From positions 1 through 64,000 of the forward strand of contig JAJRWB010000021.1 of NCBI GenBank assembly GCA_024276995.1: a stretch of 64,000 bases of DNA, given 5' to 3'. Of this stretch, positions 1 to 64,000 are shown one piece after another. The stretch is from Candidatus Eiseniibacteriota bacterium. Its GTDB lineage: Bacteria > Orphanbacterota > Orphanbacteria > Orphanbacterales > Orphanbacteraceae. Under the pieces are notes generated by a model. That model did no database searches. It was given only the letters and a program-made list of their open reading frames with translations, and was not told where the DNA came from. The position numbers and the translations under genes are program-made. How positions within the stretch are numbered: the stretch's first letter is position 1; every line of letters starts with the position of its first letter.

Positions 1-18
1 CGATTTGGATGAAAAAAT

Positions 19-103
19 CGCCCCCCATGGGGGGCGTCCCGCCTGAGAGGCGGGACCGGCCGAGCCCTGCCAGGACTCCGTCCTGCCAGGGGCCCCTCGG
101 CCG
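19..103. repeat. Three consecutive palindromes
   Basis: Three inverted repeats lie end to end. The first is a perfect 18-base palindrome centred on CATG (19-36). The second is a perfect 8-bp stem with a 5-base loop (36-43 with 49-56). The third has an 8-bp outer stem (57-64 with 96-103) enclosing an 11-bp inner stem with one mismatch (66-76 with 80-90). No coding sequence is recognisable here. The block sits exactly where the 5' part of the adjacent ATPase gene should be, so it may be a REP/MITE-like insertion or a rearrangement junction. It could also act as a bidirectional transcription barrier. What it is remains unknown. Confidence 0.7.
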
Positions 104-136
104 TCAGACCACGCGACAACTACCCTGACACAGGGG

Positions 137-622
137 GTGGATGTCCTGACTTCGGCGCTGGTAATCCGTCAGCTCCTGCCCTGGCATGAAAACCTGAAGA
201 AGCGACAGGTGAAGGCTCCGGAGATCTACATCTCCGATACAGGTCTATTGCACACCCTGCTGGGCCTGAAGACGATGTCCGAACTGGAGGCCCACCCTAA
301 GCTGGGAGCCTCCTGGGAGGGATTCGTTCTCGGGGAGATCATTCACCAGCTGCGCGCACGGCCCGAAGAATGTTATTTCTGGGCGACGCATGCCGGGGCT
401 GAGCTGGATCTGCTTGTGGTGAGAGGGAGATCGAGGAAGGGATTCAAGATCAGGCGAACCGTCTCTCCTGCAGTGACGAAATCCATGAGAGTCGCTATGG
501 CAGATCTGCGCCTCGACAATCTGGATGTGATCCATGCCGGCGAGAACAGTTTCCCGCTGACCGAGAAGATTCGGGCGGTATCGATCTCTCGCCTTCTGGA
601 AGACCTCAAGCCCCTGAAATGA
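137..622 (+). pseudogene. 5'-truncated AAA ATPase, DUF4143 C-terminal part
   Basis: The 161-residue frame matches the C-terminal DUF4143 domain of the AAA+ ATPase family that is often annotated near toxin or mobile loci. The recognisable motif is KAPEIYISDTGLLHTLLGL (about residues 27-45), followed by SWEGFVLGEIIHQL and FWATHAGAELDLLV, the remnant of a nuclease-like core. Intact members are near 380-420 residues and carry a Walker A/B ATPase domain in front. That domain is absent: the frame is open only to base 47 and runs into the palindromes instead. The GTG at 137 has no convincing ribosome-binding site. I read it as a broken gene. Confidence 0.7.
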
Positions 623-763
623 GTCTTCCCGAGATGCCTGTCCCACCGGGACTGTGTGGATGGCCGGAACACCGCCGGCGATGAAATCGTCTCGGGCGCC
701 TACTTCCTGCGCTTCGAATCTGCGGGTGCGGCGCTGACCAGGAAGATCACGCTGGTCCGCTGA
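623..763 (+). pseudogene. Orphan FlgD-like C-terminal sorting-domain tail
   Basis: Directly after the ATPase stop and in the same frame, a remnant reads VDGRNTAGDEIVSGAYFLRF and ends LTRKITLVR-stop. This is the last third of the FlgD-like/type-A sorting domain found on other secreted proteins in this window (compare WDGKGGDGRPVATGVYFVRL at the end of the amylase). No upstream domain, start codon or ribosome-binding site belongs to it. It is a leftover of a lost secreted-protein gene. Confidence 0.65.
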
Positions 764-824
764 TTATCGAAACATGAAATTCATGCGCAGGCCATCGGCA
801 ATCCTGCGTACCGATGCGGATTCG

Positions 825-833
825 TGTTATAAT
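825..833 (+). promoter_or_regulatory. Extended -10 promoter of the amylase gene
   Basis: TG-T-TATAAT is a perfect -10 hexamer with the TGn extension. No good -35 box is visible, which is usual for extended -10 promoters. Transcription would begin near 840, giving a leader of about 75 bases that contains a 7-bp hairpin (883-889 with 894-900) just before the GTG start. Confidence 0.6.
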
Positions 834-916
834 ATTGAGAACGTTCTCCCCCTATTCGAAGTCCGTGTCCGAATGGTGAGGCTTCCGGCGGAGGCCGGAA
901 TCAGAAAGCGAGTACG

Positions 917-3148
917 GTGAAGGCACTCAACGCCCTCCTCCTGCTGGCGGCGCTCGGCGTAGCCACGGCCACGTACGCCGTGCCCGTCACTTTCCAGGTC
1001 CGCATGGGGTACCAGATCGGTCTCGGTACTTTCGACCCGGCCAACGACTTCGTCGATCTCGCCGGCACGTTCAACAGCTGGGGCACCAACCCGCTCACAC
1101 CCCTCGCCGACCCGGACGGTGACACGACATACGAGGTCACCCTCACCGGCTTCACGCCGTCGGAGCAGATCGAGTTCAAGTTTCGGATCAACGGTCTTTG
1201 GGACGGCACGGAGGAGTTCCCCGGCGGCGGAGCGAACCGCGTTCACGTCGTGGGGGCGACGAACGATACGATCGTGGTCTGGTACAACGACTACGTGCCG
1301 AATGACGGTACCGGCCCGCTCTACTGGTGGAACGACGCGGTATTCTATGAAATCTTCGTCCGCAGTTTCTTCGACAGCGACGGCGACGGCATCGGCGACC
1401 TCCAGGGGTTGATGCAGAAACTCGACTATCTCAACGACGGGGATCCCGCGACAAAGGACGACCTGGGCATCACCGGCATCTGGCTCATGCCGATCAACGA
1501 CGCGCCGAGCTATCACGGTTACGACGCCGTCGACTACCGCACCATCAACCCGGACTACGGAACGATGGCCGATTTCATCGCGTTCCTGAACGCGGCTCAC
1601 GCACGCGGCATCAAGGTGATCATCGATTACGTGATGAACCACTGTTCGGATCAGCACCCCTGGTTCGTGGCGGCCTCTCAAAACGATCCGGTGTACCGTG
1701 ATTACTTCCGATGGTCGCCGAGCGACCCGGGGGAGATCGGTCCGTGGGGCCAGAACGTCTGGCATCCGGGTTCGTCCGACTGGTATTACGGCCTCTTCAC
1801 GAGCACCATGCCGGACCTCAATTACGGCACGCAGGCGGTGAAGGACGAAATGTTCGCCACAGCCACATATTGGCTCGACACGGTGGGCGTCGACGGCTTC
1901 CGCCTCGATGCCGTTCTCTACATCGTGGAGGAGGGGAGCCAATTACAGAACACGGCGTCGACGTTGCAGTTCTGGAACGACTTCAACACCCATGTGAAAG
2001 CGGTGAAACCCGATGTTCTCTCGGTCGGCGAGGCTTGGACGTCGAGCAGCATCGTGCTCCAATATGTCACGCAAAACCGCCTCGACTTCTGTTTCGAGTT
2101 CGATCTTTCCTACGCGATGCTCGGCGCGGTGAATGGGAGCGACGCGGGCTATCTCTCGACCAAGGCGGACCAAGTATACAATTCGTATCCGAACCTCCAG
2201 TTCGGGACATTCCTCACGAACCACGACCAGGACCGTGTCATGGACGTTTTCGGTTTCGACGAGGGGAAGGCGAAGGTGGCGGCGGGGATCTACCTAACCC
2301 TGCCGGGCGTTCCGTTCATCTACTATGGCGAGGAGATCGGCATGACCGGCAGCGGTGATCACCTGAATATCCGTACCCCTCAACAGTGGACCGGCGGGGC
2401 GAACGCCGGTTTCACCACCGGTACGCCATGGCAGGCGATCAACGGCAACTACGGGCAGTACAACATCGCCGCCGAGGGGGCGGACTCGACCTCGCTCCTT
2501 CGCTGGTACCGGGACTTGATCGACGTGCGCAACGGCTCGGTCGCGCTGCGGCGCGGCAACCATAGGCCGCTCGGAAGCTCTGCGACGCCGGTCCTGGCGT
2601 TCGTACGAAGCGATCCGGTGGAAACCGTTCTTTGTCTTGCCAACACGGCATCCACGACTCAAAGCGGCGTCACCCTCACCGGTTCGGCGAACAGTCTCGT
2701 TCCCGGCAACCAGACGATGGTCAACCTCCTCGCGCCGGGCGATACGCTCACCGTCACGATCACCGCGGCGTACGAGATCACCGGCGTCGGCTTGGCGCCC
2801 TACGAGGTGGCGATCTACCGATTCCTGAGCGACACCGTCGTCGATTCGGGTGGTGACATCGTACCTTCTTCCCGTCTCCGACTCGAACCGAACTACCCCA
2901 ATCCCTTCAATCCCTCGACGATGATCCGTTACTCCCTGCCCGGCCGCGCCGAGATCCGTCTCACCCTCTACGACGTCACCGGCCGCGAAATCGCGGTGCT
3001 TCGCGAAGGGATGGAAGACGAGGGATCTCATGAAGTGCGCTGGGACGGCAAGGGCGGCGACGGGAGGCCGGTCGCGACGGGCGTCTACTTCGTCCGTCTC
3101 ACCGCCGGCGACGAGACGAGAACTTCCAGGATGATGATCGTCAGGTAG
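917..3148 (+). CDS. Secreted GH13 alpha-amylase with FlgD-like tail
   Basis: Extracellular glycoside hydrolase family 13 enzyme expected to cleave alpha-1,4 glucans. A signal peptide (about 1-21, ending TYA) precedes a starch-binding or E-set type beta domain (about 25-115, containing DLAGTFNSWG). The GH13 barrel shows region I DYVMNHCSDQHPW, region II GFRLDA with nucleophile Asp331, region III VGEAW with acid/base Glu372, and region IV NHD with Asp437. A C-terminal FlgD-like sorting domain begins at YPNPFNPST and ends MMIVR. The 743-residue length suits this multidomain layout. The start is GTG with a weak ribosome-binding site, chosen because the signal peptide begins there. Exact substrate (starch, maltodextrin or cyclodextrin) cannot be decided. 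Confidence 0.9.
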   Translation: MKALNALLLLAALGVATATYAVPVTFQVRMGYQIGLGTFDPANDFVDLAGTFNSWGTNPLTPLADPDGDTTYEVTLTGFTPSEQIEFKFRINGLWDGTEEFPGGGANRVHVVGATNDTIVVWYNDYVPNDGTGPLYWWNDAVFYEIFVRSFFDSDGDGIGDLQGLMQKLDYLNDGDPATKDDLGITGIWLMPINDAPSYHGYDAVDYRTINPDYGTMADFIAFLNAAHARGIKVIIDYVMNHCSDQHPWFVAASQNDPVYRDYFRWSPSDPGEIGPWGQNVWHPGSSDWYYGLFTSTMPDLNYGTQAVKDEMFATATYWLDTVGVDGFRLDAVLYIVEEGSQLQNTASTLQFWNDFNTHVKAVKPDVLSVGEAWTSSSIVLQYVTQNRLDFCFEFDLSYAMLGAVNGSDAGYLSTKADQVYNSYPNLQFGTFLTNHDQDRVMDVFGFDEGKAKVAAGIYLTLPGVPFIYYGEEIGMTGSGDHLNIRTPQQWTGGANAGFTTGTPWQAINGNYGQYNIAAEGADSTSLLRWYRDLIDVRNGSVALRRGNHRPLGSSATPVLAFVRSDPVETVLCLANTASTTQSGVTLTGSANSLVPGNQTMVNLLAPGDTLTVTITAAYEITGVGLAPYEVAIYRFLSDTVVDSGGDIVPSSRLRLEPNYPNPFNPSTMIRYSLPGRAEIRLTLYDVTGREIAVLREGMEDEGSHEVRWDGKGGDGRPVATGVYFVRLTAGDETRTSRMMIVR

Positions 3149-3318
3149 GCCCGGCACTTCCCGGGCGCCTTGGGCGATCGAGACGACCGGCCGAATCGGT
3201 TTCACTCGACATACGAGAATGTCGTCGATACAATCGCCAATAGATAGGACGGGGTAAATATTTCGAACTATTGTGGCGGAAGCCTATGCTTGACGACCCG
3301 AGGGGCGGTCGGGAGATC

Positions 3319-3942
3319 ATGCCGAACCTGTATTCCGCACACGCACCGGGCGGGATCCGGCATTCCATCCCGCCGGGCCCGGTGAGATCCACAGGCATAA
3401 CCGGTTCCGGCCGTGTGATCGATCGGTCACGGGTCCCGGCGTCTCCTTCGGGTTTTACACTCATCGAGCTGATGATCGTCCTCGTGGTCGTCGGGATCCT
3501 CGCCGCCATCGCCATACCCAACTTCCTTTCCATGCAAGACCGGGCCCGGGAAGCGAGGGTGAAGGCGTGTATGCACAACCTGCAGTGCGCTATCGAAGAT
3601 TACGCCGTAACGAGCGGCGGAATCTATCCTACATCGGCTCAGAAGGCGATCATTCGAGGACTTCACCAGCAGGGCGACTGGCCGATCAACCCATTTACGA
3701 ATCAGAGACTGACCGACGCGGAAGTCCATTTCGATTCGGACCCGGTCGCGCCGGGCGAACTTGCGGTGAATCCGGCCAAGACATGTGGATATAGGATCAA
3801 GGGCTACGGCAAGTCGGGGCTTCTATCTCTTACGCTGAGTATCGGCACATCGGATTGCATCGGTACCGAGGGGGAGGAGGGCGATGGCGGCGATGGTGAC
3901 GGCCACGGTGACGGCGATGGCGGTGACGGCGGTGACGATTGA
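3319..3942 (+). CDS. Type IV prepilin-like protein with Asp/Gly tail
   Basis: The motif SGFTLIELMIVLVVVGIL is a class III signal sequence: prepilin peptidase would cut between Gly and Phe, and the conserved Glu5 is present. The mature body carries a Cys pair (CMHNLQC) and ends in an unusual tail made almost only of Gly, Asp and Glu (about 22 residues, encoded by GGTGACGGC-like triplet repeats), which might bind calcium. The start is uncertain. The ATG used here has GGGAG only 3 bases upstream and gives a leader of about 45 residues. A TTG at 3271, an ATG at 3286 or a GTG at 3415 (13-residue leader, closest to normal prepilins) are alternatives. No pilus assembly genes are nearby, so it may be a pseudopilin acting with machinery encoded elsewhere. 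Confidence 0.75.
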   Translation: MPNLYSAHAPGGIRHSIPPGPVRSTGITGSGRVIDRSRVPASPSGFTLIELMIVLVVVGILAAIAIPNFLSMQDRAREARVKACMHNLQCAIEDYAVTSGGIYPTSAQKAIIRGLHQQGDWPINPFTNQRLTDAEVHFDSDPVAPGELAVNPAKTCGYRIKGYGKSGLLSLTLSIGTSDCIGTEGEEGDGGDGDGHGDGDGGDGGDD

Positions 3943-3966
3943 ATCTTCTCCGATGGGCCGGTATCG

Positions 3967-5148
3967 CTATCGCACGAGCATCAGCTTGCGCATGTCTGTT
4001 TCATCGCCGCTTCGCAGCCGGCAGAAGTAAAGACCGCTCGCCACCGGCTCTCCCGCGGCGTTTCTCCCGTTCCACATGACCTCGTAATCTCCCGGACGGC
4101 GCGATTCATCGAGAAGATTGCGGACCAGGCTCCCGGTGACGGAGTAAAGATCGATCTGCACAAATCCCGATTGCCCGACGAAGAATGAAATGCGGGTACT
4201 CGGATTGAAGGGATTGGGGGAAGCGGAAGATATCCGGGCGGATGCGATCGGCACGAGAACCGGTGTGGCGCCGGCGGTCGACGTGGCGGGATCGAAGATG
4301 GCTTCAACCCACTCGGGATGATCGATGAAAGGGTTCCGGTTCCCCTGGTAGGCGTAGACGACGTCGTTGCGATTGCGTTCCTTGTCGTCCACCGGATCAT
4401 CGAGATTCCATTGGAGCAGTGTCACCAGCATGCCCATGTAGGCGACCGCTTCGTTGCTGCCGGTCTGTGAGGCGAGGATCAGGTTCACATCGTCGGTGAG
4501 GATGAGGTCGGGTTCGGTGCCGCCGCCCTCGTAGCGGACATCCATGTAAAACTGGGCACGCGCCACGTCGCCGCGTCGCCCGGCCCACGTCTCCCAGACG
4601 CCGACCGGCGAGTAGACCTGTGACAGGTTCGTACCGCTCTCGCCGTTGTACGTGTCGGCGGGATAGCTGTTACAGGCGAAGGTGCAATCGTCGTAAACAC
4701 GTGATTCGCGGGTGCTGTTATACCCGATGTCGCACAGGAAAAGATGGTGGCAATCGGTGTACGGCAAGTTAGTCGACCCGTCGTTGGGGAACCCGTAGCC
4801 CTTCGGCCAAGTGTGCTCTCTATTATAGAGGGTGTTTCCTCCGCCGACCTTGACATAGGTTCTGTTCCGATACACGTCCAGGATGTTGCTTGCGTTGAGC
4901 GGGTCCTCGTCGGCGAGTTCGAGCACATCCCACGTGTCTGTCGACGATGACGTATATGGAATCTTTGTGTGCCCGTCGATGACGGCATGCAGCGTCGATC
5001 GAAGCGTTTCGGGGGTGGATGTGTCGACGGAATCGTAGTAACCGGCCGGCGGCGCGGCCATCGTCGCACCGGCGATGAGCACCGCCGGCAGAATGGATCG
5101 CAGAATCGGCTTGAGCAAGGATCGGACGAAGGAAAATCGAGTCGTCAT
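3967..5148 (-). CDS. Secreted endonuclease I-family nuclease with FlgD-like tail
   Basis: Member of the endonuclease I / NucM family of extracellular DNA/RNA-degrading His-Me finger nucleases. A signal peptide (about 1-31) is followed by the catalytic stretch NREHTWPKG (about 109-117, general-base His112) and TDCHHLFLCDIGYNSTRESR, which supplies the metal-binding residues. The C-terminal third is a FlgD-like sorting domain (ASPNPFNPSTRISF ... KLMLVR). The role is probably degradation of extracellular nucleic acid for nutrients or matrix turnover. AGGTG precedes the ATG at a suitable distance. It is transcribed divergently from the first sulfatase-fold gene, with a promoter recognisable on each strand. 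Confidence 0.85.
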   Translation of the reverse strand: MTTRFSFVRSLLKPILRSILPAVLIAGATMAAPPAGYYDSVDTSTPETLRSTLHAVIDGHTKIPYTSSSTDTWDVLELADEDPLNASNILDVYRNRTYVKVGGGNTLYNREHTWPKGYGFPNDGSTNLPYTDCHHLFLCDIGYNSTRESRVYDDCTFACNSYPADTYNGESGTNLSQVYSPVGVWETWAGRRGDVARAQFYMDVRYEGGGTEPDLILTDDVNLILASQTGSNEAVAYMGMLVTLLQWNLDDPVDDKERNRNDVVYAYQGNRNPFIDHPEWVEAIFDPATSTAGATPVLVPIASARISSASPNPFNPSTRISFFVGQSGFVQIDLYSVTGSLVRNLLDESRRPGDYEVMWNGRNAAGEPVASGLYFCRLRSGDETDMRKLMLVR

Positions 5149-5196
5149 GATGTGTCACCTGGTGGGAGCGAATGTGAATTCAGCGTTTCGTCCATC

Positions 5197-5205
5197 ATTA
5201 TACCA
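5197..5205 (-). promoter_or_regulatory. Extended -10 promoter of the endonuclease gene
   Basis: On the minus strand the site reads TG-G-TATAAT, a perfect extended -10 box lying about 50 bases before the endonuclease ATG. No strong -35 element is visible. Confidence 0.6.
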
Positions 5206-5236
5206 CATTCGCCATGACGAACCGATCTTCCCGGCG

Positions 5237-5245
5237 TGGTATTAT
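5237..5245 (+). promoter_or_regulatory. Extended -10 promoter of first sulfatase-fold gene
   Basis: TG-G-TATTAT on the plus strand lies about 70 bases before the GTG at 5317. Because the site overlaps the earlier in-frame GTG at 5236, it argues against that upstream start. It is back to back with the minus-strand promoter some 35 bases away. Confidence 0.5.
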
Positions 5246-5316
5246 GGATGCGGTCGTGCGCACCCGCCGCAGGGCCGTGCGGGGTGGTGGAATCGGGCTT
5301 GTCCGGAGGGAACACC

Positions 5317-6771
5317 GTGCAAAGAGAGGGTCCGACGCATAGGCCGCTTCTCATCGGCTTGCTGGTCGCACTGGCCGCCGCCGCGCTCTTCACCGTGGCG
5401 CGCCTGAGATCACCCGCCGACCCCCGCCACGTCATCATGATCTCGCTCGACACGACCCGCGCGGATCATCTCGGCTGCTACGGAAACAGGTGGATCCGCA
5501 CCCCGAACATCGACGCCCTCGCCGGCGAGTCGATCATTCTGGCCGATTTCCTGACCGCCGCCACGACGACGCTCGCGTCCCACACGTCGTTGTTCACCGG
5601 AAAATACCCGCACTCTCACGGCGTTCCCCGGAATGGATTCCGGATCGACGGCCGGAACGTGATGATCCCGGAAATCTTCCGCGACGCCGGTTTCACGACG
5701 GTGGGTTTCATCGGCTCGTTCGCTCTCGATAAGCGGTTCGGTTTCGCGCAGGGCTTCGCCCATTTCGACCAGGATTTCGATATCGAGGTGGGAAGGGGCG
5801 GGTACGACCAGAACCAGCGTTCGGCCGAAAAGGTCACCGATGCGGTGATCCGGTACCTTGGCGAAGGGGAAGTGCCCGAGAGGCTCTTCCTTTTCGTTCA
5901 CTATTTCGATCCCCACATGCCCTACAGTCCGCCTCCGCCGTATAACACGATGTACGATTCGATCCTCGTGGATCGGGCTGATGGTCCGAAGAATCATCCG
6001 GCCTGGCTGCCCGGAAAACCTCCCCTCGTGAGCCGGCGGCTCCTGTCCGGCTATGCCGGCGAGATTTCATACATGGATAAACACGTAGGACGGCTGCTCG
6101 ACTTTCTGCGCCGCCGCGGGATTCTCGATGACGCCGTTCTTGTGATGACAAGCGATCACGGCGAAAACTTCGGCGACGCGCCGGGCGGATTGCCCTTTTA
6201 TCATGGCCTTACCGTGTACGAGCCGGAGGCCCGGGTCGCGGGTCTGATCCGTCTGCCGAACGGGAGGCATGGAGGGACACGCCACGAAGGCGTGGTCGGA
6301 AGCGTGGATATTCTCCCCACACTGGTCCGGTTTTTCGGCCTGCCGGTGCCGGAGGGAATCGACGGCAAGGCGCTCGATCTCAACAAGCTGAAGGAGACCC
6401 CGCGCGGCGCCTGTTTCTCCGAGGCCACCCAGCCGAGGGAAGAGGTCGAGGTCGATTCCCTCTGGTTCAACGCGCGCAAGGCTCGCTGCGTCCGTCTGGG
6501 GAAGATGAAATACATCGAGACACTTTACGTGAACCGGGAGGAGCTGTTCGACCTGTCGAACGATCCGAACGAGCGGCGCAACCTGCTGGCCGGTTCGGCC
6601 GGTTCCGATCTCGGCGCCGGAGATTTGCGCGCACTCCTCTCCGAATGGGACGCATCCGCCCGGCCGCTGCCGACCGAATTCGATCAGGAGCGGAAAGAGG
6701 AGACGATGCGCCGCTTGCGGGCGCTCGGCTATCTCGGCCGATCCGGGGACGGGGAGGGGCGGGAAGAATGA
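5317..6771 (+). CDS. Sulfatase-fold membrane-anchored hydrolase (Thr type), paralog 1
   Basis: Alkaline-phosphatase/sulfatase superfamily protein of 484 residues with one N-terminal membrane segment (about 11-29). Metal-site motifs are present: ISLDTTRADHLGCYG near the start (Asp45) and TSDHGENFG later. True sulfatases use a Cys or Ser in C/S-x-P-x-R that is converted to formylglycine. Here the position reads T85-L-A-S-H, so formylglycine cannot form and Thr would be the nucleophile, as in phosphodiesterase or phosphoglycerol/phosphoethanolamine transferase branches. The protein ends in LRALGYLG, a C-terminal motif shared by all six paralogs in the window. GGAGGGAA precedes the GTG. The next gene overlaps by ATGA, so the two are translationally coupled. 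Substrate unknown; a surface phosphoester is my best guess. Confidence 0.8.
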   Translation: MQREGPTHRPLLIGLLVALAAAALFTVARLRSPADPRHVIMISLDTTRADHLGCYGNRWIRTPNIDALAGESIILADFLTAATTTLASHTSLFTGKYPHSHGVPRNGFRIDGRNVMIPEIFRDAGFTTVGFIGSFALDKRFGFAQGFAHFDQDFDIEVGRGGYDQNQRSAEKVTDAVIRYLGEGEVPERLFLFVHYFDPHMPYSPPPPYNTMYDSILVDRADGPKNHPAWLPGKPPLVSRRLLSGYAGEISYMDKHVGRLLDFLRRRGILDDAVLVMTSDHGENFGDAPGGLPFYHGLTVYEPEARVAGLIRLPNGRHGGTRHEGVVGSVDILPTLVRFFGLPVPEGIDGKALDLNKLKETPRGACFSEATQPREEVEVDSLWFNARKARCVRLGKMKYIETLYVNREELFDLSNDPNERRNLLAGSAGSDLGAGDLRALLSEWDASARPLPTEFDQERKEETMRRLRALGYLGRSGDGEGREE

Positions 6772-8105
6772 CAAGGAAGAATCTCGCGCCGCTGCTCGCG
6801 CTCCCGCTCCTCCTTTCCTCCTGCGGAAACGATGGAGGGTTGGACAGCGCGATCATCATTCTGATCGACACCTGTCGCTATGATGAAATCGGAATGGTTA
6901 CGCCCCAGGGAGCGGTAACACCCTTCCTCGATCGATTTGCCGAGAGCGCGACCGTGTTCTCCAGGGCGACGGCGCAATCGCCATGGACGCTCCCTTCCAC
7001 CGCGACGCTTCTCACATCTCTTTACCCCACCGTGCACGGAGCGGTCGGGCACTATCCCTACTTCGCGAAGATCCGCACCGGCGTGGAAACGGGACCGGAG
7101 CTGCTGAACCGGGCGGGGCTCGCGACAGCCGCATTCGTCAACAGCGCCTTCCTCGATCCGGTCCTGGGATTGGACCGGGGATTCGATACGTACGATTATG
7201 TGCCGGCGTCGAAGATCGATTTGCGCACGGCGAAAGAGACTTTCCGTGTTGCGGAAGATTGGCTCGAACAAAACGAAAGCCGCCCGTTCTTTCTCCTGGT
7301 CCATCTCTTCGACCCACACATGGCCTACGATCCGCCCGAACCGTTCTGCTCCCGTTTCCTCCGTGACTACCGGGGCGATCTCGAACCCCCTTTCGGCGAT
7401 CTGAGGCGTTGGAGGGAAGAGATGCCGGACCCCGACAGGCGTATCTTCGCTCGTGCGCTCTACCACGCCGAAGTCGCGGCGGTCGATCAGGCGTGCGGCG
7501 AATTCCTCGAGTGGTTCGGAAAGAGGCGGATCTCGAAACGTACGGTGATGGTCGTGACCTCCGATCACGGCGAGGAGTTCTGGGATCATGGTCAATTCGA
7601 GCACGGGCACACGCTATACGAAGAGTTGATCCATGTCCCGCTCCTGATCCGCGCGCCCGGCCGGGGATGGCCTGAGACGATCACGAAACGTGTCGGCCTG
7701 ATCGACGTCATGCCGACGATCTTCGGCCTGCTCGGCGTCGACATCCCCGGCTCCTTCCATGGCGAATCGCTCGTGCCGCTCATGGACGGCGGTGTTTCGC
7801 GAAAGGCTTATGCTGAGGCGCTTCTCTACGGTTACGAATGGAAGGCCGTCTTGGACGACCGGTACGAATTCATGTACCAGTCGCACGGCGATCGACGCCT
7901 CCTGTTCGACCTCGATGCCGACTCTCTTGAGAGGAACTCGATCGCGGCCGATGACCCTGCACGGGTGGGCAGGATGGCCGAGTCGCTTTCGGAATGGTTT
8001 ACGAATAATGTAAAACGGGCCGGCGGGGAGCCGCAGGGCGGCGAGATCGTCGACATGGACGAAGAGGTGATCCGGAAACTTCGCGCCCTCGGGTACGTGG
8101 ACTAA
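6768..8105 (+). CDS. Sulfatase-fold lipoprotein (Thr type), paralog 2
   Basis: 445-residue lipoprotein: the signal peptide ends LLLSSC, so Cys19 would be lipidated. The metal motif LIDTCRYDEIG contains Asp34, and SDHGEEFWDHG forms the second half of the site. The nucleophile position reads T74-L-P-S-T after PW, again Thr instead of Cys/Ser, with Thr where the sulfatase Arg belongs. It ends LRALGYVD. The ATG is chosen because it overlaps the previous stop (ATGA), follows a purine-rich ribosome-binding site and puts the lipobox at the right depth. Upstream in-frame extension would lie inside the previous gene. It probably acts on the same or a related polymer as its coupled neighbour. Confidence 0.8.
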   Translation: MTRKNLAPLLALPLLLSSCGNDGGLDSAIIILIDTCRYDEIGMVTPQGAVTPFLDRFAESATVFSRATAQSPWTLPSTATLLTSLYPTVHGAVGHYPYFAKIRTGVETGPELLNRAGLATAAFVNSAFLDPVLGLDRGFDTYDYVPASKIDLRTAKETFRVAEDWLEQNESRPFFLLVHLFDPHMAYDPPEPFCSRFLRDYRGDLEPPFGDLRRWREEMPDPDRRIFARALYHAEVAAVDQACGEFLEWFGKRRISKRTVMVVTSDHGEEFWDHGQFEHGHTLYEELIHVPLLIRAPGRGWPETITKRVGLIDVMPTIFGLLGVDIPGSFHGESLVPLMDGGVSRKAYAEALLYGYEWKAVLDDRYEFMYQSHGDRRLLFDLDADSLERNSIAADDPARVGRMAESLSEWFTNNVKRAGGEPQGGEIVDMDEEVIRKLRALGYVD

Positions 8106-8113
8106 TGGGAATG

Positions 8114-8157
8114 CCGCCCGCGGCCTGGTAGGGACGTTCGATGTAGGATGCGGGCGG
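8114..8157. terminator. Possible hairpin terminator
   Basis: CCGCCCGC and GCGGGCGG form a perfect 8-bp stem around a 28-base loop just after the paralog-2 stop. There is no T-run, so it is at best a weak or factor-assisted terminator separating this gene from the cytochrome promoter. Confidence 0.35.
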
Positions 8158-8196
8158 ACCACTGAGCGTCCCCCCCCGCGAGCGACAGAATATAGG

Positions 8197-8224
8197 TTGA
8201 CTTCATCCAATCATTGCTTAAATT
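8197..8224 (+). promoter_or_regulatory. Sigma-70 type promoter of the octahaem cytochrome gene
   Basis: TTGACT, a 16-base spacer and TAAATT form a near-consensus housekeeping promoter. Transcription would start about 8232, leaving a leader of about 90 bases before the ATG. It shows that the cytochrome gene is transcribed independently of the sulfatase-fold pair. Confidence 0.65.
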
Positions 8225-8321
8225 CTGGTCGGAGCCGCTCCCCGGATCGCGTCCCGGGACGTCGGGTCTTGCGGGCGGCAGCTCATCGCCAACATTCACG
8301 ACCCCGGCAAGGAGAAGACCG

Positions 8322-9581
8322 ATGAAATCCGTATATCGTAACCCCCTTTTACCGGCGATCGTAACTCTCCTGCTCGGGGTGGGGACGGTTCTCGCGAATC
8401 CATGCGTCGAGTGCCACACGCAAGAGTCGCCGGGCATCGTCCAGGATTGGAAGCTGAGCGCCCACGCGCGCAACGAGGTCGGGTGCGACGTTTGTCACGG
8501 CGATGATCATATGAGCGCCGACGATGTGGCGAACGCGGCGCTTCCCACGCCGGACGTGTGTGCCGACTGTCACGAGGACCAGGTGAACCAGTTCAAGAAG
8601 GGGAAACACGCCCTCGCCTGGGCGGCGATGAACGCAATGCCAACGACCCACTGGAAGCCGATGGAGATGATCGAGGGACAGCGCGGGTGCGGCGGGTGCC
8701 ACAAGATCGGCATCAAGAGCGAAGAGGATATGAAGAAACTAAAGGCGGAAGGCGCCGGTTTCGGCGTGGCGTCGTGCGATGCCTGTCACACGCGCCACCT
8801 CTTCTCGGCCGAAGAGGCGCGCCAGCCACAGGCTTGCCAAACGTGCCACATGGGCTTCGATCATCCGCAATGGGAGATGTATTCGTCGTCGAAGCACGGT
8901 GTCCGCAAGATGTTGAAACAGATCGGTGTTCTTCCGGAGAGCGCCGCCGCGCCGACGTGCCAGACGTGCCATATGCAGGAAGGAAATCACGAGGTCCGCA
9001 CGGCTTGGGGCTTCCTCGGAGTGCGCACCAACGGCCTCACGCCCTACCCTGGAACGAGTGACGAATGGTGGACGAACCAGGTGACGATCCTGCAGGCCCT
9101 CGGCGTTCTCGATCCCGACGGAAACCCGACGGGTCGTCTCGACGTGGTAGCGTCCGCCGATGTGGCGCGGTTGAGCGCCGAGGCGTTCGACGCGGAGCGG
9201 ACGAAGATGATCGAAACGTGCGGGCAGTGTCATTCCGAGAACTTCGCCCGGGGGGAACTGGAAAAAGGCGACGCCCTTATCGAGGCGGGCGACAAGGTTT
9301 TCGCCGAGGCGATCCGCGTGGTGGCGGGACTCTACAAGGACGGGATTCTCGAAAAACCGGAGAGTTACGCGTATGCGTTCCCCGACCTCCTCACCTTCCA
9401 CGATGCGCCGACGTCGATCGAGCAGCGACTGTTCGTGATGCACCTGAAGCACCGGATGCGTCTCTTCCAGGGTGCGTTCCACCAGAACCCCGACTACTCC
9501 CTCTGGTACGGCTGGAATGAAATGCAGATGGACCTGACCGATATCAAGGAGATGGCGGCGGAAATGAGGAAGGTGCACTAG
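8322..9581 (+). CDS. Octahaem cytochrome c, hydroxylamine-oxidoreductase-like
   Basis: Periplasmic multihaem cytochrome of 419 residues with a signal peptide ending at Ala25. Eight CxxCH haem sites begin at Cys 28, 55, 80, 113, 142, 162, 193 and 280. The C-terminal HQNPDYSLWYGWNE resembles the HAO branch of octahaem proteins. It is shorter than classical HAO (about 550), and I cannot tell from sequence alone whether the haem-P460 cross-linking Tyr exists, so it may be a reductive (nitrite to ammonium) or electron-transfer member. GGAG lies 7 bases before the ATG. It stands alone, with no quinone-linked partner beside it. Cytochrome c maturation genes must be elsewhere. Confidence 0.8.
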   Translation: MKSVYRNPLLPAIVTLLLGVGTVLANPCVECHTQESPGIVQDWKLSAHARNEVGCDVCHGDDHMSADDVANAALPTPDVCADCHEDQVNQFKKGKHALAWAAMNAMPTTHWKPMEMIEGQRGCGGCHKIGIKSEEDMKKLKAEGAGFGVASCDACHTRHLFSAEEARQPQACQTCHMGFDHPQWEMYSSSKHGVRKMLKQIGVLPESAAAPTCQTCHMQEGNHEVRTAWGFLGVRTNGLTPYPGTSDEWWTNQVTILQALGVLDPDGNPTGRLDVVASADVARLSAEAFDAERTKMIETCGQCHSENFARGELEKGDALIEAGDKVFAEAIRVVAGLYKDGILEKPESYAYAFPDLLTFHDAPTSIEQRLFVMHLKHRMRLFQGAFHQNPDYSLWYGWNEMQMDLTDIKEMAAEMRKVH

Positions 9582-9609
9582 CGTCTCCGCCCCGATCGAT
9601 CATGACGCA

Positions 9610-10644
9610 ATGCTGAAAGCGGTTCTCTTCCGGCTCGTTGCGGTGACGGCGTCGCTCCTCTTGGCGCTCGTCGTTCTCGAGGGCGTGTTTCGCGTGTTTG
9701 GAATCCGGGGCACCGACCACGCTCCGAGGGTGGATCGTTTTCTCGACGCCGCCGGCCGTCCGGGAAAGATTCGATACCGGTCTGCGAACTCCACGATCAT
9801 CAGCCGGTACGATTCGAACCCGCGTGGTTACTTCGACGAAGCGAACGAAATCCGTCACGAGCACAATTCCCTCGGGTTCAGGGATGGGGAGCATTCAAGG
9901 GAAAAGCCGCCCGGCACGTTTCGTATCGTCGGGCTGGGGGACAGCTTCCTGTGGGGGCAGGGGGTGAAGTTCGAGGATATCTGTATCAACGTGCTGGCCC
10001 GCCGGCTCGGCGGCGATCTCGCTCCTCTTCGCGTGGAGGCGATCAACTTGGCTGTGAGCGGGATCGACACCGCGGCGGAAGAGTACCTGCTCGAGAATAC
10101 AGGGATCCGATACGATCCCGACCTGGTGATCGTCCATTTCGTTCCGAACGACATCGACCGGTCGGTCGATCTCTATTCGGGCGATTTCAACACGATTCTC
10201 CGGAGCGAAGACGTTCTCTCCGAACGATCCTATCTCTGGAGCTGGATCCGGCGGCGCTGCATGGCGACGAGAACCGCGCGCCGGCACATCGACCGCGTGG
10301 TCGCCGGCGCCATGAGCAACGACGCACGTTGGAAAGCGACGTGCGATGCGCTCGATGGGATCGGTCGGATCTGCGCCGAAAAGAAGGTCCGGCTCCTGGT
10401 GGTGATCTTTCCGTTCTTCTACAGGCTCGACGACGACTATCCTTTCCAGGCGATTCATGATCAAATCGCCGATTATTGCCGAAGCCGCGGGATCGACGTG
10501 CTCGATCTGAAGCCGTTCTACCGCGGCTATCACGGGCCGGAGCTATGGGTCCATCCCGTCGATCAGCATCCCAACGAAACGGCGCACCGGATCGCGGCCG
10601 ACGCGATTCGGGATCATCTTCTGGCGGCTCTGAAGAGCCGCTAA
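9610..10644 (+). CDS. Membrane-anchored SGNH/GDSL hydrolase-like protein
   Basis: 344 residues: one N-terminal membrane segment (about 8-28), then a periplasmic SGNH-fold domain. Block I reads GLGDSFLWGQGV with candidate nucleophile Ser112. The C-terminal block HPVDQHPNETAH supplies the Asp318/His320 pair. Proteins of this kind act as esterases or acyltransferases on surface glycans and lipids. It is a paralog of the SGNH protein at 42.2-43.3 kb, sharing the DQHPNExAH ending and the YPF-x2-IH motif. The ribosome-binding site is poor. Its end overlaps the tail of the convergent sulfatase-fold gene by 4 bases. Substrate not predictable. Confidence 0.75.
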   Translation: MLKAVLFRLVAVTASLLLALVVLEGVFRVFGIRGTDHAPRVDRFLDAAGRPGKIRYRSANSTIISRYDSNPRGYFDEANEIRHEHNSLGFRDGEHSREKPPGTFRIVGLGDSFLWGQGVKFEDICINVLARRLGGDLAPLRVEAINLAVSGIDTAAEEYLLENTGIRYDPDLVIVHFVPNDIDRSVDLYSGDFNTILRSEDVLSERSYLWSWIRRRCMATRTARRHIDRVVAGAMSNDARWKATCDALDGIGRICAEKKVRLLVVIFPFFYRLDDDYPFQAIHDQIADYCRSRGIDVLDLKPFYRGYHGPELWVHPVDQHPNETAHRIAADAIRDHLLAALKSR

Positions 10645-12074
10645 TCGACGTAACCGAGTGATCGAAGCTCACGCCTCATGTCGTCGTCGATCCCATCGAT
10701 TCCCGGCGTTTCATCGCCGGGCCTTCGCGCCGCCGGCCGGATTCGTCCCAGATGTGACCGGAGCTTCCGCACGACATCCGGTCGTTCGTCCGCGATGTTC
10801 AGGCGTTGCATCGGGTCGGCGGAAAGGTCGTTCAGCTCCACCGAACCGTCGCTTCCGATCGTGAGCCTCATCCTTCCCCGACGCACCGTAACGAACGATC
10901 GTTCCAGCCGCGCCCGGTCGAACGTGAGATTGATCCGCGCCAGAAGACGAACCAGCGCCTTCGGCGGCCCGGCATACTCGCTGATGACGGGTCGCATCTC
11001 CGGCAGGGCAGGCCCGAAAAGCGAGCGGCACCGCGGTGGGATCTCGGCGTTTCGCACGCCGGCCGCCTCGAGAAGGGTCGGGAAGAGATCGCATAGCATC
11101 ACCGGATCGTCACGGATTCCGCTCGGCGCTCTTCCCGGCGAGCGGATGATGAGAGGAACGGCGAGGAGCGTCTCGTGGAGATCGTACTGGTGCTCGAGCA
11201 GGCCGTGTTCGCCCAGGTTTTCGCCGTGGTCGGACGTGATGATCAGGACCGATCGATCGTAGAGACCATGCTCTTTCAGAAGATCGACGAGGCGCGAGAC
11301 GAGCTGGTCGGCGAGATTCACATCGCCCGCATAGAGGCGCGACACTACTTCGAGAGGAATCATCTCTTCGATATGTTTGCCGGAGTTCACCTCGTTCGCG
11401 TAATCACCGGAGACGACGAGGTCGGGCGGGAGGTCGGCGAGTTCTCGATCGCGATACTCCCGGGGAGGATCGTAGGGGAGGTGGGCCTCGAGAAGATTCA
11501 CGAAGAGGAAGAACGGACGTTCGTCCCGCCGATCGGATAGCCACCGGGCGATATTCCCGATCGTCTCCTTCCCCCCCTGGTCCCGGCGGGGGAAGTCCTT
11601 CACCTCGGCGAGCGCCTTCTTCTGCTGTTCGAAACCGCGGAGGAGGCCGGAAAACTCTTCGCTCAACCAGGGATTGCTGTAGAACGCGGCGGTTTCGTAG
11701 CCGTTTTCGCCGAGGATTCCGGCGAGTGTCGGCGCGGTCGTATCGAGAACGGGGTTTGCGCCGGTGCATCGATGGCCGGAGGGGAGGAGACCGGTGAAGA
11801 GCGATGCGTGGGCGGGCACGGTCCACGGTGCCGTGCTCCACGCGTGGGTGAACACGGTGCCTTCGCCGGCGATCCGGTCGAGCGTGGGCGTGCAATCGGT
11901 GAAAGACGGCGAACCGACGCCGCACGGCGTGTGATCGCGGCGCACCGTGTCGATCACGACGAGGACGAGGTTCGGCCTGTCGGGACGACGGGAGCAGCCC
12001 GCGCCCGAACCGATGAAAGCGGCGAGGAGGAGCAGGAGGCGGGCGTTCTGATTCACGCGGATGAACCGGATCAT
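10641..12074 (-). CDS. Sulfatase-fold lipoprotein (Thr type), paralog 3
   Basis: 477-residue lipoprotein: lipobox GSGAGC with Cys27. Metal motifs are VVIDTVRRDH (Asp42) and TSDHGENLGEHG. The nucleophile position reads T85-V-P-A-H after PW. A candidate substrate-pocket stretch (HRCTGANPVLDTTAPTLAG) follows. The C terminus is LRSLGYVD. It lies alone on the minus strand and converges on the SGNH gene, a pairing that recurs as a neighbourhood theme in the envelope region. No promoter was clear in the short upstream gap. Confidence 0.8.
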   Translation of the reverse strand: MIRFIRVNQNARLLLLLAAFIGSGAGCSRRPDRPNLVLVVIDTVRRDHTPCGVGSPSFTDCTPTLDRIAGEGTVFTHAWSTAPWTVPAHASLFTGLLPSGHRCTGANPVLDTTAPTLAGILGENGYETAAFYSNPWLSEEFSGLLRGFEQQKKALAEVKDFPRRDQGGKETIGNIARWLSDRRDERPFFLFVNLLEAHLPYDPPREYRDRELADLPPDLVVSGDYANEVNSGKHIEEMIPLEVVSRLYAGDVNLADQLVSRLVDLLKEHGLYDRSVLIITSDHGENLGEHGLLEHQYDLHETLLAVPLIIRSPGRAPSGIRDDPVMLCDLFPTLLEAAGVRNAEIPPRCRSLFGPALPEMRPVISEYAGPPKALVRLLARINLTFDRARLERSFVTVRRGRMRLTIGSDGSVELNDLSADPMQRLNIADERPDVVRKLRSHLGRIRPAARRPGDETPGIDGIDDDMRRELRSLGYVD

Positions 12075-12111
12075 GGCCGGAATCTACCCCGATCGGGCCG
12101 CCACTGTCCAG

Positions 12112-12144
12112 AAAAGCGCCCGGGAACGAATGGTCCCCGGGCGC
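12112..12144 (-). terminator. Intrinsic terminator of the RRM gene
   Basis: A perfect 9-bp GC stem (12116-12124 with 12136-12144) with an 11-base loop is followed on the minus strand by TTTTC. It sits about 40 bases beyond the RRM gene stop and separates it from the sulfatase-fold gene downstream. Confidence 0.75.
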
Positions 12145-12183
12145 CCTTCGATTATCGATCAAGCCTTCAGGCGAATCGACCCG

Positions 12184-12453
12184 CTACCAGCGGTTGCGAC
12201 CGCCGCCGCCGCGATCCTCGCGCTGCCGCGCCTCGTTGACCGTCAGCGCGCGCTCGCCCATCATGGTGCCGTTGAGGGCGCCCATGGCGGCCTCTCCGCC
12301 GTCGCTCATCTCGATGAAGCCGAATCCGCGCGGCCGGCCTGTATCACGATCGGTGATCAGACTGATCGAGTCGACGTTTCCGTGCTTCTCGAACATTTCG
12401 CGCACTTCCGTTTCGGTGGCGGTGAAAGGCAGGTTTCCAACGTACAGTTTCAT
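12184..12453 (-). CDS. Small RRM-domain RNA-binding protein
   Basis: An 89-residue single RNA-recognition-motif protein with RNP2 LYVGNL (about 3-8) and RNP1 RGFGFIEM (about 42-49), followed by a short Arg/Gly-rich tail (REDRGGGGRNRW). Bacterial proteins of this type bind single-stranded RNA and are often cold- or stress-induced. A gap of about 250 bases lies upstream before the desaturase gene end; its length would allow a long 5' leader, but I could not define a promoter there. A desaturase next to an RRM protein is suggestive of cold adaptation, which is inference only. Confidence 0.9.
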   Translation of the reverse strand: MKLYVGNLPFTATETEVREMFEKHGNVDSISLITDRDTGRPRGFGFIEMSDGGEAAMGALNGTMMGERALTVNEARQREDRGGGGRNRW

Positions 12454-12701
12454 TTACGAACTCCAATTCCATTCCGTCCCATGATTCCTGAACTGACGAG
12501 CCGCACCGGCCACATGCCGGCCGCTCCTCGATCCGGTTCGGGGTTCGACGCTTTTTCTTCGCGACATCCCGGACCCGGCTGATAGCTTCGAATTCGCTCT
12601 CCAGTACCAAGTTTCGAATCAACGGGGACGTAAACGGCGAGTCGATTCGGCAGGAAAAATCCAACGCTATAATTTGAGTATCGACACAAAGACGCCGGAA
12701 A

Positions 12702-13730
12702 TCAAGCAGAATCTTCACGCCGCTCTTTTTCCAGGAAGATCGGGATATGTCCGAAGCCGACGAGTCGCCCCTCCGCTTCGTCCCAGAGCCTGTATCGGAG
12801 CGATTTCAGGCTGGACAGAAGGGTGAGCTGCCTGGCGCGCCGGAAAATGGCGTTCGACTCGTGACACTTCCTCAGGAAGTAGTTCGGGATCCTCGGGCTC
12901 AGGTGGTGAACGTGGTGAAAGCCGATACTCCCGGTGAACCAGCGCAGGACCGCCGGGAGGTTGTAGAATGACGACCCGTGAAGCGCTTCCGTGACGTAAT
13001 CCCACTGCCCGCGACGCGCCCAGTACGTTCCTTCGAACTGGTGCTGCACGTAGAAGAGCCAGACACCCGCCGTCGCCGCGAGGAGCATGACGGGAACCTG
13101 GATCATCAGGTAGGCCTTGATGCCGATCGTCAGGCTCGCGACGGCGATGATCGCGCCGATCGCAAGGTTCGTTTTGAGAGTGCTCCAGCGCGCACGCACG
13201 CCATCGGCCGGTCGCCAGTAGCGATATTCGATGAAGAAGGTGTACGCCGGACCGATGCCGAACATGACGATCGGATGGCGATAGATGCGGTAATAGAGGC
13301 GTTTCCACTTCGGGAGCGCGAGGTACTCCCGCACGGTGAGCGTCCATACGTCACCATACCCCCGCCCGTCGAGGTCGCCCGCCGAGGCGTGATGCCTGGC
13401 GTGCATGTGGCTCCAGTAGTACGACGGCATGAACGTCAACACGCCGGTGCAAAAACCGACGAGGCGGTTAGCCGCGCGCGAGCGGAAGAATGCCCCGTGA
13501 CCGCAGTCGTGGAAGATGATGAAGATCCGCGCCAAGAATCCGGCCGCGGGGACGGCGATGGCGAGTGAAATCCACCATGAAATGTCGAGAGTCAGGTACA
13601 TCGCGGTGAGAAGGGCGAAGTAGGGAAGAATCGTGTTGGTCAGCTGCCATACGCTTCGCGCGGTGCTCGGCTGTTCATACGGCGATACGGCGCGGCGCCA
13701 CTCCGGCCCGGGTGCTTCCGATCTGTTCAA
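12702..13730 (-). CDS. Membrane fatty-acid (acyl-lipid) desaturase
   Basis: Integral membrane di-iron desaturase that introduces a double bond into membrane acyl chains using oxygen. The three histidine boxes are present: HDCGHG, HARHH and HHVHH, separated by hydrophobic segments. The N-terminal YEQPSTARSVWQLTNT is typical of omega-6/omega-3 type acyl-lipid desaturases. The frame is open upstream to a GTG at 13841 and contains an ATG at 13793. I chose the TTG at 13730 because AGGAG lies 11 bases before it and because family members begin at about this depth. An electron donor is not encoded nearby. Confidence 0.85.
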   Translation of the reverse strand: MNRSEAPGPEWRRAVSPYEQPSTARSVWQLTNTILPYFALLTAMYLTLDISWWISLAIAVPAAGFLARIFIIFHDCGHGAFFRSRAANRLVGFCTGVLTFMPSYYWSHMHARHHASAGDLDGRGYGDVWTLTVREYLALPKWKRLYYRIYRHPIVMFGIGPAYTFFIEYRYWRPADGVRARWSTLKTNLAIGAIIAVASLTIGIKAYLMIQVPVMLLAATAGVWLFYVQHQFEGTYWARRGQWDYVTEALHGSSFYNLPAVLRWFTGSIGFHHVHHLSPRIPNYFLRKCHESNAIFRRARQLTLLSSLKSLRYRLWDEAEGRLVGFGHIPIFLEKERREDSA

Positions 13731-14018
13731 TTCGGTACAATCTCCTTTCCCGCCGCCGGCTCCGGCGACGGACTCCAGTAAGTATAGTGACATCCGCCGC
13801 GATTCGCCCGTCCCCCGGTGGGCGAAGGCGACATTCCTCACGGGAACCGCCGGTTTCGTGGTACGATCGCACCGACTCCCGGTGGCTTTCCATCGGGGCT
13901 TTCGGATCCGGTTCCTCGGCCTTTGACCGGATTACCGGACATCCATGCCCTTTCTCGACTGCGCGGAGCGGTCGGCTGGACAGGCGGGTCTCCCATTCGA
14001 GGGAGCCGGGGACGGAAC

Positions 14019-15296
14019 GTGAAGATTCCAGAGCTGAAACTGAGGGGCCTGACCGCAAAGATCCCCATCGTCCAGGGGGGGATGGGTGTGAGGGTCTCTC
14101 TCTCCTCTCTCGCGTCGGCGGTCGCGAATCAGGGCGGAATCGGCACGCTCTCTTCGATCGGCCTCGGCGACCTCAAGGCGACGAAGAAAGATAACGAGGG
14201 GATCTCGCGCGAGGCGCTTCTGCGCGAAATCGGGAAGGCCCGAAGCCTGACCGACGGTCTTCTCGCCGTGAACGTCATGGGCGCGCTGAGCAACGCCGCG
14301 GACCTGGTCAAGACGGCGGTGGCCGGCGGAATTCGAATCATCGTGTTCGGCGCCGGGCTGCCGACCCGGCTTCCCCGGATCTGCCCCGATCCGGACGTAA
14401 ACCTCATTCCGATCATCAGCTCCGGCCGCGTTGCCCGGCTGATCCTGCGAAGCTGGGAGTCGCGCTACGATCGGACCGTGGACGCCTTCATCATCGAGGG
14501 TCCCCTGGCGGGAGGACATCTCGGGTTTTCGGTGGAACAGCTCAAGCACCCCGAGAACTACTCCCTCGAAGGGATTCTGTCCGAAGTCCTCGAGATCATC
14601 AAACCGTACGAAGACAGGTTTGGACGTCGAATACCGATCATCGTGGCCGGCGGTATCTACACGGGAAGCGACATCGGGCGGATGCTGACGCTCGGCGCGT
14701 CGGCCGTCCAGATGGGAACCCGCTTCGTCGCCACCGACGAGTGCGACGCGTCGGACGAATTCAAGCAGGCATATATCGCGGCGAAGGAAGACGATATCGT
14801 GATCATCGAGAGCCCCGTCGGCATGCCGGGCCGCGCGATCCGGAACGAGTTCCTCGAGCGGCTCGATCGGAACGGCAAGACGAAGGTCAAGTGCCCGTAC
14901 CGTTGTCTCACTTCGTGCAAGGCGGAAAGCGCGAGGTACTGTATCGCCGACGCGCTGGTGAATTCATGTTTCGGCGATATCGACAGGGGGCTCATCTTCG
15001 CCGGGCGCAACGCGTTCCGGGTGAAGAAGATCACCACGGTGAAAAAGCTCGTGGGCGAACTCCTGGCCGGACTGGCCGCCTTCGGCGAGGGCGATCCAGG
15101 TGCGGCGCCCGATCGGGGGGCGATGGCGATGCCCTGTCGGGAGGCGGGCCGTGATGAAAACGAACAGGGCGCGGATGTGGGAGGCACGGAAGTGCGGGGC
15201 GGGATGATCAGGGCGAAGTTCGGTCGTGAGGGGGAAACGATTCATGATGATTCGCTCCCTCGTCCTCCACGACGAGAAGACCCTTCCCTTCGATGA
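14019..15296 (+). CDS. Nitronate monooxygenase / NPD-family flavoprotein
   Basis: FMN-dependent TIM-barrel oxidoreductase of the 2-nitropropane dioxygenase family. It begins LTAKIPIVQGGMGVRVS. Later blocks are FIIEGPLAGGHLGF and the FMN-phosphate loop region IIVAGGIYTGSDIGRM ... GASAVQMGTRF. Members act as nitronate monooxygenases or FabK-like enoyl reductases, and sequence alone does not separate these. A Cys-rich segment (CPYRCLTSCKAESARYC) follows the barrel, as in an anaerobe-type subgroup. After about residue 350 a low-complexity tail of about 75 residues looks non-homologous and may be readthrough past an ancestral stop or a late frameshift. The GTG is chosen because a purine-rich ribosome-binding region precedes it and the conserved domain starts at once. 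Confidence 0.8.
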   Translation: MKIPELKLRGLTAKIPIVQGGMGVRVSLSSLASAVANQGGIGTLSSIGLGDLKATKKDNEGISREALLREIGKARSLTDGLLAVNVMGALSNAADLVKTAVAGGIRIIVFGAGLPTRLPRICPDPDVNLIPIISSGRVARLILRSWESRYDRTVDAFIIEGPLAGGHLGFSVEQLKHPENYSLEGILSEVLEIIKPYEDRFGRRIPIIVAGGIYTGSDIGRMLTLGASAVQMGTRFVATDECDASDEFKQAYIAAKEDDIVIIESPVGMPGRAIRNEFLERLDRNGKTKVKCPYRCLTSCKAESARYCIADALVNSCFGDIDRGLIFAGRNAFRVKKITTVKKLVGELLAGLAAFGEGDPGAAPDRGAMAMPCREAGRDENEQGADVGGTEVRGGMIRAKFGREGETIHDDSLPRPPRREDPSLR

Positions 15297-15460
15297 AACG
15301 GCTCGATCGAGCCGAGTGTTTCATGTTTATGTGCGTGGCATCGTCCACGGGCGATCGGGACGTGAACACGTGCGGGTTCGACCACGCGCCGGCGGGCGAT
15401 CCTCTCTCCGAGATTCCGTCAATCCATGGAATGACGACACCTGTTGAAGGAGCAACCGGA

Positions 15461-16906
15461 ATGACGGGTCCACACCCTCGGCCGAGAATCTTCATCGTTC
15501 TTTTCGCATGGATCGCAACCGCCTCGGTCGCCGGCGCCCAAGGTTTCGCACCCGAACTCCTGAGTACGGCGACCACCATCGCGGCGCCGCAATATACCGA
15601 TATCAAGATCGACGCGAGCGGCAATCCCCACGTGGCCTATACCGTGGAAGGGCTGGGGGGGAACGCGACGCTCCGGTATGCACGCAAGTCGGGCGGCGTA
15701 TGGACTTACGCGAGCCGGAATGTAGGAACGACGATCGAGTTTTGCTCCATCGATCTCGATGGAAACGGGGATGCCCATTTCGCGGTGCGGGGCGGGGCCT
15801 ACCCGGATTACATGCTCATCTATTACAAGTACTCCGGCGGTATCTGGACGACCGAAGTCCCGGACATGCCGGACGTAGTGGCGGGCGATACCCTTACCGG
15901 TAACTGGCCCGACATTGTGCTCAATTCGAACGACGAACCGTTCATCAGCTACCAGAGAATCAACGACGTGGCGGGGACCGATGGCGACCTCTACGTGATC
16001 AACAAGGTCGGTGGTGTGTGGACGAGGGAGAAGGCGGACGGCGGTCCCAACAGGGATCTGGGGAAGTATTCATCGATCGCTCTCAATCCGGCGGGCAAGC
16101 CGCGGGTCGCCTACTACGACGCGACCAACGGTGACCTGAGATTCGCGAGGAGAGTGGCGGTCAATATCTGGGGATACGCCATTGTCGATGCATTGCCGAA
16201 CGTGGGGACATGGGTCGATTTGGCGGTCGACGGGAGTGGGATGGCTCATATCAGTTATATCAACGAAATCACGCACGCGGTGCGCTACGCGAGACAGTCG
16301 GGCGTATCGTGGATCACCGAATCGGTACCCGACGCCGACAGCGCGGCGACGGGGGGTACCGCCATCGCCGTCGACTCTCTCGGCAACCCCCACATCGCCT
16401 ACTTCGACACTTTGGCGCAGCAGTTCCGTCACGTGTGGAAACAAGGAGGTGTGTGGACGGGCGAATATATCGACAATGCCGGTGACCGCGGATGGCGATG
16501 CGCCCTCGCTCTCGACAGCGGCGGCGATCCCCACGCGAGCTATCTCGAGAACGTCACCGAAGACGTCTACTACGCGACGTACGCCACGACCATCGGTGTT
16601 CCGCTCGGGGAAGTCGCCGGCGCGCTTTCGCTTCGCGCCTATCCGAACCCGATGGTGAACGGTGCCCCCGTCCGGGTGCATTACTCGATCGGAAGGGATG
16701 CTCTCCCGGGAGAGATCTCCGGTATCGATGTCTACGATGTGTCGGGAAGGCGTGTCCGCTCCCTTCTCGACCGTGTCACGACAAGTGGTGTCGCCACGTG
16801 GGACGGCCGGACCGATCACGGGCTGCCCGCCGCGCCGGGAGTCTATTTCGTCCGTGTCCGGGGAAACGGGACGGCTCGCTCCGCCCGGATCGAACTGATC
16901 CGGTAA
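15461..16906 (+). CDS. Secreted beta-propeller-like repeat protein with FlgD-like tail
   Basis: 481 residues with a signal peptide ending VAGAQG. The body is built of about six to seven repeats of roughly 50 residues with the pattern I-x-LD-x2-GNPH-x-AY ... LRYARK-x-GG-x-W, for example IAVDSLGNPHIAYFD. This suggests a beta-propeller related to BNR/sialidase-like folds, but no catalytic residues are recognisable. The C terminus is a FlgD-like sorting domain (AYPNPMVNGAPVRVHY ... IELIR). GAAGGAG lies 8 bases before the chosen ATG; the frame is open further upstream without domain content. Likely a surface or secreted binding protein; function unknown. Confidence 0.75.
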   Translation: MTGPHPRPRIFIVLFAWIATASVAGAQGFAPELLSTATTIAAPQYTDIKIDASGNPHVAYTVEGLGGNATLRYARKSGGVWTYASRNVGTTIEFCSIDLDGNGDAHFAVRGGAYPDYMLIYYKYSGGIWTTEVPDMPDVVAGDTLTGNWPDIVLNSNDEPFISYQRINDVAGTDGDLYVINKVGGVWTREKADGGPNRDLGKYSSIALNPAGKPRVAYYDATNGDLRFARRVAVNIWGYAIVDALPNVGTWVDLAVDGSGMAHISYINEITHAVRYARQSGVSWITESVPDADSAATGGTAIAVDSLGNPHIAYFDTLAQQFRHVWKQGGVWTGEYIDNAGDRGWRCALALDSGGDPHASYLENVTEDVYYATYATTIGVPLGEVAGALSLRAYPNPMVNGAPVRVHYSIGRDALPGEISGIDVYDVSGRRVRSLLDRVTTSGVATWDGRTDHGLPAAPGVYFVRVRGNGTARSARIELIR

Positions 16907-16960
16907 AAGATTCGGCCCTGCGAGGTGGGTGAACTGGACTCCGGCGCACCGCCGGGTGTA

Positions 16961-16982
16961 ACCTTGAAGCCGACTTGAACTC
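16961..16982 (+). promoter_or_regulatory. Second MerR-type operator, before merR
   Basis: ACCTTGAAGCCGACTTGAAC and its next two bases match the reverse complement of the operator before the mer operon at 16 of 22 positions, with the left half-site identical over 9 bases. It lies just ahead of the merR coding region and suggests autoregulation. The similarity is seen directly; binding is inferred. Confidence 0.45.
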
Positions 16983-17003
16983 ATCTCCCCGGGAGGGCCG
17001 CCC

Positions 17004-17438
17004 ATCGACGACCGGTTCACCATCGGCGAGCTTTCGAAAGAGGCGGACACGCCGACCTCCACGATCCGCTACTACGAAAAGGAAGGGCTCCTTCAGCCGG
17101 CGGGCCGGACGGAGGGGAATTACCGCTTCTATCATGGCGAGCACGTAGAGCGTCTCCGTTTCATCCGGGCGGCGAAGTCGTCGGGTCTCACGCTGGGCGA
17201 TATCGGCGCGCTCCTTTCCTTTCGCGACGGTGTTACCAGCCCGTGCGACGAGGTCGGCGAGTTGCTCCGTACGAGACTCCGGTCGGTGGAGGGGCAGATG
17301 AAAGAACTCCGCCACGTCCGGAGGGTGCTCCGGTCGTTCCTGGCGGCGTGCGAGGCGGCCGGCGCGGGAGGGGAGTGCCCCGTGATAGAGAATCTGAGTC
17401 TTGCCGCAAGAAAACGGATACCAAGAGAGTCCAACTGA
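17004..17438 (+). CDS. merR: MerR, mercury(II)-responsive regulator, ATC start
   Basis: 144-residue MerR-family activator/repressor. The winged-helix DNA-binding part (FTIGELSKEADTPTSTIRYY) is followed by a dimerisation helix and three cysteines at 81, 116 and 125. Their spacing of 35 and 9 is identical to the Hg(II) ligands Cys82/117/126 of classical MerR, so mercury is the likely effector. No ATG, GTG or TTG exists in frame between the preceding in-frame stop (16965-16967) and the domain. GGGAGGG at 16991-16997 followed after 6 bases by ATC makes ATC the most likely initiator; this is why simple ORF callers miss the gene. It precedes the mer genes on the same strand, about 100 bases upstream of them. 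Confidence 0.8.
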   Translation: MDDRFTIGELSKEADTPTSTIRYYEKEGLLQPAGRTEGNYRFYHGEHVERLRFIRAAKSSGLTLGDIGALLSFRDGVTSPCDEVGELLRTRLRSVEGQMKELRHVRRVLRSFLAACEAAGAGGECPVIENLSLAARKRIPRESN

Positions 17439-17463
17439 TTGAAAATCAATAGAAAATCTCCTC

Positions 17464-17495
17464 TGGACCTTTAAGTCTACTTCAAGGTGTATCTT
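17464..17495 (+). promoter_or_regulatory. MerR-type promoter/operator of the mercury operon
   Basis: A 22-base inverted repeat (17467-17488; ACCTTTAAGT-CT-ACTTCAAGGT, one mismatch) lies between a -35 box TGGACC and a -10 box TATCTT. The spacer is 20 bases, the overlong spacing typical of MerR-activated promoters, in which the regulator untwists the DNA to align the boxes. The operon start codon follows 42 bases downstream of the -10. Confidence 0.75.
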
Positions 17496-17536
17496 TGGAG
17501 GTAGACAAGCCGGCCGATCGCCGGGAGGAGGAAGTC

Positions 17537-17842
17537 ATGAACGTGCGGATTCTCTATTTCGAAGGATGTCCGAACCACGAGCCGACGGTCGACCTGGTCC
17601 GCGACGTGCTGGCCGGTGCCGGCGCCGATGCGGATGTGGAGATCGTGGAAGTGAAGGACGCGGAAGACGCGAAACGTCTCCATTTCTTCGGCTCGCCCAC
17701 CGTGCAGGTCGATGGTGTCGACATCGATCCGGGTGTTCGGGAGAGCACCGATTATGCGTTCGGATGCAGGATGTACGGCACGTCGAGTGTTCCACCGCGG
17801 CGCCTCCTCGAAGAGGCGATCTCGGGCGGAACGAAAGCATGA
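17537..17842 (+). CDS. Small thioredoxin-like protein of the mercury operon
   Basis: 101 residues, starting VRILYFEGCPNHEPTVDLV. The shape matches small thioredoxin/glutaredoxin-fold proteins often found beside mer genes. A single Cys11 stands at the position of the redox CxxC (here GCPNHE), so disulfide reduction by a CxxC pair is not possible; metal handling or a mixed disulfide is. The segment FFGSPTVQVDGVDIDP is the cis-Pro-like strand region. GGAGGAAG precedes the ATG. The stop overlaps the next start (ATGA), indicating translational coupling with the transporter. Confidence 0.7.
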   Translation: MNVRILYFEGCPNHEPTVDLVRDVLAGAGADADVEIVEVKDAEDAKRLHFFGSPTVQVDGVDIDPGVRESTDYAFGCRMYGTSSVPPRRLLEEAISGGTKA

Positions 17843-18459
17843 ACGGTGCACCGGAAAGCGGTCGGGGCATGAGAATCGCGGCGGGCGGATCGGTGCTCGC
17901 GGCGCTTCTGGCCTCGGCGTGCTGCTGGCTTCCCCTCCTTCTTCTCGTGTTCGGAGTGTCGGCGCTGGGGGTTTCGGCCGCCTTTGAGAAGGTCCGCCCC
18001 CTCTTTCTTATCGTCGCGGCGTTGCTCCTCGTGGTCGGGTTCCACCTGACCTACTTCCGGAAGGAGAAGTGTGCTCCAGGCTCGGCGTGCGACGTACCGA
18101 ACCGGAAGCTCCGCCGTCTCAACCGGATCATGCTCTGGACGGCCGCGGTGATGGTCGCGCTTTTCGCCTTCTTTCCGAACTATGTCGGGATCCTTCTCGG
18201 TGGCGGCGATGCCGGCGCCTCGGCGGCGGCGGGAATCGATCCTGCACAGGAGATTCATCTCGCCATCGACGGCATGACTTGCGCGGCGTGCGCCGTGCAG
18301 ATCGAAAAGACCCTTCGCGCCGTGCCCGGCGTGAACGCCGCCGACGTCCATTACGATGACGGGAGCGCCCGCGTGGTCGTCGATGCGGTATCCCCGCCGT
18401 CGAGATCGCAGCTTGCGGCCGCGGTGGAAGAAGCGGGGTATTCGCTCCGCGAGCCGTAA
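17839..18459 (+). CDS. merT: MerT-like mercury transporter fused to an HMA domain
   Basis: 206-residue inner-membrane Hg(II) uptake protein. The first membrane helix carries the vicinal cysteine pair ACCW (Cys28, Cys29) of MerT. A second pair (Cys78, Cys84) lies in the cytoplasmic loop before a third helix. The C-terminal 70 residues are a heavy-metal-associated domain with GMTCAAC (Cys148, Cys151), equivalent to a MerP fused on. Family knowledge: such proteins pass mercury to a cytoplasmic reductase, MerA. No merA is in this window, so detoxification must be completed by a gene elsewhere, or the locus serves sensing and trafficking only. Confidence 0.8.
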   Translation: MNGAPESGRGMRIAAGGSVLAALLASACCWLPLLLLVFGVSALGVSAAFEKVRPLFLIVAALLLVVGFHLTYFRKEKCAPGSACDVPNRKLRRLNRIMLWTAAVMVALFAFFPNYVGILLGGGDAGASAAAGIDPAQEIHLAIDGMTCAACAVQIEKTLRAVPGVNAADVHYDDGSARVVVDAVSPPSRSQLAAAVEEAGYSLREP

Positions 18460-18472
18460 GAGGGGGGTTCTG

Positions 18473-20005
18473 TTGGCTGGCGGGAAGGCGGAGTTCGATG
18501 AAACGTTCACATCGAGAGCATCCCGGCGGGCATCGGGCTCCATCCTGATCGTCGTCCCGATCGCGCCTTTTCTTCTCATGCTCTTCCTCTTCCGCCCGTT
18601 CGTCATCGACGATACGTACATCACTTTTCGGTATGCGCAGAATCTCGTCGACGCGGGCGTAGCGAGCTACAACGCCGATGACGGCGCGCCGGTGGAGGGG
18701 TATACCAGCTTCCTTTGGCTGGTGATCGCGGCGGTCGCGATCCGGGCGAACGCCGATCCGCTCGTGGTGGTGCGCGTCTTCTCCGTTTTCGCCGGCATCG
18801 GTGCGATCGTCCTCCTTCGTCTTCTCGCGCTGCGTCTGTGCGGCGACCGGCGTCTTTCCCTTCTTCCCCCCGTTCTTCTCGCGGTGAGCGCCGAGTTCGC
18901 CATGTGGACCGTAGCCGGGCTGGAGACGACTTTCTTCGTTTTTCTTCTTCTCCTTTCGCTCCATCTTCTCTTTCGCGAAGTGGATCGAGGGGGAACGCCG
19001 CTCTGGGCGGTGTCGTTCGCCCTTCTCGCTCTTACGCGGCCCGAGGGGGTTGCCTTCTTCGCGGCGGCGTTCGTCTATCGCTTCGCGGTTTCCCTTCGTG
19101 AGCCATTGTCGCCGCGCCGCCGGGCGGGCACCCTCTTGTTCGCGGCCTTTCTTTTCACGCTGGTCTACGGACCATACTTTCTCTGGCGTTATAGCTACTA
19201 TCACCTCCCCCTGCCGAACACTTTCTATGCGAAACATGGAGGGGGTAGGGGCGCCGACTATGTGACCGGATTCCTCGCCTATTGCGCCCCGGTGGTACTT
19301 CTCGCCCTGGCGGCCCCCTTCGCCACGAGGAGGAGCTTGCGCGACAAGCACGTCGCCGCGACGATCGTGTTGCTCTGGGCGATCGTGCTGATCGATCTCG
19401 CCGCCGTTTGGAACGTGCGGGCGGCGATGGCGTGGGATTGGCGGCTCTTGATCCATCTCGCCCCGCTCTTCTTCGTCGCCGCGGTCGTCCCCTTGAGCCG
19501 CTTCGCGACCGACCGGGGCCGTGTGCGCAGGATGACCGTCGCGGCGATCACGATCTTCCTGGTCGCCTGGACCGCCCACCCCGATCTTCTCCGCGGGCGA
19601 ATCGCCGATTGTCGCGCCACGGGTGACGGACTCCGCGCGGCGCATATCGAACTCGGCCGACTCCTCGGGAGGGTGCTCGAGCCCGGAACACCGGTGGTTC
19701 TCGTCGACAGCGGTGCGATCGCTTACTATTCGAAACTGCCGTGCATCGACATCGCCGGTATTCCCCTCAACAACCGGGCGCTCACACTCGGCATATACGA
19801 GGAGCAGGATCTGTGGGCCGCCGCGCCGGGAGGAATCGCTTTGCGCGGCACCGAAGAGGGGGCGATCTCCGACCGTCCGATGTACAGGCGCGTTCTCGAG
19901 AGCGCCCTGAAGAGAGGATTCATCCGCTACACAGGCGCACGCTACAAGGACGACTACTATATCTGGGTGTTCGTCGATCCTTCACGTCTGATCGAAAAAG
20001 GCTGA
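18473..20005 (+). CDS. Polytopic RgtA/B/C/D-like glycosyltransferase
   Basis: 510-residue membrane protein with about ten hydrophobic helices. The first periplasmic loop reads IDDTYITFRYAQNLVDAG and VEGYTSFLW, the signature of a lipid-phosphate-sugar-dependent glycosyltransferase family (GT-C fold) related to AftB-type arabinosyltransferases; the DD pair is the expected catalytic/metal site. The C-terminal 120 residues form a soluble domain. The start TTG has AGGGGGG 5 bases upstream and lies 13 bases after the mer operon, so co-transcription is possible though functionally unrelated. It presumably adds a sugar to a surface polymer outside the membrane. Confidence 0.75.
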   Translation: MAGGKAEFDETFTSRASRRASGSILIVVPIAPFLLMLFLFRPFVIDDTYITFRYAQNLVDAGVASYNADDGAPVEGYTSFLWLVIAAVAIRANADPLVVVRVFSVFAGIGAIVLLRLLALRLCGDRRLSLLPPVLLAVSAEFAMWTVAGLETTFFVFLLLLSLHLLFREVDRGGTPLWAVSFALLALTRPEGVAFFAAAFVYRFAVSLREPLSPRRRAGTLLFAAFLFTLVYGPYFLWRYSYYHLPLPNTFYAKHGGGRGADYVTGFLAYCAPVVLLALAAPFATRRSLRDKHVAATIVLLWAIVLIDLAAVWNVRAAMAWDWRLLIHLAPLFFVAAVVPLSRFATDRGRVRRMTVAAITIFLVAWTAHPDLLRGRIADCRATGDGLRAAHIELGRLLGRVLEPGTPVVLVDSGAIAYYSKLPCIDIAGIPLNNRALTLGIYEEQDLWAAAPGGIALRGTEEGAISDRPMYRRVLESALKRGFIRYTGARYKDDYYIWVFVDPSRLIEKG

Positions 20006-20013
20006 TCGGCGCG

Positions 20014-20894
20014 TCAACTGACGAGGGTCATTTTCCGATGAGCGCTCTTCCCGTCCACCGTCGTGCGGGCGAAATAGACGCCCGATCCGACCGCCTCACC
20101 CCTTTCGTTCGAGCCGTCCCGGGTGAATTCGTGTCGGCCCGCCTGAAGAGGGCCGTCGGCGACGGCAAGATCCCGGATGAATCGGGAGGGATTCTCTTTC
20201 ATCCGATCGGCGAAGTACCGGCTGTCGGGGACTTCACGAACCAGGATCGAACAGATCCGCCCGGCGCTCTTTCCGATCGAGTCGGTCACCGTGACGACGA
20301 AGGGATACATCCCTTCAACGGCGGCGGTTCCGAAAACTCCTCCCGTGGCCGTCTCGATATCCATCCCCTCCGGCAGGCCGGTCTGGGACCAGCTATACGG
20401 CGAATAGCCGCCCGTCGCCGTGAAGAAGATGTTCGCGTTGTACGGCTTTCCCGGCCGTGCGATGGGAAGGGGACAGAAAGGGGGCGATGGATCCACCGCC
20501 AGGGGAGGAGGGCAGGTGAGCGGCCGGCACCGGACGAGGTGGCCCTCCAGCACTTCATGCGGGGAAAAAGCGTGTCGAGGCCTGTCGGCCACCACTCGAC
20601 AGGCCGAATGGCCACGTTGTTCCAGACGGCCGGAGTGGTGTATACAAACGTATCGTTCACCACGGTGAGCGAGTCGTACACGCAGAACGTTATACCCCCG
20701 CAAAGGAGACTGTCCGACAGATCATCGATATATACATCCACCGTGTCCCACATGCCGACGACGGCGGTTCCGACCCCCATGTCGATATCCGGGGTGCACG
20801 ACAGATCACCGTCGCGATCGAGACCGATATACTGGGCGCCGGTAAGAGTGCAGGAAATAACAAGAGTGACGATGGCGAGGAAGAGGGAGCGCAT
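20014..20894 (-). pseudogene. Frameshifted secreted Ig-like protein with FlgD-like tail
   Basis: Two overlapping minus-strand frames form one gene. The 5' frame gives a signal peptide (SLFLAIVTLVISCTLTGAQ) and a domain running to PTGLDTLFP. The other frame then continues with VLEGHLVRCRPLTCPPP, a putative-Ig (He_PIG-type) domain (TGGYSPYSWSQTGLPEG) and a FlgD-like tail ending KMTLVS. The switch falls at a GGGGAAAAA run (20561-20569), typical of an indel by slippage. It could be a real inactivating mutation, phase variation, or an assembly error. AAGGTG before the ATG and a strong promoter show that the 5' end is otherwise intact. The 3' end converges on the glycosyltransferase gene. Confidence 0.7.
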
Positions 20895-20976
20895 GGATGA
20901 CACCTTTGTTCTACATGTACCGGACCCCGGCGAGGGATGGAAGCCGCGTGATGATCGTCGCCAGGCGGCATCCGGA

Positions 20977-21005
20977 AGGATAACACGGTTCGGGCAGTGT
21001 GTAAA
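20977..21005 (-). promoter_or_regulatory. Promoter of the frameshifted secreted-protein gene
   Basis: On the minus strand TTTACA, a 17-base spacer and TATCCT preceded by TGT form a good sigma-70 promoter with an extended -10. It lies about 85 bases before the ATG. Confidence 0.6.
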
Positions 21006-21130
21006 GCTTTTATCCCCCGTCGGTTTCGTCGATACCGCGCCGTTTCCTCCGTATTCCGCGACGAAACATTTCCGCCCACTCCCTGGCGATCCTTCCTATA
21101 CTGAAATCGATCACGATCGAGGACAACCGA

Positions 21131-22078
21131 ATGATGAGAGGAACTCCCGTGCCGATATCTCCGTTCCGTGTCGCCGCCGCGCAGGTGACACCTATCTATC
21201 TCAACCGTGAACAGACCGTCGACAAGGCGTGTTTTTTCGTCGAGCGGGCCGCCGCGGAGGGGGCGCGATTCGTCGTCTTCCCCGAGACGTTCATCCCGGG
21301 CTATCCCGACTGGGTCTGGGTCGTGCCGAACCACCTTTCGACCGTTCTGAATCCGCTTTACGCGCGGCTTCTCGAAAGCGCGGTAACCTTGCGCGGTGAG
21401 GCGGTATCGCGACTTTGCGCCGTTGCGAAGGAGCACGGCGTTCACATCTGCATCGGTGTTCATGAAAGAAACGACGAGGCGAGCGGGGCGAGTCTCTACA
21501 ACACGCTCCTGTTCATCGACGACACCGTAAAGATCGCCGGCCGCCGCCGGAAGCTGATGCCCACCGGCGCGGAGCGCCTCGTCTGGGCGCAGGGAGACGG
21601 CGCTGGTCTCGACGCGATCCGCACCCCTTTTGCGAAGATCGGCGGCCTGATCTGCTGGGAAAACCTGATGCCCCTTGCGCGCCAGGCGCTCTACAATGCC
21701 GGCGTCGAGATCCTGGCGGCGCCGACCTGGGACAGGAGCGATTCGTGGATCGACTCGATGCGCCACATCGCCCGCGAGGGGGGCGCCTTCGTGATCAGCT
21801 GCTGCATGCCTCTCAGGATCGACGATCTTCCCGATGATTGCGGATTCAAGGAGTTCTATCCCGAGGGCCGTGAGTGGATCAACGCCGGGAAGAGCTGTGT
21901 CATCAACCCGAAGGGGAAGGTGATCGCCGGACCTCTCGATGGGGAGGAAGGACTCGTGATCGCCGAGGTCGATTTGACCGAGATCGCCTCGGCGAAACGG
22001 ATGTTCGACGTGGCGGGACACTATGCCAGGCCCGACGTCTTCCGCTTTTCGGTGAACCGGCCCGGCGGCGCGGATTGA
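21131..22078 (+). CDS. Aliphatic nitrilase / carbon-nitrogen hydrolase
   Basis: 315-residue member of the nitrilase superfamily, branch 1. The catalytic triad is visible: Glu52 in FPETFIPGYPDW, Lys141 in RRRKLMPT and Cys175 in ICWENLMP. The FIPGYP and CWEN contexts favour true nitrilases or cyanide hydratase/dihydratase-like enzymes over amidases: hydrolysis of R-CN to acid plus ammonia. The ATG follows GAGGAC. A TATACT sequence at 21097-21102 could be its -10 box. It stands alone, and the physiological nitrile is unknown. Confidence 0.88.
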   Translation: MMRGTPVPISPFRVAAAQVTPIYLNREQTVDKACFFVERAAAEGARFVVFPETFIPGYPDWVWVVPNHLSTVLNPLYARLLESAVTLRGEAVSRLCAVAKEHGVHICIGVHERNDEASGASLYNTLLFIDDTVKIAGRRRKLMPTGAERLVWAQGDGAGLDAIRTPFAKIGGLICWENLMPLARQALYNAGVEILAAPTWDRSDSWIDSMRHIAREGGAFVISCCMPLRIDDLPDDCGFKEFYPEGREWINAGKSCVINPKGKVIAGPLDGEEGLVIAEVDLTEIASAKRMFDVAGHYARPDVFRFSVNRPGGAD

Positions 22079-22185
22079 ACGAGATAGTCGATCGTTTTTC
22101 CCCCTCTTCCGCCCCCCCGCCTTCGCCTCTTCGGCGATCGGCCGAGCGTGGAAGCGCATGTCGTCACATGCACGATTGGACCGGA

Positions 22186-23286
22186 ATGAGAAAGCTGTCC
22201 GTGATGTTCGCGCTCTGCCTGATCGTGATCGGTTCGCCGGTGCGTGCCGGGACGGAAGTCGAGCTGAAATCGAAGGCTGCGAAAATCACCCTCACCGGAA
22301 GGGTTCACACCCAGTTCAACACGTCATCGGTGGATCGACAGATCGGCTCGGAGTTCTTGATCCGGAGAGCGCGGATCACCGCCGAGGTGAAGCTCAACGA
22401 TTACGTCAGCGGGAAGGTGCAGCCCGACTACGGCTCGGGGAAGATCTCCCTGAAGGACGCATATATGAAGCTTCGCCAAGCAGCGAATCTCTCGATCAAG
22501 ATCGGACAGTTCAAACGTCCCTTCGACCTCTTCGAACTCACATCCTCCACGAAGATTCTCGTCATCGAGCGTGGTGGGAAGATCCGAGGCGCTTCGGTGG
22601 TCTCCTACTCGACGCTCTCGGAAGGACTCGGTTACGCCGATCGGGATATCGGCGTCGAAGCGGATCTGAAAAGCCCGGGCGGCAGGTTCTCCCTGGCCGT
22701 CGCCGTCACCAATGGAACGGGCCCGAACAAGGTTCCGAGCGAGACCGACGATGCCATCGGAGAGAAACAGTTCACCGCCCGCTCACGAATCAAGCCGGTC
22801 GTCGGAACGGACATCACCTTCGCCCTCGGCGCCACGCTCCGTCCCCATACCCTTCCCGGCACGGCGATCACGAAAAGCGGCGCGACGGTCGATCTCGACG
22901 TGGCCTACTCGCCGGCCGTGGAGTTCTCCGTGGAGTACGGCGATTTCAAGCGCGGTCCCCACATGCAGGCGGGCATTCTCCGGGGAGCGAACTGGGAGGC
23001 GAACCGGGCGGATCCTCCCGGCTTCGTGGCGGCCCAGTGGATCGGGACCTACAAGAAACCTCTCGACGGCGAGTACGTTCAGGCCGTGGAACCGCTAGTG
23101 CGCGTAAGCTATGCCGATCCGGATACCGAAACGGAAAACGACGGCGGGATTCTCGTCACACCCGGCGTGCAGTTCTTCTTCGTCGGCAGGAACAAGATCG
23201 CCGTGAACGTCGACGTGTTCATTCCCGATGACGACGGCAAAGACACCGATTATGCCGTGCGGGCGCAGTCGTTCGTTCATTTCTAG
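22186..23286 (+). CDS. Phosphate-selective porin O/P-like outer membrane protein
   Basis: 366 residues with a signal peptide (RKLSVMFALCLIVIGSPVRA). The rest is alternating beta-strand sequence beginning ITLTGRVHTQFNTS and SEFLIRRARITAEVKL, characteristic of the Porin_O_P family that forms anion- or phosphate-selective outer-membrane channels. It ends with Phe (QSFVHF), the outer-membrane assembly signal recognised by the BAM complex. Of two nearby in-frame ATGs (22168 and 22186) the second places the signal peptide at the N terminus. No pho-type regulator or operator is nearby. Confidence 0.8.
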   Translation: MRKLSVMFALCLIVIGSPVRAGTEVELKSKAAKITLTGRVHTQFNTSSVDRQIGSEFLIRRARITAEVKLNDYVSGKVQPDYGSGKISLKDAYMKLRQAANLSIKIGQFKRPFDLFELTSSTKILVIERGGKIRGASVVSYSTLSEGLGYADRDIGVEADLKSPGGRFSLAVAVTNGTGPNKVPSETDDAIGEKQFTARSRIKPVVGTDITFALGATLRPHTLPGTAITKSGATVDLDVAYSPAVEFSVEYGDFKRGPHMQAGILRGANWEANRADPPGFVAAQWIGTYKKPLDGEYVQAVEPLVRVSYADPDTETENDGGILVTPGVQFFFVGRNKIAVNVDVFIPDDDGKDTDYAVRAQSFVHF

Positions 23287-23306
23287 CGTGAGAGACGCAT
23301 CTCACG
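23287..23306 (+). terminator. Hairpin after the porin gene
   Basis: A perfect 7-bp stem (CGTGAGA with TCTCACG) and a 6-base loop start directly at the porin stop. There is no T-run, so termination would be weak; mRNA end stabilisation is an alternative. Confidence 0.35.
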
Positions 23307-23335
23307 AAACCCGGAAAAGGTGACAATCGATGGAT

Positions 23336-23402
23336 CGCCTGGAGGCGCTGAGAAGGGGTGCCGCCCTGGGCGTGGGCAAGGGAAATCCCTTAAAACGGCA
23401 CC
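23336..23402 (+). ncRNA. Candidate structured leader of the HDOD gene
   Basis: Three nested or adjacent helices lie in the 230-base gap before the HDOD gene: CGCC-TGGA-GGCG (23336-23347), a 7-bp outer stem GGTGCCG with CGGCACC (23357-23363 with 23396-23402), and inside it AAGGG-AAAT-CCCTT (23378-23391). The unpaired segments are purine-rich. I compared it by eye with c-di-GMP, cobalamin, FMN and TPP riboswitch cores and saw no match. It may be an undescribed cis-regulatory RNA or simply structured untranslated sequence. Confidence 0.35.
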
Positions 23403-23517
23403 ACGGTCCGCTTCAGGGCGAGAAAAGGCTCATGAAGAGACATTCGTCGCCGATAGAAAATGTTAGTGGCACTATCGTTTTCCAATAAACTTGAAACGCC
23501 CGAAGACGGAGAAATCG

Positions 23518-24510
23518 ATGAATCTTACGGCAACCCAAGGGCTTGACCTCGATAGCTTCAGGGACGAAGGCACGGAGAAGAAGGAATCGGAAACCTCCTT
23601 CGCGACGGCCGAGCGCGGGGCGCTCGACCGTGTGGTGGACAGGGAGAGAACGGCGAGGAAGATCATGGCCGATCTCGACGATCTTCCCTCGCTCCCCAAC
23701 GTGATCAGCGAAGTGATGCGCATGGCGAACGACCCGGCGACGAATGCCTCCGATTTCGACACCATCGTGAGAAACGATCAGGCTCTCGCCGCAAAAGTGC
23801 TTCGCCTGGTGAATTCGTCGTTCTTCGCCCTTCCGAATCCGGTGAACAATATCTCGCAGGCGATCGTGATTCTCGGTTTCCGGACGCTCAAGAGCGTCGT
23901 CCTGGCGGCAAGCACGAGCCGCCTCCTCGACGGACCGCTCTCGATCTACGGTCTCGAGCCGGGGGGACTCTGGAAACACTCGATCTGCGCCGCATCGGCG
24001 GCCCGGCTGATCGCCCGGAAGGCAGGTTTTTCACCGGAGGAAGAAGAGGAACTCTTCGTCGCCGGCCTCCTCCACGACGTAGGCAAGATCATCCTCATCC
24101 GGCATATTTCCGGCATGGAAACGATCTTCCGAGACGCGCTGGTTCATTCGGGCGGCGACCCCGTCCCGGCCGAAGAAGAGCTGTTCGGCATCTCCCACCC
24201 GGAGGTTGGCCGGCTGATGGCATCGAGGTGGAATCTCTCGCCCGAGCTGGGAGGGCTGATCGGCGGCCACCACGAGCGTTCCAATTCCATGGACGATCGG
24301 CATCTCGCGGTCGTCCGGATGGCCGACACGTGCTGCAACCTCATCGGTATCGGTAGAACCGGAAGACCGGCCGAGGCGTTCGACATGACGGCGGCATTCT
24401 CCGAGGTCGCCGCCCCTCTCGACCTGGTGGACGCGGAGGCGGAGATCCTGGCGGATCTCGATGAGGTGCTCGCCGATCTCGGCGAAATCATCCATTCCGT
24501 GGCAAGCTGA
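23518..24510 (+). CDS. HDOD-domain signalling protein
   Basis: 330-residue cytoplasmic protein. After a charged N-terminal 45 residues comes an HDOD domain (LPSLPNVISEVMRMANDP ... VLRLVNSSFFALP) continuing into a region that keeps an HD signature, LLHDVGK (His186, Asp187). HDOD proteins are usually non-catalytic adaptors in cyclic-di-GMP, chemotaxis or stress signalling; the retained HD pair leaves phosphohydrolase activity possible. GGAG lies 7 bases before the ATG. The next gene starts 8 bases after the stop, so the two form a signalling operon. Confidence 0.85.
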   Translation: MNLTATQGLDLDSFRDEGTEKKESETSFATAERGALDRVVDRERTARKIMADLDDLPSLPNVISEVMRMANDPATNASDFDTIVRNDQALAAKVLRLVNSSFFALPNPVNNISQAIVILGFRTLKSVVLAASTSRLLDGPLSIYGLEPGGLWKHSICAASAARLIARKAGFSPEEEEELFVAGLLHDVGKIILIRHISGMETIFRDALVHSGGDPVPAEEELFGISHPEVGRLMASRWNLSPELGGLIGGHHERSNSMDDRHLAVVRMADTCCNLIGIGRTGRPAEAFDMTAAFSEVAAPLDLVDAEAEILADLDEVLADLGEIIHSVAS

Positions 24511-24518
24511 GAGCAGGC

Positions 24519-26231
24519 GTGGCTTACCCATCGAAAGCCGGGGAAGGAGGCGTCGCGATCCTCGCGGCGAACCGTGAGGATTCTCTTTCCTCGTCACTCA
24601 GCGTGAAGGAGCTTCTGGAGAATCTCTCCTCGTCCCTCGAAGAGGGCGCGGACCGAGGATACACGATCCTCTTTCACCAGCCGGAAGGAGGCGGTTTCTC
24701 GGTGTTCGCCTCCCACGGCACGGAATGCGGGCGGATCATCGACCCGGAAGCCGCAGGCGCACTACGCCTCTTCTACCGATCCGCGGAGAAGGACGATCTT
24801 CTCCGGGATGCGCCCCCTCTGTGGAAGGGATCCCCTCCGATCATTGCCGCGTTCCCCCTCGTCTTCCGCGGGAGGAAGTATGGTCTCTTTCTCCTCCACG
24901 GCGCGTCGGGAACGGATCTTCCTGTCTGGCGCCGCCGCGTGGCGGTTCTTTCCGCCGAACTGGTGAAGACGCAGATGCTCGATGCGGCGGACAACGAATG
25001 CGCCGCGATCCGGATGAAGCTCGACGCCCTCAACGAAGCGGGGAAGCTAGTCGGTTTCGTCGACCTCGACACCCTCCTTCCACGGTTGATGGAGCTTTCG
25101 CTCCGCATCATGAACGCCCAGGTGGGCGCGATCGTTCTCGCCGAAGAGAACGGCTTTCACGGGGGGGTGGAGTGGGGGCTCACGGAAGAGATCCTGGCGA
25201 ACCTTCGCACACAGGGAGGGGGTTCCTTCATCGCGGCCGCCATGGCGAAGGGGGAACCGATTCTGATTCCTCATGCCGCTTCATCCGATCAGGTAGACAC
25301 GTCGGGGTCGGACGTGTGCGTCACGTCGCTTCTCACGGTGCCGCTGACGTTTCAAGACAAGACGCTCGGTCTCATCGTGATCGCCAACGGGAATGCCGGC
25401 GGCCTCGACCGTTCCCAGTCGGAAGTGCTCTCTACGATCGCGAACATTTCCGCTGCGGCGGTGGACAACGCGATTCTCTACAAGAATTCTCTGAAACATG
25501 AACGGATTTCGGCGGAAATACAGCTGGCGAGCACGATTCAGAAATCGCTCCTTCCCGAAACGCCCCCCGTTATGGAGGGTGTCGATATCGACGGTTGGAG
25601 TATGGCGTGCACGGAAACCGGCGGAGATTACTACGACTATTTCCCGATGGACGATGGAAAGATCGGTATTGTCATCGGCGACGCCACCGGACACGGCATG
25701 GGTGCGGCGCTGATGATGTTCATCGTTCGCTCGACGCTGTATGCGCTGTTGATGCAAAGCAGCGATCTGACCCATGTCGTCTCCACCATGAATGACAGGG
25801 TCGAGCGCGATACCCAGGACGACCGGTTCATGACGTTCTTCTTCGGCATTCTCGACAGGAAGAGCGGACGGATTTCCTACACGAGCGCAGGCCACGACCC
25901 TCCCGCGCTCTTCCGCCCCGGTACGGGCGACTTCATCGAGTTGAAGAGCACCGGCATACCGCTCGGTATCATGGCCGGCTCCGTGTTCACCGAGGAAAGT
26001 GCCGAGCTGCGACCGGGAGACTGCCTCGTGTTCGGCACCGACGGGATCTGGGAAGCGCGCAACCCGGCGGGTGAGCGGTACGGCTGTCGGCGGCTTCGCG
26101 ACCTGATAGCGCGCCACCACAGGGAAGACGCCCGTGAAATCAGCGCGGTCGTGCGTGACGATATCCTCCGGTTCCGCGGTGCGGGAAGCCAACTCGACGA
26201 TATCACCGCCGTGTTCGTCAAGGTCGTCTGA
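24519..26231 (+). CDS. GAF-SpoIIE (PP2C-type) serine phosphatase
   Basis: 570 residues: an N-terminal region of unknown fold (about 1-160), a GAF sensor domain (about 170-320) and a SpoIIE/RsbU-type PPM phosphatase domain (about 345-570). Metal-binding motifs are ETGGDYYDYF (368-375), GDATGHGMGAA (387 on), FGTDGIWEARN and QLDDITAVFVKV. Family knowledge: such enzymes dephosphorylate anti-anti-sigma (STAS) proteins in partner-switching pathways. No STAS or anti-sigma kinase gene is adjacent. The short gap after the HDOD gene implies joint control. The start is GTG with a purine-rich ribosome-binding site. Confidence 0.88.
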   Translation: MAYPSKAGEGGVAILAANREDSLSSSLSVKELLENLSSSLEEGADRGYTILFHQPEGGGFSVFASHGTECGRIIDPEAAGALRLFYRSAEKDDLLRDAPPLWKGSPPIIAAFPLVFRGRKYGLFLLHGASGTDLPVWRRRVAVLSAELVKTQMLDAADNECAAIRMKLDALNEAGKLVGFVDLDTLLPRLMELSLRIMNAQVGAIVLAEENGFHGGVEWGLTEEILANLRTQGGGSFIAAAMAKGEPILIPHAASSDQVDTSGSDVCVTSLLTVPLTFQDKTLGLIVIANGNAGGLDRSQSEVLSTIANISAAAVDNAILYKNSLKHERISAEIQLASTIQKSLLPETPPVMEGVDIDGWSMACTETGGDYYDYFPMDDGKIGIVIGDATGHGMGAALMMFIVRSTLYALLMQSSDLTHVVSTMNDRVERDTQDDRFMTFFFGILDRKSGRISYTSAGHDPPALFRPGTGDFIELKSTGIPLGIMAGSVFTEESAELRPGDCLVFGTDGIWEARNPAGERYGCRRLRDLIARHHREDAREISAVVRDDILRFRGAGSQLDDITAVFVKVV

Positions 26232-26291
26232 CCCCTTAAGTTCGGATTCCCCCGATATAGAATCGGATTCTCCCGCCGATAAGTGGATCAG

Positions 26292-26337
26292 CCCCGGCGC
26301 GCCGTGAGAGACACGACAATGCCGGCGCCGGGGTTTG
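26292..26337 (+). terminator. Terminator after the SpoIIE phosphatase gene
   Basis: CCCCGGCGC and GCGCCGGGG form a perfect 9-bp stem around a 24-base loop, followed by TTTGCTT. The T-run is short, so termination is probable but not certain. Confidence 0.5.
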
Positions 26338-26361
26338 CTTCACAAGCGAGGAGAGGAGAAA

Positions 26362-27114
26362 ATGCGACGATTCGCTGTTGCCGGAATCGCGATGTCTTGC
26401 GTCGTCTTGGCGATTCCCATTGCCGCCCACGCCCAGTCGCTGACTGTCGGGAAGGTATTGCAAACCCCCGTTCCGATTTCGGGAAGGACGAGCACGTCGA
26501 TCAATCTCGGCCCCACGGTCACGCCGGTGCCGTGCGAGGTTGGGAACCCGACGGGAATTGCGTTCGCCGTGGGCGGTTTCATGATGCCCCCCGAGGAATA
26601 TGCCCTTCTCATCAGCCCGGGGGAGGAATGTCCCGACTGCCCGGCGGGAATCGACCTGATCAGCATTCATATTTACTTGTCGACCGACAGCTCGTGTTCC
26701 ATCGTTCTCACACCCGACGTCCGGAATGCCGTGACCGTTCCGGGAACACCCTGCCTGCAACCCGGGGAAAAGCTGTGCTAAACGACCGTCTTCCAGGTCG
26801 ATCTCCCCGGCGCCGGGATTTGGGATATCGGTCTTCCCGTGACCTGCCCATGCCTCGACCCAAGCAGTTCCTATTTTCTGAACATCGGCATTGAAAGCGC
26901 CCTGTGCGACAACGGAGATGTGCCGAGCTTGATCATCGACGGTAGTCCGTCGCTGTGCACGAGCTGGAATCTCTACCAATCCTCGTGGGACGATATCATT
27001 GCCACATACGGTTTCCCTGGAAACCTGAGCATCTACGCCGATGCAAACTGTTGCCAGGGAACGAGCACGGAAGAGACGTCCTGGGGGGGGATCAAGAAAC
27101 TTTACCGCCGGTAG
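26362..27114 (+). pseudogene. Secreted Cys-rich protein interrupted by in-frame TAA
   Basis: The gene begins with an excellent ribosome-binding site (GAGGAGAGGAG) and a signal peptide (RRFAVAGIAMSCVVLAIP ... AHAQ). It reads to KLC, meets TAA at 26779-26781 (codon 140), and then continues in the same frame for 110 more codons (TTVFQVDLPGAGIWDIG ... IKKLYRR). Both halves have the same composition: many Cys, with phrases such as GEECPDCPAGIDL and DPSSSYFLNIGIESALC. One base change explains the break. Either it is a recent nonsense mutation or the stop is read through. Function of the intact protein unknown; probably a secreted beta-rich protein. The downstream terminator still matches the full-length gene. 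Confidence 0.7.
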
Positions 27115-27130
27115 TTCCCCTTCGATCTCG

Positions 27131-27206
27131 CCGCCCTCCCGCCCGGGATCGCATGCGACCGGGCACCCCGTTTTCACCTGTGGGGATGGGGGAGGGCGGT
27201 TTTTTT
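27131..27206 (+). terminator. Branched intrinsic terminator
   Basis: An outer 10-bp stem CCGCCCTCCC with GGGAGGGCGG encloses two smaller hairpins: GCCCGG/CCGGGC, and CCCC/GGGG around a 10-base AT-containing loop. It is followed by seven T residues. The three-way-junction shape is unusual for an intrinsic terminator, but the T-run is unambiguous. It ends the interrupted secreted-protein transcript. Confidence 0.8.
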
Positions 27207-27254
27207 CGCGCATATTCTCCCGGCGAAGGGGAAAAGACTGTATCGTTGTTCACC

Positions 27255-29573
27255 ATGGCTGAACACTCCTTCCCGATCTCCGATCGCCGGCGCACCGTCC
27301 GGCGCGTCCTGCCGGCGGTGCTGATCGCTCCGTTCGTTCTCTTCGCCGGTTGCGGCCAAGGAGGGTCGGGGCGCGAAGTATCGTCCGGTGGTGCCGATGG
27401 CGGGGCGACCGGCCGCCCCGGCTTCGTAGGACGGCAGGCGTGCATCCCCTGTCACCGCGACGAGTACGACGCCTGGCTCGGATCGGACCATGACCGGTCG
27501 ATGCAGGTCGTGTCGGACAGCACCGTGCTCGGCGATTTCGACAACGCCGAGTTCGAGGACGACGGGGAAAAAGCGGTCTTCTATCGGAGGGACGGCGGTT
27601 TCTTCGTGCGGACCGACGGCGCCGACGGCCAACCGGCCGATTTCGAGATACTTTATACTTTCGGTTTCGAGCCCTTGCAGCAGTACCTCGTTCCTTTCCC
27701 GGATGGAAGAGTGCAGGCGCTCACCATCGCCTGGAACTCCGTGAAGGGGGAGTGGTTCTCTCTCTACCCGGATCGTCGCATCGAACCGGGAGAGTGGCTT
27801 CACTGGACCGGCGGTGCGGAAACATGGAACGGCATGTGCGCCGAATGTCACTCGACGAATCTCGTCAAGCGGTTCGACGGTACCTCGAGGACGTTTTCCA
27901 CAACGTGGTCGGAGATCGACGTGAGCTGCGAAGCTTGTCACGGCCCCGGATCGGAGCATGTGAAGTGGGCGGAGGGTACGGAAGGCGGGCGACCGGAAGT
28001 GGACGGCGTCGGGTTCGCCCGCCGGACGGGAGGCGGAACTGCGCGGGAGGAGGTGGAGATGTGCGCCCCATGCCATTCTCGGCGGATCGAGATGGGCGAT
28101 TACCGCCACGGCGAAGGCGAGTGGTTCGGCAACCTCGTTCCTTCCCTCCTGGAAGAGGGTCTCTACTTCGCCGACGGGCAGATTCTCGATGAGGTTTATG
28201 TTTACGGTTCTTTCGTGCAGAGCGCCATGTATCGCGAAGGGGTGCGGTGCGGCGACTGCCACGACGTGCACAGCACGAAGCGGCTCCGGCCGGGAAACGC
28301 CTTGTGCACGGAATGCCACGACCGGTCGGTGTTCGATACGGCGGGCCATCATCACCATGAGGCCGGGGCGGTCGAGTGCACCGGCTGTCACATGCCGGAG
28401 CGCCCTTACATGATCATCGATAACCGCGGCGACCACTCCTTCCGGTCACCGCGGCCCGACCTCACGGTGGAATACGGGTTCCCGAACTCCTGCACCGCCG
28501 CCTCGTGCCATGACGACAAGAGCGATGCGTGGGCCGCCGGCCGATTCGCGAAGTGGTACGGCGTGGATCATCCCGGCGGTTTCGGACCTCTCCTCCAGGC
28601 GGGGCGCGAAGGGAAAAAGGAATCTCTCGAAGGGCTGGTCGATCTCGCCGGCGACCGAAACGCACCGGCCATCGTGAGGGGAACGGCGCTCTCGCTGCTC
28701 GGCGCGTGGCCGAACGGAGAAGCGGCGCGCGCCTTCGAGTCGGCGCGCGCCGACACGGAGCCGTTCGTCCGGTACGCCGCCGCGCAGTACGCCGATCTTT
28801 CGTGGTTCGACGACCCGGCGGCCTATCTCGCTCCGCTCCTCGCCGACCGTGCGCAGGGCGTGAGAACGCAGGCGGCGGCGCGTCTCGCCACGCTTGGCGA
28901 ACCGCCGGGAGATTCGGTCGACCCGGAACTGTTCGATCGCGCGATCGGCGAGTACATCGCGGCGATGGAGCGTTCTCTCGATTTCTCCTTCGCCGGATTC
29001 AATCTCGGAAACGTGTACGCCGCACTCGGCCGGAAAGGGGAGGCGATGGAAGAATATCGAGCGTCGATCGCCGCGGACCCGAACGACTCGCCGGCGCGCA
29101 TGAATCTCGCCATCCTCCTTTACGGCGAAGGGCGCGCCGCGGAAGCGGAATCGCTGTTCCGGGAGATACTCGCCCGCCGTCCCAACCATCTCGAGGCGAC
29201 CTATTCGTTGGCGCTTCTTCTCGCCGGGGAGGAACATTTCGATGAAGCGGCCGGTCTTCTCGGCAGGGCGGCGACCCTCATGCCCGATCATCCGAGAGTG
29301 TGGTACAACCTCGGTCTCACCCTTCGGCGCGCCGGCCGACCCGGCGAAGCGGAAAGCGCCCTGGTGCGGGCGGCGGCTCTCGACTCCACGGATATCGATA
29401 TTCTGAACGCTCTGGCGGTGCACTATCTCGAGAAAGGACGGCTCGAGGAAGCCCGCCGCCTGGCGAAGAGGATGACCCTCCTTCGTCCCGATCTTCCCGC
29501 CGGCCGACGACTGATCGAAAAGGCGGAGGAAATCGAAAACGCCGGCCGGCGCGACGCACCGGCCGGAAGATAA
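27255..29573 (+). CDS. Multihaem cytochrome c lipoprotein with TPR domain
   Basis: 772-residue lipoprotein: lipobox LFAGC with Cys33. The first half contains seven CxxCH haem sites (CIPCH, CAECH, CEACH, CAPCH, CGDCH, CTECH, CTGCH) plus a CTAASCH site with four spacer residues, so up to eight haems, in the arrangement of cytochrome c554-like proteins. The middle (about 430-560) looks like HEAT-type helices. The last 200 residues are about five tetratricopeptide repeats (for example FNLGNVYAALGRKGEAMEEY), a protein-docking surface. The ATG was chosen because the signal peptide starts there; the ribosome-binding site is weak. It probably transfers electrons in an outer-membrane or periplasmic complex held together by the TPR part. 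Confidence 0.85.
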   Translation: MAEHSFPISDRRRTVRRVLPAVLIAPFVLFAGCGQGGSGREVSSGGADGGATGRPGFVGRQACIPCHRDEYDAWLGSDHDRSMQVVSDSTVLGDFDNAEFEDDGEKAVFYRRDGGFFVRTDGADGQPADFEILYTFGFEPLQQYLVPFPDGRVQALTIAWNSVKGEWFSLYPDRRIEPGEWLHWTGGAETWNGMCAECHSTNLVKRFDGTSRTFSTTWSEIDVSCEACHGPGSEHVKWAEGTEGGRPEVDGVGFARRTGGGTAREEVEMCAPCHSRRIEMGDYRHGEGEWFGNLVPSLLEEGLYFADGQILDEVYVYGSFVQSAMYREGVRCGDCHDVHSTKRLRPGNALCTECHDRSVFDTAGHHHHEAGAVECTGCHMPERPYMIIDNRGDHSFRSPRPDLTVEYGFPNSCTAASCHDDKSDAWAAGRFAKWYGVDHPGGFGPLLQAGREGKKESLEGLVDLAGDRNAPAIVRGTALSLLGAWPNGEAARAFESARADTEPFVRYAAAQYADLSWFDDPAAYLAPLLADRAQGVRTQAAARLATLGEPPGDSVDPELFDRAIGEYIAAMERSLDFSFAGFNLGNVYAALGRKGEAMEEYRASIAADPNDSPARMNLAILLYGEGRAAEAESLFREILARRPNHLEATYSLALLLAGEEHFDEAAGLLGRAATLMPDHPRVWYNLGLTLRRAGRPGEAESALVRAAALDSTDIDILNALAVHYLEKGRLEEARRLAKRMTLLRPDLPAGRRLIEKAEEIENAGRRDAPAGR

Positions 29574-29589
29574 ACCCTTAACATCGTGC

Positions 29590-30614
29590 TCAGCGGGCGA
29601 TGAGGATTTTCCTTGTCAAGGCGTTTCCGCCGGCGACGATTCTCGCGAAGTATGCGCCGGGCGGCACCTCGCGGCCGCGCCCGTCGCGTCGAGATCGGCG
29701 GCGAACGCCACGTCTCCCGCGGAATTGATATTCGGCGGGTAAAGTCCGCTGTAGGGACCGCCGGTGTCGCAGATCATCGAGGGCGTGCCGTTCCACGTGT
29801 AATTCGTCTTCACGCCGCCTGTCGGTGTGCCGAGGAATGCGACGTCACCGTTGTTCCCGAGTCCCGGTTCGGCGTTCAAGGCGGTGTATCCGGCGCTTAC
29901 CGAGGCCACCGTTACCGGCGCCGTCCCCTGCCGGATCGTGTAGATCCCCTCCCCCAGGGAAATGTCGTAGCCTTGGAAAGAGACTTTACCCGAATCGTTC
30001 ACAACCGGGTCGCCGAAAGTGCCGAGGTCGCCGCTGTCGTCGATCAATAGCTGGGTGGAGCCGGACGAGAACGTGTACAGGCCGATGACGTATGCCGGCT
30101 GAGTACTCGCGCGGAACGCGACGACTCCCGCCGGACTCACCGACGGATTCGACCAGTCCGAATAGAGCGAGCCCCCCGTCCCCGAATCGGTCAACGCCGT
30201 GGTGGTCGTGCCGTCGAAGCGGTAGGTCGCTTCCCAGCAGTCCCATGTGTTCGGGTCGAATGTGTAGGCGCGGAAACAGACGCGGTTCGAATCGTCGATA
30301 TCGGGTATGTTGACGAGCTGGAAGGTGCCGCATCCGGTGAAGCTGTAGAATCCGTCCGGAGTCGTTTCGGCGATCGTTGTCGTCGCGGTGCCGTCGGAGC
30401 GGTAGATCCCCTGCCCTCCCGCGTCGGTGAAGGCGAAGAACGCCACCGTCCCGGGTCCGTTCACCGCCGGGACGCCGAATGAATCGAGAGGGCCGGTATT
30501 GTCCGCCATTTTCTCGTAGGTGTACGACGCCATGGTTGTCGCGGGAAAGATCGCGCCCCACACCGGCATCACTGCAATCGCCGCAAATAGTATCGTTCGG
30601 ATCCTATTCGTCAT
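29590..30614 (-). pseudogene. Secreted choice-of-anchor-like protein with deleted, frameshifted FlgD tail
   Basis: The main frame (AGGAGG ribosome-binding site, signal peptide ending TTMAS) encodes repeats such as GTVAFFAFTDAGGQGIYRSDG and PVVNDSGKVSFQGYD, a beta-propeller-like pattern. At about 29670-29690 it loses frame. In the next frame the sequence continues DGRGREVPPGAYFARIVAGG and ends RKILIAR-stop, the last third of a FlgD-like sorting domain. The first two thirds of that domain (the PNPFNPST part) are missing, so a deletion of about 150-200 bases at a GACGCGACGGG repeat plus a frame change is the simplest explanation. The product as it stands would lack the sorting signal. Confidence 0.65.
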
Positions 30615-30864
30615 GACAGCCTCCTGTTCTCACGGCCGTGCGAAACGGATTGCATCGCATCCGGCCCGTCGGCGCATGTTTCGCGAGTCTTCATCGTGAA
30701 CGATACGCTCGGGCCGTTACGTGGCTGTTACGCGAATGTGCGCGGTGAGGGGCCGCCGACTCGTTCCTTGCGCCGCGGCCGAGTTATGATAAACTCGGCG
30801 AAGTTGCTGCTCGTCGCGCCGGCCGGGCGGTCGGCGCTGGCCAATTACCCGGAGGTGTAATCCG

Positions 30865-31635
30865 ATGAAAGAAATGGCGAGTCGTTTCCCGTTTCTCCTT
30901 TGTGCCGCCGTATTCTTCCTCTCCTGCAGCACGCCGCCTCCGGCGGGGAGCCCGGAAACCGGTTACAGCGTTTGGGGATATGTCGGCAATTCCACAACCG
31001 CCCCGGCGTCGAACGTGCCGGTGTTGCTCGTGAACGGCGAGACCGACCGGCCGGTGGCGAGCAAGAACACGAACATCATGGGCAAGTACGCCTTTTCGGG
31101 CCTTCAGCCCGGTTACTACAAGGTGAAGGCGGGCGACATCGCCATGGACGTGGTGATCGCGTCGGAGAATATGCGTCTCGACATCGATCTGAGCGCCAAG
31201 GGGGGCGTGATGAACTATGCGGCCGGCGCGATGAAGTCGATCGGTTCCACCGGCAAGGCGGGAGGCGACCCGGCGCTGGTGCAGGCGATGGCGGGAAAAT
31301 ACTGGGGATACTCGGGTGCATCCACGCTGAGCGGCGGCGGCGGCACCGAGACGAACATGGCATTCTGTCCGGACGGATCGTTTTACGACAACACCGAATC
31401 GAGTTACTACGGTTCGTCGGGCGACTCGTACGGCAACGAGACGATGGGGTGGGGTGCCTCCTCGCAGTCGGGCGCCGCGGGAACCTGGTCGATCGAAGGG
31501 ACGACGCAATCGGGTACCATCACGATTCATTATAAGAACGGGAACGAAAGCGTCATCCGCTACCAGGCCGGCGACGAACGGGGATCATACTATTTCGACG
31601 GGTCGTTGACGACCAAGACAGGTAATTGCGAATAG
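30865..31635 (+). CDS. Lipoprotein with carboxypeptidase-regulatory-like domain
   Basis: 256 residues with lipobox FFLSC (about Cys21). Residues about 35-115 resemble a small Ig-like/carboxypeptidase regulatory domain (TNIMGKYAFSGLQPGYYKVK). The second half is a Gly/Ser-rich beta domain with GTWSIEGTTQSGTITIHYKN, a pattern seen in lipocalin-like or META-type surface lipoproteins. GGAGGTG precedes the ATG. A 7-bp hairpin (CCGAGTT with AACTCGG, about 30779-30797) lies in the leader region. No function can be assigned. Confidence 0.7.
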   Translation: MKEMASRFPFLLCAAVFFLSCSTPPPAGSPETGYSVWGYVGNSTTAPASNVPVLLVNGETDRPVASKNTNIMGKYAFSGLQPGYYKVKAGDIAMDVVIASENMRLDIDLSAKGGVMNYAAGAMKSIGSTGKAGGDPALVQAMAGKYWGYSGASTLSGGGGTETNMAFCPDGSFYDNTESSYYGSSGDSYGNETMGWGASSQSGAAGTWSIEGTTQSGTITIHYKNGNESVIRYQAGDERGSYYFDGSLTTKTGNCE

Positions 31636-31654
31636 CTGAACGGAGAGCGAGAAA

Positions 31655-32332
31655 ATGAAACGATTCTTTCATGCTTGTATGATCGTTGCGGCGGTGATCT
31701 TCATCGCCCCGCGGGCGCTTTTCGCCCAGGAAGCGACGGATGTCGTGAAGGACGCGCAGGAGGCATTGGAACAATGGGTTGCGGCGGCCAACGACTTCGC
31801 GGGTAACGTCCGATTCGACGAAGGGGATATGAAGAGTTTTCTCGCAAACTGGAAGAGTCTCGAGGAAGCGGGCGAGGAGATGGCCGAGGGCGAAGACGAT
31901 GAGGAGTTCATCGACTTCCAGAGTCTTCTGAAAGATCCGCGTTACGCGAAATGGGCGAAATCGCGGAACGTGAACGCGGAAGAGTGGCTCCGCAAGTCGG
32001 TACGTATTTTCACCATCGTTATGGGAGAGAAGATGGCGGGCGCCATGGCGGAGGCGGAACAGGCGGTTCCGGAGCAGATGGCGGCGTTCGAGGCGCAGCG
32101 GGCGCAGATGGGCGAGGAGATGTACCGGCAGATGAAAGAAGCGATCGACGCGAGCATGGCGATCACGAAGATGAACCGGGAAATGTGGTCGAAGCTTCCC
32201 ACGCCCACGCCGAAGGAAGCGGCTCTTCTTAAGAAGTACGACGCCGAGCTGACCGAACTGATCGTTGGGGAGGACGAAGAGGACGGCTACGATTACGACG
32301 CCGAGTACGGCGGGGAGGACGACGACCGGTAG
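31655..32332 (+). CDS. Periplasmic helical protein with acidic tail
   Basis: 225 residues: signal peptide ending ALFAQ, then an alpha-helical, Glu/Ala/Met-rich body (for example MAGAMAEAEQAVPEQMAAFE) and a tail dominated by Asp, Glu and Tyr. No family recognised. It starts 19 bases after the lipoprotein gene with a GGAGAG ribosome-binding site, so the two are probably co-transcribed and may function together at the outer membrane. Confidence 0.7.
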   Translation: MKRFFHACMIVAAVIFIAPRALFAQEATDVVKDAQEALEQWVAAANDFAGNVRFDEGDMKSFLANWKSLEEAGEEMAEGEDDEEFIDFQSLLKDPRYAKWAKSRNVNAEEWLRKSVRIFTIVMGEKMAGAMAEAEQAVPEQMAAFEAQRAQMGEEMYRQMKEAIDASMAITKMNREMWSKLPTPTPKEAALLKKYDAELTELIVGEDEEDGYDYDAEYGGEDDDR

Positions 32333-32339
32333 GAGCGAT

Positions 32340-32357
32340 CGGGCGGAGGACCGCCCG
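32340..32357. terminator. Hairpin between convergent genes
   Basis: CGGGCGG-AGGA-CCGCCCG is a perfect 7-bp stem with a tetraloop midway between two converging transcription units. A second CCCGGG repeat follows. No T-run is present on either strand, so it may slow polymerase rather than end transcription by itself. Confidence 0.35.
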
Positions 32358-32433
32358 GGAAGGCGATGCCCGGGTACCGGAGCGGGAGAAAGCGCTTCGC
32401 GCACACGAGCGTGTGGATTGGCCGGGACTTTCC

Positions 32434-33813
32434 CTACACCGGGACGGCCACGTGGGACTCCTCGAGCACGGCGCGCACCTTTTCCACCACCTCGCCGATC
32501 TCAGGAGACTTGTACACCACGGCGTCCGCTCCGGCTGCAAGGGCTCTTTCCCGGGTTTCCCCGTCCTCATCGGCGGTGAAGAGGATCAGCTTGATCGATT
32601 CGCACCCCTCGGTGGCGCGGACCGCTTCGCAGATCTCGATTCCGGAAAGCACGGGCATCATGTAGTCCACCACCGCCGCCGCCGGCTTTTCTCGAAGAAT
32701 CATCTCGAGCCCGTCACGTCCGTTCGAGGCGGCGTGCGGGGAGAAGCCGTGCTTCTGGAAGTAACGCGTATAGAGTCTTCGGATCACCGGATTGTCGTCC
32801 ACGATCACAAGAGCGGGATGCTCGTCTCTTCCGGTGTCCATGTCGTCCACACCGCCCTCCACTTCGCCGAACACGAGAAGTCTGTCGCCGGGCTCGAGGA
32901 TCGTATCGCGGGCGGGAAGGATCGTGTCGCTTCCTCCCCGGCGCAGTCCGGCGATATTCCGTTTCAGAATAAGGGATGCCCTCTCGAGGGTCGCTCCCAC
33001 CGCCGGCGATCCGGCCGGGATATCGATCCACGCCGGAGGAGAGGCGTCACCCGACGGCGCAGCGAAAACCGGATCGATCAGCCCGAGGGCGGCGAGCGTA
33101 TTGTCGGCGATCTTGCGTCCCGCAGCGGAGAAGGGGGCGACGACCTCGTCGGCGCCCGCCTGGAGGATCTTGCGCACCGAGGAATCATCCTCCGCGCGGG
33201 TGGTGATGTGAAGAGTGGGGTTCAATTCTCTTGCCGAGAGCACGACTAAGAGGTTCCCCGGGTCGGTCGGCAGAAGGCTCATCAACGCGCCCGCCCGCTT
33301 GATCCCCGCCTCGAGAAGGGTCGTCTCCCCGGCCGCGTCGCCTTCCACGCAGAGGATTCCCTCGTTCTTGAATTGGTCGGCGAGGGACGGGTCGATTTCG
33401 ACCACCACGAAGTCGGCGTTTCGGGAACGGAATTCCGCCACCGCGGCGGCGCCCACCCGTCCGTAACCGCAAACGATCGTATGACCCCTCAGGCGATCGA
33501 TGGTTCGCTTCATCTTCCTGGCCTCCAGTTCGTCTTTCGCCATGTTCTCGTATATCGCCTCGGTGAATGCACGCCCCGCGACGGCGAGGGACGCGAACCC
33601 GAGGAGAATGATCATCGATGTGAGTGCCCGCCCGGTTTCCGAAAGGGGTCGAACTTCTCCGAATCCGACGGTGGTCACCGTGATCACCGTCATGTAGAGC
33701 GCCTCGTTCAGCGTGTAATTCTCGGCCACCACGTAACCGATGGTTCCAAAGGCGATGGTGAACGTCACCATGACGATCGCCAGGAGGAGCTGTCTTCGGC
33801 TCGAGAGCGCCAT
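32434..33813 (-). CDS. K+ channel fused to RCK and response-regulator receiver domains
   Basis: 459 residues in three parts. Residues 1-85 are a two-helix potassium channel pore with selectivity filter TVGFGE (48-53). Residues about 110-320 are an RCK (TrkA-N plus TrkA-C) module with the Rossmann motif CGYGRVG (115-121) and acidic Glu139. Residues about 333-455 are a complete receiver domain: Asp339/Asp340, phospho-acceptor Asp383 in VVDYMMPVLSG, Thr413 and Lys435. Two-helix channels with RCK domains (MthK type) are common, but I know of no characterised one gated through a receiver. Inference: a histidine kinase phosphorylates the tail to set K+ flux. No kinase gene is adjacent. It appears to be the last gene of a minus-strand operon, 31 bases after its neighbour. 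Confidence 0.88.
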   Translation of the reverse strand: MALSSRRQLLLAIVMVTFTIAFGTIGYVVAENYTLNEALYMTVITVTTVGFGEVRPLSETGRALTSMIILLGFASLAVAGRAFTEAIYENMAKDELEARKMKRTIDRLRGHTIVCGYGRVGAAAVAEFRSRNADFVVVEIDPSLADQFKNEGILCVEGDAAGETTLLEAGIKRAGALMSLLPTDPGNLLVVLSARELNPTLHITTRAEDDSSVRKILQAGADEVVAPFSAAGRKIADNTLAALGLIDPVFAAPSGDASPPAWIDIPAGSPAVGATLERASLILKRNIAGLRRGGSDTILPARDTILEPGDRLLVFGEVEGGVDDMDTGRDEHPALVIVDDNPVIRRLYTRYFQKHGFSPHAASNGRDGLEMILREKPAAAVVDYMMPVLSGIEICEAVRATEGCESIKLILFTADEDGETRERALAAGADAVVYKSPEIGEVVEKVRAVLEESHVAVPV

Positions 33814-33844
33814 CCGGATATCCTTCCCTTCCTATGAAGGGCTG

Positions 33845-34201
33845 CTAGTTATGAGGCGGGTCGGGAAAACCGGTGAGTGGATCGCCCGTGATACCGCCGT
33901 TCCCGTTGTCGCCGTTCCCTCCGTCGCCCCCCCCGCCGCCGATCGCCGCGACGAGAAGAAGCACGCCGAGAGCGCCGCCTCCGATCATCGCCCACTTCCG
34001 TTTCCACCACGGGAGAGCGCCGGCCGGCGCGGTGCCGGCGAGCGAATCGATGCGGGCGGTGTCGGCCGGCGGAACGATTTCGGTCACGGCGGTGTCGACG
34101 GGGGCGATCGTCGATTCACCCGCGGTGACGGCGCCCGCGGCGAACAGGATCGCAACGGCAACGAGCGTCGCCGGAAGAAATCTCGCTATTCCTGGTTTCA
34201 T
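33845..34201 (-). CDS. Small single-pass membrane protein with Gly-rich tail
   Basis: 118 residues: signal peptide (1-27), a Pro/Ala/Thr-rich linker, then WWKRKWAMIGGGALGVLLL (basic residues followed by a membrane helix) and a Gly/Asn/Asp-rich end. The pattern resembles small anchor proteins encoded beside large secreted proteins. AGGAG precedes the ATG. It lies 16 bases after the fibre-like gene, consistent with one operon. Function unknown. Confidence 0.65.
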   Translation of the reverse strand: MKPGIARFLPATLVAVAILFAAGAVTAGESTIAPVDTAVTEIVPPADTARIDSLAGTAPAGALPWWKRKWAMIGGGALGVLLLVAAIGGGGGDGGNGDNGNGGITGDPLTGFPDPPHN

Positions 34202-34217
34202 CGGCTCCGTCTCCTGA

Positions 34218-36761
34218 TTATTGAAGCGTAAGAAGTACCTTGATGACTCCGGTGCCCGACGGCAATTCGCCGAGCGCCTTGCTGAGAACGGTGCCGACGG
34301 CCGGATCGTCGTCCCGCATGGCGTGTCCGGGGGTGTCCGACGTCACGAGAAGGTCGCCGATCCGAACGGGTCCGTTCTCGGCGGAAACCTTGCACGGTAC
34401 GATGCCGACCACGGCGAGAGGGACTTCGTCGAATTTCGAGGCCATATCCTCGATGCGGAAGACCTGCTCGTCTTCGACACCCTTCCCGTCGTATTCGGCG
34501 GACCGCGCTTCTCCGTACGGATTATCCCATTCCCGCTCGGAACCGAGGAATCCGGGCTTGGTGCTGTAGATCCCGGCTACAAGGGTGGAGCGGCTCGACG
34601 ACGATTTCTTAGTCGCTCTCGGATTGTCCGTGTCGATCACGAGGACGTCTCCCGCCTCGACGGTGGAAGCCCCGGGTGCGATGCGAATCATCTCGGCGAA
34701 ATCGGCGCCGCCGCCGCTGAAGGTGCCATCGGCGGTCACGTCGCCGTCGCCGAATACCCGGAAGACGATATTGTTTCCACGGGTCGCCTCGATAATCTGG
34801 CAATCGTCGCTCGAACCGGAGGTCACGGTAAGCTGGACGAGATCCAAATTCGCCGATAAGTCCGAGGAGTCGTTCACGCTGAGCCTCTCGTTGGGATTGT
34901 ATGTGCCGATACCAAAGTCGCCGTCACTTTCGATCGTCACAAAGGTATTGTCCGAGATCCCGGTGGAGCCGATCTTGAACCGGTCGGCCTGGCTGTCGTC
35001 GACGCCCATAGTGAACTTGCGATTGCCGTTCAGCGAGAAAGCGATCACGGGATCCCCGTCGCCTGAATTCGTGTTGTTCACCACAATGCCGTCATCATCC
35101 GTATCGGTTTGAACAACCAGTTTCTCCCCGGGGGCGCTCGAGCCGATACCGACATTCCCGGACGATCCGTCGAGTGTGAAGAGTGAATCGTTCACGCTCT
35201 CCAGACCGATCCTGAACCGGTCGGAATCGGAGTCGTCGACACCCATGACATATTCATTGCTGCCGCTTAGCTGAAAGCGGATCACCGGGTCGCCGCCGCC
35301 GGCGGTGTTGTTTATGTCGATGCCGTCTTCCGATTCGTCGCTCGTGATATCGATCTTCCTGTCGGGGGAATCCTCTTTTACACCGAAGTTGCCGTCCGGG
35401 TCGAGCGTGATGAGAGGATCGGTGATCGACGAGAGTCCGGACGTTCCGATTCGGAAGACATCTCCTTCGCCGTCATCCACGCCGATAATGAACTGGTTGG
35501 CGCCGCTGAGCTGAAAAGCGATCAACGGATCGCCGTCCGCGCCCGTGTTGTCGATGACGATACCGTCCATGTATTCCGAAGTCTCGATATGAAGTTTATA
35601 GAACGGAAATGTTCCGATGCCTACGTTGCCTGATTCCCGGTAGATGTCGCTGCCGCCGATGGTCCAGTCGCTGTCGGGCTGGGCCGGGTGCGTATGATCT
35701 CCGGCGGCCACCTCGTTCGCCCCGGTGCCCACCGGGAGACGCGACACGTTGATCGTTCCGGTGGTGATGTCGCTTCCGTCATGGTTGTGGGTGGCGGCGG
35801 CGAAGTCGACGGCGTCCATTCCGTCGAGCTGATCGGCGTTCAGGTTCGCCACCTTCGTCGTCGAGTTCACCGTGAGCGGCGGCGTCCCGTCCGGCTCCAC
35901 GGAAACGAGCTGGCCCGTCGCGCGGATCGAGCCGGCCACGTCGAGCTTCTTGCCGGGTGCGTCGATGCCGATCCCGATGTTGCCCGGGACACCGGCGTGC
36001 ATATCGTTTCCGGTCACCTCCCAGTCCGAATCGGAGGAATCGCCCGAGAGGAACGAGGAGATCCGGATCGTGTCGTCCGATGTCGTGACCTGGATCTGGT
36101 CCCCCGCCACGATCGTCACGCGATCGTACATGCCGTTGAGCGATCGCACCACCGTGTGATCCCTGATCTTCGGCGCCGAGACGGCGCTGTCTGCAAGCTG
36201 GGCCGGTCCGACGGAGGTGTCGGCGATGGAAAGCGTCACCTCGCCGCTCGTTCCGCCGCCCGCGAGCCCGGTGCCCGCGGTGACGCCGGTGATGTCGCCG
36301 CCGCCTCCCGGGGTCGTCCACTCGAGACCGTTTCCGTTGAAGACGATCGTCTGCCCGGCGGCGGCGCCCGCCGTGTCGATCTTCGAGAGCGTCACCGCGT
36401 TGTCGGCGATGCCCAGGGCGTACGGTACGGAGGAGAGAGCCCTTTTCGGGCCGAGTGCCGACCCGTCCACTTCGATACCGAGATAAAGTGTTTCATCGAA
36501 TTCGACGCTGTCCACTTCGAGCCGTGTTTCGTAGTAACCGCCGGCCACGTCGACATTCGATGTTTGTGACCAGACGGCGGCTTGCGTCGTGTCTTCGTAG
36601 ATTCGAAACGTGATCGCATACGAACCGGTGAGGGGAAGACCGTCGTCGTCGGTCAATACCCCCTGGACCTCCATCGTGCCGGGAACATCGGCTGTTGCGC
36701 CGGACGGAATCGTTCCGGCCAGAAGAATCACACCGGTGAAAAAGTGTTTCACAAGATTCAT
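34218..36761 (-). CDS. Large secreted fibre-like protein
   Basis: 847 residues with signal peptide (about 1-25). The N-terminal domain resembles those of secreted proteins starting GVLTDDDGLPLTGSY. The middle has phage-tail-fibre-like phrases (GNIGIGIDAPGKKLDV, SGNVGIGTFPFYKLHI) and a Gly-rich stretch, then three tandem repeats of about 75 residues. The C terminus (DFAEMIRIAPGASTVEAGDV ... VAGIYSTKPGFLG) is a domain common on surface fibres. AAGGAG precedes the chosen ATG by 7 bases. The partner gene upstream ends 48 bases before. It likely forms a surface filament or adhesin; there is no FlgD-like tail. Confidence 0.75.
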   Translation of the reverse strand: MNLVKHFFTGVILLAGTIPSGATADVPGTMEVQGVLTDDDGLPLTGSYAITFRIYEDTTQAAVWSQTSNVDVAGGYYETRLEVDSVEFDETLYLGIEVDGSALGPKRALSSVPYALGIADNAVTLSKIDTAGAAAGQTIVFNGNGLEWTTPGGGGDITGVTAGTGLAGGGTSGEVTLSIADTSVGPAQLADSAVSAPKIRDHTVVRSLNGMYDRVTIVAGDQIQVTTSDDTIRISSFLSGDSSDSDWEVTGNDMHAGVPGNIGIGIDAPGKKLDVAGSIRATGQLVSVEPDGTPPLTVNSTTKVANLNADQLDGMDAVDFAAATHNHDGSDITTGTINVSRLPVGTGANEVAAGDHTHPAQPDSDWTIGGSDIYRESGNVGIGTFPFYKLHIETSEYMDGIVIDNTGADGDPLIAFQLSGANQFIIGVDDGEGDVFRIGTSGLSSITDPLITLDPDGNFGVKEDSPDRKIDITSDESEDGIDINNTAGGGDPVIRFQLSGSNEYVMGVDDSDSDRFRIGLESVNDSLFTLDGSSGNVGIGSSAPGEKLVVQTDTDDDGIVVNNTNSGDGDPVIAFSLNGNRKFTMGVDDSQADRFKIGSTGISDNTFVTIESDGDFGIGTYNPNERLSVNDSSDLSANLDLVQLTVTSGSSDDCQIIEATRGNNIVFRVFGDGDVTADGTFSGGGADFAEMIRIAPGASTVEAGDVLVIDTDNPRATKKSSSSRSTLVAGIYSTKPGFLGSEREWDNPYGEARSAEYDGKGVEDEQVFRIEDMASKFDEVPLAVVGIVPCKVSAENGPVRIGDLLVTSDTPGHAMRDDDPAVGTVLSKALGELPSGTGVIKVLLTLQ
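34866..35575 (-). repeat. Three tandem 75-codon repeats within the fibre gene
   Basis: Each unit contains DGI-x-NNT ... DP-x-IAF-x-L-x-G, then a near-invariant GVDDSxxDRFxIG and an F/VGIG-x4-P closing phrase. The units diverge in sequence but keep length, so the array could expand or contract by recombination. Boundaries are approximate. Confidence 0.65.
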
Positions 36762-36809
36762 AACGAAACTCCTTGCGCCGCTCGTCACCATGCCGACCGG
36801 CTTCAGCGA

Positions 36810-39038
36810 TCAGCGAAGACGGACCATGCGCGCCGTTTGCACGTTCGCGCCGGCTTCCAGACGGAGGAAGTAGACGCCCGGACCGGTCGGTCGCCCTCTG
36901 TTATCCCGTCCGTCCCATGTTGCGATATGGCCGCCCGCCGATTCGTTCCCCCGGACGAGTGATCGGACGAGACGTCCGTTCACGCCGTATACCGCAAGGT
37001 TCGTGGTGCCGCCGGCGGGGAGGGAATAGCGAATCGAAAAGGTGCTCTTCGACGGGTTCGGGTAGGGCGTCCGCAAGCGGAATACCACCGGCGGCGCCGT
37101 GGGGGCATAATGATTCGCCCGGAGGAGTTCCACCGGACCGGCCACGATCTTCACGCGCCTTTCCCTCTCTCCCGGCGCGGGCACGATGCGAACGGTTTCT
37201 TCCCCGTCGATTCGCCGGATCTCGCCGGTCGTGTCGTCTGCGATGTACACTTCGATGCCGGCGGGGATCTCCCCGGTGGAGGCGGCGGTCAGCTCCGTCT
37301 CATCTTCGGTGCGGAACCGGAGAACCACGTTCCACGTTTCGATTTCGTCGATCACCTCCCGGAAGTCGGCGCTCAGCTCGTCGGGGAAAGAGATCCCGTC
37401 GCCCGGCTCGATGGCGATCATCGCCGGACGGCCGCCGGGTAAGGGCGGGTTGAGGTGATCCCGCGAATCGAAACGATCCGATGATCCGCGCAAGGCGCCG
37501 ATCACGATCGTCCCCTCCTCGCCGGGAGACGAGAGGCGAATCGAGATCGCCCACCCGTCCTCGCCGTTTTCGGGGATTCTGTCCGCCAGCGCGGTCTTCG
37601 ATGCGCCGTTCGATTCGACGGCGGGCACGAGAAGGTCGAGCGAAGCGCCCGAGAGATTGTTCACGAAATAGCCGTGCCACGGCTCGAGCGTGGCGGCGAT
37701 CCGGTACGATCCGGCGGTGTCGTCGAAGACGTACTCGTACGCGGCGTTTTCGATCAGCCCGCTGTCCGCCGCTTCCTCGACGGTAAGCGTCGATCCGCCG
37801 CCGATCGACACGCGGCAATCGCCCCACGCCACGTCGTAGGCGAAAGGTTGTCCCATCTGGCTCCACCAGACGCTCCCCGCTCCCCCTTCGAGGGGAATCG
37901 CGTAATACGTCTCGCCGTCGTCCGGGTAGACCGACAGACCCGATACGTCGTACGTCTTGTCGGACGCCGTCACGAGCCAGAATCCCTCGCCGGCATCGAA
38001 CGGCCTGCCCGTGTCGGCGGGGTACTCGATCACCGAATCCACAGCCTGCGACCATCCGCCGAGGCGCCAGCTCTCCACCGAGAACGCGCCGAGGTCGTCG
38101 CCGAGAACGTCGGCGACCGTCGCCCCCGTGGTGTTCAGCGGTGCGGAGATCATCGTGTGATGACGCGACTCCACGGTGGGGGACACCGCGTCGGTGACCT
38201 CCACGGGAATCCGGACGGGCGTTTCGGCGGGCACCGCCGGAGTGGTCGTCTTCTTCTCTCCCGCAAACGCCTCCACGTAGTATTCCACTCCACGGATTCC
38301 GACGAGCGATCCGGGAATCGCCGCCGACAATGTCACCGAGTCGTCGAGGGACATCGCCGCGCTTCGCCATGCGGCGTCCCCCTCGCCTCCCAGGCGGTAA
38401 TAGACCATGCCCGAATCGAGGTTGAAGTTGCCGACGGCGCTTATCGTTGCCTGTGTACCGGCGGGCACGACCGACGGAGAGGCGGCCACGCTGAGCGCCA
38501 GGATGCCGCTTGTTCCGTGGAGCGGCATCTTCCAGACCCCCTGCGCCGGGTCATTGGTGGTCACCTCGATGGTATCGAAGACATCGCCCTCTCCCGACGG
38601 GGTGAACGTGATCGGTACGAGGAACGTGTCGCCGGAAGGAACGAGTTCATCCGCCAGTGGCTTGGCGAGGTGGAAGGGAGAAGGGTCGCCGGCAAAGGAA
38701 AAGGCGCCGAGGAGGAGCGTCGTTCCACCCGGATTCGAGACGGAAACGGTTTCGGTCACCGCGAAGGCGCCGGCATTGCCGAAATCGACCGATTCCGCGT
38801 CCACCGCCAGGACCGGTCTCGCGAAGATCGGGAAGAATCCCTCGGAGTTCGTGGCGGTCGCCGATTTCATCGTTCCCGAACCGAGTCCGCCCACGACGGT
38901 CATCGAATGGAAGGAACCCCCCGAGAGTCGTCCTCCGCCGCATGTCACCGAGCTCCAGCGGGATTCGTACGATAAAACCGTCCCCGCGGCGACGGCGAGT
39001 ACGGAGGCCACGACGATCATTCTCGCGAATGTTTTCAT
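36810..39038 (-). CDS. Large secreted protein with FlgD-like tail
   Basis: 742 residues. Signal peptide (about 1-23), then a choice-of-anchor / ASH-like domain (SVDFGNAGAFAVTETVSVSN ... HGTSG), further beta domains, a region beginning HHTMISAPLNTTGATV and a region with WGDCRVSIGGGSTLTVEEA. The C-terminal FlgD-like sorting domain starts TPYPNPSKSTFSIRYSL and ends MVRLR. No catalytic motif is recognisable; a structural or adhesive role is likely. It is probably the first gene of a four-gene operon that ends with the K+ channel-receiver fusion. Confidence 0.75.
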   Translation of the reverse strand: MKTFARMIVVASVLAVAAGTVLSYESRWSSVTCGGGRLSGGSFHSMTVVGGLGSGTMKSATATNSEGFFPIFARPVLAVDAESVDFGNAGAFAVTETVSVSNPGGTTLLLGAFSFAGDPSPFHLAKPLADELVPSGDTFLVPITFTPSGEGDVFDTIEVTTNDPAQGVWKMPLHGTSGILALSVAASPSVVPAGTQATISAVGNFNLDSGMVYYRLGGEGDAAWRSAAMSLDDSVTLSAAIPGSLVGIRGVEYYVEAFAGEKKTTTPAVPAETPVRIPVEVTDAVSPTVESRHHTMISAPLNTTGATVADVLGDDLGAFSVESWRLGGWSQAVDSVIEYPADTGRPFDAGEGFWLVTASDKTYDVSGLSVYPDDGETYYAIPLEGGAGSVWWSQMGQPFAYDVAWGDCRVSIGGGSTLTVEEAADSGLIENAAYEYVFDDTAGSYRIAATLEPWHGYFVNNLSGASLDLLVPAVESNGASKTALADRIPENGEDGWAISIRLSSPGEEGTIVIGALRGSSDRFDSRDHLNPPLPGGRPAMIAIEPGDGISFPDELSADFREVIDEIETWNVVLRFRTEDETELTAASTGEIPAGIEVYIADDTTGEIRRIDGEETVRIVPAPGERERRVKIVAGPVELLRANHYAPTAPPVVFRLRTPYPNPSKSTFSIRYSLPAGGTTNLAVYGVNGRLVRSLVRGNESAGGHIATWDGRDNRGRPTGPGVYFLRLEAGANVQTARMVRLR

Positions 39039-39210
39039 TTACCGGCCACTCCGAAGTTGAAGCAGAACAGGAAAACCCACTTTTACGTAGGATCGGACAG
39101 ATTGCGGGAATCTTGACGGTTTTGCTTCGACTCTGGAAATGCCTCTCCGTGCGCTTCATGCCGGGCACGCCGGACCAGGCTTTTCGTCCCCTCCCACCGG
39201 GCGAACCTCC

Positions 39211-39239
39211 TTGTGAAGAGTCGCCGGGAACGATACAAT
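39211..39239 (+). promoter_or_regulatory. Promoter of the O-antigen-ligase-like gene
   Basis: TTGTGA, a 17-base spacer and TACAAT form a good sigma-70 promoter about 35 bases before the ATG. The same CGATACAAT core recurs before the OPA transporter gene at 60.6 kb. Confidence 0.65.
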
Positions 39240-39274
39240 TCGCCATCGATCGGTGACGGGACGACCATCGGACA

Positions 39275-40465
39275 ATGAAAAAAATCGCTATTCTGGAAAA
39301 CATTCTCTTCTTTTTTCTCCTCGCCTTCCTTCTCGCGTCGCCGGCTTCGGTGGCGTACTCGGAGATCGCTCTCGCCGCGGTGGTGGTGCTCCTGCTTCTT
39401 CGCGCCCTGATCCGCCGGGGGACTTTCGCCCCTCTTCGGGCGATTCCCCGCGCGAAGCGGATCTGCCGCCCCATGATCTTCTGGGCGGCCGCCTCCACGC
39501 TGGCCGCGATCTTCGCCCGCTACCGCATGGCGACGATTCTGAAGCTGCCGAAGCTCCTCATTCTCCTTCTCGTGTTTCTTCTCCCGGCGCTTCTCACGAA
39601 CTTCAGACGGCTTCGCCACGCCGTGGCCGCCCTCATTCTCGGCGGAGTGATCACTTCCGCCTACGGGATCGGTTATTACATGAACGATCCTTCCACGCGG
39701 CTCGGCGGCTTCGTGGGGAACTACATGAGCACCGCCGGGATCCTGATGATTCTCCTTCTCGTTTCCTTCGGCATTCTTTTTCGCGGAAGAGTGGGGGGCG
39801 CGCTCGAGTGGATCGTCATCGGGGCGATACCCGTGCTTCTCGTCGCGCTCTACCTCACGAACACGAGAGGCGCGTGGATCGGCTTCATCGCCGGTCTCGC
39901 GTTCATGGCGCTCGTCGCTTCCAGGCGGCTCCTTCTCGTTCCCGTCCTCTTCGTGGCGCTCCTCATGGCCGTTCCCGGAGGAGCGCGCAGCACGGCGCTC
40001 TCCGCCGTCGAACCGGGGAACTCGAGGAACCGGGAAAGGCTGTTCATGTGGAAAGCGGGACTCGAAATCTTTCGCGATCATCCCCTCGTCGGCGTCGGCC
40101 TGGCGGGAATGCGCGAAACATATCTCAATTATCGCGACCCGCGGGCGAAGGAGAAGGCGGTCCACCTGCACAGCGTTCCGATCCAGGTTCTTGCGAGCAG
40201 CGGAATCGTCGGCTTCGCCGCGTGGGCCTACCTGTTCGGCTCGCTCTTGTTATGGCTGCGCACGGCCGCGGTGCGCGTGCAAAAGGGCCCGCCGCTGGTG
40301 CGCGGCCTCGTGACGGGCGCTCTCGGCGCCTCGGCGGGCTTCCTCGTGAACGGCCTGGTGGAGTGGAACATCGGGGATGTCGAGGTGATCACCGTCTTCT
40401 GGTCGACCATCGGGTTGGCACTCGCCGCCGTGGCATGCCACGGCGGGAAGGGGGCGGCGAAGTGA
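39275..40465 (+). CDS. O-antigen ligase / polymerase-like membrane protein (Wzy_C)
   Basis: 396 residues with about ten membrane helices. The conserved Wzy_C loop reads LTNTRGAWIGFIAG, and the later periplasmic HLHSVPIQVLASSGIVGF carries the conserved His. Family knowledge: these GT-C-fold proteins transfer or polymerise lipid-linked oligosaccharides onto lipid A-core or proteins at the periplasmic face. The next gene overlaps by GTGA, so the two are translated together. Ligase and polymerase cannot be separated by sequence alone. Confidence 0.8.
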   Translation: MKKIAILENILFFFLLAFLLASPASVAYSEIALAAVVVLLLLRALIRRGTFAPLRAIPRAKRICRPMIFWAAASTLAAIFARYRMATILKLPKLLILLLVFLLPALLTNFRRLRHAVAALILGGVITSAYGIGYYMNDPSTRLGGFVGNYMSTAGILMILLLVSFGILFRGRVGGALEWIVIGAIPVLLVALYLTNTRGAWIGFIAGLAFMALVASRRLLLVPVLFVALLMAVPGGARSTALSAVEPGNSRNRERLFMWKAGLEIFRDHPLVGVGLAGMRETYLNYRDPRAKEKAVHLHSVPIQVLASSGIVGFAAWAYLFGSLLLWLRTAAVRVQKGPPLVRGLVTGALGASAGFLVNGLVEWNIGDVEVITVFWSTIGLALAAVACHGGKGAAK

Positions 40466-42183
40466 GCGAACCTCGTTCCGGCACGTCGACCACGGCGATT
40501 TCGGCGCTCATCGTTCTTGCGGTCCTCGTCTCCTACGTGCCCGCCATGAGGGCGGGGTATGTCTGGGATGACGATGCCTACGTCACCCGGAACGAGCAGC
40601 TCCGTTCTCCCGCCGGCCTCGCGAGGATCTGGTTCGTCCCCAGCGCCACGCCCCAGTACTACCCGGCGGTTCACACCTCGTTCTGGCTCGAGTACAGGCT
40701 GTGGGGACTCGCACCGGCCGGCTACCACGCGGTCAATATCGTGCTTCACGCGCTGTCGGCGGTTCTCCTCCTCAGGCTGCTCCTCTTTCTCCGCTTTCCC
40801 GCGGCGGTGCTCGGTGCGCTCCTCTTCGCCCTTCACCCGGTTCATGTCGAATCGGTCGCATGGATCACCGAGCGAAAGAACGTCCTCTCCGGCCTTTTCT
40901 ACCTCGCCGCCCTCTTCGTCGCGCTCCGCTGGTTCGACCCCGACGACACACGCCCGGGGGAAAAACGAAGGGCGCGGACCCTCGCGTGGGCGTATCTCCT
41001 CTTTCTTCTCGCGCTGCTGAGCAAGTCGGTGACCGCCACCCTCCCCGTGGTGATCGGTATCGTTCTCTACTGGAAGCGGGGCGCTCTCCGGCGGCGCGAT
41101 ATCATCGCGCTTCTCCCCTTTCTCGCCACGGGAGCGGCGTCGGGGCTCTTCACGGCGTATCTCGAAAAAACCCACGTCGGCGCCGCAGGGATGGCGTGGG
41201 CGTGGTCGATCCCTGAACGATTCCTCATCGCCGGCCGGGCGCTCTGGTTCTACGTGGGGAAGCTCGTATGGCCGTCGAACCTGATATTTGTTTATCCCCG
41301 ATGGAAGATCGACGGAGGAACGTGGTGGCAGTACGGGTTTCCTCTTTCCGCGGCCGCCGCCGTTCTTCTCCTCTGGAGACTTCGCGCGCGGATCGGCCGC
41401 GGACCGTTCGCGGCGGTACTCTGCTATGGCATCACCCTTTTTCCCGCTCTCGGATTTCTGGCGGTCTACCCGATGCGCTACTCCTTCGTGGCGGATCACT
41501 TCCAGTACCTTGCGAGCATCCCGATACTGATCCTCATCGCCTTCTCGCTGCGCGCGCTTTTCTTCCGGGCCGTCCGGGGCGCACCGGCGCGAGCCGCCGG
41601 GATCGGTTTCGTCGCCCTTCTTCTCGGCGTTCTCACGTGGAACCAGTGCGGCGCCTACAAGGATGAAGAAACACTCTGGCGCGCGACGATCGCGCGCAAT
41701 CCTCGCTCCTCGATGGCGCACAACAATCTCGGTGTGCTGCTTATGAGGGAAGGAAGGGTGGAGGAGGCGGGAGAGCATATTCTCAAGGCGATCCGCATCG
41801 ATCCGACGAATCACGAGGCGTTCGCCGCCAGGGGCAATCTTCTGGCCCGGCAGGGGATGGAGGACGAGGCGATCGAGTCGTACAGGCGCTCTCTCGAGAT
41901 CGATCCCCATTACGCCCTCGCCGCGTATAACTTGGGGAACATGTATAGGGAGCGGGGCGAAACGGAAAAGGCGATCGATCTCTACCGGCGGGCGATCGCC
42001 TCGCGGGAAGGTTACTTCGGCCCGTTGCTGAACCTCTCGCTTCTCCTGGGAAGTCTCGACCGGTGGGACGAGGCGGCGGAAGTGTGCGCCGAAGCGATCC
42101 GCTTCTTCCCCGGCGACGAGCGGCTCAGCGATCTGAGAATCGAGATCGAAAAACACCGGGAGGAGTCATCCCCCGCCGGCTGA
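40462..42183 (+). CDS. TMTC-like membrane glycosyltransferase with C-terminal TPRs
   Basis: 573 residues. The N-terminal 390 form a polytopic GT-C domain with the first-loop acidic motif VWDDDAYVTRNEQL and the hallmark HPVHVESVAWITERKNVL. The C-terminal 170 are four to five TPR units (for example AHNNLGVLLMREGRVEEAGE). The same architecture occurs in eukaryotic TMTC O-mannosyltransferases. Expected role: transfer of a sugar from a polyprenyl carrier to protein or glycan outside the membrane, with TPRs recognising the acceptor. The start is GTG overlapping the ligase-like gene's stop. Confidence 0.85.
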   Translation: MSEPRSGTSTTAISALIVLAVLVSYVPAMRAGYVWDDDAYVTRNEQLRSPAGLARIWFVPSATPQYYPAVHTSFWLEYRLWGLAPAGYHAVNIVLHALSAVLLLRLLLFLRFPAAVLGALLFALHPVHVESVAWITERKNVLSGLFYLAALFVALRWFDPDDTRPGEKRRARTLAWAYLLFLLALLSKSVTATLPVVIGIVLYWKRGALRRRDIIALLPFLATGAASGLFTAYLEKTHVGAAGMAWAWSIPERFLIAGRALWFYVGKLVWPSNLIFVYPRWKIDGGTWWQYGFPLSAAAAVLLLWRLRARIGRGPFAAVLCYGITLFPALGFLAVYPMRYSFVADHFQYLASIPILILIAFSLRALFFRAVRGAPARAAGIGFVALLLGVLTWNQCGAYKDEETLWRATIARNPRSSMAHNNLGVLLMREGRVEEAGEHILKAIRIDPTNHEAFAARGNLLARQGMEDEAIESYRRSLEIDPHYALAAYNLGNMYRERGETEKAIDLYRRAIASREGYFGPLLNLSLLLGSLDRWDEAAEVCAEAIRFFPGDERLSDLRIEIEKHREESSPAG

Positions 42184-42207
42184 AAAGGACGTCTCCCCTC
42201 CACGCGA

Positions 42208-43302
42208 TCAGTTGCAACTCCCGATACCGCGGTCTTTCCCGATGATCCGGGCGAGTTCGCGGGCCACCATGTCGTGGGCCTTTTCATTCGGATGCTGGTC
42301 GGTGGGATGCACCCAGAGCGACCTGTCTTCGGTGCCCCTGAAAAGGGGAAGGAGGTCGATGAACACGGCGTTATCGCCTCCCGCCTCTTCCACGACGCGG
42401 CCGATCTTCCGGTGGATCGATTCGAACGGATACGATTCGTCGAGGTGAAAGAGAATGGGGAAGCAAAGGACGTAGCAAGGTATTCTTCTCTCCACGCAGA
42501 TATCCAGAATCGCGACGAGCGATTTCTTCGCTTCAAGCCATCCCGCGCTCCCGTCCTCGTAGAGGCCGCGATAGTAATCGATCGTCTGCCCGGTGATCTT
42601 TCTCGTCCTCGCGATCTGCCAGATCAGCCGGGGGAGCCTGAAACGAAAGAGAAACGTATCGGGGGGAAGGGGATCGGGGAGCCCTTCGGAAACGCGGTTC
42701 TCCCTCTCTCTTCGCACCGGCTCGCCCGTCGTGTCGTCCACCGTGAAGAGCATCGGTTCCGCGTCGTTCAGCGTGAACCCAAGAACCACGATGTCCGGAT
42801 CCCAACCGAGTACTTCCTCCCGGAGGAGCTGGAGCGATTGCGTCGTGTTGTAACCGCCCACGCCGAAATTGTAGCTCTCGAACCGCACCGACTTTTCCGG
42901 CGAAACCGATTTGTTCAGGTATTGCGATGTTCGTTCGGCGAACGTGCGCCCGTCGCGCACTCCCTCGCCGAAAGTGAAGGAATCACCGAGAAAGGCGATG
43001 CGAACGGTGTTTGCGCCCTTCGTGTGAAGAAACTCCCGGCCCCGGAAACCGGCCGAGTTCGTCGTATGGGTGATCGCGTAGTCGATCCGATCGCCGTCGT
43101 AGACGAAGACGATCTCCTTCGACGGCGCGTTCCTGTAGCGGAACTCGCCCTTGTCGTTCTCGCGGAAGTCGAATTGACCCTCGCGGGAATGGGCGAGGTA
43201 GAACCGGGGGAGGTTCTTCTCCTTGAGAACGAACTCCACGGCACTCAGCCCCACGGCGAGGCTGAGCGCCAGGAGAAACAGTTTCAGCGCCGCGTCTTTC
43301 AT
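42208..43302 (-). CDS. Membrane-anchored SGNH/GDSL hydrolase-like protein, second paralog
   Basis: 364 residues with an N-terminal membrane segment. Block I reads IAFLGDSFTFGEGV, block III-like VLGFTLNDAEP, and the terminal Asp-His block HPTDQHPNEKAH. Domain order and the ending match the SGNH protein at 9.6-10.6 kb. It converges on the TMTC-like gene. Upstream lies a structured region with a small ORF and a terminator, so its expression may be controlled by attenuation. A role in glycan esterification or de-esterification is plausible but unproven. Confidence 0.78.
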   Translation of the reverse strand: MKDAALKLFLLALSLAVGLSAVEFVLKEKNLPRFYLAHSREGQFDFRENDKGEFRYRNAPSKEIVFVYDGDRIDYAITHTTNSAGFRGREFLHTKGANTVRIAFLGDSFTFGEGVRDGRTFAERTSQYLNKSVSPEKSVRFESYNFGVGGYNTTQSLQLLREEVLGWDPDIVVLGFTLNDAEPMLFTVDDTTGEPVRRERENRVSEGLPDPLPPDTFLFRFRLPRLIWQIARTRKITGQTIDYYRGLYEDGSAGWLEAKKSLVAILDICVERRIPCYVLCFPILFHLDESYPFESIHRKIGRVVEEAGGDNAVFIDLLPLFRGTEDRSLWVHPTDQHPNEKAHDMVARELARIIGKDRGIGSCN

Positions 43303-43463
43303 GCCGGGCTTTCCTCCGGGGCGATAGTAGGCGGCGAAGTGCCGGCGGGCAACCCTTTACGCGGTGCGCCCGGCGGTTCCGCCCGCTTCGAAAGGGACCT
43401 TCGTGGCCGTCACGTGTCGAGGAGGATCGCCGTGGTCGACCGAAGCCTCCGCCCCGGGCAATG

Positions 43464-43497
43464 GAAACGGCCCCGTCCTCGCGGACGGAGCCGTTTC
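43464..43497 (-). terminator. Strong hairpin with GNRA loop
   Basis: An 8-bp and a 6-bp helix separated by one mismatch form a 14-bp stem. On the minus strand the loop is GCGA, a GNRA tetraloop, and the stem ends GCCGTTTC. The T-run is only three bases. Because only minus-strand features lie on its upstream side, it most likely ends or attenuates transcription toward the SGNH gene. Confidence 0.6.
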
Positions 43498-43500
43498 AGA

Positions 43501-43598
43501 CTTCAGCATCGGTGGCGTTGGGTTACCCTTCTCGGGGTCAGCCCGTACAAAGCCACGTGCGTGGAAGGCACCCCTAAGGGAACGCCACCTCCACTAAG
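43501..43598 (-). ncRNA. Candidate rod-shaped structured RNA
   Basis: About 100 bases fold into one long interrupted helix: GGTGGCGTT with AACGCCACC (9 bp, 43511-43519 with 43581-43589), CCCTT with AAGGG, GGGGT with ACCCC and a terminal CCAC/GTGG hairpin, all nested. It is directly followed (minus strand) by the GNRA-loop terminator. This is the only gap over 500 bases without a conventional gene. I could not match it to SRP RNA, 6S RNA, tmRNA or a TPP riboswitch. It is either a small RNA gene or the attenuator of the SGNH gene. Confidence 0.5.
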
Positions 43599-43618
43599 CC
43601 GGATCTATCAGAATTCAA
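43574..43618 (-). CDS. 14-codon ORF with a perfect ribosome-binding site
   Basis: On the minus strand AGGAGGTGATCC (43620-43631) is a 12-base perfect complement of the 3' end of 16S rRNA. The GGAGG core lies 7 bases before a TTG that opens LNSDRSGLVEVAFP and a TAG stop. Its coding bases include one arm of the 9-bp helix of the structured RNA, so translating it would melt that helix, as in leader-peptide attenuation. Whether the peptide is made is unknown; the ribosome-binding match is too long to be likely by chance. Confidence 0.4.
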   Translation of the reverse strand: MNSDRSGLVEVAFP

Positions 43619-43831
43619 CGGATCACCTCCTCTCCGGACGTACACCGATCGGCGAGACCCAACTCGCCCGGCCCCCCTTCCCGCCCGAGGTCGGGGCGCC
43701 GTCGCGGCAAGGGCCGCAAGCGGATCGACCGAATTCTAGCGTGCCCCGCAGGCGCTGTACAGGAGTTTTCGGCCGGTCCGGCCGGAAAATCGATACCCCC
43801 TGTAATCTTTCTTCTCCCGCGGTCCGATCGG

Positions 43832-43840
43832 TGCTATAAT
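43832..43840 (+). promoter_or_regulatory. Extended -10 promoter of the secreted nuclease gene
   Basis: TG-C-TATAAT gives a perfect extended -10 box about 55 bases before the ATG. No -35 consensus is apparent. Confidence 0.65.
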
Positions 43841-43894
43841 GTAAGCCCTCCCCCCCGGTGAAGTCCCCGTTCCACACAACAGGAGATGTGCCTC

Positions 43895-45667
43895 ATGATG
43901 CCGTTTTCGTTCCTCACGCTCCGGAGAGCGGCCTCGCTTTCGGCTCTCCTTTCCCTCGCGTTCGCCACCACCCTTTTCGCGGCCGCCTTTCCGATCTCCA
44001 TGGACGGCGCCTTCGACGACTGGACGGCGGTGCCTGTCGCCTTCACCGACGCTTCCGGCGACGGGGGGGGCTCGGGAATCGATTTCGGACGGCTCTGGGC
44101 CGCGAACGACGGGCGGGGCCTTTTCCTTCGAATCGAACTCGGCCCGTCGCTCGTGATGCAGGAATCGAACAGCCTGACCCTCTACATCGACACCGACAAC
44201 AATAGCTCCACGGGAACGGCGGTGGCCGGCATGGGCGCCGATCTCGTCTGGGAGTTCGGCAACCGGGGCGGAACGTACCAGGGCTCGTCGATCTTCTGGG
44301 ACGACATCGGTCTGGTCACCACGCCGCCCCATGCGGGGAGCGACTTCGAAATCTCCCTCCTCCGCGCCGCGACACCCGGGGGGAACACCCTCTTCCCGTC
44401 GAACACGATCCGCATCGCCCTTCGGGACAACTCGTCCGGCGGCGACTGGATTCCGAGCAGCTCCACGTCGGTGTCGTACACATTCGACGATTCGAATCCA
44501 TACGATCCGCCGGCGATCGCCCTCGATAAGGCGAACGCCGATTATCTCCGCGTGATGACACACAATGTGAAGAACGACGGCCTGTGGAGCCGGTCGGCGG
44601 AGCACGGGAGACTGGTGCAGGCGATCAACCCCGATATCATCGCCTACCAGGAGATTTACAACAACGATGGGCCGACCACTCTTTCGTGGGTTCAGTCGTA
44701 CCTTCCGGGCACGTGGTACCTTTCGTGGAGCGGAGAGCTGAAGATCATCTCCCGCTACCCGATTCTACAAGAGTGGTCCACCGGTGCCGGCAGGGCGTGG
44801 GCGGCGCTTATCGATCTGCCCACCGCGTTCACCCATGACCTGTTGCTGATCAATCTCCATCTGAAGTGCTGCTCCACGGGCGACTCGCAGCGACAGCAGC
44901 AGATCGATGACGTAATGTCGTTCATCCGTGACGCGGAGAGCGCGGGTGGATCGATCACTCTTCCCGCCTACACGCCGATCATGATCGTGGGCGACACGAA
45001 CATGTACGGCGACGCGCAGCAGGTGACCACCCTTCTCACGGGCGACATCCTGGACAACGGCACCTACGGTCCCGACTTCAACCCGGACTGGGATGGAACC
45101 GCCCTCGACGCTCTCGTGTCGAGACAGCTTTCCGTCAGGCAGACCTATTCCTATTACAACCCGGCCAGCTCGTACGGTCCGTCGCACATCGACAGGATCA
45201 CCGTCACCGGAAGTGCGGTCACCGTGGACAAGAGCTTCATGCTTCACACGCAGAATCTCGATCCAGCGGTGCTCGCCGCGGCCGGCCTGAACGCCGGCGA
45301 TTCCCAGGCGGCTTCGGATCACGCGCCCCACGTCGTCGACCTGCAGAGCGATAACACGAGCACCGGCGTGGCCGCGCCGGCGCCGGGCGCACTCCGCTTC
45401 GCACTCGTGAACCGGCCGAATCCGTTCAACCCGCAGACATCGATCTCCTTCGCCCTGTCGTCGGCGGGAGAGGTTCGCCTCGCCGTGTTCGACGTCCAGG
45501 GCAGGAAGGTGACGACCCTCGTGGACGGCCGTCGTTCCGCCGGTGAATACTCGACCGCGTGGGACGGCACCGACGACATGGGAGCGGCGGTGGCGTCGGG
45601 CGTCTACTTCGCCCGTCTCGAGAAGGACGGGGACTCCTCGATCCGCCGAATGATCCTGATTCGCTAA
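43895..45667 (+). CDS. Secreted endonuclease/exonuclease/phosphatase-family protein with FlgD-like tail
   Basis: 590 residues. Signal peptide, then an N-terminal beta domain (FPISMDGAFDDWTAVPV ... ALRDNSSGGDWIPSS, a CBM9-like or family-unknown domain). The EEP catalytic domain follows, with VMTHNVKNDG, AYQEIYN, LLINLHLKCC, IVGDTNMYGD, SHIDRI and SDHAPH, i.e. the Asn, Glu, Asp/Asn and Asp/His residues of a Mg-dependent phosphodiesterase. The C terminus is FlgD-like (NRPNPFNPQTSISFAL ... MILIR). Likely an extracellular nuclease or phosphodiesterase. AGGAG stands 9 bases before the ATG; the ATG at 43886 would overlap that site. Confidence 0.85.
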   Translation: MMPFSFLTLRRAASLSALLSLAFATTLFAAAFPISMDGAFDDWTAVPVAFTDASGDGGGSGIDFGRLWAANDGRGLFLRIELGPSLVMQESNSLTLYIDTDNNSSTGTAVAGMGADLVWEFGNRGGTYQGSSIFWDDIGLVTTPPHAGSDFEISLLRAATPGGNTLFPSNTIRIALRDNSSGGDWIPSSSTSVSYTFDDSNPYDPPAIALDKANADYLRVMTHNVKNDGLWSRSAEHGRLVQAINPDIIAYQEIYNNDGPTTLSWVQSYLPGTWYLSWSGELKIISRYPILQEWSTGAGRAWAALIDLPTAFTHDLLLINLHLKCCSTGDSQRQQQIDDVMSFIRDAESAGGSITLPAYTPIMIVGDTNMYGDAQQVTTLLTGDILDNGTYGPDFNPDWDGTALDALVSRQLSVRQTYSYYNPASSYGPSHIDRITVTGSAVTVDKSFMLHTQNLDPAVLAAAGLNAGDSQAASDHAPHVVDLQSDNTSTGVAAPAPGALRFALVNRPNPFNPQTSISFALSSAGEVRLAVFDVQGRKVTTLVDGRRSAGEYSTAWDGTDDMGAAVASGVYFARLEKDGDSSIRRMILIR

Positions 45668-45709
45668 GCGGCGCTCCGGATCGACGGCATTCGCATCTGT
45701 TCGTGACGA

Positions 45710-45730
45710 CCCCGGGCATCGAGCCCGGGG
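45710..45730. terminator. Perfect 8-bp GC hairpin after the nuclease gene
   Basis: CCCCGGGC-ATCGA-GCCCGGGG lies about 45 bases after the stop. There is no T-run. It may work with Rho or simply protect the mRNA end. Confidence 0.4.
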
Positions 45731-45859
45731 CCGATTCAGTCGCCGGCCGGGCACGATCTTTCTTTTCCAACGGTCCGAGTCAATCGACTAAGATGATCGC
45801 GGGATGTCGACTCACCCGCGGTGAAAGGGGTCGGTCGGCCCGGACGGGTTGGAGGAACG

Positions 45860-47245
45860 ATGGACCAGGAACGGTTTATTCAAAAATGTATCGGTCGTGC
45901 AGTTATTCCCCTCGCCGGCATGGCACTCCTTGCGACGGCGCTCGCGTTCTCTTGCTCGAAGCGGATTTCATCCCTCCCGCTCGATGCGGAGAATACGAAT
46001 GTTTTCTGGCTTACCGTATGCACCCTCCGCGCGGACCATCTCGGCGCGGCGGGCTACGAGGCGGATACCTCTCCTTTCATCGACAGTCTCGCCGCCGGGG
46101 GGGTGTTTTTCGATCGCGTGCTCACCGCGGCGCCGTGGACGAGGGCGTCGATCGCGTCGATGATCACCGGCGTTTACCCGCGCACCCTCGACATCGAAAG
46201 TCGCACCGCGGGCGATCCCGAGAAGATCCTCGCCGATCGCTTCGATACCGCCGCCGAGCTCTTTCGATCCGCGGGCTACGCCACCATCGGGCTGACGGCG
46301 AATCCGAACACGAACAGGGTTTTCAATTTTCAGCAGGGATTCGATCAGTACCAGGATACGAAGAAACTCTGGCGAAACGGCTACGCCGCGGAGAAAGCGG
46401 ACGGAAAGAAGATTCTCGATGCCCTTCTCGATCAGCTGGGCGGGCCGCTCCGGGGAAAGAGGTTCTTCGCCCACGCCGTGATCGTCGATGTTCATCTTCC
46501 TTATCTCGCTGAGAAGGCGCGCGAGAAGACGGGCGCCTTCGAACCGGGAACCGCCACGGCCGAGTACGATCGCCAGATCCGTTATGTCGACGCCGTCCTC
46601 TCCGATTTCATGAAAGGCCTCGACAGCCTCGGGCTGGACAATACCCTCGTGGTGGTGAATTCCGACCACGGCGAGGCCTTTCGCAAAGTGCGGCCGTACG
46701 ACGTTCGCCACGGAAAGTATCTCTTCAATTCGACGATCTGGACACCTCTTCTCCTCTCCCACCCCGCGCTGGAGAAGTGTGCCATGACCCATCATGAAGT
46801 GATCGCCTCGGTCGATATTCTTCCCACGCTGCTCGATCTTCTCGGCATACCGTTCGACACCGATGTGGTGCAGGGGAAGTCGCGGAAGGGCGCGATCCTC
46901 GCCGCGAGAAGTGCGGGAAGCGACCGGGATCCCCACTACGTGGAGACATCCCACCAGAAGGTGAACCGGAGCGCCCTTCTCACCGGCGGGTGGAAGGTGA
47001 TCGCCGATTACGGTTTCGAAAACAGACCCGATCCGAAGAGTGTCGAACTCTATCGCTTCGCCGAGGATCCGCTCGAGCAGAACGACCGTGCGCGGATCGA
47101 TTCGACGACGGCCGCCGATCTTCTCGGGCGTCTCCAGGAGTGGCGTGAATCGCGCGATGCCGAAGCGGCCGCGTCACCGGAGCGTGCCGCCATCAGCGAG
47201 GAGGAACGGCGGGCCTTGGATGCGCTCGGCTATATCGATCGCTGA
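45860..47245 (+). CDS. Sulfatase-fold lipoprotein, paralog 4, altered metal site
   Basis: 461 residues. Lipobox LAFSC with Cys32. The nucleophile position reads T94-R-A-S-I after PW. Unlike its paralogs, the first metal motif is LTVCTLRADHLG: Cys54 replaces the Asp that normally binds metal, while NSDHGEAF is kept. It therefore may be inactive, bind a different metal, or act as a binding protein. The C terminus is LDALGYID. GGAGGAACG precedes the ATG. Its 3' end overlaps the convergent YfhO-like gene by 16 bases. Confidence 0.78.
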   Translation: MDQERFIQKCIGRAVIPLAGMALLATALAFSCSKRISSLPLDAENTNVFWLTVCTLRADHLGAAGYEADTSPFIDSLAAGGVFFDRVLTAAPWTRASIASMITGVYPRTLDIESRTAGDPEKILADRFDTAAELFRSAGYATIGLTANPNTNRVFNFQQGFDQYQDTKKLWRNGYAAEKADGKKILDALLDQLGGPLRGKRFFAHAVIVDVHLPYLAEKAREKTGAFEPGTATAEYDRQIRYVDAVLSDFMKGLDSLGLDNTLVVVNSDHGEAFRKVRPYDVRHGKYLFNSTIWTPLLLSHPALEKCAMTHHEVIASVDILPTLLDLLGIPFDTDVVQGKSRKGAILAARSAGSDRDPHYVETSHQKVNRSALLTGGWKVIADYGFENRPDPKSVELYRFAEDPLEQNDRARIDSTTAADLLGRLQEWRESRDAEAAASPERAAISEEERRALDALGYIDR

Positions 47246-49704
47246 CGCCGCCGTCGTGGAAAGAGAAGGATCGCGGCGATCAGAAGGCCTCCGATGCTCG
47301 CCGCTGCGCCCCGGCGGAACGCCGGCGGCGCGTATTCGAGACGCACCTCGTGCTTCCCGGGGGGAAGAGGGACGCCCCGCACGATGCCGCACACCGCAAC
47401 GATCGGCGCCTCGTCGCCGTCGATCGTTGCCCTCCAGCCGGGGCTGTACGTGTCGGCCACCACGAGAAGCTGTTCCGTCGGCGCATCGGTGCGCACGGTC
47501 AGCTCGTTCCATCCGTCATGCTCCACGACGGCGCTTCCCGGCGCGGCCGCGCTGTCGCCGATCTCTCCCTCACCGACATAGACCGCGCTCTTTCCCGGCT
47601 CGAAGTCTCCCCGCCGGAGGATTTCCGCCGCATCCTTTGCGGACACACCTCTGGCGTACGGTACGAGGCGTATCCGCGGGACGAAACTCTTCCGTCTCCA
47701 GCGGAAGAATCCCTCCTTCGACGAGCCGATCCACCCCGCCCTGCGGAATGTTCGCCTCATATCGGGCATGACGTAGAGAAGTTCCGCGCCGCTGACGATG
47801 TCCTTCACCGAAAGGAGATCGAGAATCGGGTGGGTCAGCGCGCCGATCGAATCGGGCGCCACGATCCTTTTTCCCGACCAGTTGCCGTGGGAGAAGAGAT
47901 CCTCGCCGGAGCAGATCTCGAGCGCTTCCCCGATGGTGCTTTCGCACAACGCGTTGTATCCCTGTACGTCGCGCAGATGAAAAAGGGTGTTCGTCGACGG
48001 AGGAAGCACACCGGAGAGCTTGTAACTCCCGCCCCACTCTTTCCGAAAACGGAGAAACCGGCCGCCGCCGCTTTCCCCCTCGTCTAGATGGGCGCGCAGC
48101 TCACCGATGGCGGGCGTCTCCTCGAACACGGCGTCGGGATCTCTCGAAGCGCGGTAAGGAAAGTCGAAGACCATGAGCTGAACCGCCGCCACGGCGCACG
48201 GGAGGAACGCCGCGATCCGCCCGGCGGGGAGGAGGAAGGCGATCGCTCCCCCGATGCCGAAAAACGATGCGATCCAAGCCCGCAGCTCCGCCGGTTCATA
48301 GAGATACGGCGCCATCGTGTTCGGTGGATAAGGACCGTAGTGCGATCCGAGTCTCGCCGAAAGGTGCGGTCCGTTCAGCTGAATCCAGAGTGCTCCGGCG
48401 AGGAGGAGGAGAATCGCCGCGGCACCGAAGAGCTTCCTGCCGCCCCGGCGGTTGGACGCGAGATCGGCGGCGCCCAAGCCGGCGAGCATGGTCTGGGCGA
48501 AAATGAGAAAGAACCCCGCCCTGTCGATCCGGGAGAAGCGAAATCCGGGGAAGACCTCATAGGCCAGACGGGCGAGGGGGGTTCCGAACACGATGCCGGC
48601 GAAGAAGAGGAAGATCAACGTGAAGGGAAGCGCTTTTCTGCGCGTGCCGGGAGAGGCGGCGCCCCACACGGCGAGAAGGAAGATCGGTGTGCCTGCGAAG
48701 AGCGCCGCCATGGTGGTGCGCAGGAAGTGATGGTTCCCGAGGGGGAATTTCCCCCCCCACGAATCGGCGCTGACGATCGATCCGAAGAAATCGGGCACCA
48801 CGAGACGGATCATCTCGACGGGATGGAAACCGCCCGAGAGGATCGCCGAGTAGGAGAGGGTCGAGCGCGCCGAGGCTCCGGCGAGATTCACCGTGGGGAG
48901 GAGCTGCGCGCCGGCGAGAAGGAGAGCGATCACGCCCCCTCCGGCAAGGGCGGAAATCGTCTTCCCGTGCCGCTTCCAATCGAATGGCGCCGCGTCCCGT
49001 CCGGTGAGCCGGACGGCGAGAAAAAGGAGCGCCCCGTAGGCGGCTTGCACCACCGTCTGCGGCTGGCCGGAGAGGAACATGAGCGCGCATGTCACGCCGA
49101 GCAGCGCCGCCCGGCGCCGGTCCGGCTTTTCGAGGACGTGCTCCATGGCGAGGAAGAGCCACGGCACCCATGACGCGGTGGCGAGAAACGTCGGGAGGCC
49201 GATGTTCTTGACGAAGTATTCGTTCAGCGAAAACACCGCTCCCGCCGCCCATGCGAGGGAGGGGGGCGCCCTCAGCTTCAGAAGGAGAAGAAAGACGCCC
49301 GCGGCGCCCCACGCCATGTGGAACAGGAGATAGGGCGGGAACTGGTCGATCGGTTTCAGCGGGAGGAGGAACCAGTTCACCGGGTAGAAGACGCCGACCT
49401 GGAGATCCGCGAGCAGCGGCGAGCCGCAAAAGGAGTACGGATTCCAAAGGGGCCATTCCTTGCGCGCCCACGCCTCGGAGAGGATGAAGCGGCGCGGGTA
49501 ATAGGAGAGGCAGAAATCGGGGTTCAGGTTCGGATAACGGGGCGTGGAGATTCTCTGCGACTGCGACCAGGGACGCCACGCATGCTTATCGGCCGTCCAC
49601 ACGATTCGCTTCGTGAAGAGCGGTCCGGCGAGGAGAATCCCGGCGGGGATCAGCAGCGCGAGCAGCGCGAGAGAAAGGCGAAGCCTGGAACCGGGTCGCG
49701 TCAT
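47230..49704 (-). CDS. YfhO-family polytopic membrane protein
   Basis: 824 residues with 12-14 helices and a C-terminal soluble region (PGWRATIDGDEAPIVAVCG, then VPLPPGKHEVRLEYAPPAFR and a last helix). This is the layout of the YfhO family (bacterial membrane protein of GT-C type, implicated in glycosylating lipoteichoic acid in Bacillus). The N-terminal loop SYYPRRFILSEAWARKEWPLWNP is family-typical. GGAAGG precedes the chosen ATG; the frame is open almost 100 codons further upstream but there is Arg/Ser-rich, non-homologous and overlaps the divergent gene. Probable role: sugar addition to a surface glycan or lipid. Confidence 0.8.
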   Translation of the reverse strand: MTRPGSRLRLSLALLALLIPAGILLAGPLFTKRIVWTADKHAWRPWSQSQRISTPRYPNLNPDFCLSYYPRRFILSEAWARKEWPLWNPYSFCGSPLLADLQVGVFYPVNWFLLPLKPIDQFPPYLLFHMAWGAAGVFLLLLKLRAPPSLAWAAGAVFSLNEYFVKNIGLPTFLATASWVPWLFLAMEHVLEKPDRRRAALLGVTCALMFLSGQPQTVVQAAYGALLFLAVRLTGRDAAPFDWKRHGKTISALAGGGVIALLLAGAQLLPTVNLAGASARSTLSYSAILSGGFHPVEMIRLVVPDFFGSIVSADSWGGKFPLGNHHFLRTTMAALFAGTPIFLLAVWGAASPGTRRKALPFTLIFLFFAGIVFGTPLARLAYEVFPGFRFSRIDRAGFFLIFAQTMLAGLGAADLASNRRGGRKLFGAAAILLLLAGALWIQLNGPHLSARLGSHYGPYPPNTMAPYLYEPAELRAWIASFFGIGGAIAFLLPAGRIAAFLPCAVAAVQLMVFDFPYRASRDPDAVFEETPAIGELRAHLDEGESGGGRFLRFRKEWGGSYKLSGVLPPSTNTLFHLRDVQGYNALCESTIGEALEICSGEDLFSHGNWSGKRIVAPDSIGALTHPILDLLSVKDIVSGAELLYVMPDMRRTFRRAGWIGSSKEGFFRWRRKSFVPRIRLVPYARGVSAKDAAEILRRGDFEPGKSAVYVGEGEIGDSAAAPGSAVVEHDGWNELTVRTDAPTEQLLVVADTYSPGWRATIDGDEAPIVAVCGIVRGVPLPPGKHEVRLEYAPPAFRRGAAASIGGLLIAAILLFPRRRRQRSI

Positions 49705-49859
49705 GTCGCCTTCCGTTAGAATAGGAGCCGGTTTATGGGGGGGTTCCGTTGATCGAACGGTTCCACAATTGTCCATGTTACCATTAACCCGGGCCGAACG
49801 GTTTCCCGAATCTGCGGCCGGCGCGGAACGACCTGTTTTCATCGGAGAGGAGAAGCGGC

Positions 49860-51008
49860 ATGGCGAATCGTTCGATCCGGTCCTCGTCGCGCCGGCGGAA
49901 CGCTCTTCCCGGCGCCGTTCTCTCCGTCCTCCTTCCCGCCGGCGTCTTCGCCGCGTCGCTTTTCGCCTTCTCATCGATCCTCTCCCGCTCATTCCCACCC
50001 GGAAACCCGACGATCTTCGACAGGAAGATCGCCCAATTCTCGGCGTCAGACGGGGAGAGATACAACACGGTTTTCGTTGGATCGAGCCGCGTGTACCGGC
50101 ACCTCATCCCCGTTCTTTTTGACGAGGCGCCGGCTCTTTCGGGCCTCGGGATCCGCTCGTATAACTTCGGTTACTACGGAAGCCGGGCGCTCGAGCTTCC
50201 TCACCTCATGAGACGGGTGCTCGCGGCGGACCGCGAAGGAAAATTGAAGTGGGTTTTCATCGATGTCGAGCCGATGGCCTGGGATCTGGAGGATGTGAAT
50301 CTCGCCACCGCTCGCGTGGCGTCGTATCACGACGCAACCACTCTTGCCCGGGCGGTCCGGTACGCCGTGGGCCGCGATTCCCTCGCCCTGTCGGTGAGAA
50401 TCGCCGCGGCGGCGCGACACCTGGTCCCTTTCTTTCGCCATATTCTCTCGTGGTCCGAAGGGAGCACGTGGCTCAAGAACGCGATCCGGCCTTCCGGGGA
50501 GTGGCGTCGCCGCTCGGAAGAGTTGTGGAGAGCCCACCGGAGGGGCTACCTCTCTCTCGAATCGTCGCTCGAGCTGGCCGACGAGGAAGAACGCGGCCGG
50601 CTCGAGGAGAGGAAGGCGCTCTTCGAGAAAAAAAGGGGGAAATTCCTTCGGAACGTGAGGAGATTGCGATCCGAACCTCCCGGCGAGGCCGATCTCGATC
50701 GGGTGATGGTCGATGTGCTGGCGAAGCTCGACCGGATGGTACGGGATCACGGCGCCACGGCGATCTTCATTTCCAACCCGATCTTGAGGCCGCGCAACGA
50801 TCTCAAGATCGCCCACGAAACCGACGTGATCGAGAACTTCTTCCCCTTCGATGATCCCGACTCGTGCGCGGTCCTTTTCGATCCCGACTACAGGTTCGAC
50901 GAGGGCCATCTGAGCAGCGAAGGCGCGGCGATATACACCTCGCTCCTCGCCGACCGCTTCGGACGGTGGTTTCATGAGAAGGAAACGAAGAAAGAGGCGG
51001 CGCATTGA
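49860..51008 (+). CDS. AlgJ/SGNH-like partner of the MBOAT protein
   Basis: 382 residues: N-terminal membrane anchor (about 18-42), then an SGNH-like domain. The block FVGSSRVYRHLIP stands for block I, and YRFDEGHLSSEGAAIYTS carries the terminal Asp-x-x-His. A charged helical insertion (LADEEERGRLEERKALFEKK) lies between. It overlaps the MBOAT gene by 4 bases (TTGA). In alginate and peptidoglycan acetylation systems an MBOAT protein exports the acyl group and an SGNH-type partner transfers it to the polymer; the same division of labour is inferred here. Confidence 0.75.
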   Translation: MANRSIRSSSRRRNALPGAVLSVLLPAGVFAASLFAFSSILSRSFPPGNPTIFDRKIAQFSASDGERYNTVFVGSSRVYRHLIPVLFDEAPALSGLGIRSYNFGYYGSRALELPHLMRRVLAADREGKLKWVFIDVEPMAWDLEDVNLATARVASYHDATTLARAVRYAVGRDSLALSVRIAAAARHLVPFFRHILSWSEGSTWLKNAIRPSGEWRRRSEELWRAHRRGYLSLESSLELADEEERGRLEERKALFEKKRGKFLRNVRRLRSEPPGEADLDRVMVDVLAKLDRMVRDHGATAIFISNPILRPRNDLKIAHETDVIENFFPFDDPDSCAVLFDPDYRFDEGHLSSEGAAIYTSLLADRFGRWFHEKETKKEAAH

Positions 51009-52417
51009 TTTTCACCGAGTTCCGGTTTCTGCTCTTCTTCGCCGTCGTGTTCGCGGTCCACTGGACACTAAAGGAGAACCGCGCCCGGAAGATATGGCTT
51101 CTCCTTTGCAGCTACTACTTCTACGCGGCATGGGATTGGCGGTTCCTTTCGCTCATCTTCGCGTCCACCGTGGTCGATCACTTCGCCGGATCGGGGATCG
51201 ACCGGTGCGATCGGGCCGACGAGAAGAGAAGAAAAAGGTGGCTCCTTCTCAGCGTACTCTGCAATCTCGGCCTCCTAGGCGTATTCAAGTATTTCAACTT
51301 CTTCGTCGATTCCGGCTCGGCCTTTCTCAACACCCTCGGCATCGGCGCCACGGTGCCGGCGCTTCGCATCATTCTCCCGGTGGGGATCAGTTTCTACACG
51401 TTCCAGACGATGAGCTACACCATCGACATCTACAGGGGTCGGCTCCGCCCGGCGAAGAGCTTCCTCGACCTCGGCTTGTTCGTAGGCTTCTTCCCGCAGC
51501 TCGTGGCGGGACCGATCGTGCGGGCGCGCGACTTCATCCCCCAGCTCGATCGCCTTCGCCGCCCCGCCGACATCCCTTTTCGCGCCTGCGCCCTCCTTTT
51601 CCTTTCCGGTTTTCTGAAGAAGGCGTGCATCTCGGACAACATCTCCGTCGTGGTAGACCCGTATTTCGCCCATCCCCAGGCGTACGACGCGTTGAGCGCG
51701 TGGATCGGCGTGCTCCTCTACTCGGTGCAGATCTACTGCGATTTTTCGGGCTATTCCGACATGGCGATCGCCACGGCGGGCTTTCTCGGTTACCGGCTTT
51801 GCGATAACTTCGCCCATCCCTACTTTTCCGGGAGTATCCAGGAGTTCTGGCGGCGGTGGCATATCAGCCTCTCCACGTGGCTTCGCGACTACCCTTATAT
51901 CCCCCTCGGCGGGGGGCGGGGATCGAAGCTCTTCCGCTACAGGAACCTGATGCTCACCATGCTTCTCGGCGGACTCTGGCACGGGGCGGCGTGGAGATTC
52001 GTCATCTGGGGGGGACTCCACGGCTTGGCGCTCGTGGTTCACAGGGAGTGGCGAACGATGCTCGAAAGGCGTGGGATCGGCTGGTCGATCCCGCCGGCGG
52101 CGGGTGTGGCGCTCACCTTCTACTGGGTGGGGTTGACATGGATCTTCTTTCGAGCCACCGACTGGCGCAGCGCATTCGTCATCGCCCGGTCGTATCTCTT
52201 CCTCCACAGTCCGGGAGTGAAAAGTCTAGACCTTGACGGGCTCTATCTCTTCCTTCTGCTGGTGGCGGCGCACTGGATCGCTTACCGGAGGTGGACGGTA
52301 CCGTTCCGCCGGTCGGCGCCGGATGTGCTCTTCGCCGCGGTGCTCGGCGTGATCGTCTCGTTCATCTCTTTCTTCATGGCTTCCGACGTGGCGCCGTTCA
52401 TCTATTTCCAGTTCTAG
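51005..52417 (+). CDS. MBOAT-family membrane O-acyltransferase (AlgI-like)
   Basis: 470 residues, about eleven helices. Start MIFTEFRFLLFFAVVF is typical of the family; the initiator is TTG. Conserved blocks are DFSGYSDMAIATAGFLGYRL, FWRRWHISLSTWLRDYPYIP (His286) and LGGLWHGAAW (His326, the catalytic histidine). Family knowledge: it accepts an acyl group from the cytoplasm and passes it across the membrane for O-acylation of a polysaccharide. It is coupled to the preceding SGNH-like gene. Which polymer is modified is unknown. Confidence 0.9.
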   Translation: MIFTEFRFLLFFAVVFAVHWTLKENRARKIWLLLCSYYFYAAWDWRFLSLIFASTVVDHFAGSGIDRCDRADEKRRKRWLLLSVLCNLGLLGVFKYFNFFVDSGSAFLNTLGIGATVPALRIILPVGISFYTFQTMSYTIDIYRGRLRPAKSFLDLGLFVGFFPQLVAGPIVRARDFIPQLDRLRRPADIPFRACALLFLSGFLKKACISDNISVVVDPYFAHPQAYDALSAWIGVLLYSVQIYCDFSGYSDMAIATAGFLGYRLCDNFAHPYFSGSIQEFWRRWHISLSTWLRDYPYIPLGGGRGSKLFRYRNLMLTMLLGGLWHGAAWRFVIWGGLHGLALVVHREWRTMLERRGIGWSIPPAAGVALTFYWVGLTWIFFRATDWRSAFVIARSYLFLHSPGVKSLDLDGLYLFLLLVAAHWIAYRRWTVPFRRSAPDVLFAAVLGVIVSFISFFMASDVAPFIYFQF

Positions 52418-52502
52418 CGAAGCGCGTGCCCCGGCCGGACCCCGCCGGGAGTGGACATCGAGCCGAGGGGAGGATAAGATCCGCCCCAGAGTGAGGGAAC
52501 CG

Positions 52503-54020
52503 ATGAAAAACCGCCTGGCGCTCCTCTCGGTGTGGGGGGCGGCCCTTTGTCTCTTCGCCGTCATCGCGTCGGGAATATGGATGTTCATCGAAAGAAACGG
52601 CGCCGCTCTTTGTTTCCCCTGGCCTCTCGACTACGGCGAAGGGCCGCTCCTCGACCAGGCGGCGCGGCTGTCGCGTTTCGAGAATATCTACGACCCCCGC
52701 ATCGACGAACCGCCCTACACCATTTCGAATTATCCGCCTGTCTTCGCCGCTCTCCAAGCGCCGTTCGTCCGCCTCTTCGGTCCGTCTCTCCTGTTCGGTC
52801 GTGCTATCGGGATCGTCGCGCTTATCGTGGCGGCGTCGGCGATGGCGCTCATCGTCAAGAAACTCACCGGGGATATTCTCGGTGCGGTGGTGGCGGCGTC
52901 TTTCCTTTTCCTCTTCCCGTGCGTTTTTCACTGGGCCGCGCTCGGCAGGGTCGATCTCGCCGCCCTCGGATTCGCCTGTGCCGGCCTCGCCGCCGTGGTG
53001 CTCGGTGAACGCCGGAAGGCCGGCCTGGTCGGCGGCGCCCTCCTCCTTTCCGCCGCGGTTTTCACCCGGCAGTCGTACGGCCTCGCCGCCCCTTTCGCCG
53101 CGTTCGTCTTTCTCCTCCGCGAACCGCCCCGGCGGCGGGCGTTCACTCTCGCCGCGTGGACGTTCGGCATCTGCCTCGCCGCCTTCGCCGCTCTCGATAT
53201 CGCGACGCGCCACGGTTTCTTCCTTCACGTGGTCACCGCCAACATCAACACATTCCGCTGGAGCCGCACGGAAGCGTATTTCACGGAATTCGCGCAAGGT
53301 TCACGCCTTCTCCTCGTCGCGGCGGCGCTTTTTCTCGTAGCGGGACTTCCTCTCGGCCGAAGGCGCGATTCCGCCGCGTGGTGGGTCAGCGCTCCTTTCC
53401 TCGCCGCGGCGACCGTGTCGGCGCTCACGTCGGGAAAATCCGGTTCGAACATAAACTATTTTATCGAGCCGGCCGCCGCTCTCGCTCTCGCCGCCGGGGT
53501 GTGGGTCGCCTGGTCGAATCGGATACCGTATCTTCGTGTGATCGTCCTTCTTCTCATGGCGGGTCAGGCGGCGGCGCTCGAAGGGGTTTCCCGCCGCCTT
53601 CACTACGACAGGGTCTTCCGGTCGATCCGCGCCGGAGATCGGATCGCCGAACTCTATTCGATCGTGAAGGAGGCGGACCGCCCGGTGCTTGCCGACCGGT
53701 TCATGGGGCTCGTTCCTCTCTCCGGGAAGAGGCTCTTCTTCCAGCCGTTCGAGATGAAGCAGCTCGCCGATGCCGGGCTGTGGAATCCGCGCCCTTTTCT
53801 CGATGCCATCGAGAGGAAGGAGTTCGGCGCGATTCTCATCTACGAGGCGAGGGATTACGATTCCCGCCGTCAGCGATGGTTGCCGGGCATCACGAGTTAC
53901 ATCAATCGTTTCTACGAACCGTCGAAGCGGCTTTTCGACACGGTGGTGTACCTGCCGCGGAAGGGAGCGAACGGCGGGGGTGGAGACCGGTCTTCGCCCG
54001 GTGAAAGGGAGAAGAGGTGA
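52503..54020 (+). CDS. Polytopic GT-C-type glycosyltransferase-like protein
   Basis: 505 residues, about ten helices. The first periplasmic loop has PWPLDYGEGPLLDQAARLS, with the acidic pair expected of a GT-C/GT39-like transferase, and TISNYPPVFAALQAPF. The final 100 residues are soluble. The ATG is preceded by GAGGGAACC, 85 bases after the MBOAT gene. The next gene overlaps by GTGA. Probable use of a polyprenyl-phosphate sugar donor; acceptor unknown. Confidence 0.72.
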   Translation: MKNRLALLSVWGAALCLFAVIASGIWMFIERNGAALCFPWPLDYGEGPLLDQAARLSRFENIYDPRIDEPPYTISNYPPVFAALQAPFVRLFGPSLLFGRAIGIVALIVAASAMALIVKKLTGDILGAVVAASFLFLFPCVFHWAALGRVDLAALGFACAGLAAVVLGERRKAGLVGGALLLSAAVFTRQSYGLAAPFAAFVFLLREPPRRRAFTLAAWTFGICLAAFAALDIATRHGFFLHVVTANINTFRWSRTEAYFTEFAQGSRLLLVAAALFLVAGLPLGRRRDSAAWWVSAPFLAAATVSALTSGKSGSNINYFIEPAAALALAAGVWVAWSNRIPYLRVIVLLLMAGQAAALEGVSRRLHYDRVFRSIRAGDRIAELYSIVKEADRPVLADRFMGLVPLSGKRLFFQPFEMKQLADAGLWNPRPFLDAIERKEFGAILIYEARDYDSRRQRWLPGITSYINRFYEPSKRLFDTVVYLPRKGANGGGGDRSSPGEREKR

Positions 54021-55990
54021 TCGGCGGTCCGGCGCATTCCTCTTCGCGGTCGGCGGACCTCCTCGCCGTGACGGTGATCGTCTTATCGGGCGCGCTCGTC
54101 GCGCTGCCGGTGCTCGGCGGCGGGTGGATGACGTATCTCGACAACCCGTCCCATCTCGCCGAAATCGACGCTGCGGCGTTCGAGGCGCACAACGGATGGT
54201 CGGACACGGCGTTTTGCGGCTTTCCCGTGGGAACGCTCCACTCTCCCCTCTGGTACGGCACTCTCGCCCGCCTCGTCCGCGCCGGTTTTCCTGCGGAACC
54301 GCTTCTGGCGGCGTGCATTCTGCTCGGTTTTCTCGCCCCGCCGCTCGCGCTCTTCCGGGTGGCCCGCCGCACCCTCCCCGCCGTCGCGGCGGCGGCCCTC
54401 GCGTTCCTTCTTCTTGTTCAAAGAACCGCGCTCGTCGGGATCGGCTCGGCGACGGGGGGGATGTGGACTTTCTATCTCGCCGCCGGGGGGGTGATCCTCT
54501 TCGCCGACCGCCTGACGAGGCCGTGCCGCTCCCGCCGCGATGCTTCTCTCCTCGGGGTTCTCACGGCGCTGATCTTGCTGACCCATCTCTTCGCCCTCGT
54601 GCCGATCGCCATTCTCGCGGCGATCCACGCCGGGCGATTTCTTCTTGGAAGAAGACCCGTCGCGGATCTCGTCCGCCAGGCGGCCGGAATGATCGCCGGT
54701 GTCGCGGCGGCTGCGACGTATTGGCTTCCCCTCTTCCTCGCCGGCGAGGAGGCGGCGAGAGAAGCGCAGCACCTTGCGGCACCGATGGTGGCGGCGCGTC
54801 TCCTTCTTCCGACCCATCTCTTTTCGCTCCTCGAAAACCACTTCCCCCCGATTGACGGCACGCTCCTCGTCGGGGCGCTGCCGATGACGGGGCTCGTTCT
54901 TCTCGGCGCGGCGGCCGCCGTCATGGTGTTCCGGCGCACCGCAGAGGACACTCCCTTCTACGGCGCATATCTCGCCGGGTCGATCCTCGTTCTTCTTTTC
55001 GCCGCGCCGACATTCCACTTCGTCTTCCTCGGCCCGGTCAGCTGGAGACTGATCTACTTCGTCCGCGTGGCGCTCGCCCTCGCGTCGATTCCGCTCCTCG
55101 TCCGCGCGGTGAACCGCTTCCCTCTCCCGGCGAATCGACGGACGTCGATCCTCATCGCCGCATCGCTCGGCGTGGCGGCGCCGGCGCTCGCCTTCGCCTG
55201 CGGCGCGCCGCTGCGCGCCGCCGTCCCTGAAAGGAAGAGCGCGCCGGTCGAGGAGGTGAAGAGCCTCTGGAAGTGGCTCGCCGAACACCGCCGGGAGGAA
55301 TGGGGGCGCGTCTACATTCAGGATACATTCACCTACCCGACCGCGCTGACGCCGCTGCGGGAGTCGCACATCCTTTCCCTTACCGCGCGCAACAGCGGTG
55401 TCCGCCAGCTCGGCCCGGTCTACGGCATCGCGCCGTATCGAACGGCGGAGTGGACGCCGAGCGAGTTCGGGAAACTTTACAGAAGAATAATCGGAGGGGA
55501 AAAGGGGGATGAAACATTGAGGCGGCTGATGTGGCTCTCCGGCGCCACGCACATCGTGCTGAGCGACGGTGCGACGCGAAGCCGGCTCGCCGGCTCGCCT
55601 CTCTTCGAGAGTCTCCACTCGACGGGACGCTACGAAGTGCTTCATCTCAGGAACGCACGGCCCTCGTGGGTGACCGCCGCGGCGGGAGAGGGAGATCTCA
55701 CCGTCGGGAGGTACGAGACGGGTCGCCTTTCGGTCGACCTGGGGGGGATGTACGGGGGGGAAGATCTTCTCGTCCGGGTTTCGTATCATCCGGGATGGAC
55801 GATTCGAGGATCGCGAACGGCGTCGCTTGTTTCCGACTCCTCCGGCCTTCTCCGGATCACCGGTCTCGCGCCGGGGAAGGGAGCGATCGAACTGGAGTTC
55901 ATCCCATCGCGCACGCCGCGAACCGTCGCCGTTTTCGGCTGGGTCGCTCTGGCGGCGCTCTTTCTGATGCCCGGGAGGATTCGCCCATGA
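54017..55990 (+). CDS. Large polytopic membrane protein, probable glycosyltransferase
   Basis: 657 residues. About twelve helices with an early periplasmic loop containing YLDNPSHLAEIDAAAFEAHN, then a C-terminal soluble domain (about 400-620) ending with a beta-sandwich-like piece (VSYHPGWTIRGSR, recalling the PGWRATIDG end of the YfhO-like protein) and a last helix. It resembles the YfhO/6-pyruvoyl-type membrane glycosyltransferases. It overlaps both its upstream neighbour (GTGA) and the downstream sulfatase-fold gene (ATGA), so these three genes are one translational unit. Confidence 0.72.
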   Translation: MIGGPAHSSSRSADLLAVTVIVLSGALVALPVLGGGWMTYLDNPSHLAEIDAAAFEAHNGWSDTAFCGFPVGTLHSPLWYGTLARLVRAGFPAEPLLAACILLGFLAPPLALFRVARRTLPAVAAAALAFLLLVQRTALVGIGSATGGMWTFYLAAGGVILFADRLTRPCRSRRDASLLGVLTALILLTHLFALVPIAILAAIHAGRFLLGRRPVADLVRQAAGMIAGVAAAATYWLPLFLAGEEAAREAQHLAAPMVAARLLLPTHLFSLLENHFPPIDGTLLVGALPMTGLVLLGAAAAVMVFRRTAEDTPFYGAYLAGSILVLLFAAPTFHFVFLGPVSWRLIYFVRVALALASIPLLVRAVNRFPLPANRRTSILIAASLGVAAPALAFACGAPLRAAVPERKSAPVEEVKSLWKWLAEHRREEWGRVYIQDTFTYPTALTPLRESHILSLTARNSGVRQLGPVYGIAPYRTAEWTPSEFGKLYRRIIGGEKGDETLRRLMWLSGATHIVLSDGATRSRLAGSPLFESLHSTGRYEVLHLRNARPSWVTAAAGEGDLTVGRYETGRLSVDLGGMYGGEDLLVRVSYHPGWTIRGSRTASLVSDSSGLLRITGLAPGKGAIELEFIPSRTPRTVAVFGWVALAALFLMPGRIRP

Positions 55991-57363
55991 GAGGAACGTT
56001 TCATCGGCGGCTCCTGCCGGCGGTCGCCACGCTAGGCCTCGTCATGCTGGGGGGCTGCGCGCCGCACCGGGCGAGGCCGAACGTGGTGATCATCGTGGTG
56101 GACACCCTTCGCGCCGACGGCCTCGGCTGTTATGGCGCCGTCGGCGACCCGACGCCGGCGATCGACCGGCTCGCCGCGAAGGGGATCCGCTTCGAACGAT
56201 GCGTCTCCCAGGCGCCGTGGACCCTTCCCTCGGTGGCGACTCTCCTGAGCGGCCGGTATCCCACGTCCCACGGCGCCGACAACTTCACGAGCGTACTGCC
56301 GAAGAAGCTCCGTCTCATGGCGCAGGACTTCCGTGCCGCCGGCTACGCCACCGGCGCGGTGGTTAGCCATCGTTTCGTAAGCATCCAGAAAGGTTTCGAC
56401 AGGGGCTTCGACTCCTTCGACCAGTCTAATACTCTCGGTCATGATGCCGTGACTTCACCGGGCGTAACAAAGAAGGCGTTGCAATGGCTCGGGAAGATCG
56501 AGAAGGAAAGGAAGACACCGTTCTTTCTCTTCCTCCACTATTTCGATCCCCACTACAGTTATATGAGCCATGAAGGAAACCCGCCCGGTCCGCCGTATGA
56601 CGGTCCTTTGAAGGCGGGAATGGACATCTGGGAACTGAGAAAGAAGCTCGAGTCCGCTTCCACGGAGGATCTCGACTTCGTGAAGAATCTCTATGCCGGA
56701 GAGATCCGCTTCACCGACGGCGAGATCGGAAAGGTGTTTGACTATCTCGAGGAACGGCAGATCGCCCGGAACACGGTGATCGTGTTCACCGCCGATCACG
56801 GCGAAGAATTCATGGAGCACGGCTGGCTCGGTCACACGAAGAATCTGTACGACAACCTCGTCCTCGTGCCGCTCATCATCCGGTATCCCGGAGGAGACGA
56901 AGGGAGTGTCCGGCGCGATCCGGCGATGCTCGTCGATCTTTTTGCCACCATCGAGAATCTCGCCGGTCTCGAAGCGCACCCGACGGAGGGTCGGGATCTC
57001 TTCGGCGACGACCGCTCCGACAGGCCGTGCGTTTCGGAGGTGGAGTTCGATCCGAGCGGGGCGAAATACCTCGGGAGGAAATTTCTCCGGCGGGAGATGG
57101 AGAAGCGTTCCGACATGCGCTCGATCTACCGTGCCGGCTGGAAGGCGATCGAGAACCGGATCACCGGGGAATGGGAGCTTTTCGACATCACGAACGATCC
57201 GGGGGAGATCGAGAACGTGGCGGGCAGGGAAACGGATCGTCTCGAGGACCTTCGCGGCGACCTGGCGAAATGGGAACGGTCGATCGTTAAGGGAACGGGG
57301 GAGGCCGAACCGCTCGATTCGGCGCAGATCGAAGAGCTTCGCGCTCTCGGATATATCCGGTAG
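55987..57363 (+). CDS. Sulfatase-fold lipoprotein (Thr type), paralog 5
   Basis: 458 residues. Lipobox MLGGC with Cys24; metal motifs VVDTLRADGLGCYG (Asp39) and ADHGEEFMEHG; nucleophile position T79-L-P-S-V after PW; C terminus LRALGYIR. Its start overlaps the stop of the preceding polytopic protein, tying it functionally to glycan assembly and making it the clearest case in the window for action on a surface glycan. Metal and nucleophile residues otherwise look complete. Confidence 0.82.
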   Translation: MRGTFHRRLLPAVATLGLVMLGGCAPHRARPNVVIIVVDTLRADGLGCYGAVGDPTPAIDRLAAKGIRFERCVSQAPWTLPSVATLLSGRYPTSHGADNFTSVLPKKLRLMAQDFRAAGYATGAVVSHRFVSIQKGFDRGFDSFDQSNTLGHDAVTSPGVTKKALQWLGKIEKERKTPFFLFLHYFDPHYSYMSHEGNPPGPPYDGPLKAGMDIWELRKKLESASTEDLDFVKNLYAGEIRFTDGEIGKVFDYLEERQIARNTVIVFTADHGEEFMEHGWLGHTKNLYDNLVLVPLIIRYPGGDEGSVRRDPAMLVDLFATIENLAGLEAHPTEGRDLFGDDRSDRPCVSEVEFDPSGAKYLGRKFLRREMEKRSDMRSIYRAGWKAIENRITGEWELFDITNDPGEIENVAGRETDRLEDLRGDLAKWERSIVKGTGEAEPLDSAQIEELRALGYIR

Positions 57364-57379
57364 GAGCACGGACGACCTC

Positions 57380-58570
57380 TTATCTCGCCCGATCGCTCGC
57401 TTCACCTCCCGGCGTTTCCTCGGCTTCGGGAATGCCCGGGGCGGTCCACGCCGCGCCGAGAGCGTCGGCCCCGGCGAGGATTTCCCCGTCGAAATCGAAA
57501 AGCGTCACATTCTCCCACGGCGAGCCGGCCGTCGGGTCGGCGAGCCATTCGGGCGCCCAGTAGAACCAGCCGCGGCACGCGTCGGCCCGGACCGCCCGGA
57601 GAGTGTCGACGAGGGCGACGAGGTACGCCCGCTGTCCCGCCGCGGTGGCGGGATAACCCGCGAGGAGCTGTTTCGGAAGACCGACGATGTTGTGCGTCGT
57701 GTCGGCCCAGGCGAGACTCCACGGGTACGCCGCTTCGGCGAGGACGATCCCCCGTCCGTAACGCTCGGCGAGATCGTTCATGTTCGAAGCGAGGTCGGCG
57801 AGCGTTCCATGCCACCACGGATAGAAGCTGAGACCGATCACGTCGAAGGGAACCTCTTCGGCGGCCACCTTGTCGAAGAAATAGCGACTCCCCGCGTTGT
57901 CGCCGCCCCGGTCGTAATGGATCATGATCTCCACCGGCGCGCTCGCGCCGTCCTTCACGCCCCGGATCCCCTCTTTCAGCAGTTCGCCGAAGCGGTGCCA
58001 GTGAACCATGCCGTCGAAGGCGCCTCCCACGCGCCCGTCGTCCCAGAGGAAGCCGGCGCTGATCTCGTTGCCGATCTGCACCATGTCGGGAAGGGCGTTC
58101 CTCGCATCGAGCCTGCCGATAACGGCGCGCGTATACTCATAGACACTGTCCTTGAGCGCCGCGAAGGGAAGCACCTCCCACGCCGCGGGCTTTCGCTGCG
58201 CTCCCGGATCGGCCCACGTTTCGGAGTAATGGATGTCGAGGAGGAGGCGAAGCCCGGCCGATCTCACCCGAACGGCGGAGTCGATCGTGCTTTGAAGGTC
58301 GTCATACCCGCTCTTCGGCGTGTGCCACAACCGCAGACGCACGGCGTTCATTCCGCGGCTCTCGAGAAGATCGACGGGATCGCGCGGGATGCCCCCTTCG
58401 GTGAACACGCCGCCGTGATCTTCCACCCTCTCGAGGGCGGAGAGGTCCGCCCCCCGGAGGAAATCACCGCGAGTCGTGGCGGGGAGCAGGAAGAGCGCGG
58501 CGACGGCGAGCTGACGGATGAAGAAGCGCTCGAATGCTGGCCGGTTTCTTCTCGATGGGAAATCGATCAT
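57380..58570 (-). CDS. Secreted GH53 arabinogalactan endo-beta-1,4-galactanase
   Basis: 396 residues with a signal peptide (about 1-35). The sequence shows RGADLSALERVEDHGG, NAVRLRLWHTP, IGNEI with acid/base Glu169, LSFYPWWHG and VLAEAAYPW with nucleophile Glu279, all typical of glycoside hydrolase family 53, which cleaves beta-1,4-galactan side chains of plant pectin. Length is standard and there is no FlgD-like tail. The mRNA may be leaderless, because the -10 box ends only 9 bases before the ATG. Presence suggests use of plant-derived polysaccharides. Confidence 0.88.
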   Translation of the reverse strand: MIDFPSRRNRPAFERFFIRQLAVAALFLLPATTRGDFLRGADLSALERVEDHGGVFTEGGIPRDPVDLLESRGMNAVRLRLWHTPKSGYDDLQSTIDSAVRVRSAGLRLLLDIHYSETWADPGAQRKPAAWEVLPFAALKDSVYEYTRAVIGRLDARNALPDMVQIGNEISAGFLWDDGRVGGAFDGMVHWHRFGELLKEGIRGVKDGASAPVEIMIHYDRGGDNAGSRYFFDKVAAEEVPFDVIGLSFYPWWHGTLADLASNMNDLAERYGRGIVLAEAAYPWSLAWADTTHNIVGLPKQLLAGYPATAAGQRAYLVALVDTLRAVRADACRGWFYWAPEWLADPTAGSPWENVTLFDFDGEILAGADALGAAWTAPGIPEAEETPGGEASDRAR

Positions 58571-58579
58571 GGTAGTCTG

Positions 58580-58588
58580 ATCATAACA
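58580..58588 (-). promoter_or_regulatory. Extended -10 promoter of the galactanase gene
   Basis: TG-T-TATGAT on the minus strand. With normal spacing transcription would begin about 3 bases before the ATG at 58570, predicting an essentially leaderless mRNA. A GGAGGTG upstream of the box would then not be transcribed. Confidence 0.45.
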
Positions 58589-58668
58589 CCTCCCGCCGGC
58601 CTTGTCGCGCCGGGCGCTTCTTCTCACGTCGACGGGGAAGGTTCCGGTACCTCGCGACAGGAGACTCC

Positions 58669-58698
58669 TTGCCCGGAACGCCCCGGGCGCGGCATAAT
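58669..58698 (+). promoter_or_regulatory. Promoter of the conserved small protein gene
   Basis: TTGCCC, an 18-base spacer and CATAAT lie about 27 bases before the ATG on the plus strand, in the divergent region shared with the galactanase gene. Confidence 0.5.
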
Positions 58699-58724
58699 CG
58701 GGCAATCGACAACGGAGGAAACGC

Positions 58725-59111
58725 ATGCCGAAGAAAGTGGTCGCCCACTACGCCGATGGAACATTGCTGAAGGGAGTCACGAGCGACCTCAACCCGAACC
58801 GGGAAACATTCACCATCGTCGACCCGGCGAGCCATGAATCGTCGCAAGTGTGTTTCTCGGATCTGAAGGCTGTGTTCTTCGTCAAAACCTTCGAGGGCCG
58901 AGTGGGTTATCGTGATCGATACGATCTCGAGCGTCCCGGGCACGGGAAGAAGATCAAGGTCTGCTTCAAGGACGGCGAGACGATTGTGGGATACACTTCC
59001 ACGTACGCTCCCAAACGGAAGGTGTTCTTCATCTTCCATCCCGATCCGGAAAGCAACAACGACAGGATCCTTGTGGTCAAGGAAGCGACGGAGAAAGTCG
59101 AGTATCTCTGA
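58725..59111 (+). CDS. Conserved hypothetical beta-barrel-like protein (DUF6982-like)
   Basis: 128 residues, no signal peptide, so cytoplasmic. It reads VVAHYADGTLLKGVTSDLNP, then VCFSDLKAVFFVKTFEG and a second similar half (KVCFKDGETIVGYTSTYAP ... FFIFHPDPESNNDR). The two-fold pattern of YxDGxxxxGxT followed by F-rich strands fits a small PilZ-like or Sm-like barrel of unknown function. GGAGGAAACGC precedes the ATG. The sulfatase-fold gene follows at once and may overlap it. Confidence 0.75.
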   Translation: MPKKVVAHYADGTLLKGVTSDLNPNRETFTIVDPASHESSQVCFSDLKAVFFVKTFEGRVGYRDRYDLERPGHGKKIKVCFKDGETIVGYTSTYAPKRKVFFIFHPDPESNNDRILVVKEATEKVEYL

Positions 59112-60531
59112 TCCGCGAAAAGGGAAGGGGAATCCGACGGGGCGCGCGGTAATCACACTCGTTTCTCTCCTCGTCGTGTCGGCGCTGCTTCACGGCTGTT
59201 CGAAGCGGGATGTTGAACGATACCCGAACGTCATTCTCGTCACCATCGATACGCTTCGCAGAGATCATGTCACGTGCTACGGATACGACCGGAAGACGAC
59301 GCCGAACATCGCCGATTTCGCTCGCCATGCGGTCATCTTCGATGACGCGGTGGCGGCGCAGGCGATCACGGCGCCGTCTCACGCCTCGATTCTCACGGGG
59401 CTCTATCCGCCGACCCACGGGGTGACGCGGAACGCGAGAAGGCTGAACGAAGGGACACCCACCCTCGGCGGGGTCTTGAAGCGGCTCGGCTACCACACCG
59501 GCGCGGTGGTGAGCGGCTACACGCTGAAGAAGAAGGATACCGGCCTCGATGCCGGCTTCGACCATTACGACGACGATCTGGGAAAGAAGAGGTTCGGCAA
59601 GGCGCAGGACACTTTCGACCGCTCCCTCGGTTGGCTCTGGAAGGAGGCGAGCGGCGATACCCCCCTTTTTCTCCTGTTTCATCTCTTCGATCCCCACTTT
59701 CCGTACAACGCTCCGCCTCCGTTTTCGGGCGGCTTCCTCCCGCAAGGCGAGGAGTACTCCGAAAAGATCCGGGAGATCATCCCCCGGCTCCGCGCGGGCG
59801 ACGGAACGCCGGAGGAGTACGCCGAGGTCGTCGCACGCTACGACGACGAGATCGCTTACGCCGACCATTATTTCGGGAAGTTGATCGGTGAGCTCAAGAG
59901 GCTCGGCTTGTGGGAGAACTCGATCGTCGTGTTCGCCGCCGACCACGGCGAGACGCTCGACGAGCGTTTCCAGTCTTTCGATCACGGCGCCAGGGCGTAC
60001 GAGGAACAGATCCGCATCCCGCTGATCGTGCGCTTTCCGGGGGACGAGTACGGCGGCCGGCGCATCGCCGCGCCGGTCCACCAGGTCGATCTGCTCCCCA
60101 CCATTCTCGATGCTCTTTCCACGCCGGTTCCACAGGGCGTCCAAGGGAGATCACTTCTCCCCTTGATCCGGGGTGATGAATCGTGGGGGGCGGAGCGGCA
60201 TCTCGTCAGTCTCGCGTACCCCCTCGGTACGAGGGTGCCCGAGGTGAGCGCCCCGGTGATCCGGAACGGCTTCGTCATCGCCCTGCGGGCGCTGCCGTAC
60301 AAGCTGATCTCCTATCCCACGAAGAAGGGGCCGTACTACCAGCTCTTCAACCTCGGCGACGACCCGCTGGAAAAGAGGAACATCGCCGCCGGGAACGGGG
60401 AGATTGTAGAGCGGCTCGCGGCGGAACTCGCCGCCTGGGTGGAAGAAACAGGCGCCTCGAAGAGGGCGAAGCCGGTCGACCTTCCTCCGGAAACGAAGCG
60501 CGCCCTCGAAGCGCTAGGCTACGTGCAATAG
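59071..60531 (+). CDS. Sulfatase-fold lipoprotein (Thr type), paralog 6
   Basis: Lipobox LLHGC, metal motifs VTIDTLRRDHVTCYG and ADHGETLDE, nucleophile position T-A-P-S-H (Thr100 from this start), C terminus LEALGYVQ. The start is doubtful. The nearest ATG/GTG/TTG before the signal peptide is the TTG used here (AGGATCC just upstream), which overlaps the previous gene by 41 bases and gives a long basic n-region. An ACG at 59137, 6 bases after AAGGGG, would give a signal peptide of ideal length (about 20 residues to the lipid Cys) and is an attractive non-standard initiator. Catalytic residues are otherwise intact. Confidence 0.78.
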   Translation: MWSRKRRRKSSISDPRKGKGNPTGRAVITLVSLLVVSALLHGCSKRDVERYPNVILVTIDTLRRDHVTCYGYDRKTTPNIADFARHAVIFDDAVAAQAITAPSHASILTGLYPPTHGVTRNARRLNEGTPTLGGVLKRLGYHTGAVVSGYTLKKKDTGLDAGFDHYDDDLGKKRFGKAQDTFDRSLGWLWKEASGDTPLFLLFHLFDPHFPYNAPPPFSGGFLPQGEEYSEKIREIIPRLRAGDGTPEEYAEVVARYDDEIAYADHYFGKLIGELKRLGLWENSIVVFAADHGETLDERFQSFDHGARAYEEQIRIPLIVRFPGDEYGGRRIAAPVHQVDLLPTILDALSTPVPQGVQGRSLLPLIRGDESWGAERHLVSLAYPLGTRVPEVSAPVIRNGFVIALRALPYKLISYPTKKGPYYQLFNLGDDPLEKRNIAAGNGEIVERLAAELAAWVEETGASKRAKPVDLPPETKRALEALGYVQ

Positions 60532-60563
60532 ATCGCGCCGCAGGCGCTCTTTCGCCGTTTCGT

Positions 60564-60593
60564 CTGGACCGAAGCGTCGCCGGGCGATACAAT
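60564..60593 (+). promoter_or_regulatory. Promoter of the OPA transporter gene
   Basis: CTGGAC, an 18-base spacer and TACAAT lie about 45 bases before the ATG. The CGATACAAT core is shared with the promoter at 39.2 kb. Confidence 0.5.
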
Positions 60594-60636
60594 CCGCGTC
60601 GAATCACGCTGGACAAACCCGGCCGGGAGGAAGCTC

Positions 60637-62103
60637 ATGCTGGAATGGCTACGCGAGTTGGCACCGATCCTCATCCTGCTGGCGGTCGTCACGATCGTGA
60701 TCAGCCGTCTTCCGAAGATCGAGATTTCCCACAGCGCCGCGTTCCGCCGGCGCCGGTTGCTGAACTGGCTTCCCCTCGGGTTGACGTACGCGTTTCTCTA
60801 CATGGCACGGTACAACCTGAAGGTGAGCAAGTTCGCCTTCGAAAGCATGCAGGGCACCGACGGCGGACCGATGATGGGAAACGAGGCGTTCGGCGTGATC
60901 TTCGGCGTGGGCACCGTGATCTACGGATTCTCCTTTCTCATCAACGGACCGCTCACCGACCGTTTCGGCGGCCGTTTCTCGATTCTCGTCGGCGCGGCCG
61001 GCGCTCTTCTGATGAACCTGCTGATGGGCCTCGTCACGGTGTCGCTCGTGAACCATGGTCCCGGATACCTCTTCTTCGCAGGCCATTTCGTCACCGTCTT
61101 TTCGGTGCTCTACGGCGCGAACATGTATTTCCAGAGCTTCGGCGCCGTGGCGATCGTCAAGGTGAACGCCTCGTGGTTCCACGTTCGGGAACGGGGTGTG
61201 TTCGGCGCCATCTTCGGCATACTGATCTCTCTCGGGATCTACTTCGCCTTCGATTGGAGTATGCTCATCCTGAATGGGATCGGCCTGACGTGGGTCTTCT
61301 TCTTCCCCGCGGTGGCGCTCGGAATCTTCTGGGTTCTCGATGTTTTTCTCGTCAGGAATACGCCCGGCGAGGCGGGACAGAAGGATTTCGACACGGCGGA
61401 CGCCTCATCGGGCGACGACGGCCCGAAGCTGGGGGCGGTGGCGGTTTTCAAGCTGATGCTCCGCAACCCGATCATCATGACCATCGCCGGCGTCGAGTTT
61501 TGCAGCGGCTTTCTCCGGCAGTCGATCATGCAGTGGTTCCGCACTTTCGCGAAGCAAACCGATGCGGTGCTCGGCCTCAAGTCGTCTTTCGTCTATGAAA
61601 ACTGGGGGCTCCTCCTCTGTTGCGCCGGGATTCTCGGCGGTGTGGTGGCGGGGGTGATCTCCGACCATGTCTTCCAGTCGCGCCGCGGACCGGTGGCGGC
61701 GCTTCTCTACATGCTCATGCTCGCCGGATCGATCGCCCTTGTGTTCGTTTACAGAACCCCGCTGGTCGGCGCACTCGTGCTGATCATGTCGATGGCCGTC
61801 ATCGGCGTGCACGGAATGCTCTCGGGCACGGCGAGCATGGACTTCGGCGGAAGAAAGAATGTCGGCATCGCCGTGGGGATCATCGACGGATTCGTTTATC
61901 TCGGAACCGCCGTTATGTCGTTCACCTACGCCGTCATCCTGCCGCGGGAGGAGCTCGGCGTGGGAGGGGCGATCGCCGGCGCGGCGACCGATCCGGCGAA
62001 ATGGATCGCCTGGCCGATCGCCATGATTCCGGCGGCACTCCTGGGGCTCTTCCTCGCGGTGCGCGTGTGGAATGCGACGGCGTCGAGGTTGACGGCGAAA
62101 TAG
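60637..62103 (+). CDS. OPA-family (GlpT/UhpT-like) major facilitator transporter
   Basis: 488 residues with about twelve to thirteen helices. The motif GLTYAFLYMARYNLKVSKFA in the first helices is the organophosphate:phosphate antiporter signature (glycerol-3-phosphate or sugar-phosphate in exchange for phosphate), and LTDRFGGRFSILVGAAGAL is the MFS loop 2-3 motif. An extra N-terminal helix (about 7-23) precedes the MFS core. GGAGG precedes the ATG. Uptake of a phosphorylated sugar or alcohol fits a cell surface carrying phosphoester-cleaving enzymes, but the substrate cannot be read from sequence. Confidence 0.82.
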   Translation: MLEWLRELAPILILLAVVTIVISRLPKIEISHSAAFRRRRLLNWLPLGLTYAFLYMARYNLKVSKFAFESMQGTDGGPMMGNEAFGVIFGVGTVIYGFSFLINGPLTDRFGGRFSILVGAAGALLMNLLMGLVTVSLVNHGPGYLFFAGHFVTVFSVLYGANMYFQSFGAVAIVKVNASWFHVRERGVFGAIFGILISLGIYFAFDWSMLILNGIGLTWVFFFPAVALGIFWVLDVFLVRNTPGEAGQKDFDTADASSGDDGPKLGAVAVFKLMLRNPIIMTIAGVEFCSGFLRQSIMQWFRTFAKQTDAVLGLKSSFVYENWGLLLCCAGILGGVVAGVISDHVFQSRRGPVAALLYMLMLAGSIALVFVYRTPLVGALVLIMSMAVIGVHGMLSGTASMDFGGRKNVGIAVGIIDGFVYLGTAVMSFTYAVILPREELGVGGAIAGAATDPAKWIAWPIAMIPAALLGLFLAVRVWNATASRLTAK

Positions 62104-62164
62104 ACGCGGCCGGCACGCCCGGTCCGGCGACGGAAAGACAACACGTGAACAACCGGAGGCTTTC

Positions 62165-63160
62165 ATGAGTTCCATTCTCGATACGGTGCTTCTTTTCGCG
62201 CTCCCCGCTTCGGGCAAGTCGGAAGTGCGCAGGTACATCGACGGCCTTTCCCCCGACGTCTGCCGGAACGAAATGCACATCGGTCCCACGTTGCAGCTCG
62301 ACGACTATCCGTATGTCCATTTCATGCACCGCATCGACGATGAGCTGCACGCCCGGGGTGTGGATTACATCTTCTACCGCGGGCCGGCCCGTCCCTTCCG
62401 GGACAATTTCGAGTGGGGAACGCTGATCCATCTTCTCAACGAAGACTACGACGATCTCGAGGCGGGCCGCACATTCGCCGTCCCGTCGGCGGCGCAGCTT
62501 CTCTTCGACCGTCTCGACGAAGCGCGCGCGAAGGTGGGGCTTCCGCGCGCGCTCGGCGATGTACCGTACGCGGTCCGGCGGGACGTGGCGGCGGCGCTCG
62601 AGGAGGAATGCGCCGCGCACCTGGCGGAGAGGAACGAGACGAACAGCGCCGACCGCGAAGGGAAGACGGTGATCATCGAGGCGGCGCGCGGCGGGCCGAA
62701 CGGCGCCGCCTTCCCGCTGACTCCCCCGCAGGGTTACGAATACTCCCTTTCAATTCTGTCGGAGAAGATTCTCGACCGTGCGGGAATCCTTTACGTATGG
62801 GTCACGCCGGAGCAGTCGCGGGGTAAGAACATCGAAAGGGGCCGGCCCGACGGCCAAGGATCGATCCTCTTCCATTCCGTCCCGATGGAAGTGATGCTCG
62901 GCGAGTACGGTTGCGACGACATGGAGTACCTCATCGGGAAGTCGGGAAAGCCCGATACGATCCGCGTGGAGAGGATCGTGTCCGAAGGAGATCGCTACGT
63001 CACCCGGGAATGGTGGATCCCGGTGGCCCGTTTCGACAACCGCGACGATCTCACCACCTTCGTGCGCAACGACCGCGCGGAGTGGAAGGACGACGAGATC
63101 TCCCGCCTCCACAAGGGCCTCGGCGACGCCCTCGGGACGCTCGCGCGGCTGCGCGGATGA
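62165..63160 (+). CDS. P-loop-like protein of unknown function
   Basis: 331 residues, soluble. It begins LLFALPASGKSEVRRYIDGL, a Walker-A-like motif (A-x2-A-SGKS), followed by QLDDYPYVHFMHRIDDEL and, further on, KTVIIEAARGGPNGAAFPLT with a possible Walker-B/acidic position. The rest matches nothing I recognise; a small-molecule kinase or nucleotide hydrolase is possible. GGAGG stands 5 bases before the ATG, 61 bases after the transporter gene. A good terminator follows. Confidence 0.7.
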   Translation: MSSILDTVLLFALPASGKSEVRRYIDGLSPDVCRNEMHIGPTLQLDDYPYVHFMHRIDDELHARGVDYIFYRGPARPFRDNFEWGTLIHLLNEDYDDLEAGRTFAVPSAAQLLFDRLDEARAKVGLPRALGDVPYAVRRDVAAALEEECAAHLAERNETNSADREGKTVIIEAARGGPNGAAFPLTPPQGYEYSLSILSEKILDRAGILYVWVTPEQSRGKNIERGRPDGQGSILFHSVPMEVMLGEYGCDDMEYLIGKSGKPDTIRVERIVSEGDRYVTREWWIPVARFDNRDDLTTFVRNDRAEWKDDEISRLHKGLGDALGTLARLRG

Positions 63161-63188
63161 AAGGCGATGTCGCGCGCGGTGAATCGAC

Positions 63189-63212
63189 GCCCCGCCGCCG
63201 GCGGGGCTTTTT
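63189..63212 (+). terminator. Intrinsic terminator
   Basis: GCCCCGCC-GCC-GGCGGGGC is a perfect 8-bp stem with a 3-base loop followed by TTTTT. It ends the P-loop gene transcript and separates it from the oxidoreductase gene. Confidence 0.85.
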
Positions 63213-63303
63213 CGCTTTGCTGTAAGATCCCACCTTCTCGTCGGACCCACGGTGTAGCCGCCCCGATCGGTTCGATCCGCGGGCGCCCCTGCAAGGAGCA
63301 AGC

Positions 63304-64000
63304 GTGAAGATTCCCGAGACCGTGGCGAGGTTGTTTCGCCGAAAACGAATAGAGCCTTCCTACCCGGCGCTTCCCAATATCTCGCCCGACGGGGAGTCGA
63401 ACGTTTCCGGCATCTACGTGGTGGGTGAACTCGCCGGAACGCCTCTCGTGAAGCTCGGCCTCAACGCCGGGCACGATCTCGTGCAGAGGATCGGCCCCGC
63501 CCTTCTCAAGGAACGTGGCGGCGGCGGCGACGATGCGTACGATCTCGTGATCATCGGTGCGGGCAGCTCGGGCATCGCCGCCACGGTGGCGGCGAAGGAT
63601 CTCGGCCTCAGGGTGGTCGCCCTGGAAGCGGCGGCGCTGGCGAACACCTTCGTCACCATGATGAAGGGGAAGCTCCTCTTCGCCGAACCGGAAGCGCTCG
63701 AGAAGACGTCGCGGGTCTGGTTCGAAGAGTGCCGCAAGGAGGAACTTCTCGATCGGTGGCGGGCCATGGTGCGCGACGAGAAACTCCCGATCCATGAACA
63801 GGAGAAGGTGGTCGATATTCGTGGCGTGAAAGGCGCGTTCACCGTGGTGAGCGACGCGGCGGAGTACAAGGCGAAGCGCGTCGTTCTCTGCATGGGCAAG
63901 GCGGGAAACCCGCGCCGCCTCGGCGTGCCGGGGGAGAAGGAAAACGCAGGGAAGATCCACCACAACCTTCTCGACGCAGACGATTTTCATGGGAAGAAGA
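63304..64000 (+). CDS. FAD-dependent pyridine-nucleotide oxidoreductase, 3' end outside window
   Basis: The first 232 residues are visible, open to the window end. Residues 81-95 (LVIIGAGSSGIAATV) are a GxGxxG dinucleotide-binding motif, followed by NTFVTMMKGKLLFAEP, which resembles YpdA/thioredoxin-reductase-like flavoproteins without an active-site disulfide. Unusually, about 80 residues precede it and contain NVSGIYVVGELAGTPLVKLG, which in ordinary family members is the C-terminal FAD-contact motif (GIYAIGDxAG). The order is therefore circularly permuted or the motif duplicated. AAGGAG lies 5 bases before the GTG. It is too incomplete to assign a substrate. Confidence 0.78.
   Translation, partial: MKIPETVARLFRRKRIEPSYPALPNISPDGESNVSGIYVVGELAGTPLVKLGLNAGHDLVQRIGPALLKERGGGGDDAYDLVIIGAGSSGIAATVAAKDLGLRVVALEAAALANTFVTMMKGKLLFAEPEALEKTSRVWFEECRKEELLDRWRAMVRDEKLPIHEQEKVVDIRGVKGAFTVVSDAAEYKAKRVVLCMGKAGNPRRLGVPGEKENAGKIHHNLLDADDFHGKK

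Follow-up and report, generated by a model that had tools for sequence, protein, structure and literature searches.

The window, a DNA stretch of 64,000 nucleotides, carries on its minus strand a single gene of 459 codons that joins a two-helix pore, a full RCK region and a C-terminal receiver domain, as the first-pass annotation had described (Table 1). It forms one open frame from the ATG at 33813 to the stop at 32434. The domain order by Pfam was Ion_trans_2 (residues 15-87, 2.8e-14), TrkA_N (residues 113-227, 6.5e-30), TrkA_C (residues 262-319, 1.4e-10) and Response_reg (residues 336-446, 2.7e-21), with all four matches exceeding the curated cut-offs. The RCK is complete, with both lobes C-terminal to the pore. 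The receiver is complete as well, and the site residues given earlier, D339, D340, D383 (the phospho-acceptor), T413 and K435, were correctly numbered. No NCBIfam model covers the protein; the best match, PRK10537, reached 84.6 bits against a cut-off of 425 bits.

Table 1. Positions of the fusion gene, its parts and the adjoining genes in the window
Feature	Position	Strand	Basis
Pore-RCK-REC fusion gene, 459 aa	32434..33813	-	single ORF; four Pfam domains above cut-off; AlphaFold pLDDT 90.7
Main-start Shine-Dalgarno-like AAGGA, 7 nt 5' of the fusion-gene ATG	33821..33825	-	read from sequence
Two-TM pore domain, residues 8-95	33529..33792	-	Ion_trans_2 and helices in the AlphaFold model
Selectivity filter TVGFGE, residues 48-53 (T48 to E53)	33655..33672	-	sequence; kept in 4/4 fusions
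RCK N-lobe, residues 110-242, Rossmann, GYGRVG, E139/D141	33088..33486	-	TrkA_N; motif almost unchanged in 44 sequences
RCK C-lobe, residues 260-319; P260 and W262 peculiar to the fusions	32857..33036	-	TrkA_C and comparison with relatives
Flexible non-conserved linker, residues 319-333	32815..32859	-	low pLDDT; 11% mean pairwise identity
Receiver domain, residues 334-447	32473..32814	-	Response_reg 2.7e-21; five site residues invariant in 4/4 homologues
Internal Shine-Dalgarno-like GGAGG, 8 nt before the Met101 codon	33522..33526	-	duplex energy -9.3 kcal/mol
Met101 ATG, from which a soluble RCK-REC subunit may start	33511..33513	-	relatives and MthK alignment
118-aa small protein, secreted or anchored, probably on the same transcript	33845..34201	-	no Pfam match
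857-aa secreted protein, probable same transcript	34218..36791	-	sequence, Pfam scan
742-aa secreted protein with a FlgD_ig sorting-type domain at its C-terminus, probably on the same transcript	36810..39038	-	Pfam

The AlphaFold model used was built from a 52-row alignment and had a mean pLDDT of 90.7 and a pTM of 0.60, while a four-row run was poorer (pLDDT 64.5). The model showed two TM helices and a pore helix (helices at residues 5-31, 35-47 and 59-107), the RCK and the receiver. Residues 319-329 were disordered (pLDDT < 50) which, together with the pTM of 0.60, leaves the position of the receiver relative to the ring undefined. Since the linker is flexible and non-conserved, a rigid allosteric path has no predicted REC-RCK interface to support it, which counts against the gating mechanism proposed below.

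The fusion gene is the last of four same-strand genes separated by gaps of 18, 16 and 31 nt. This close spacing makes plausible the earlier proposal that it closes an operon with genes for two big secreted proteins; the 118-aa gene lies between. The neighbourhood is not conserved, being absent around the three homologous fusions described below. With neighbourhoods that differ in all four genomes, the operon was rejected as part of the channel system; it appears to be local and is not considered part of the mechanism. Two secreted proteins of the window (36810-39038 and 43886-45667) have C-terminal FlgD_ig/Por_Secre_tail-like sorting domains. At 23491-26231, two adjacent same-strand signalling genes encode an HDOD protein and then a GAF-SpoIIE phosphatase.

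Reality and distribution of the fusion

Third-codon GC was 0.70-0.85 throughout the frame, the RCK-REC junction included, and because it stays high across codons 281-380 the composition gives no hint of a merger made by a frameshift. Whole-genome searches showed three more proteins that match the window protein over its full length at about 40-47% identity, in the genomes here called G142 (~43%), G356 (~42%) and G430 (~47%). All three have the same domain order, an uninterrupted frame and a linker of similar length. The channel-receiver fusion in the window is thus confirmed as real and not an assembly artefact. That two neighbouring genes were joined by an assembly or indel error, the outcome that the first-pass annotation had set against its own reading, is contradicted by these three independent co-linear homologues and by the uninterrupted codon bias. 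The draft state of the genome (81 contigs) and the lack of a fused receiver in six other genomes of the window phylum would fit such an error, the probability of which is now practically nil.

The searches covered about 1,400 distinct genomes and gave no fusions other than these four proteins. They span three bacterial phyla (G356 and G430 in one, G142 in another, the window genome in the third), so that the search for the architecture suggested in the first-pass annotation returned co-linear homologues from two further phyla. The fusion is rare and present in at least three bacterial phyla. The window phylum was sampled by seven genomes including the window genome; none of the other six had a channel-receiver fusion, and a receiver-less channel relative was found in four of them and also in the window genome itself. 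Larger phylum scans of 195, 399 and 386 genomes showed no fusions among the best 4-8 candidates scored per genome, and absence from these large phyla, resting on those candidates, is stated with lower confidence; the best-4 setting did recover the known positives G142 and G356. With the full protein as query, a scan of genome contigs gave matches to the receiver alone (REC-HD proteins and others) and no fusion. Among plasmids, 1,054 records matched parts of the protein with none covering 80%, and viral contigs showed no match to the fusion protein.

A maximum-likelihood tree of 50 pore-RCK sequences, 46 of them without a receiver, placed the channel halves of the four fusions in one clade with a support of 100/100. 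Their receiver parts also grouped together in a small receiver tree (support 89/82). The simplest reading of both trees is a single origin, with one fusion event probably followed by transfer or loss, and the patchy distribution would favour horizontal transfer.

Comparison with known channels and response regulators

The closest solved structures by fold and sequence were GsuK and MthK. MthK, the Ca2+-gated K+ channel of Methanothermobacter (PDB 1lnq, 6oly), was the best sequence match among solved structures (1e-24, residues 13-319). It shares with the window protein a 2-TM pore, one RCK per subunit and an internal Met just after M2. Unlike the window protein it has no receiver, its filter is TVGYGD instead of TVGFGE, and the GxGxxG motif, intact in the window protein, is replaced. 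Where MthK has its Ca2+ ligands D184, E210 and E212, the aligned residues of the window protein are L180, R206 and E208. MthK-type Ca2+ gating via this site was rejected, as the ligands are not conserved. The nucleotide-binding GYGRVG motif with acidic E139 and D141 at the end of beta-2 is present; G116, G118 and G121 were found in 43-44 of 44 sequences, and almost all members of the clade retain GxGxxG. E. coli Kch and other Ion_trans_2-TrkA_N channels (NCBIfam PRK10537) likewise combine a pore with an RCK but lack a receiver. TM segments are more numerous in Kch than in the 2-TM channel of the window type.

GsuK, the multi-ligand gated channel of Geobacter sulfurreducens (PDB 4gx0-4gx5), was the top fold match. 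It has the same TVGFG filter and a cytosolic C-terminal extension after the first RCK, which is a second RCK in GsuK and a receiver in the window protein. GsuK is opened by ADP and NAD+ through its RCK and is weakly K+-selective (PNa/PK about 0.2), the Phe filter going with weak selectivity (PMC3510474). By analogy, weak K+ selectivity of the window channel is possible. The term potassium channel used in the first-pass annotation holds for the pore and RCK, which are of the K+-channel kind, but since Phe replaces Tyr in the filter, as in the weakly selective GsuK, it is better read as K+-permeable (predicted).

Response regulators with unusual output domains include receivers attached to enzymes (PMC5847659). 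Like these, the window protein joins a complete phosphorylatable receiver to an effector that does not bind DNA; unlike them, it has a membrane ion channel as effector and carries the receiver at its C-terminus. No receiver-channel fusion was found in the open-access literature searched, which agrees with the earlier remark that no characterised example was known; the response-regulator surveys of Galperin (2006, 2010) were outside the reach of this search, and the pore-RCK-REC architecture may already stand in domain databases. Overall, the sequence places the window protein in the already known MthK/GsuK kind of channel, with a receiver added.

Conservation of the fusion and a possible internal start

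The five receiver site residues are invariant in all four fusions, and the filter is kept in all four as T-[VI]-G-[FY]-G-E. Mean pairwise identity among the fusions was 56% for the receiver, 49% for RCK-N, 41% for the pore, 41% for RCK-C and 11% for the linker; the receiver is therefore the best-conserved domain. Three RCK residues, P185, P260 and W262, are common to the four fusions and missing from 40 receiver-less relatives, 31 of which have Glu at position 262. The P260 and W262 changes lie inside the RCK C-lobe and suggest that the receiver may have co-adapted with the channel side. A functional receiver is supported because the fusion and the intact receiver were kept across three phyla with an apparent single origin.

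Met101 lies within one residue of Met107 in the alignment with MthK, and a Met directly after M2 is found in 37 of 50 family members. Anti-Shine-Dalgarno pairing upstream of the Met101-equivalents, with a mean of -6.95 kcal/mol, was much stronger than the mean of -3.40 kcal/mol for the remaining internal ATGs in these genes (Mann-Whitney p 4e-9, an optimistic value as related sequences are not independent). Arg codons at -5 to -2 were AGA or AGG in 50 of 63 cases compared to 25-27 expected from each gene's own usage, a bias reached in none of 5,000 simulations, which is again optimistic owing to the relatedness of the sequences. Across the family, codon choice has apparently been under selection to keep an internal Shine-Dalgarno site ahead of the RCK, which goes beyond the conserved Met noted in the literature. 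Within the four fusions this site is strong in the window gene (-9.3 kcal/mol) and in G142 (-9.5 kcal/mol) and not strong in G430 (-3.6 kcal/mol) and G356 (0.1 kcal/mol).

In MthK, Met107 is the start of a separate, soluble RCK subunit (PMC2920069), and most prokaryotic channels with one RCK need a soluble RCK subunit (PMC3510474). For E. coli Kch, removal of the putative internal start left expression and function unchanged, according to the account of Kuo et al. (2003) in PMC2920069. The Met101 site suggests that extra soluble RCK-REC subunits may be made, and a ring with up to eight receivers would result if this start is used in the window gene.

Kinase context and possible roles of the receiver

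The histidine kinase that the first-pass annotation proposed to look for was not found near the gene: the window contig had no HATPase_c match and no cognate kinase, while 43 HATPase_c matches above cut-off are located elsewhere in the window genome. In G142, the fusion gene is the second of six in a same-strand cluster (L058:1269-14169) encoding PAS-HK-REC, channel-REC, H-NOX (HNOB 5.5e-46), PAS-HK-REC-REC-Hpt, REC-HK and PAS-HK. H-NOX proteins are partners of histidine kinases. This cluster, with four kinase genes of which three have their own REC domains, is the sole direct contextual link of the fusion to kinases, in one of four genomes. The neighbourhood stretches read around the G356 and G430 fusions contained no kinase; the neighbours were fatty-acid oxidation genes in G356, and polyketide/fatty-acid-type and enoyl-CoA hydratase-like genes, named by eye, in G430. 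A 1302-aa protein near the G356 fusion (L059:14039-17947) has a receiver-like region at its N-terminus together with a very long acidic stretch of repeats.

In the mechanism that we propose, drawn from knowledge of these families, the protein would form a tetrameric, RCK-gated and K+-permeable channel of the MthK/GsuK type whose gating ring carries the receiver domains. In the window organism, Asp383 would be phosphorylated in trans by a histidine kinase or a phosphorelay, and this would alter receiver-receiver or receiver-RCK contacts on the rim and so shift the balance of the ring between closed and open. Phosphorylation would act jointly with an adenine nucleotide or NAD in the RCK N-lobe on the ring, which may be a mixture of full-length and soluble RCK-REC subunits. 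Phosphorylation, nucleotide binding, the mixed ring and the direction of gating are all presumed here by analogy. That Asp383 phosphorylation tunes the channel is somewhat probable. As for the earlier claim that ion flux would answer directly to a kinase, the fusion, the intact receiver and its conservation stand, but direct gating is what we infer from them, and kinases adjoin the fusion in G142 only.

The receiver could instead be a phosphorylated sensor or feedback element and not a gate, with the ring serving as a scaffold, competitor or phosphate sink of a kinase pathway, whereby the channel or K+ state would feed back on two-component signalling or localise the kinase at the membrane. 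Conservation of the phosphorylation residues and of the first receiver helix would be expected here too, as would the place of the G142 fusion among kinases, most of them with receivers of their own, and the flexible linker would suit a tethered sink. However, the fusion-specific P260 and W262 point to co-adaptation on the channel side, and we regard this role as unlikely while giving it more weight than the two that follow. Were the receiver to control assembly or abundance, its dimerisation, driven by phosphorylation, would decide the entry of soluble RCK-REC into the ring and the pore would be gated by ligands only. The strong internal sites of the window and G142 genes, the family-wide codon selection and the MthK precedent argue for such control, but the G356 and G430 genes have no good internal site and Kch, in the account given above, did not need its own, which makes this explanation quite improbable. 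Pseudo-receivers serve elsewhere as structural or interaction modules independent of phosphorylation; such a use is very doubtful for a domain that is the best conserved of the protein and whose phosphorylation residues are invariant in four homologues from three phyla.

The presence of a single-origin fusion in three phyla suggests that, beyond gene expression, some bacteria may gate a channel directly by phosphate from a sensor kinase. The known targets of two-component systems are transcription, second messengers, enzymes and the flagellar motor. Direct gating of the channel, if true, would turn a sensed signal into altered membrane potential or K+ flux with no need for new transcription, and would provide a direct genetic handle on bacterial electrical signalling as well as a natural phospho-switchable channel. 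The widest form of this proposal, in which the channel is itself a response regulator of a single-origin, patchy family, a phosphorelay gates cation flux directly through up to eight receivers per RCK ring, and one lineage places H-NOX haem-NO/O2 sensing upstream, is tentative and has slightly less than an even chance of holding as a whole. The four homologues are concrete proteins for testing, and G142 adds candidate kinases and an H-NOX sensor.

Finally, the filter varied widely across the family. The second Gly of TVG[FY]G was replaced by R, S, E, M, K, N, Q, A or T in 25 of the 50 sequences, and the Glu next after the filter was kept in 46 of the 50 despite these replacements. Receiver-less relatives with an altered filter were found within L020-L091 (for example L022, L026, L051 and L080). 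They indicate a large TVGFxE group of RCK channels, the predicted ion selectivity of which should differ from that of K+ channels.

Follow-up and report, generated by a model that had tools for sequence, protein, structure and literature searches.

Within the window (the whole stretch of 64,000 nucleotides that was analysed), the interval 39275-57363 holds 11 genes in the strand order + + - + + - + + + + +. Gene calls are those of our local gene finder, and starts may differ from those of standard annotation. The first gene encodes a Wzy_C O-antigen-ligase-like membrane protein (39275-40465, plus strand; PF04932, E 4.5e-23), and the second a TMTC-like GT-C glycosyltransferase with C-terminal TPRs (40462-42183, plus strand). 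In the latter, Pfam scored TPR families only, and the acidic loop WDDDAY was seen in the translation; both the DD loop after the first transmembrane segment and the TPR tail, by which TMTC proteins are recognized, are thus present. Convergent to this gene lies a GDSL/SGNH hydrolase gene (42208-43302, minus strand; PF13472, E 5.8e-14). It is followed by a gene overlooked in the initial annotation, which encodes a secreted protein with a FlgD_ig/T9SS-type tail and weak similarity to the endonuclease/exonuclease/phosphatase family in NCBIfam (43895-45667, plus strand); this nuclease-like product is no glycan gene product. A Thr-type sulfatase-fold protein (45860-47245, plus strand; PF00884, E 1.2e-37) and a YfhO-like GT-C protein (47230-49704, minus strand; PF09586, E 1.2e-13, in its C-terminal part) are encoded convergently with an overlap of 16 bp. 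The remaining genes, all on the plus strand, encode an SGNH (AlgJ/PatB-like) acyltransferase partner with GSS and DEGH motifs (49860-51008), an MBOAT acyltransferase (51005-52417; PF03062, E 7.9e-31), a PMT_2-like GT-C protein designated GTC52 (52503-54020; 25.2 bits for PMT_2, just under the cut-off of 26.1), a GT-C-like polytopic protein with a YfhO-like C-terminus and no Pfam match, designated GTC54 (54017-55990), and a Thr-type sulfatase-fold lipoprotein (55987-57363; PF00884, E 3.8e-45). The gene families named initially are therefore present as described, according to Pfam and NCBIfam scores and motifs.

The 4-bp overlaps between the ligase and TMTC genes, SGNH and MBOAT, GTC52 and GTC54, and GTC54 and the last sulfatase gene point to translational coupling inside small units. 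Two couplings proposed initially, that of the MBOAT to its AlgJ-like partner and that of one sulfatase-fold lipoprotein to a glycosyltransferase, correspond to the second and the fourth of these overlaps. Four strand changes within the interval indicate several transcription units and rule out a single operon. Furthermore, a gap of 85 bp between the MBOAT gene and GTC52, with one promoter-like site inside it upstream of GTC52, may split the last plus-strand run in two. Over-representation of promoter-like sites (6 vs 2.5 expected) and terminator-like sites (26 vs 18.1 expected) is too weak for delimiting the units, and scanning the window against Rfam and for tRNA genes gave no match. None of the 11 genes matched nucleotide-sugar, Wzx or Wza families in Pfam, in agreement with the initial annotation, so that the interval lacks the Wzx flippase and nucleotide-sugar genes by which a Wzx/Wzy-type O-antigen locus is recognized. 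Pfam matches to GT2 glycosyltransferases and GtrA-type flippases were likewise absent from the 11 genes.

The interval had been interpreted as a single late-stage module in the periplasm, by which a pre-made polymer is acylated, glycosylated and phospho-modified, and conservation of gene order in related genomes had been named as one way to check it. We compared seven species of this phylum, all from one family, six of them besides the window genome. Homologues of the ligase, the TMTC-like protein, the YfhO-like protein and the sulfatases occur in 7/7 genomes, on separate contigs or far apart, and in 0/6 of the other genomes do the ligase, TMTC, YfhO, MBOAT pair and sulfatases occur together. 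GTC54 has no homologue in the six relatives, and GTC52 has one weak match in the phylum (27% identity over 174 residues in G004, contig C11), which is unlinked, lies in unrelated surroundings and has no homologue of the remaining cluster proteins as a neighbour. A single module would fit with 10/11 genes being of envelope-glycan type, several of them translationally coupled, with the similarly composed modules found elsewhere in the phylum, and with the proximity of a TMTC gene to an MBOAT gene in G004 (L041); however, the four strand switches, the unrelated nuclease-like gene inside, the loss of the arrangement in all six relatives and the restricted distribution of GTC52 and GTC54 make it highly improbable. 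Several of the co-occurrences that had been predicted are found elsewhere, in conserved units of smaller size (SGNH-MBOAT; sulfatase-GT2-YfhO; GT2-YfhO-YfhO-phosphodiesterase fold-PMT-LPG_TM-PMT/TPR), but not as the 18-kb set. These units make a joint function of GT-C enzymes and Thr-type sulfatase-fold proteins outside the membrane a sound guess. The interval itself is probably not one machine but a gene-dense patch in which independent units, such as an acyl-transfer pair and a GTC52-GTC54-sulfatase trio, lie side by side, drawn from families that are expanded in the phylum.

The surroundings of the first genes differ among the relatives. The best matches of the ligase show 46-57% identity in all 6 relatives, and in none of these does the ligase gene adjoin a TMTC gene. 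In G003 its neighbour is, by Pfam, a nucleoside-recognition (Gate) protein, and the neighbours in G002 and G006 have the same length and start almost identically. It lies next to a sulfatase gene in G004, and in G001 and G005 a FlgD_ig-type protein is encoded beside it. The TMTC-like homologue, for which the best match in G006 is weaker (E 5.6e-23), has an SGNH gene beside it in both G002 and G003; in G004 it adjoins the gene of an unassigned 360-aa protein, after which an MBOAT gene follows.

The SGNH-MBOAT pair (49860-52417) is the sole unit of the interval that recurs intact. Coupled or directly adjacent genes were found in three relatives (two tandem pairs in G001, two places in G004, and G005), with no other interval genes beside them; G002 carries an MBOAT gene with an internal stop, and no MBOAT was found in G003 and G006. 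The conserved WHG histidine, residue 325 in the window protein, is present in 20/20 MBOAT sequences, and FXYXXF stands at the C-terminus of 19/20, as FIYFQF in the window protein; the window protein is counted among these 20 sequences, and two of them are copies of a single locus. The SGNH protein matched no Pfam or NCBIfam model and carries VGSSRVY at residue 73 and DEGHL at residue 347, while the nearest NCBIfam model of the MBOAT protein is DltB (147 bits against a cut-off of 375). An acyl-shuttle motif of the FXYXXF type is described for PatA and DltX (PMC12148441). The FIYFQF shuttle, together with the GSS/DxxH motifs, makes the pair a new member of the PatA/PatB-AlgI/AlgJ kind. By analogy with PatA/PatB and Dlt, the MBOAT protein would take an acyl group from acyl-CoA and hold it on the tyrosine of FIYFQF, from which it would pass to the serine of the SGNH partner (GSS, DEGH), and the partner would esterify an envelope glycan.

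The sulfatase-fold proteins belong to a genome-wide expansion. The window genome has 44 PF00884 matches, 42 of them above the cut-off, and the other six genomes have 24 to 58 matches each to related sulfatase proteins (matches, not genes). In the alignment of the 42 proteins, the formylglycine position is occupied by Thr in 40, Ser in 1 and Cys in 1. Both interval proteins carry Thr there, and not the Cys or Ser (CxPxR) of S1 sulfatases. Conversion to formylglycine is known for these two residues only; the Thr therefore rules out a formylglycine sulfatase, and a sulfatase role is unlikely. The metal-site residues are largely kept (Asp39 in 38/42, Asp270 in 40/42, His271 in 38/42). The protein encoded at 45860 has Cys instead of the first metal-site Asp (position 39) and may, judging from its residues, be inactive. 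Both proteins had been described as Thr-type lipoproteins; the threonine was found in both, but the lipobox of the 45860 protein is poor.

In a profile comparison, the solved structures closest to these proteins were those of choline sulfatase, carrageenan sulfatase and GlcNAc-6-sulfatase, and the first 22 matches also contained phosphonate monoester hydrolases. A fold search, based on a model from six window sequences that was used for broad fold only (pLDDT 65.8, pTM 0.67), placed a sulfatase of family S1_16 first and phosphonate monoester hydrolases next. The Thr nucleophile is shared with LtaS/EptA-type transferases; however, the LTA synthase model gave 36.5 bits for the 45860 protein and 22.1 bits for the 55987 protein against a cut-off of 970, and 2 and 0 transmembrane segments, respectively, were predicted, so that neither the family model nor an N-terminal membrane domain of that type is matched. 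The Thr-type proteins might carry out phospho-modification, but their nearest solved relatives by sequence and fold are S1 sulfatases and phosphonate monoester hydrolases, and not the LtaS/EptA-type transferases.

The 55987 lipoprotein is the last member of the GTC52-GTC54-sulfatase trio (52503-57363). Its nearest paralogue in the window genome (51% identity, contig C39) is flanked by two same-strand polytopic genes, one of them of the GT87 family. GTC54 is a putative GT-C protein by its topology and a weak match of its C-terminus to that of YfhO; a single-sequence model of GTC54 was discarded (pLDDT 44, pTM 0.29). Outside the phylum, weak matches to GTC54 were found in 4/385 other genomes. 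Three regions were examined: two have no sulfatase homologue beside the GTC54-like gene, and in the third, on a short contig (L109), no called gene matched. The trio is probably a lineage-specific case. In the mechanism that we propose, GT2 enzymes, whose genes lie elsewhere in the genome, would load a sugar onto a polyprenyl-phosphate carrier, the GT-C enzymes of the trio would transfer it to an acceptor outside the membrane, and the 55987 lipoprotein would make or cut a phosphoester on the acceptor or on the spent carrier. The trio would then be a local case of a partnership of GT2, GT-C and alkaline-phosphatase (AP) superfamily proteins seen in two operons in 7/7 genomes of the phylum. This proposal has to contend with a GTC54 protein that could not be modelled, with an interval that encodes no acceptor, flippase or GT2, and with Thr proteins that are closer by sequence to sulfatases and phosphonate hydrolases than to known transferases.

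The first of these operons, operon A, has the order sulfatase(Thr)-GT2-YfhO in 7/7 genomes, next to a conserved core block, with a TMEM260-like GT-C gene upstream in 6/7. Compared with the copy in the window genome, the GT2 proteins are 83-87% identical and the products of the other genes about 45-59%. Operon B has the order GT2-YfhO-YfhO-phosphodiesterase fold, also in 7/7 genomes; the gene directly before it is presumably that of the glycyl-tRNA synthetase beta subunit, judging from how its start reads. Downstream of operon B, homologues of PMT_2 and LPG_synthase_TM proteins follow in 6/7 genomes, the contig of G005 ending before them, and a further downstream gene combines PMT with TPR in G001 by Pfam. 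The window genome's own copy of operon B lies at a contig end. Because both operons adjoin generally conserved core genes, their conservation may partly be plain synteny.

A scan of the genome collection with YfhO gave four loci, all from genomes of this phylum. For comparison outside the phylum, 20 regions were taken from the best-scoring YfhO matches. An AP-superfamily gene lies within three genes of YfhO in 6/20 of these loci, a GT2 gene is near YfhO in 6/20, and both are present in 3/20 (G277, G123 and G140); the row in G140 comprises phosphodiesterase fold, GT2, YfhO, PMT_2, LPG_synthase_TM, YfhO and PMT+TPR. Across the 20 regions, AP or sulfatase genes make up 11/117 of the near genes vs 1/122 of the far genes. 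In a region separate from the 20 (G072), AP and GT2 genes also adjoin YfhO.

Alternatively, the Thr-type proteins could be phosphodiesterases or phosphatases that are secreted to scavenge nutrients and have no connection with the adjoining GT-C genes. About 40 dispersed copies, 35/42 of them uncoupled to a polytopic gene, are consistent with such a role, as are the sulfatases and phosphonate monoester hydrolases that are their closest solved relatives in sequence and fold, and a GH53 gene beyond the interval (57380-58570, minus strand) hints at glycan use. The large uncoupled share also weighs against the proposed partnership. In the sampled regions of the window genome, a coupled polytopic neighbour was found for 7/42 sulfatase genes, one of the seven being an MFS transporter and not a GT-C protein. 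GT-C-like genes (polytopic, at least 400 aa) are over-represented among the coupled neighbours of sulfatases in a sample of a fifth of the genome (8/29 partners vs 42/508, Fisher p = 0.003), a test that is modest because the regions were picked around sulfatases, the window itself included. Two observations make scavenging rather unlikely: the sulfatase-GT2-YfhO coupling is kept in 7/7 genomes though the sulfatase is just 53-59% identical to the copy of the window genome, and AP-superfamily genes lie near YfhO in other phyla too.

With regard to the partnership, YfhO and GT2 together make up the multi-component scheme of transmembrane glycosylation that is already known (PMC8035078). The combination of GT2 and GT-C with an AP-superfamily partner looks like a variant of this scheme, and the partnership of GT-C with Thr-type AP-superfamily proteins is plausible as a new variation; in the literature, searched among open-licence PMC articles, we found no description of YfhO working with a sulfatase or phosphodiesterase. 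As a tentative and rather speculative extension, in this phylum and some others, glycosylation by GT2 together with YfhO, PMT or TMTC proteins might work with dedicated Thr-nucleophile AP-superfamily enzymes that attach phosphoesters to this glycan or its lipid carrier, or trim them there. The family might have expanded to some 40 copies in each genome and have paired time and again with novel GT-C partners, of which the GTC52-GTC54-sulfatase trio would be an example.

The acceptor had been taken to be a pre-made polymer, and proteins are an equal candidate. It is conceivable, albeit doubtful, that the genes serve general protein O-glycosylation, in which PMT-, TMEM260- and TMTC-like enzymes would glycosylate exported proteins and the Wzy_C protein would be an oligosaccharyltransferase. 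The genome encodes many secreted proteins with FlgD_ig/T9SS tails, and TMEM260-like (PF11028), PMT_2 and TPR-bearing GT-C genes are found within operons A and B as well as next to further sulfatase genes; the ligase also has a weak match to the TfpM model (14.9 bits against a cut-off of 600). According to PMC11292533, POMT, TMTC and TMEM260 are the three human protein O-mannosylation families, which we count in favour of this explanation, and prokaryotic homologues of TMTC have already been noted in PMC7801869. On the other hand, the YfhO-type GT-C enzymes that have been characterized in Firmicutes act on teichoic acids according to PMC8035078, and the acceptor of the acyl-transfer pair has to bear a hydroxyl, which is more typical of a polysaccharide.

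Taking the interval as a gene-dense patch, the vague 18-kb system gives way to two small units, the SGNH-MBOAT pair and the GTC52-GTC54-sulfatase trio. The partnership of GT-C and Thr-type AP-superfamily proteins is better addressed in operons A and B than in the interval, and these operons are places for asking what sulfatase-fold enzymes that are unlikely to be sulfatases do beside polyprenyl-phosphate-sugar glycosyltransferases. In addition, automatic annotation is likely to label the Thr-type family, with its roughly 40 copies, as sulfatase, so that claims on sulfate metabolism in uncultured organisms of this sort could be mistaken.

Several known systems resemble parts of the interval. 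The acyl-transfer pair is like PatA/PatB, AlgI/AlgJ and DltB/DltD in its adjacent coupled MBOAT and SGNH genes, WHG histidine, FXYXXF and GSS/DxxH motifs, but its SGNH protein stands outside Pfam and NCBIfam thresholds and its MBOAT protein far below the DltB cut-off. The TMTC-like protein shares with the O-mannosyltransferases TMTC1-4 a GT-C-like membrane part with an acidic loop and TPRs; unlike them, it is bacterial. The sulfatase-fold proteins have the fold, the PF00884 match and the metal-site Asp and His of S1 sulfatases and phosphonate monoester hydrolases, and differ from S1 sulfatases in that 40/42 of the proteins in the window genome have Thr and not Cys or Ser. Finally, in comparison with the CsbB/GtcA/YfhO systems of transmembrane glycosylation, the interval has the GT-C component, of both YfhO and PMT_2 type, but neither the GT2 expected in such a locus nor a GtrA flippase. 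GT2-YfhO pairs are found elsewhere in the genome, in operons A and B, where an AP-superfamily protein is added to the known set and, in operon B, an LPG_synthase_TM protein as well.

The window is dense in Thr-type sulfatase-fold genes, i.e. PF00884 members with Thr at the formylglycine position. In addition to the two inside the cluster, four lie at 5317-8105, 10641-12074 and 59176-60531, two of them forming a coupled pair. This gives six per 64 kb vs about 0.7 expected per window from the genome total of 42 sulfatase-fold genes in 3.76 Mb. In the cluster protein encoded at 45860-47245, the first metal-site Asp is replaced by Cys, and this protein is possibly a pseudo-enzyme. A GH53 (endo-galactanase family) gene lies immediately past the cluster and convergent with it (57380-58570, minus strand). 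Elsewhere in the window, a potassium-channel-like protein fuses TrkA_N and TrkA_C domains to a response-regulator receiver domain (32434-33813), and the protein at 27255-29573 combines HEAT and TPR repeats with cytochrome c-type haem motifs. In G002, another genome of the phylum, a stop interrupts an MBOAT gene (C13:19959-21060; L022/L040), which is probably in decay.

Two conserved operons were found elsewhere in the window's own genome (G000). The first, TMEM260-like/sulfatase/GT2/YfhO (L060 3406-9691, contig C48), recurs at L061-L065 and L100, and its GT2 is unusually highly conserved (83-87% identity). The second (L066 5581-12681, contig C4) runs GT2-YfhO-YfhO-phosphodiesterase fold, with homologues of PMT_2 and LPG_synthase_TM downstream, and a glyS-like gene adjoins it; its homologous loci are L184-L189. 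Outside the phylum, gene sets resembling the L066 operon are carried by G277, G140, G123 and G072.
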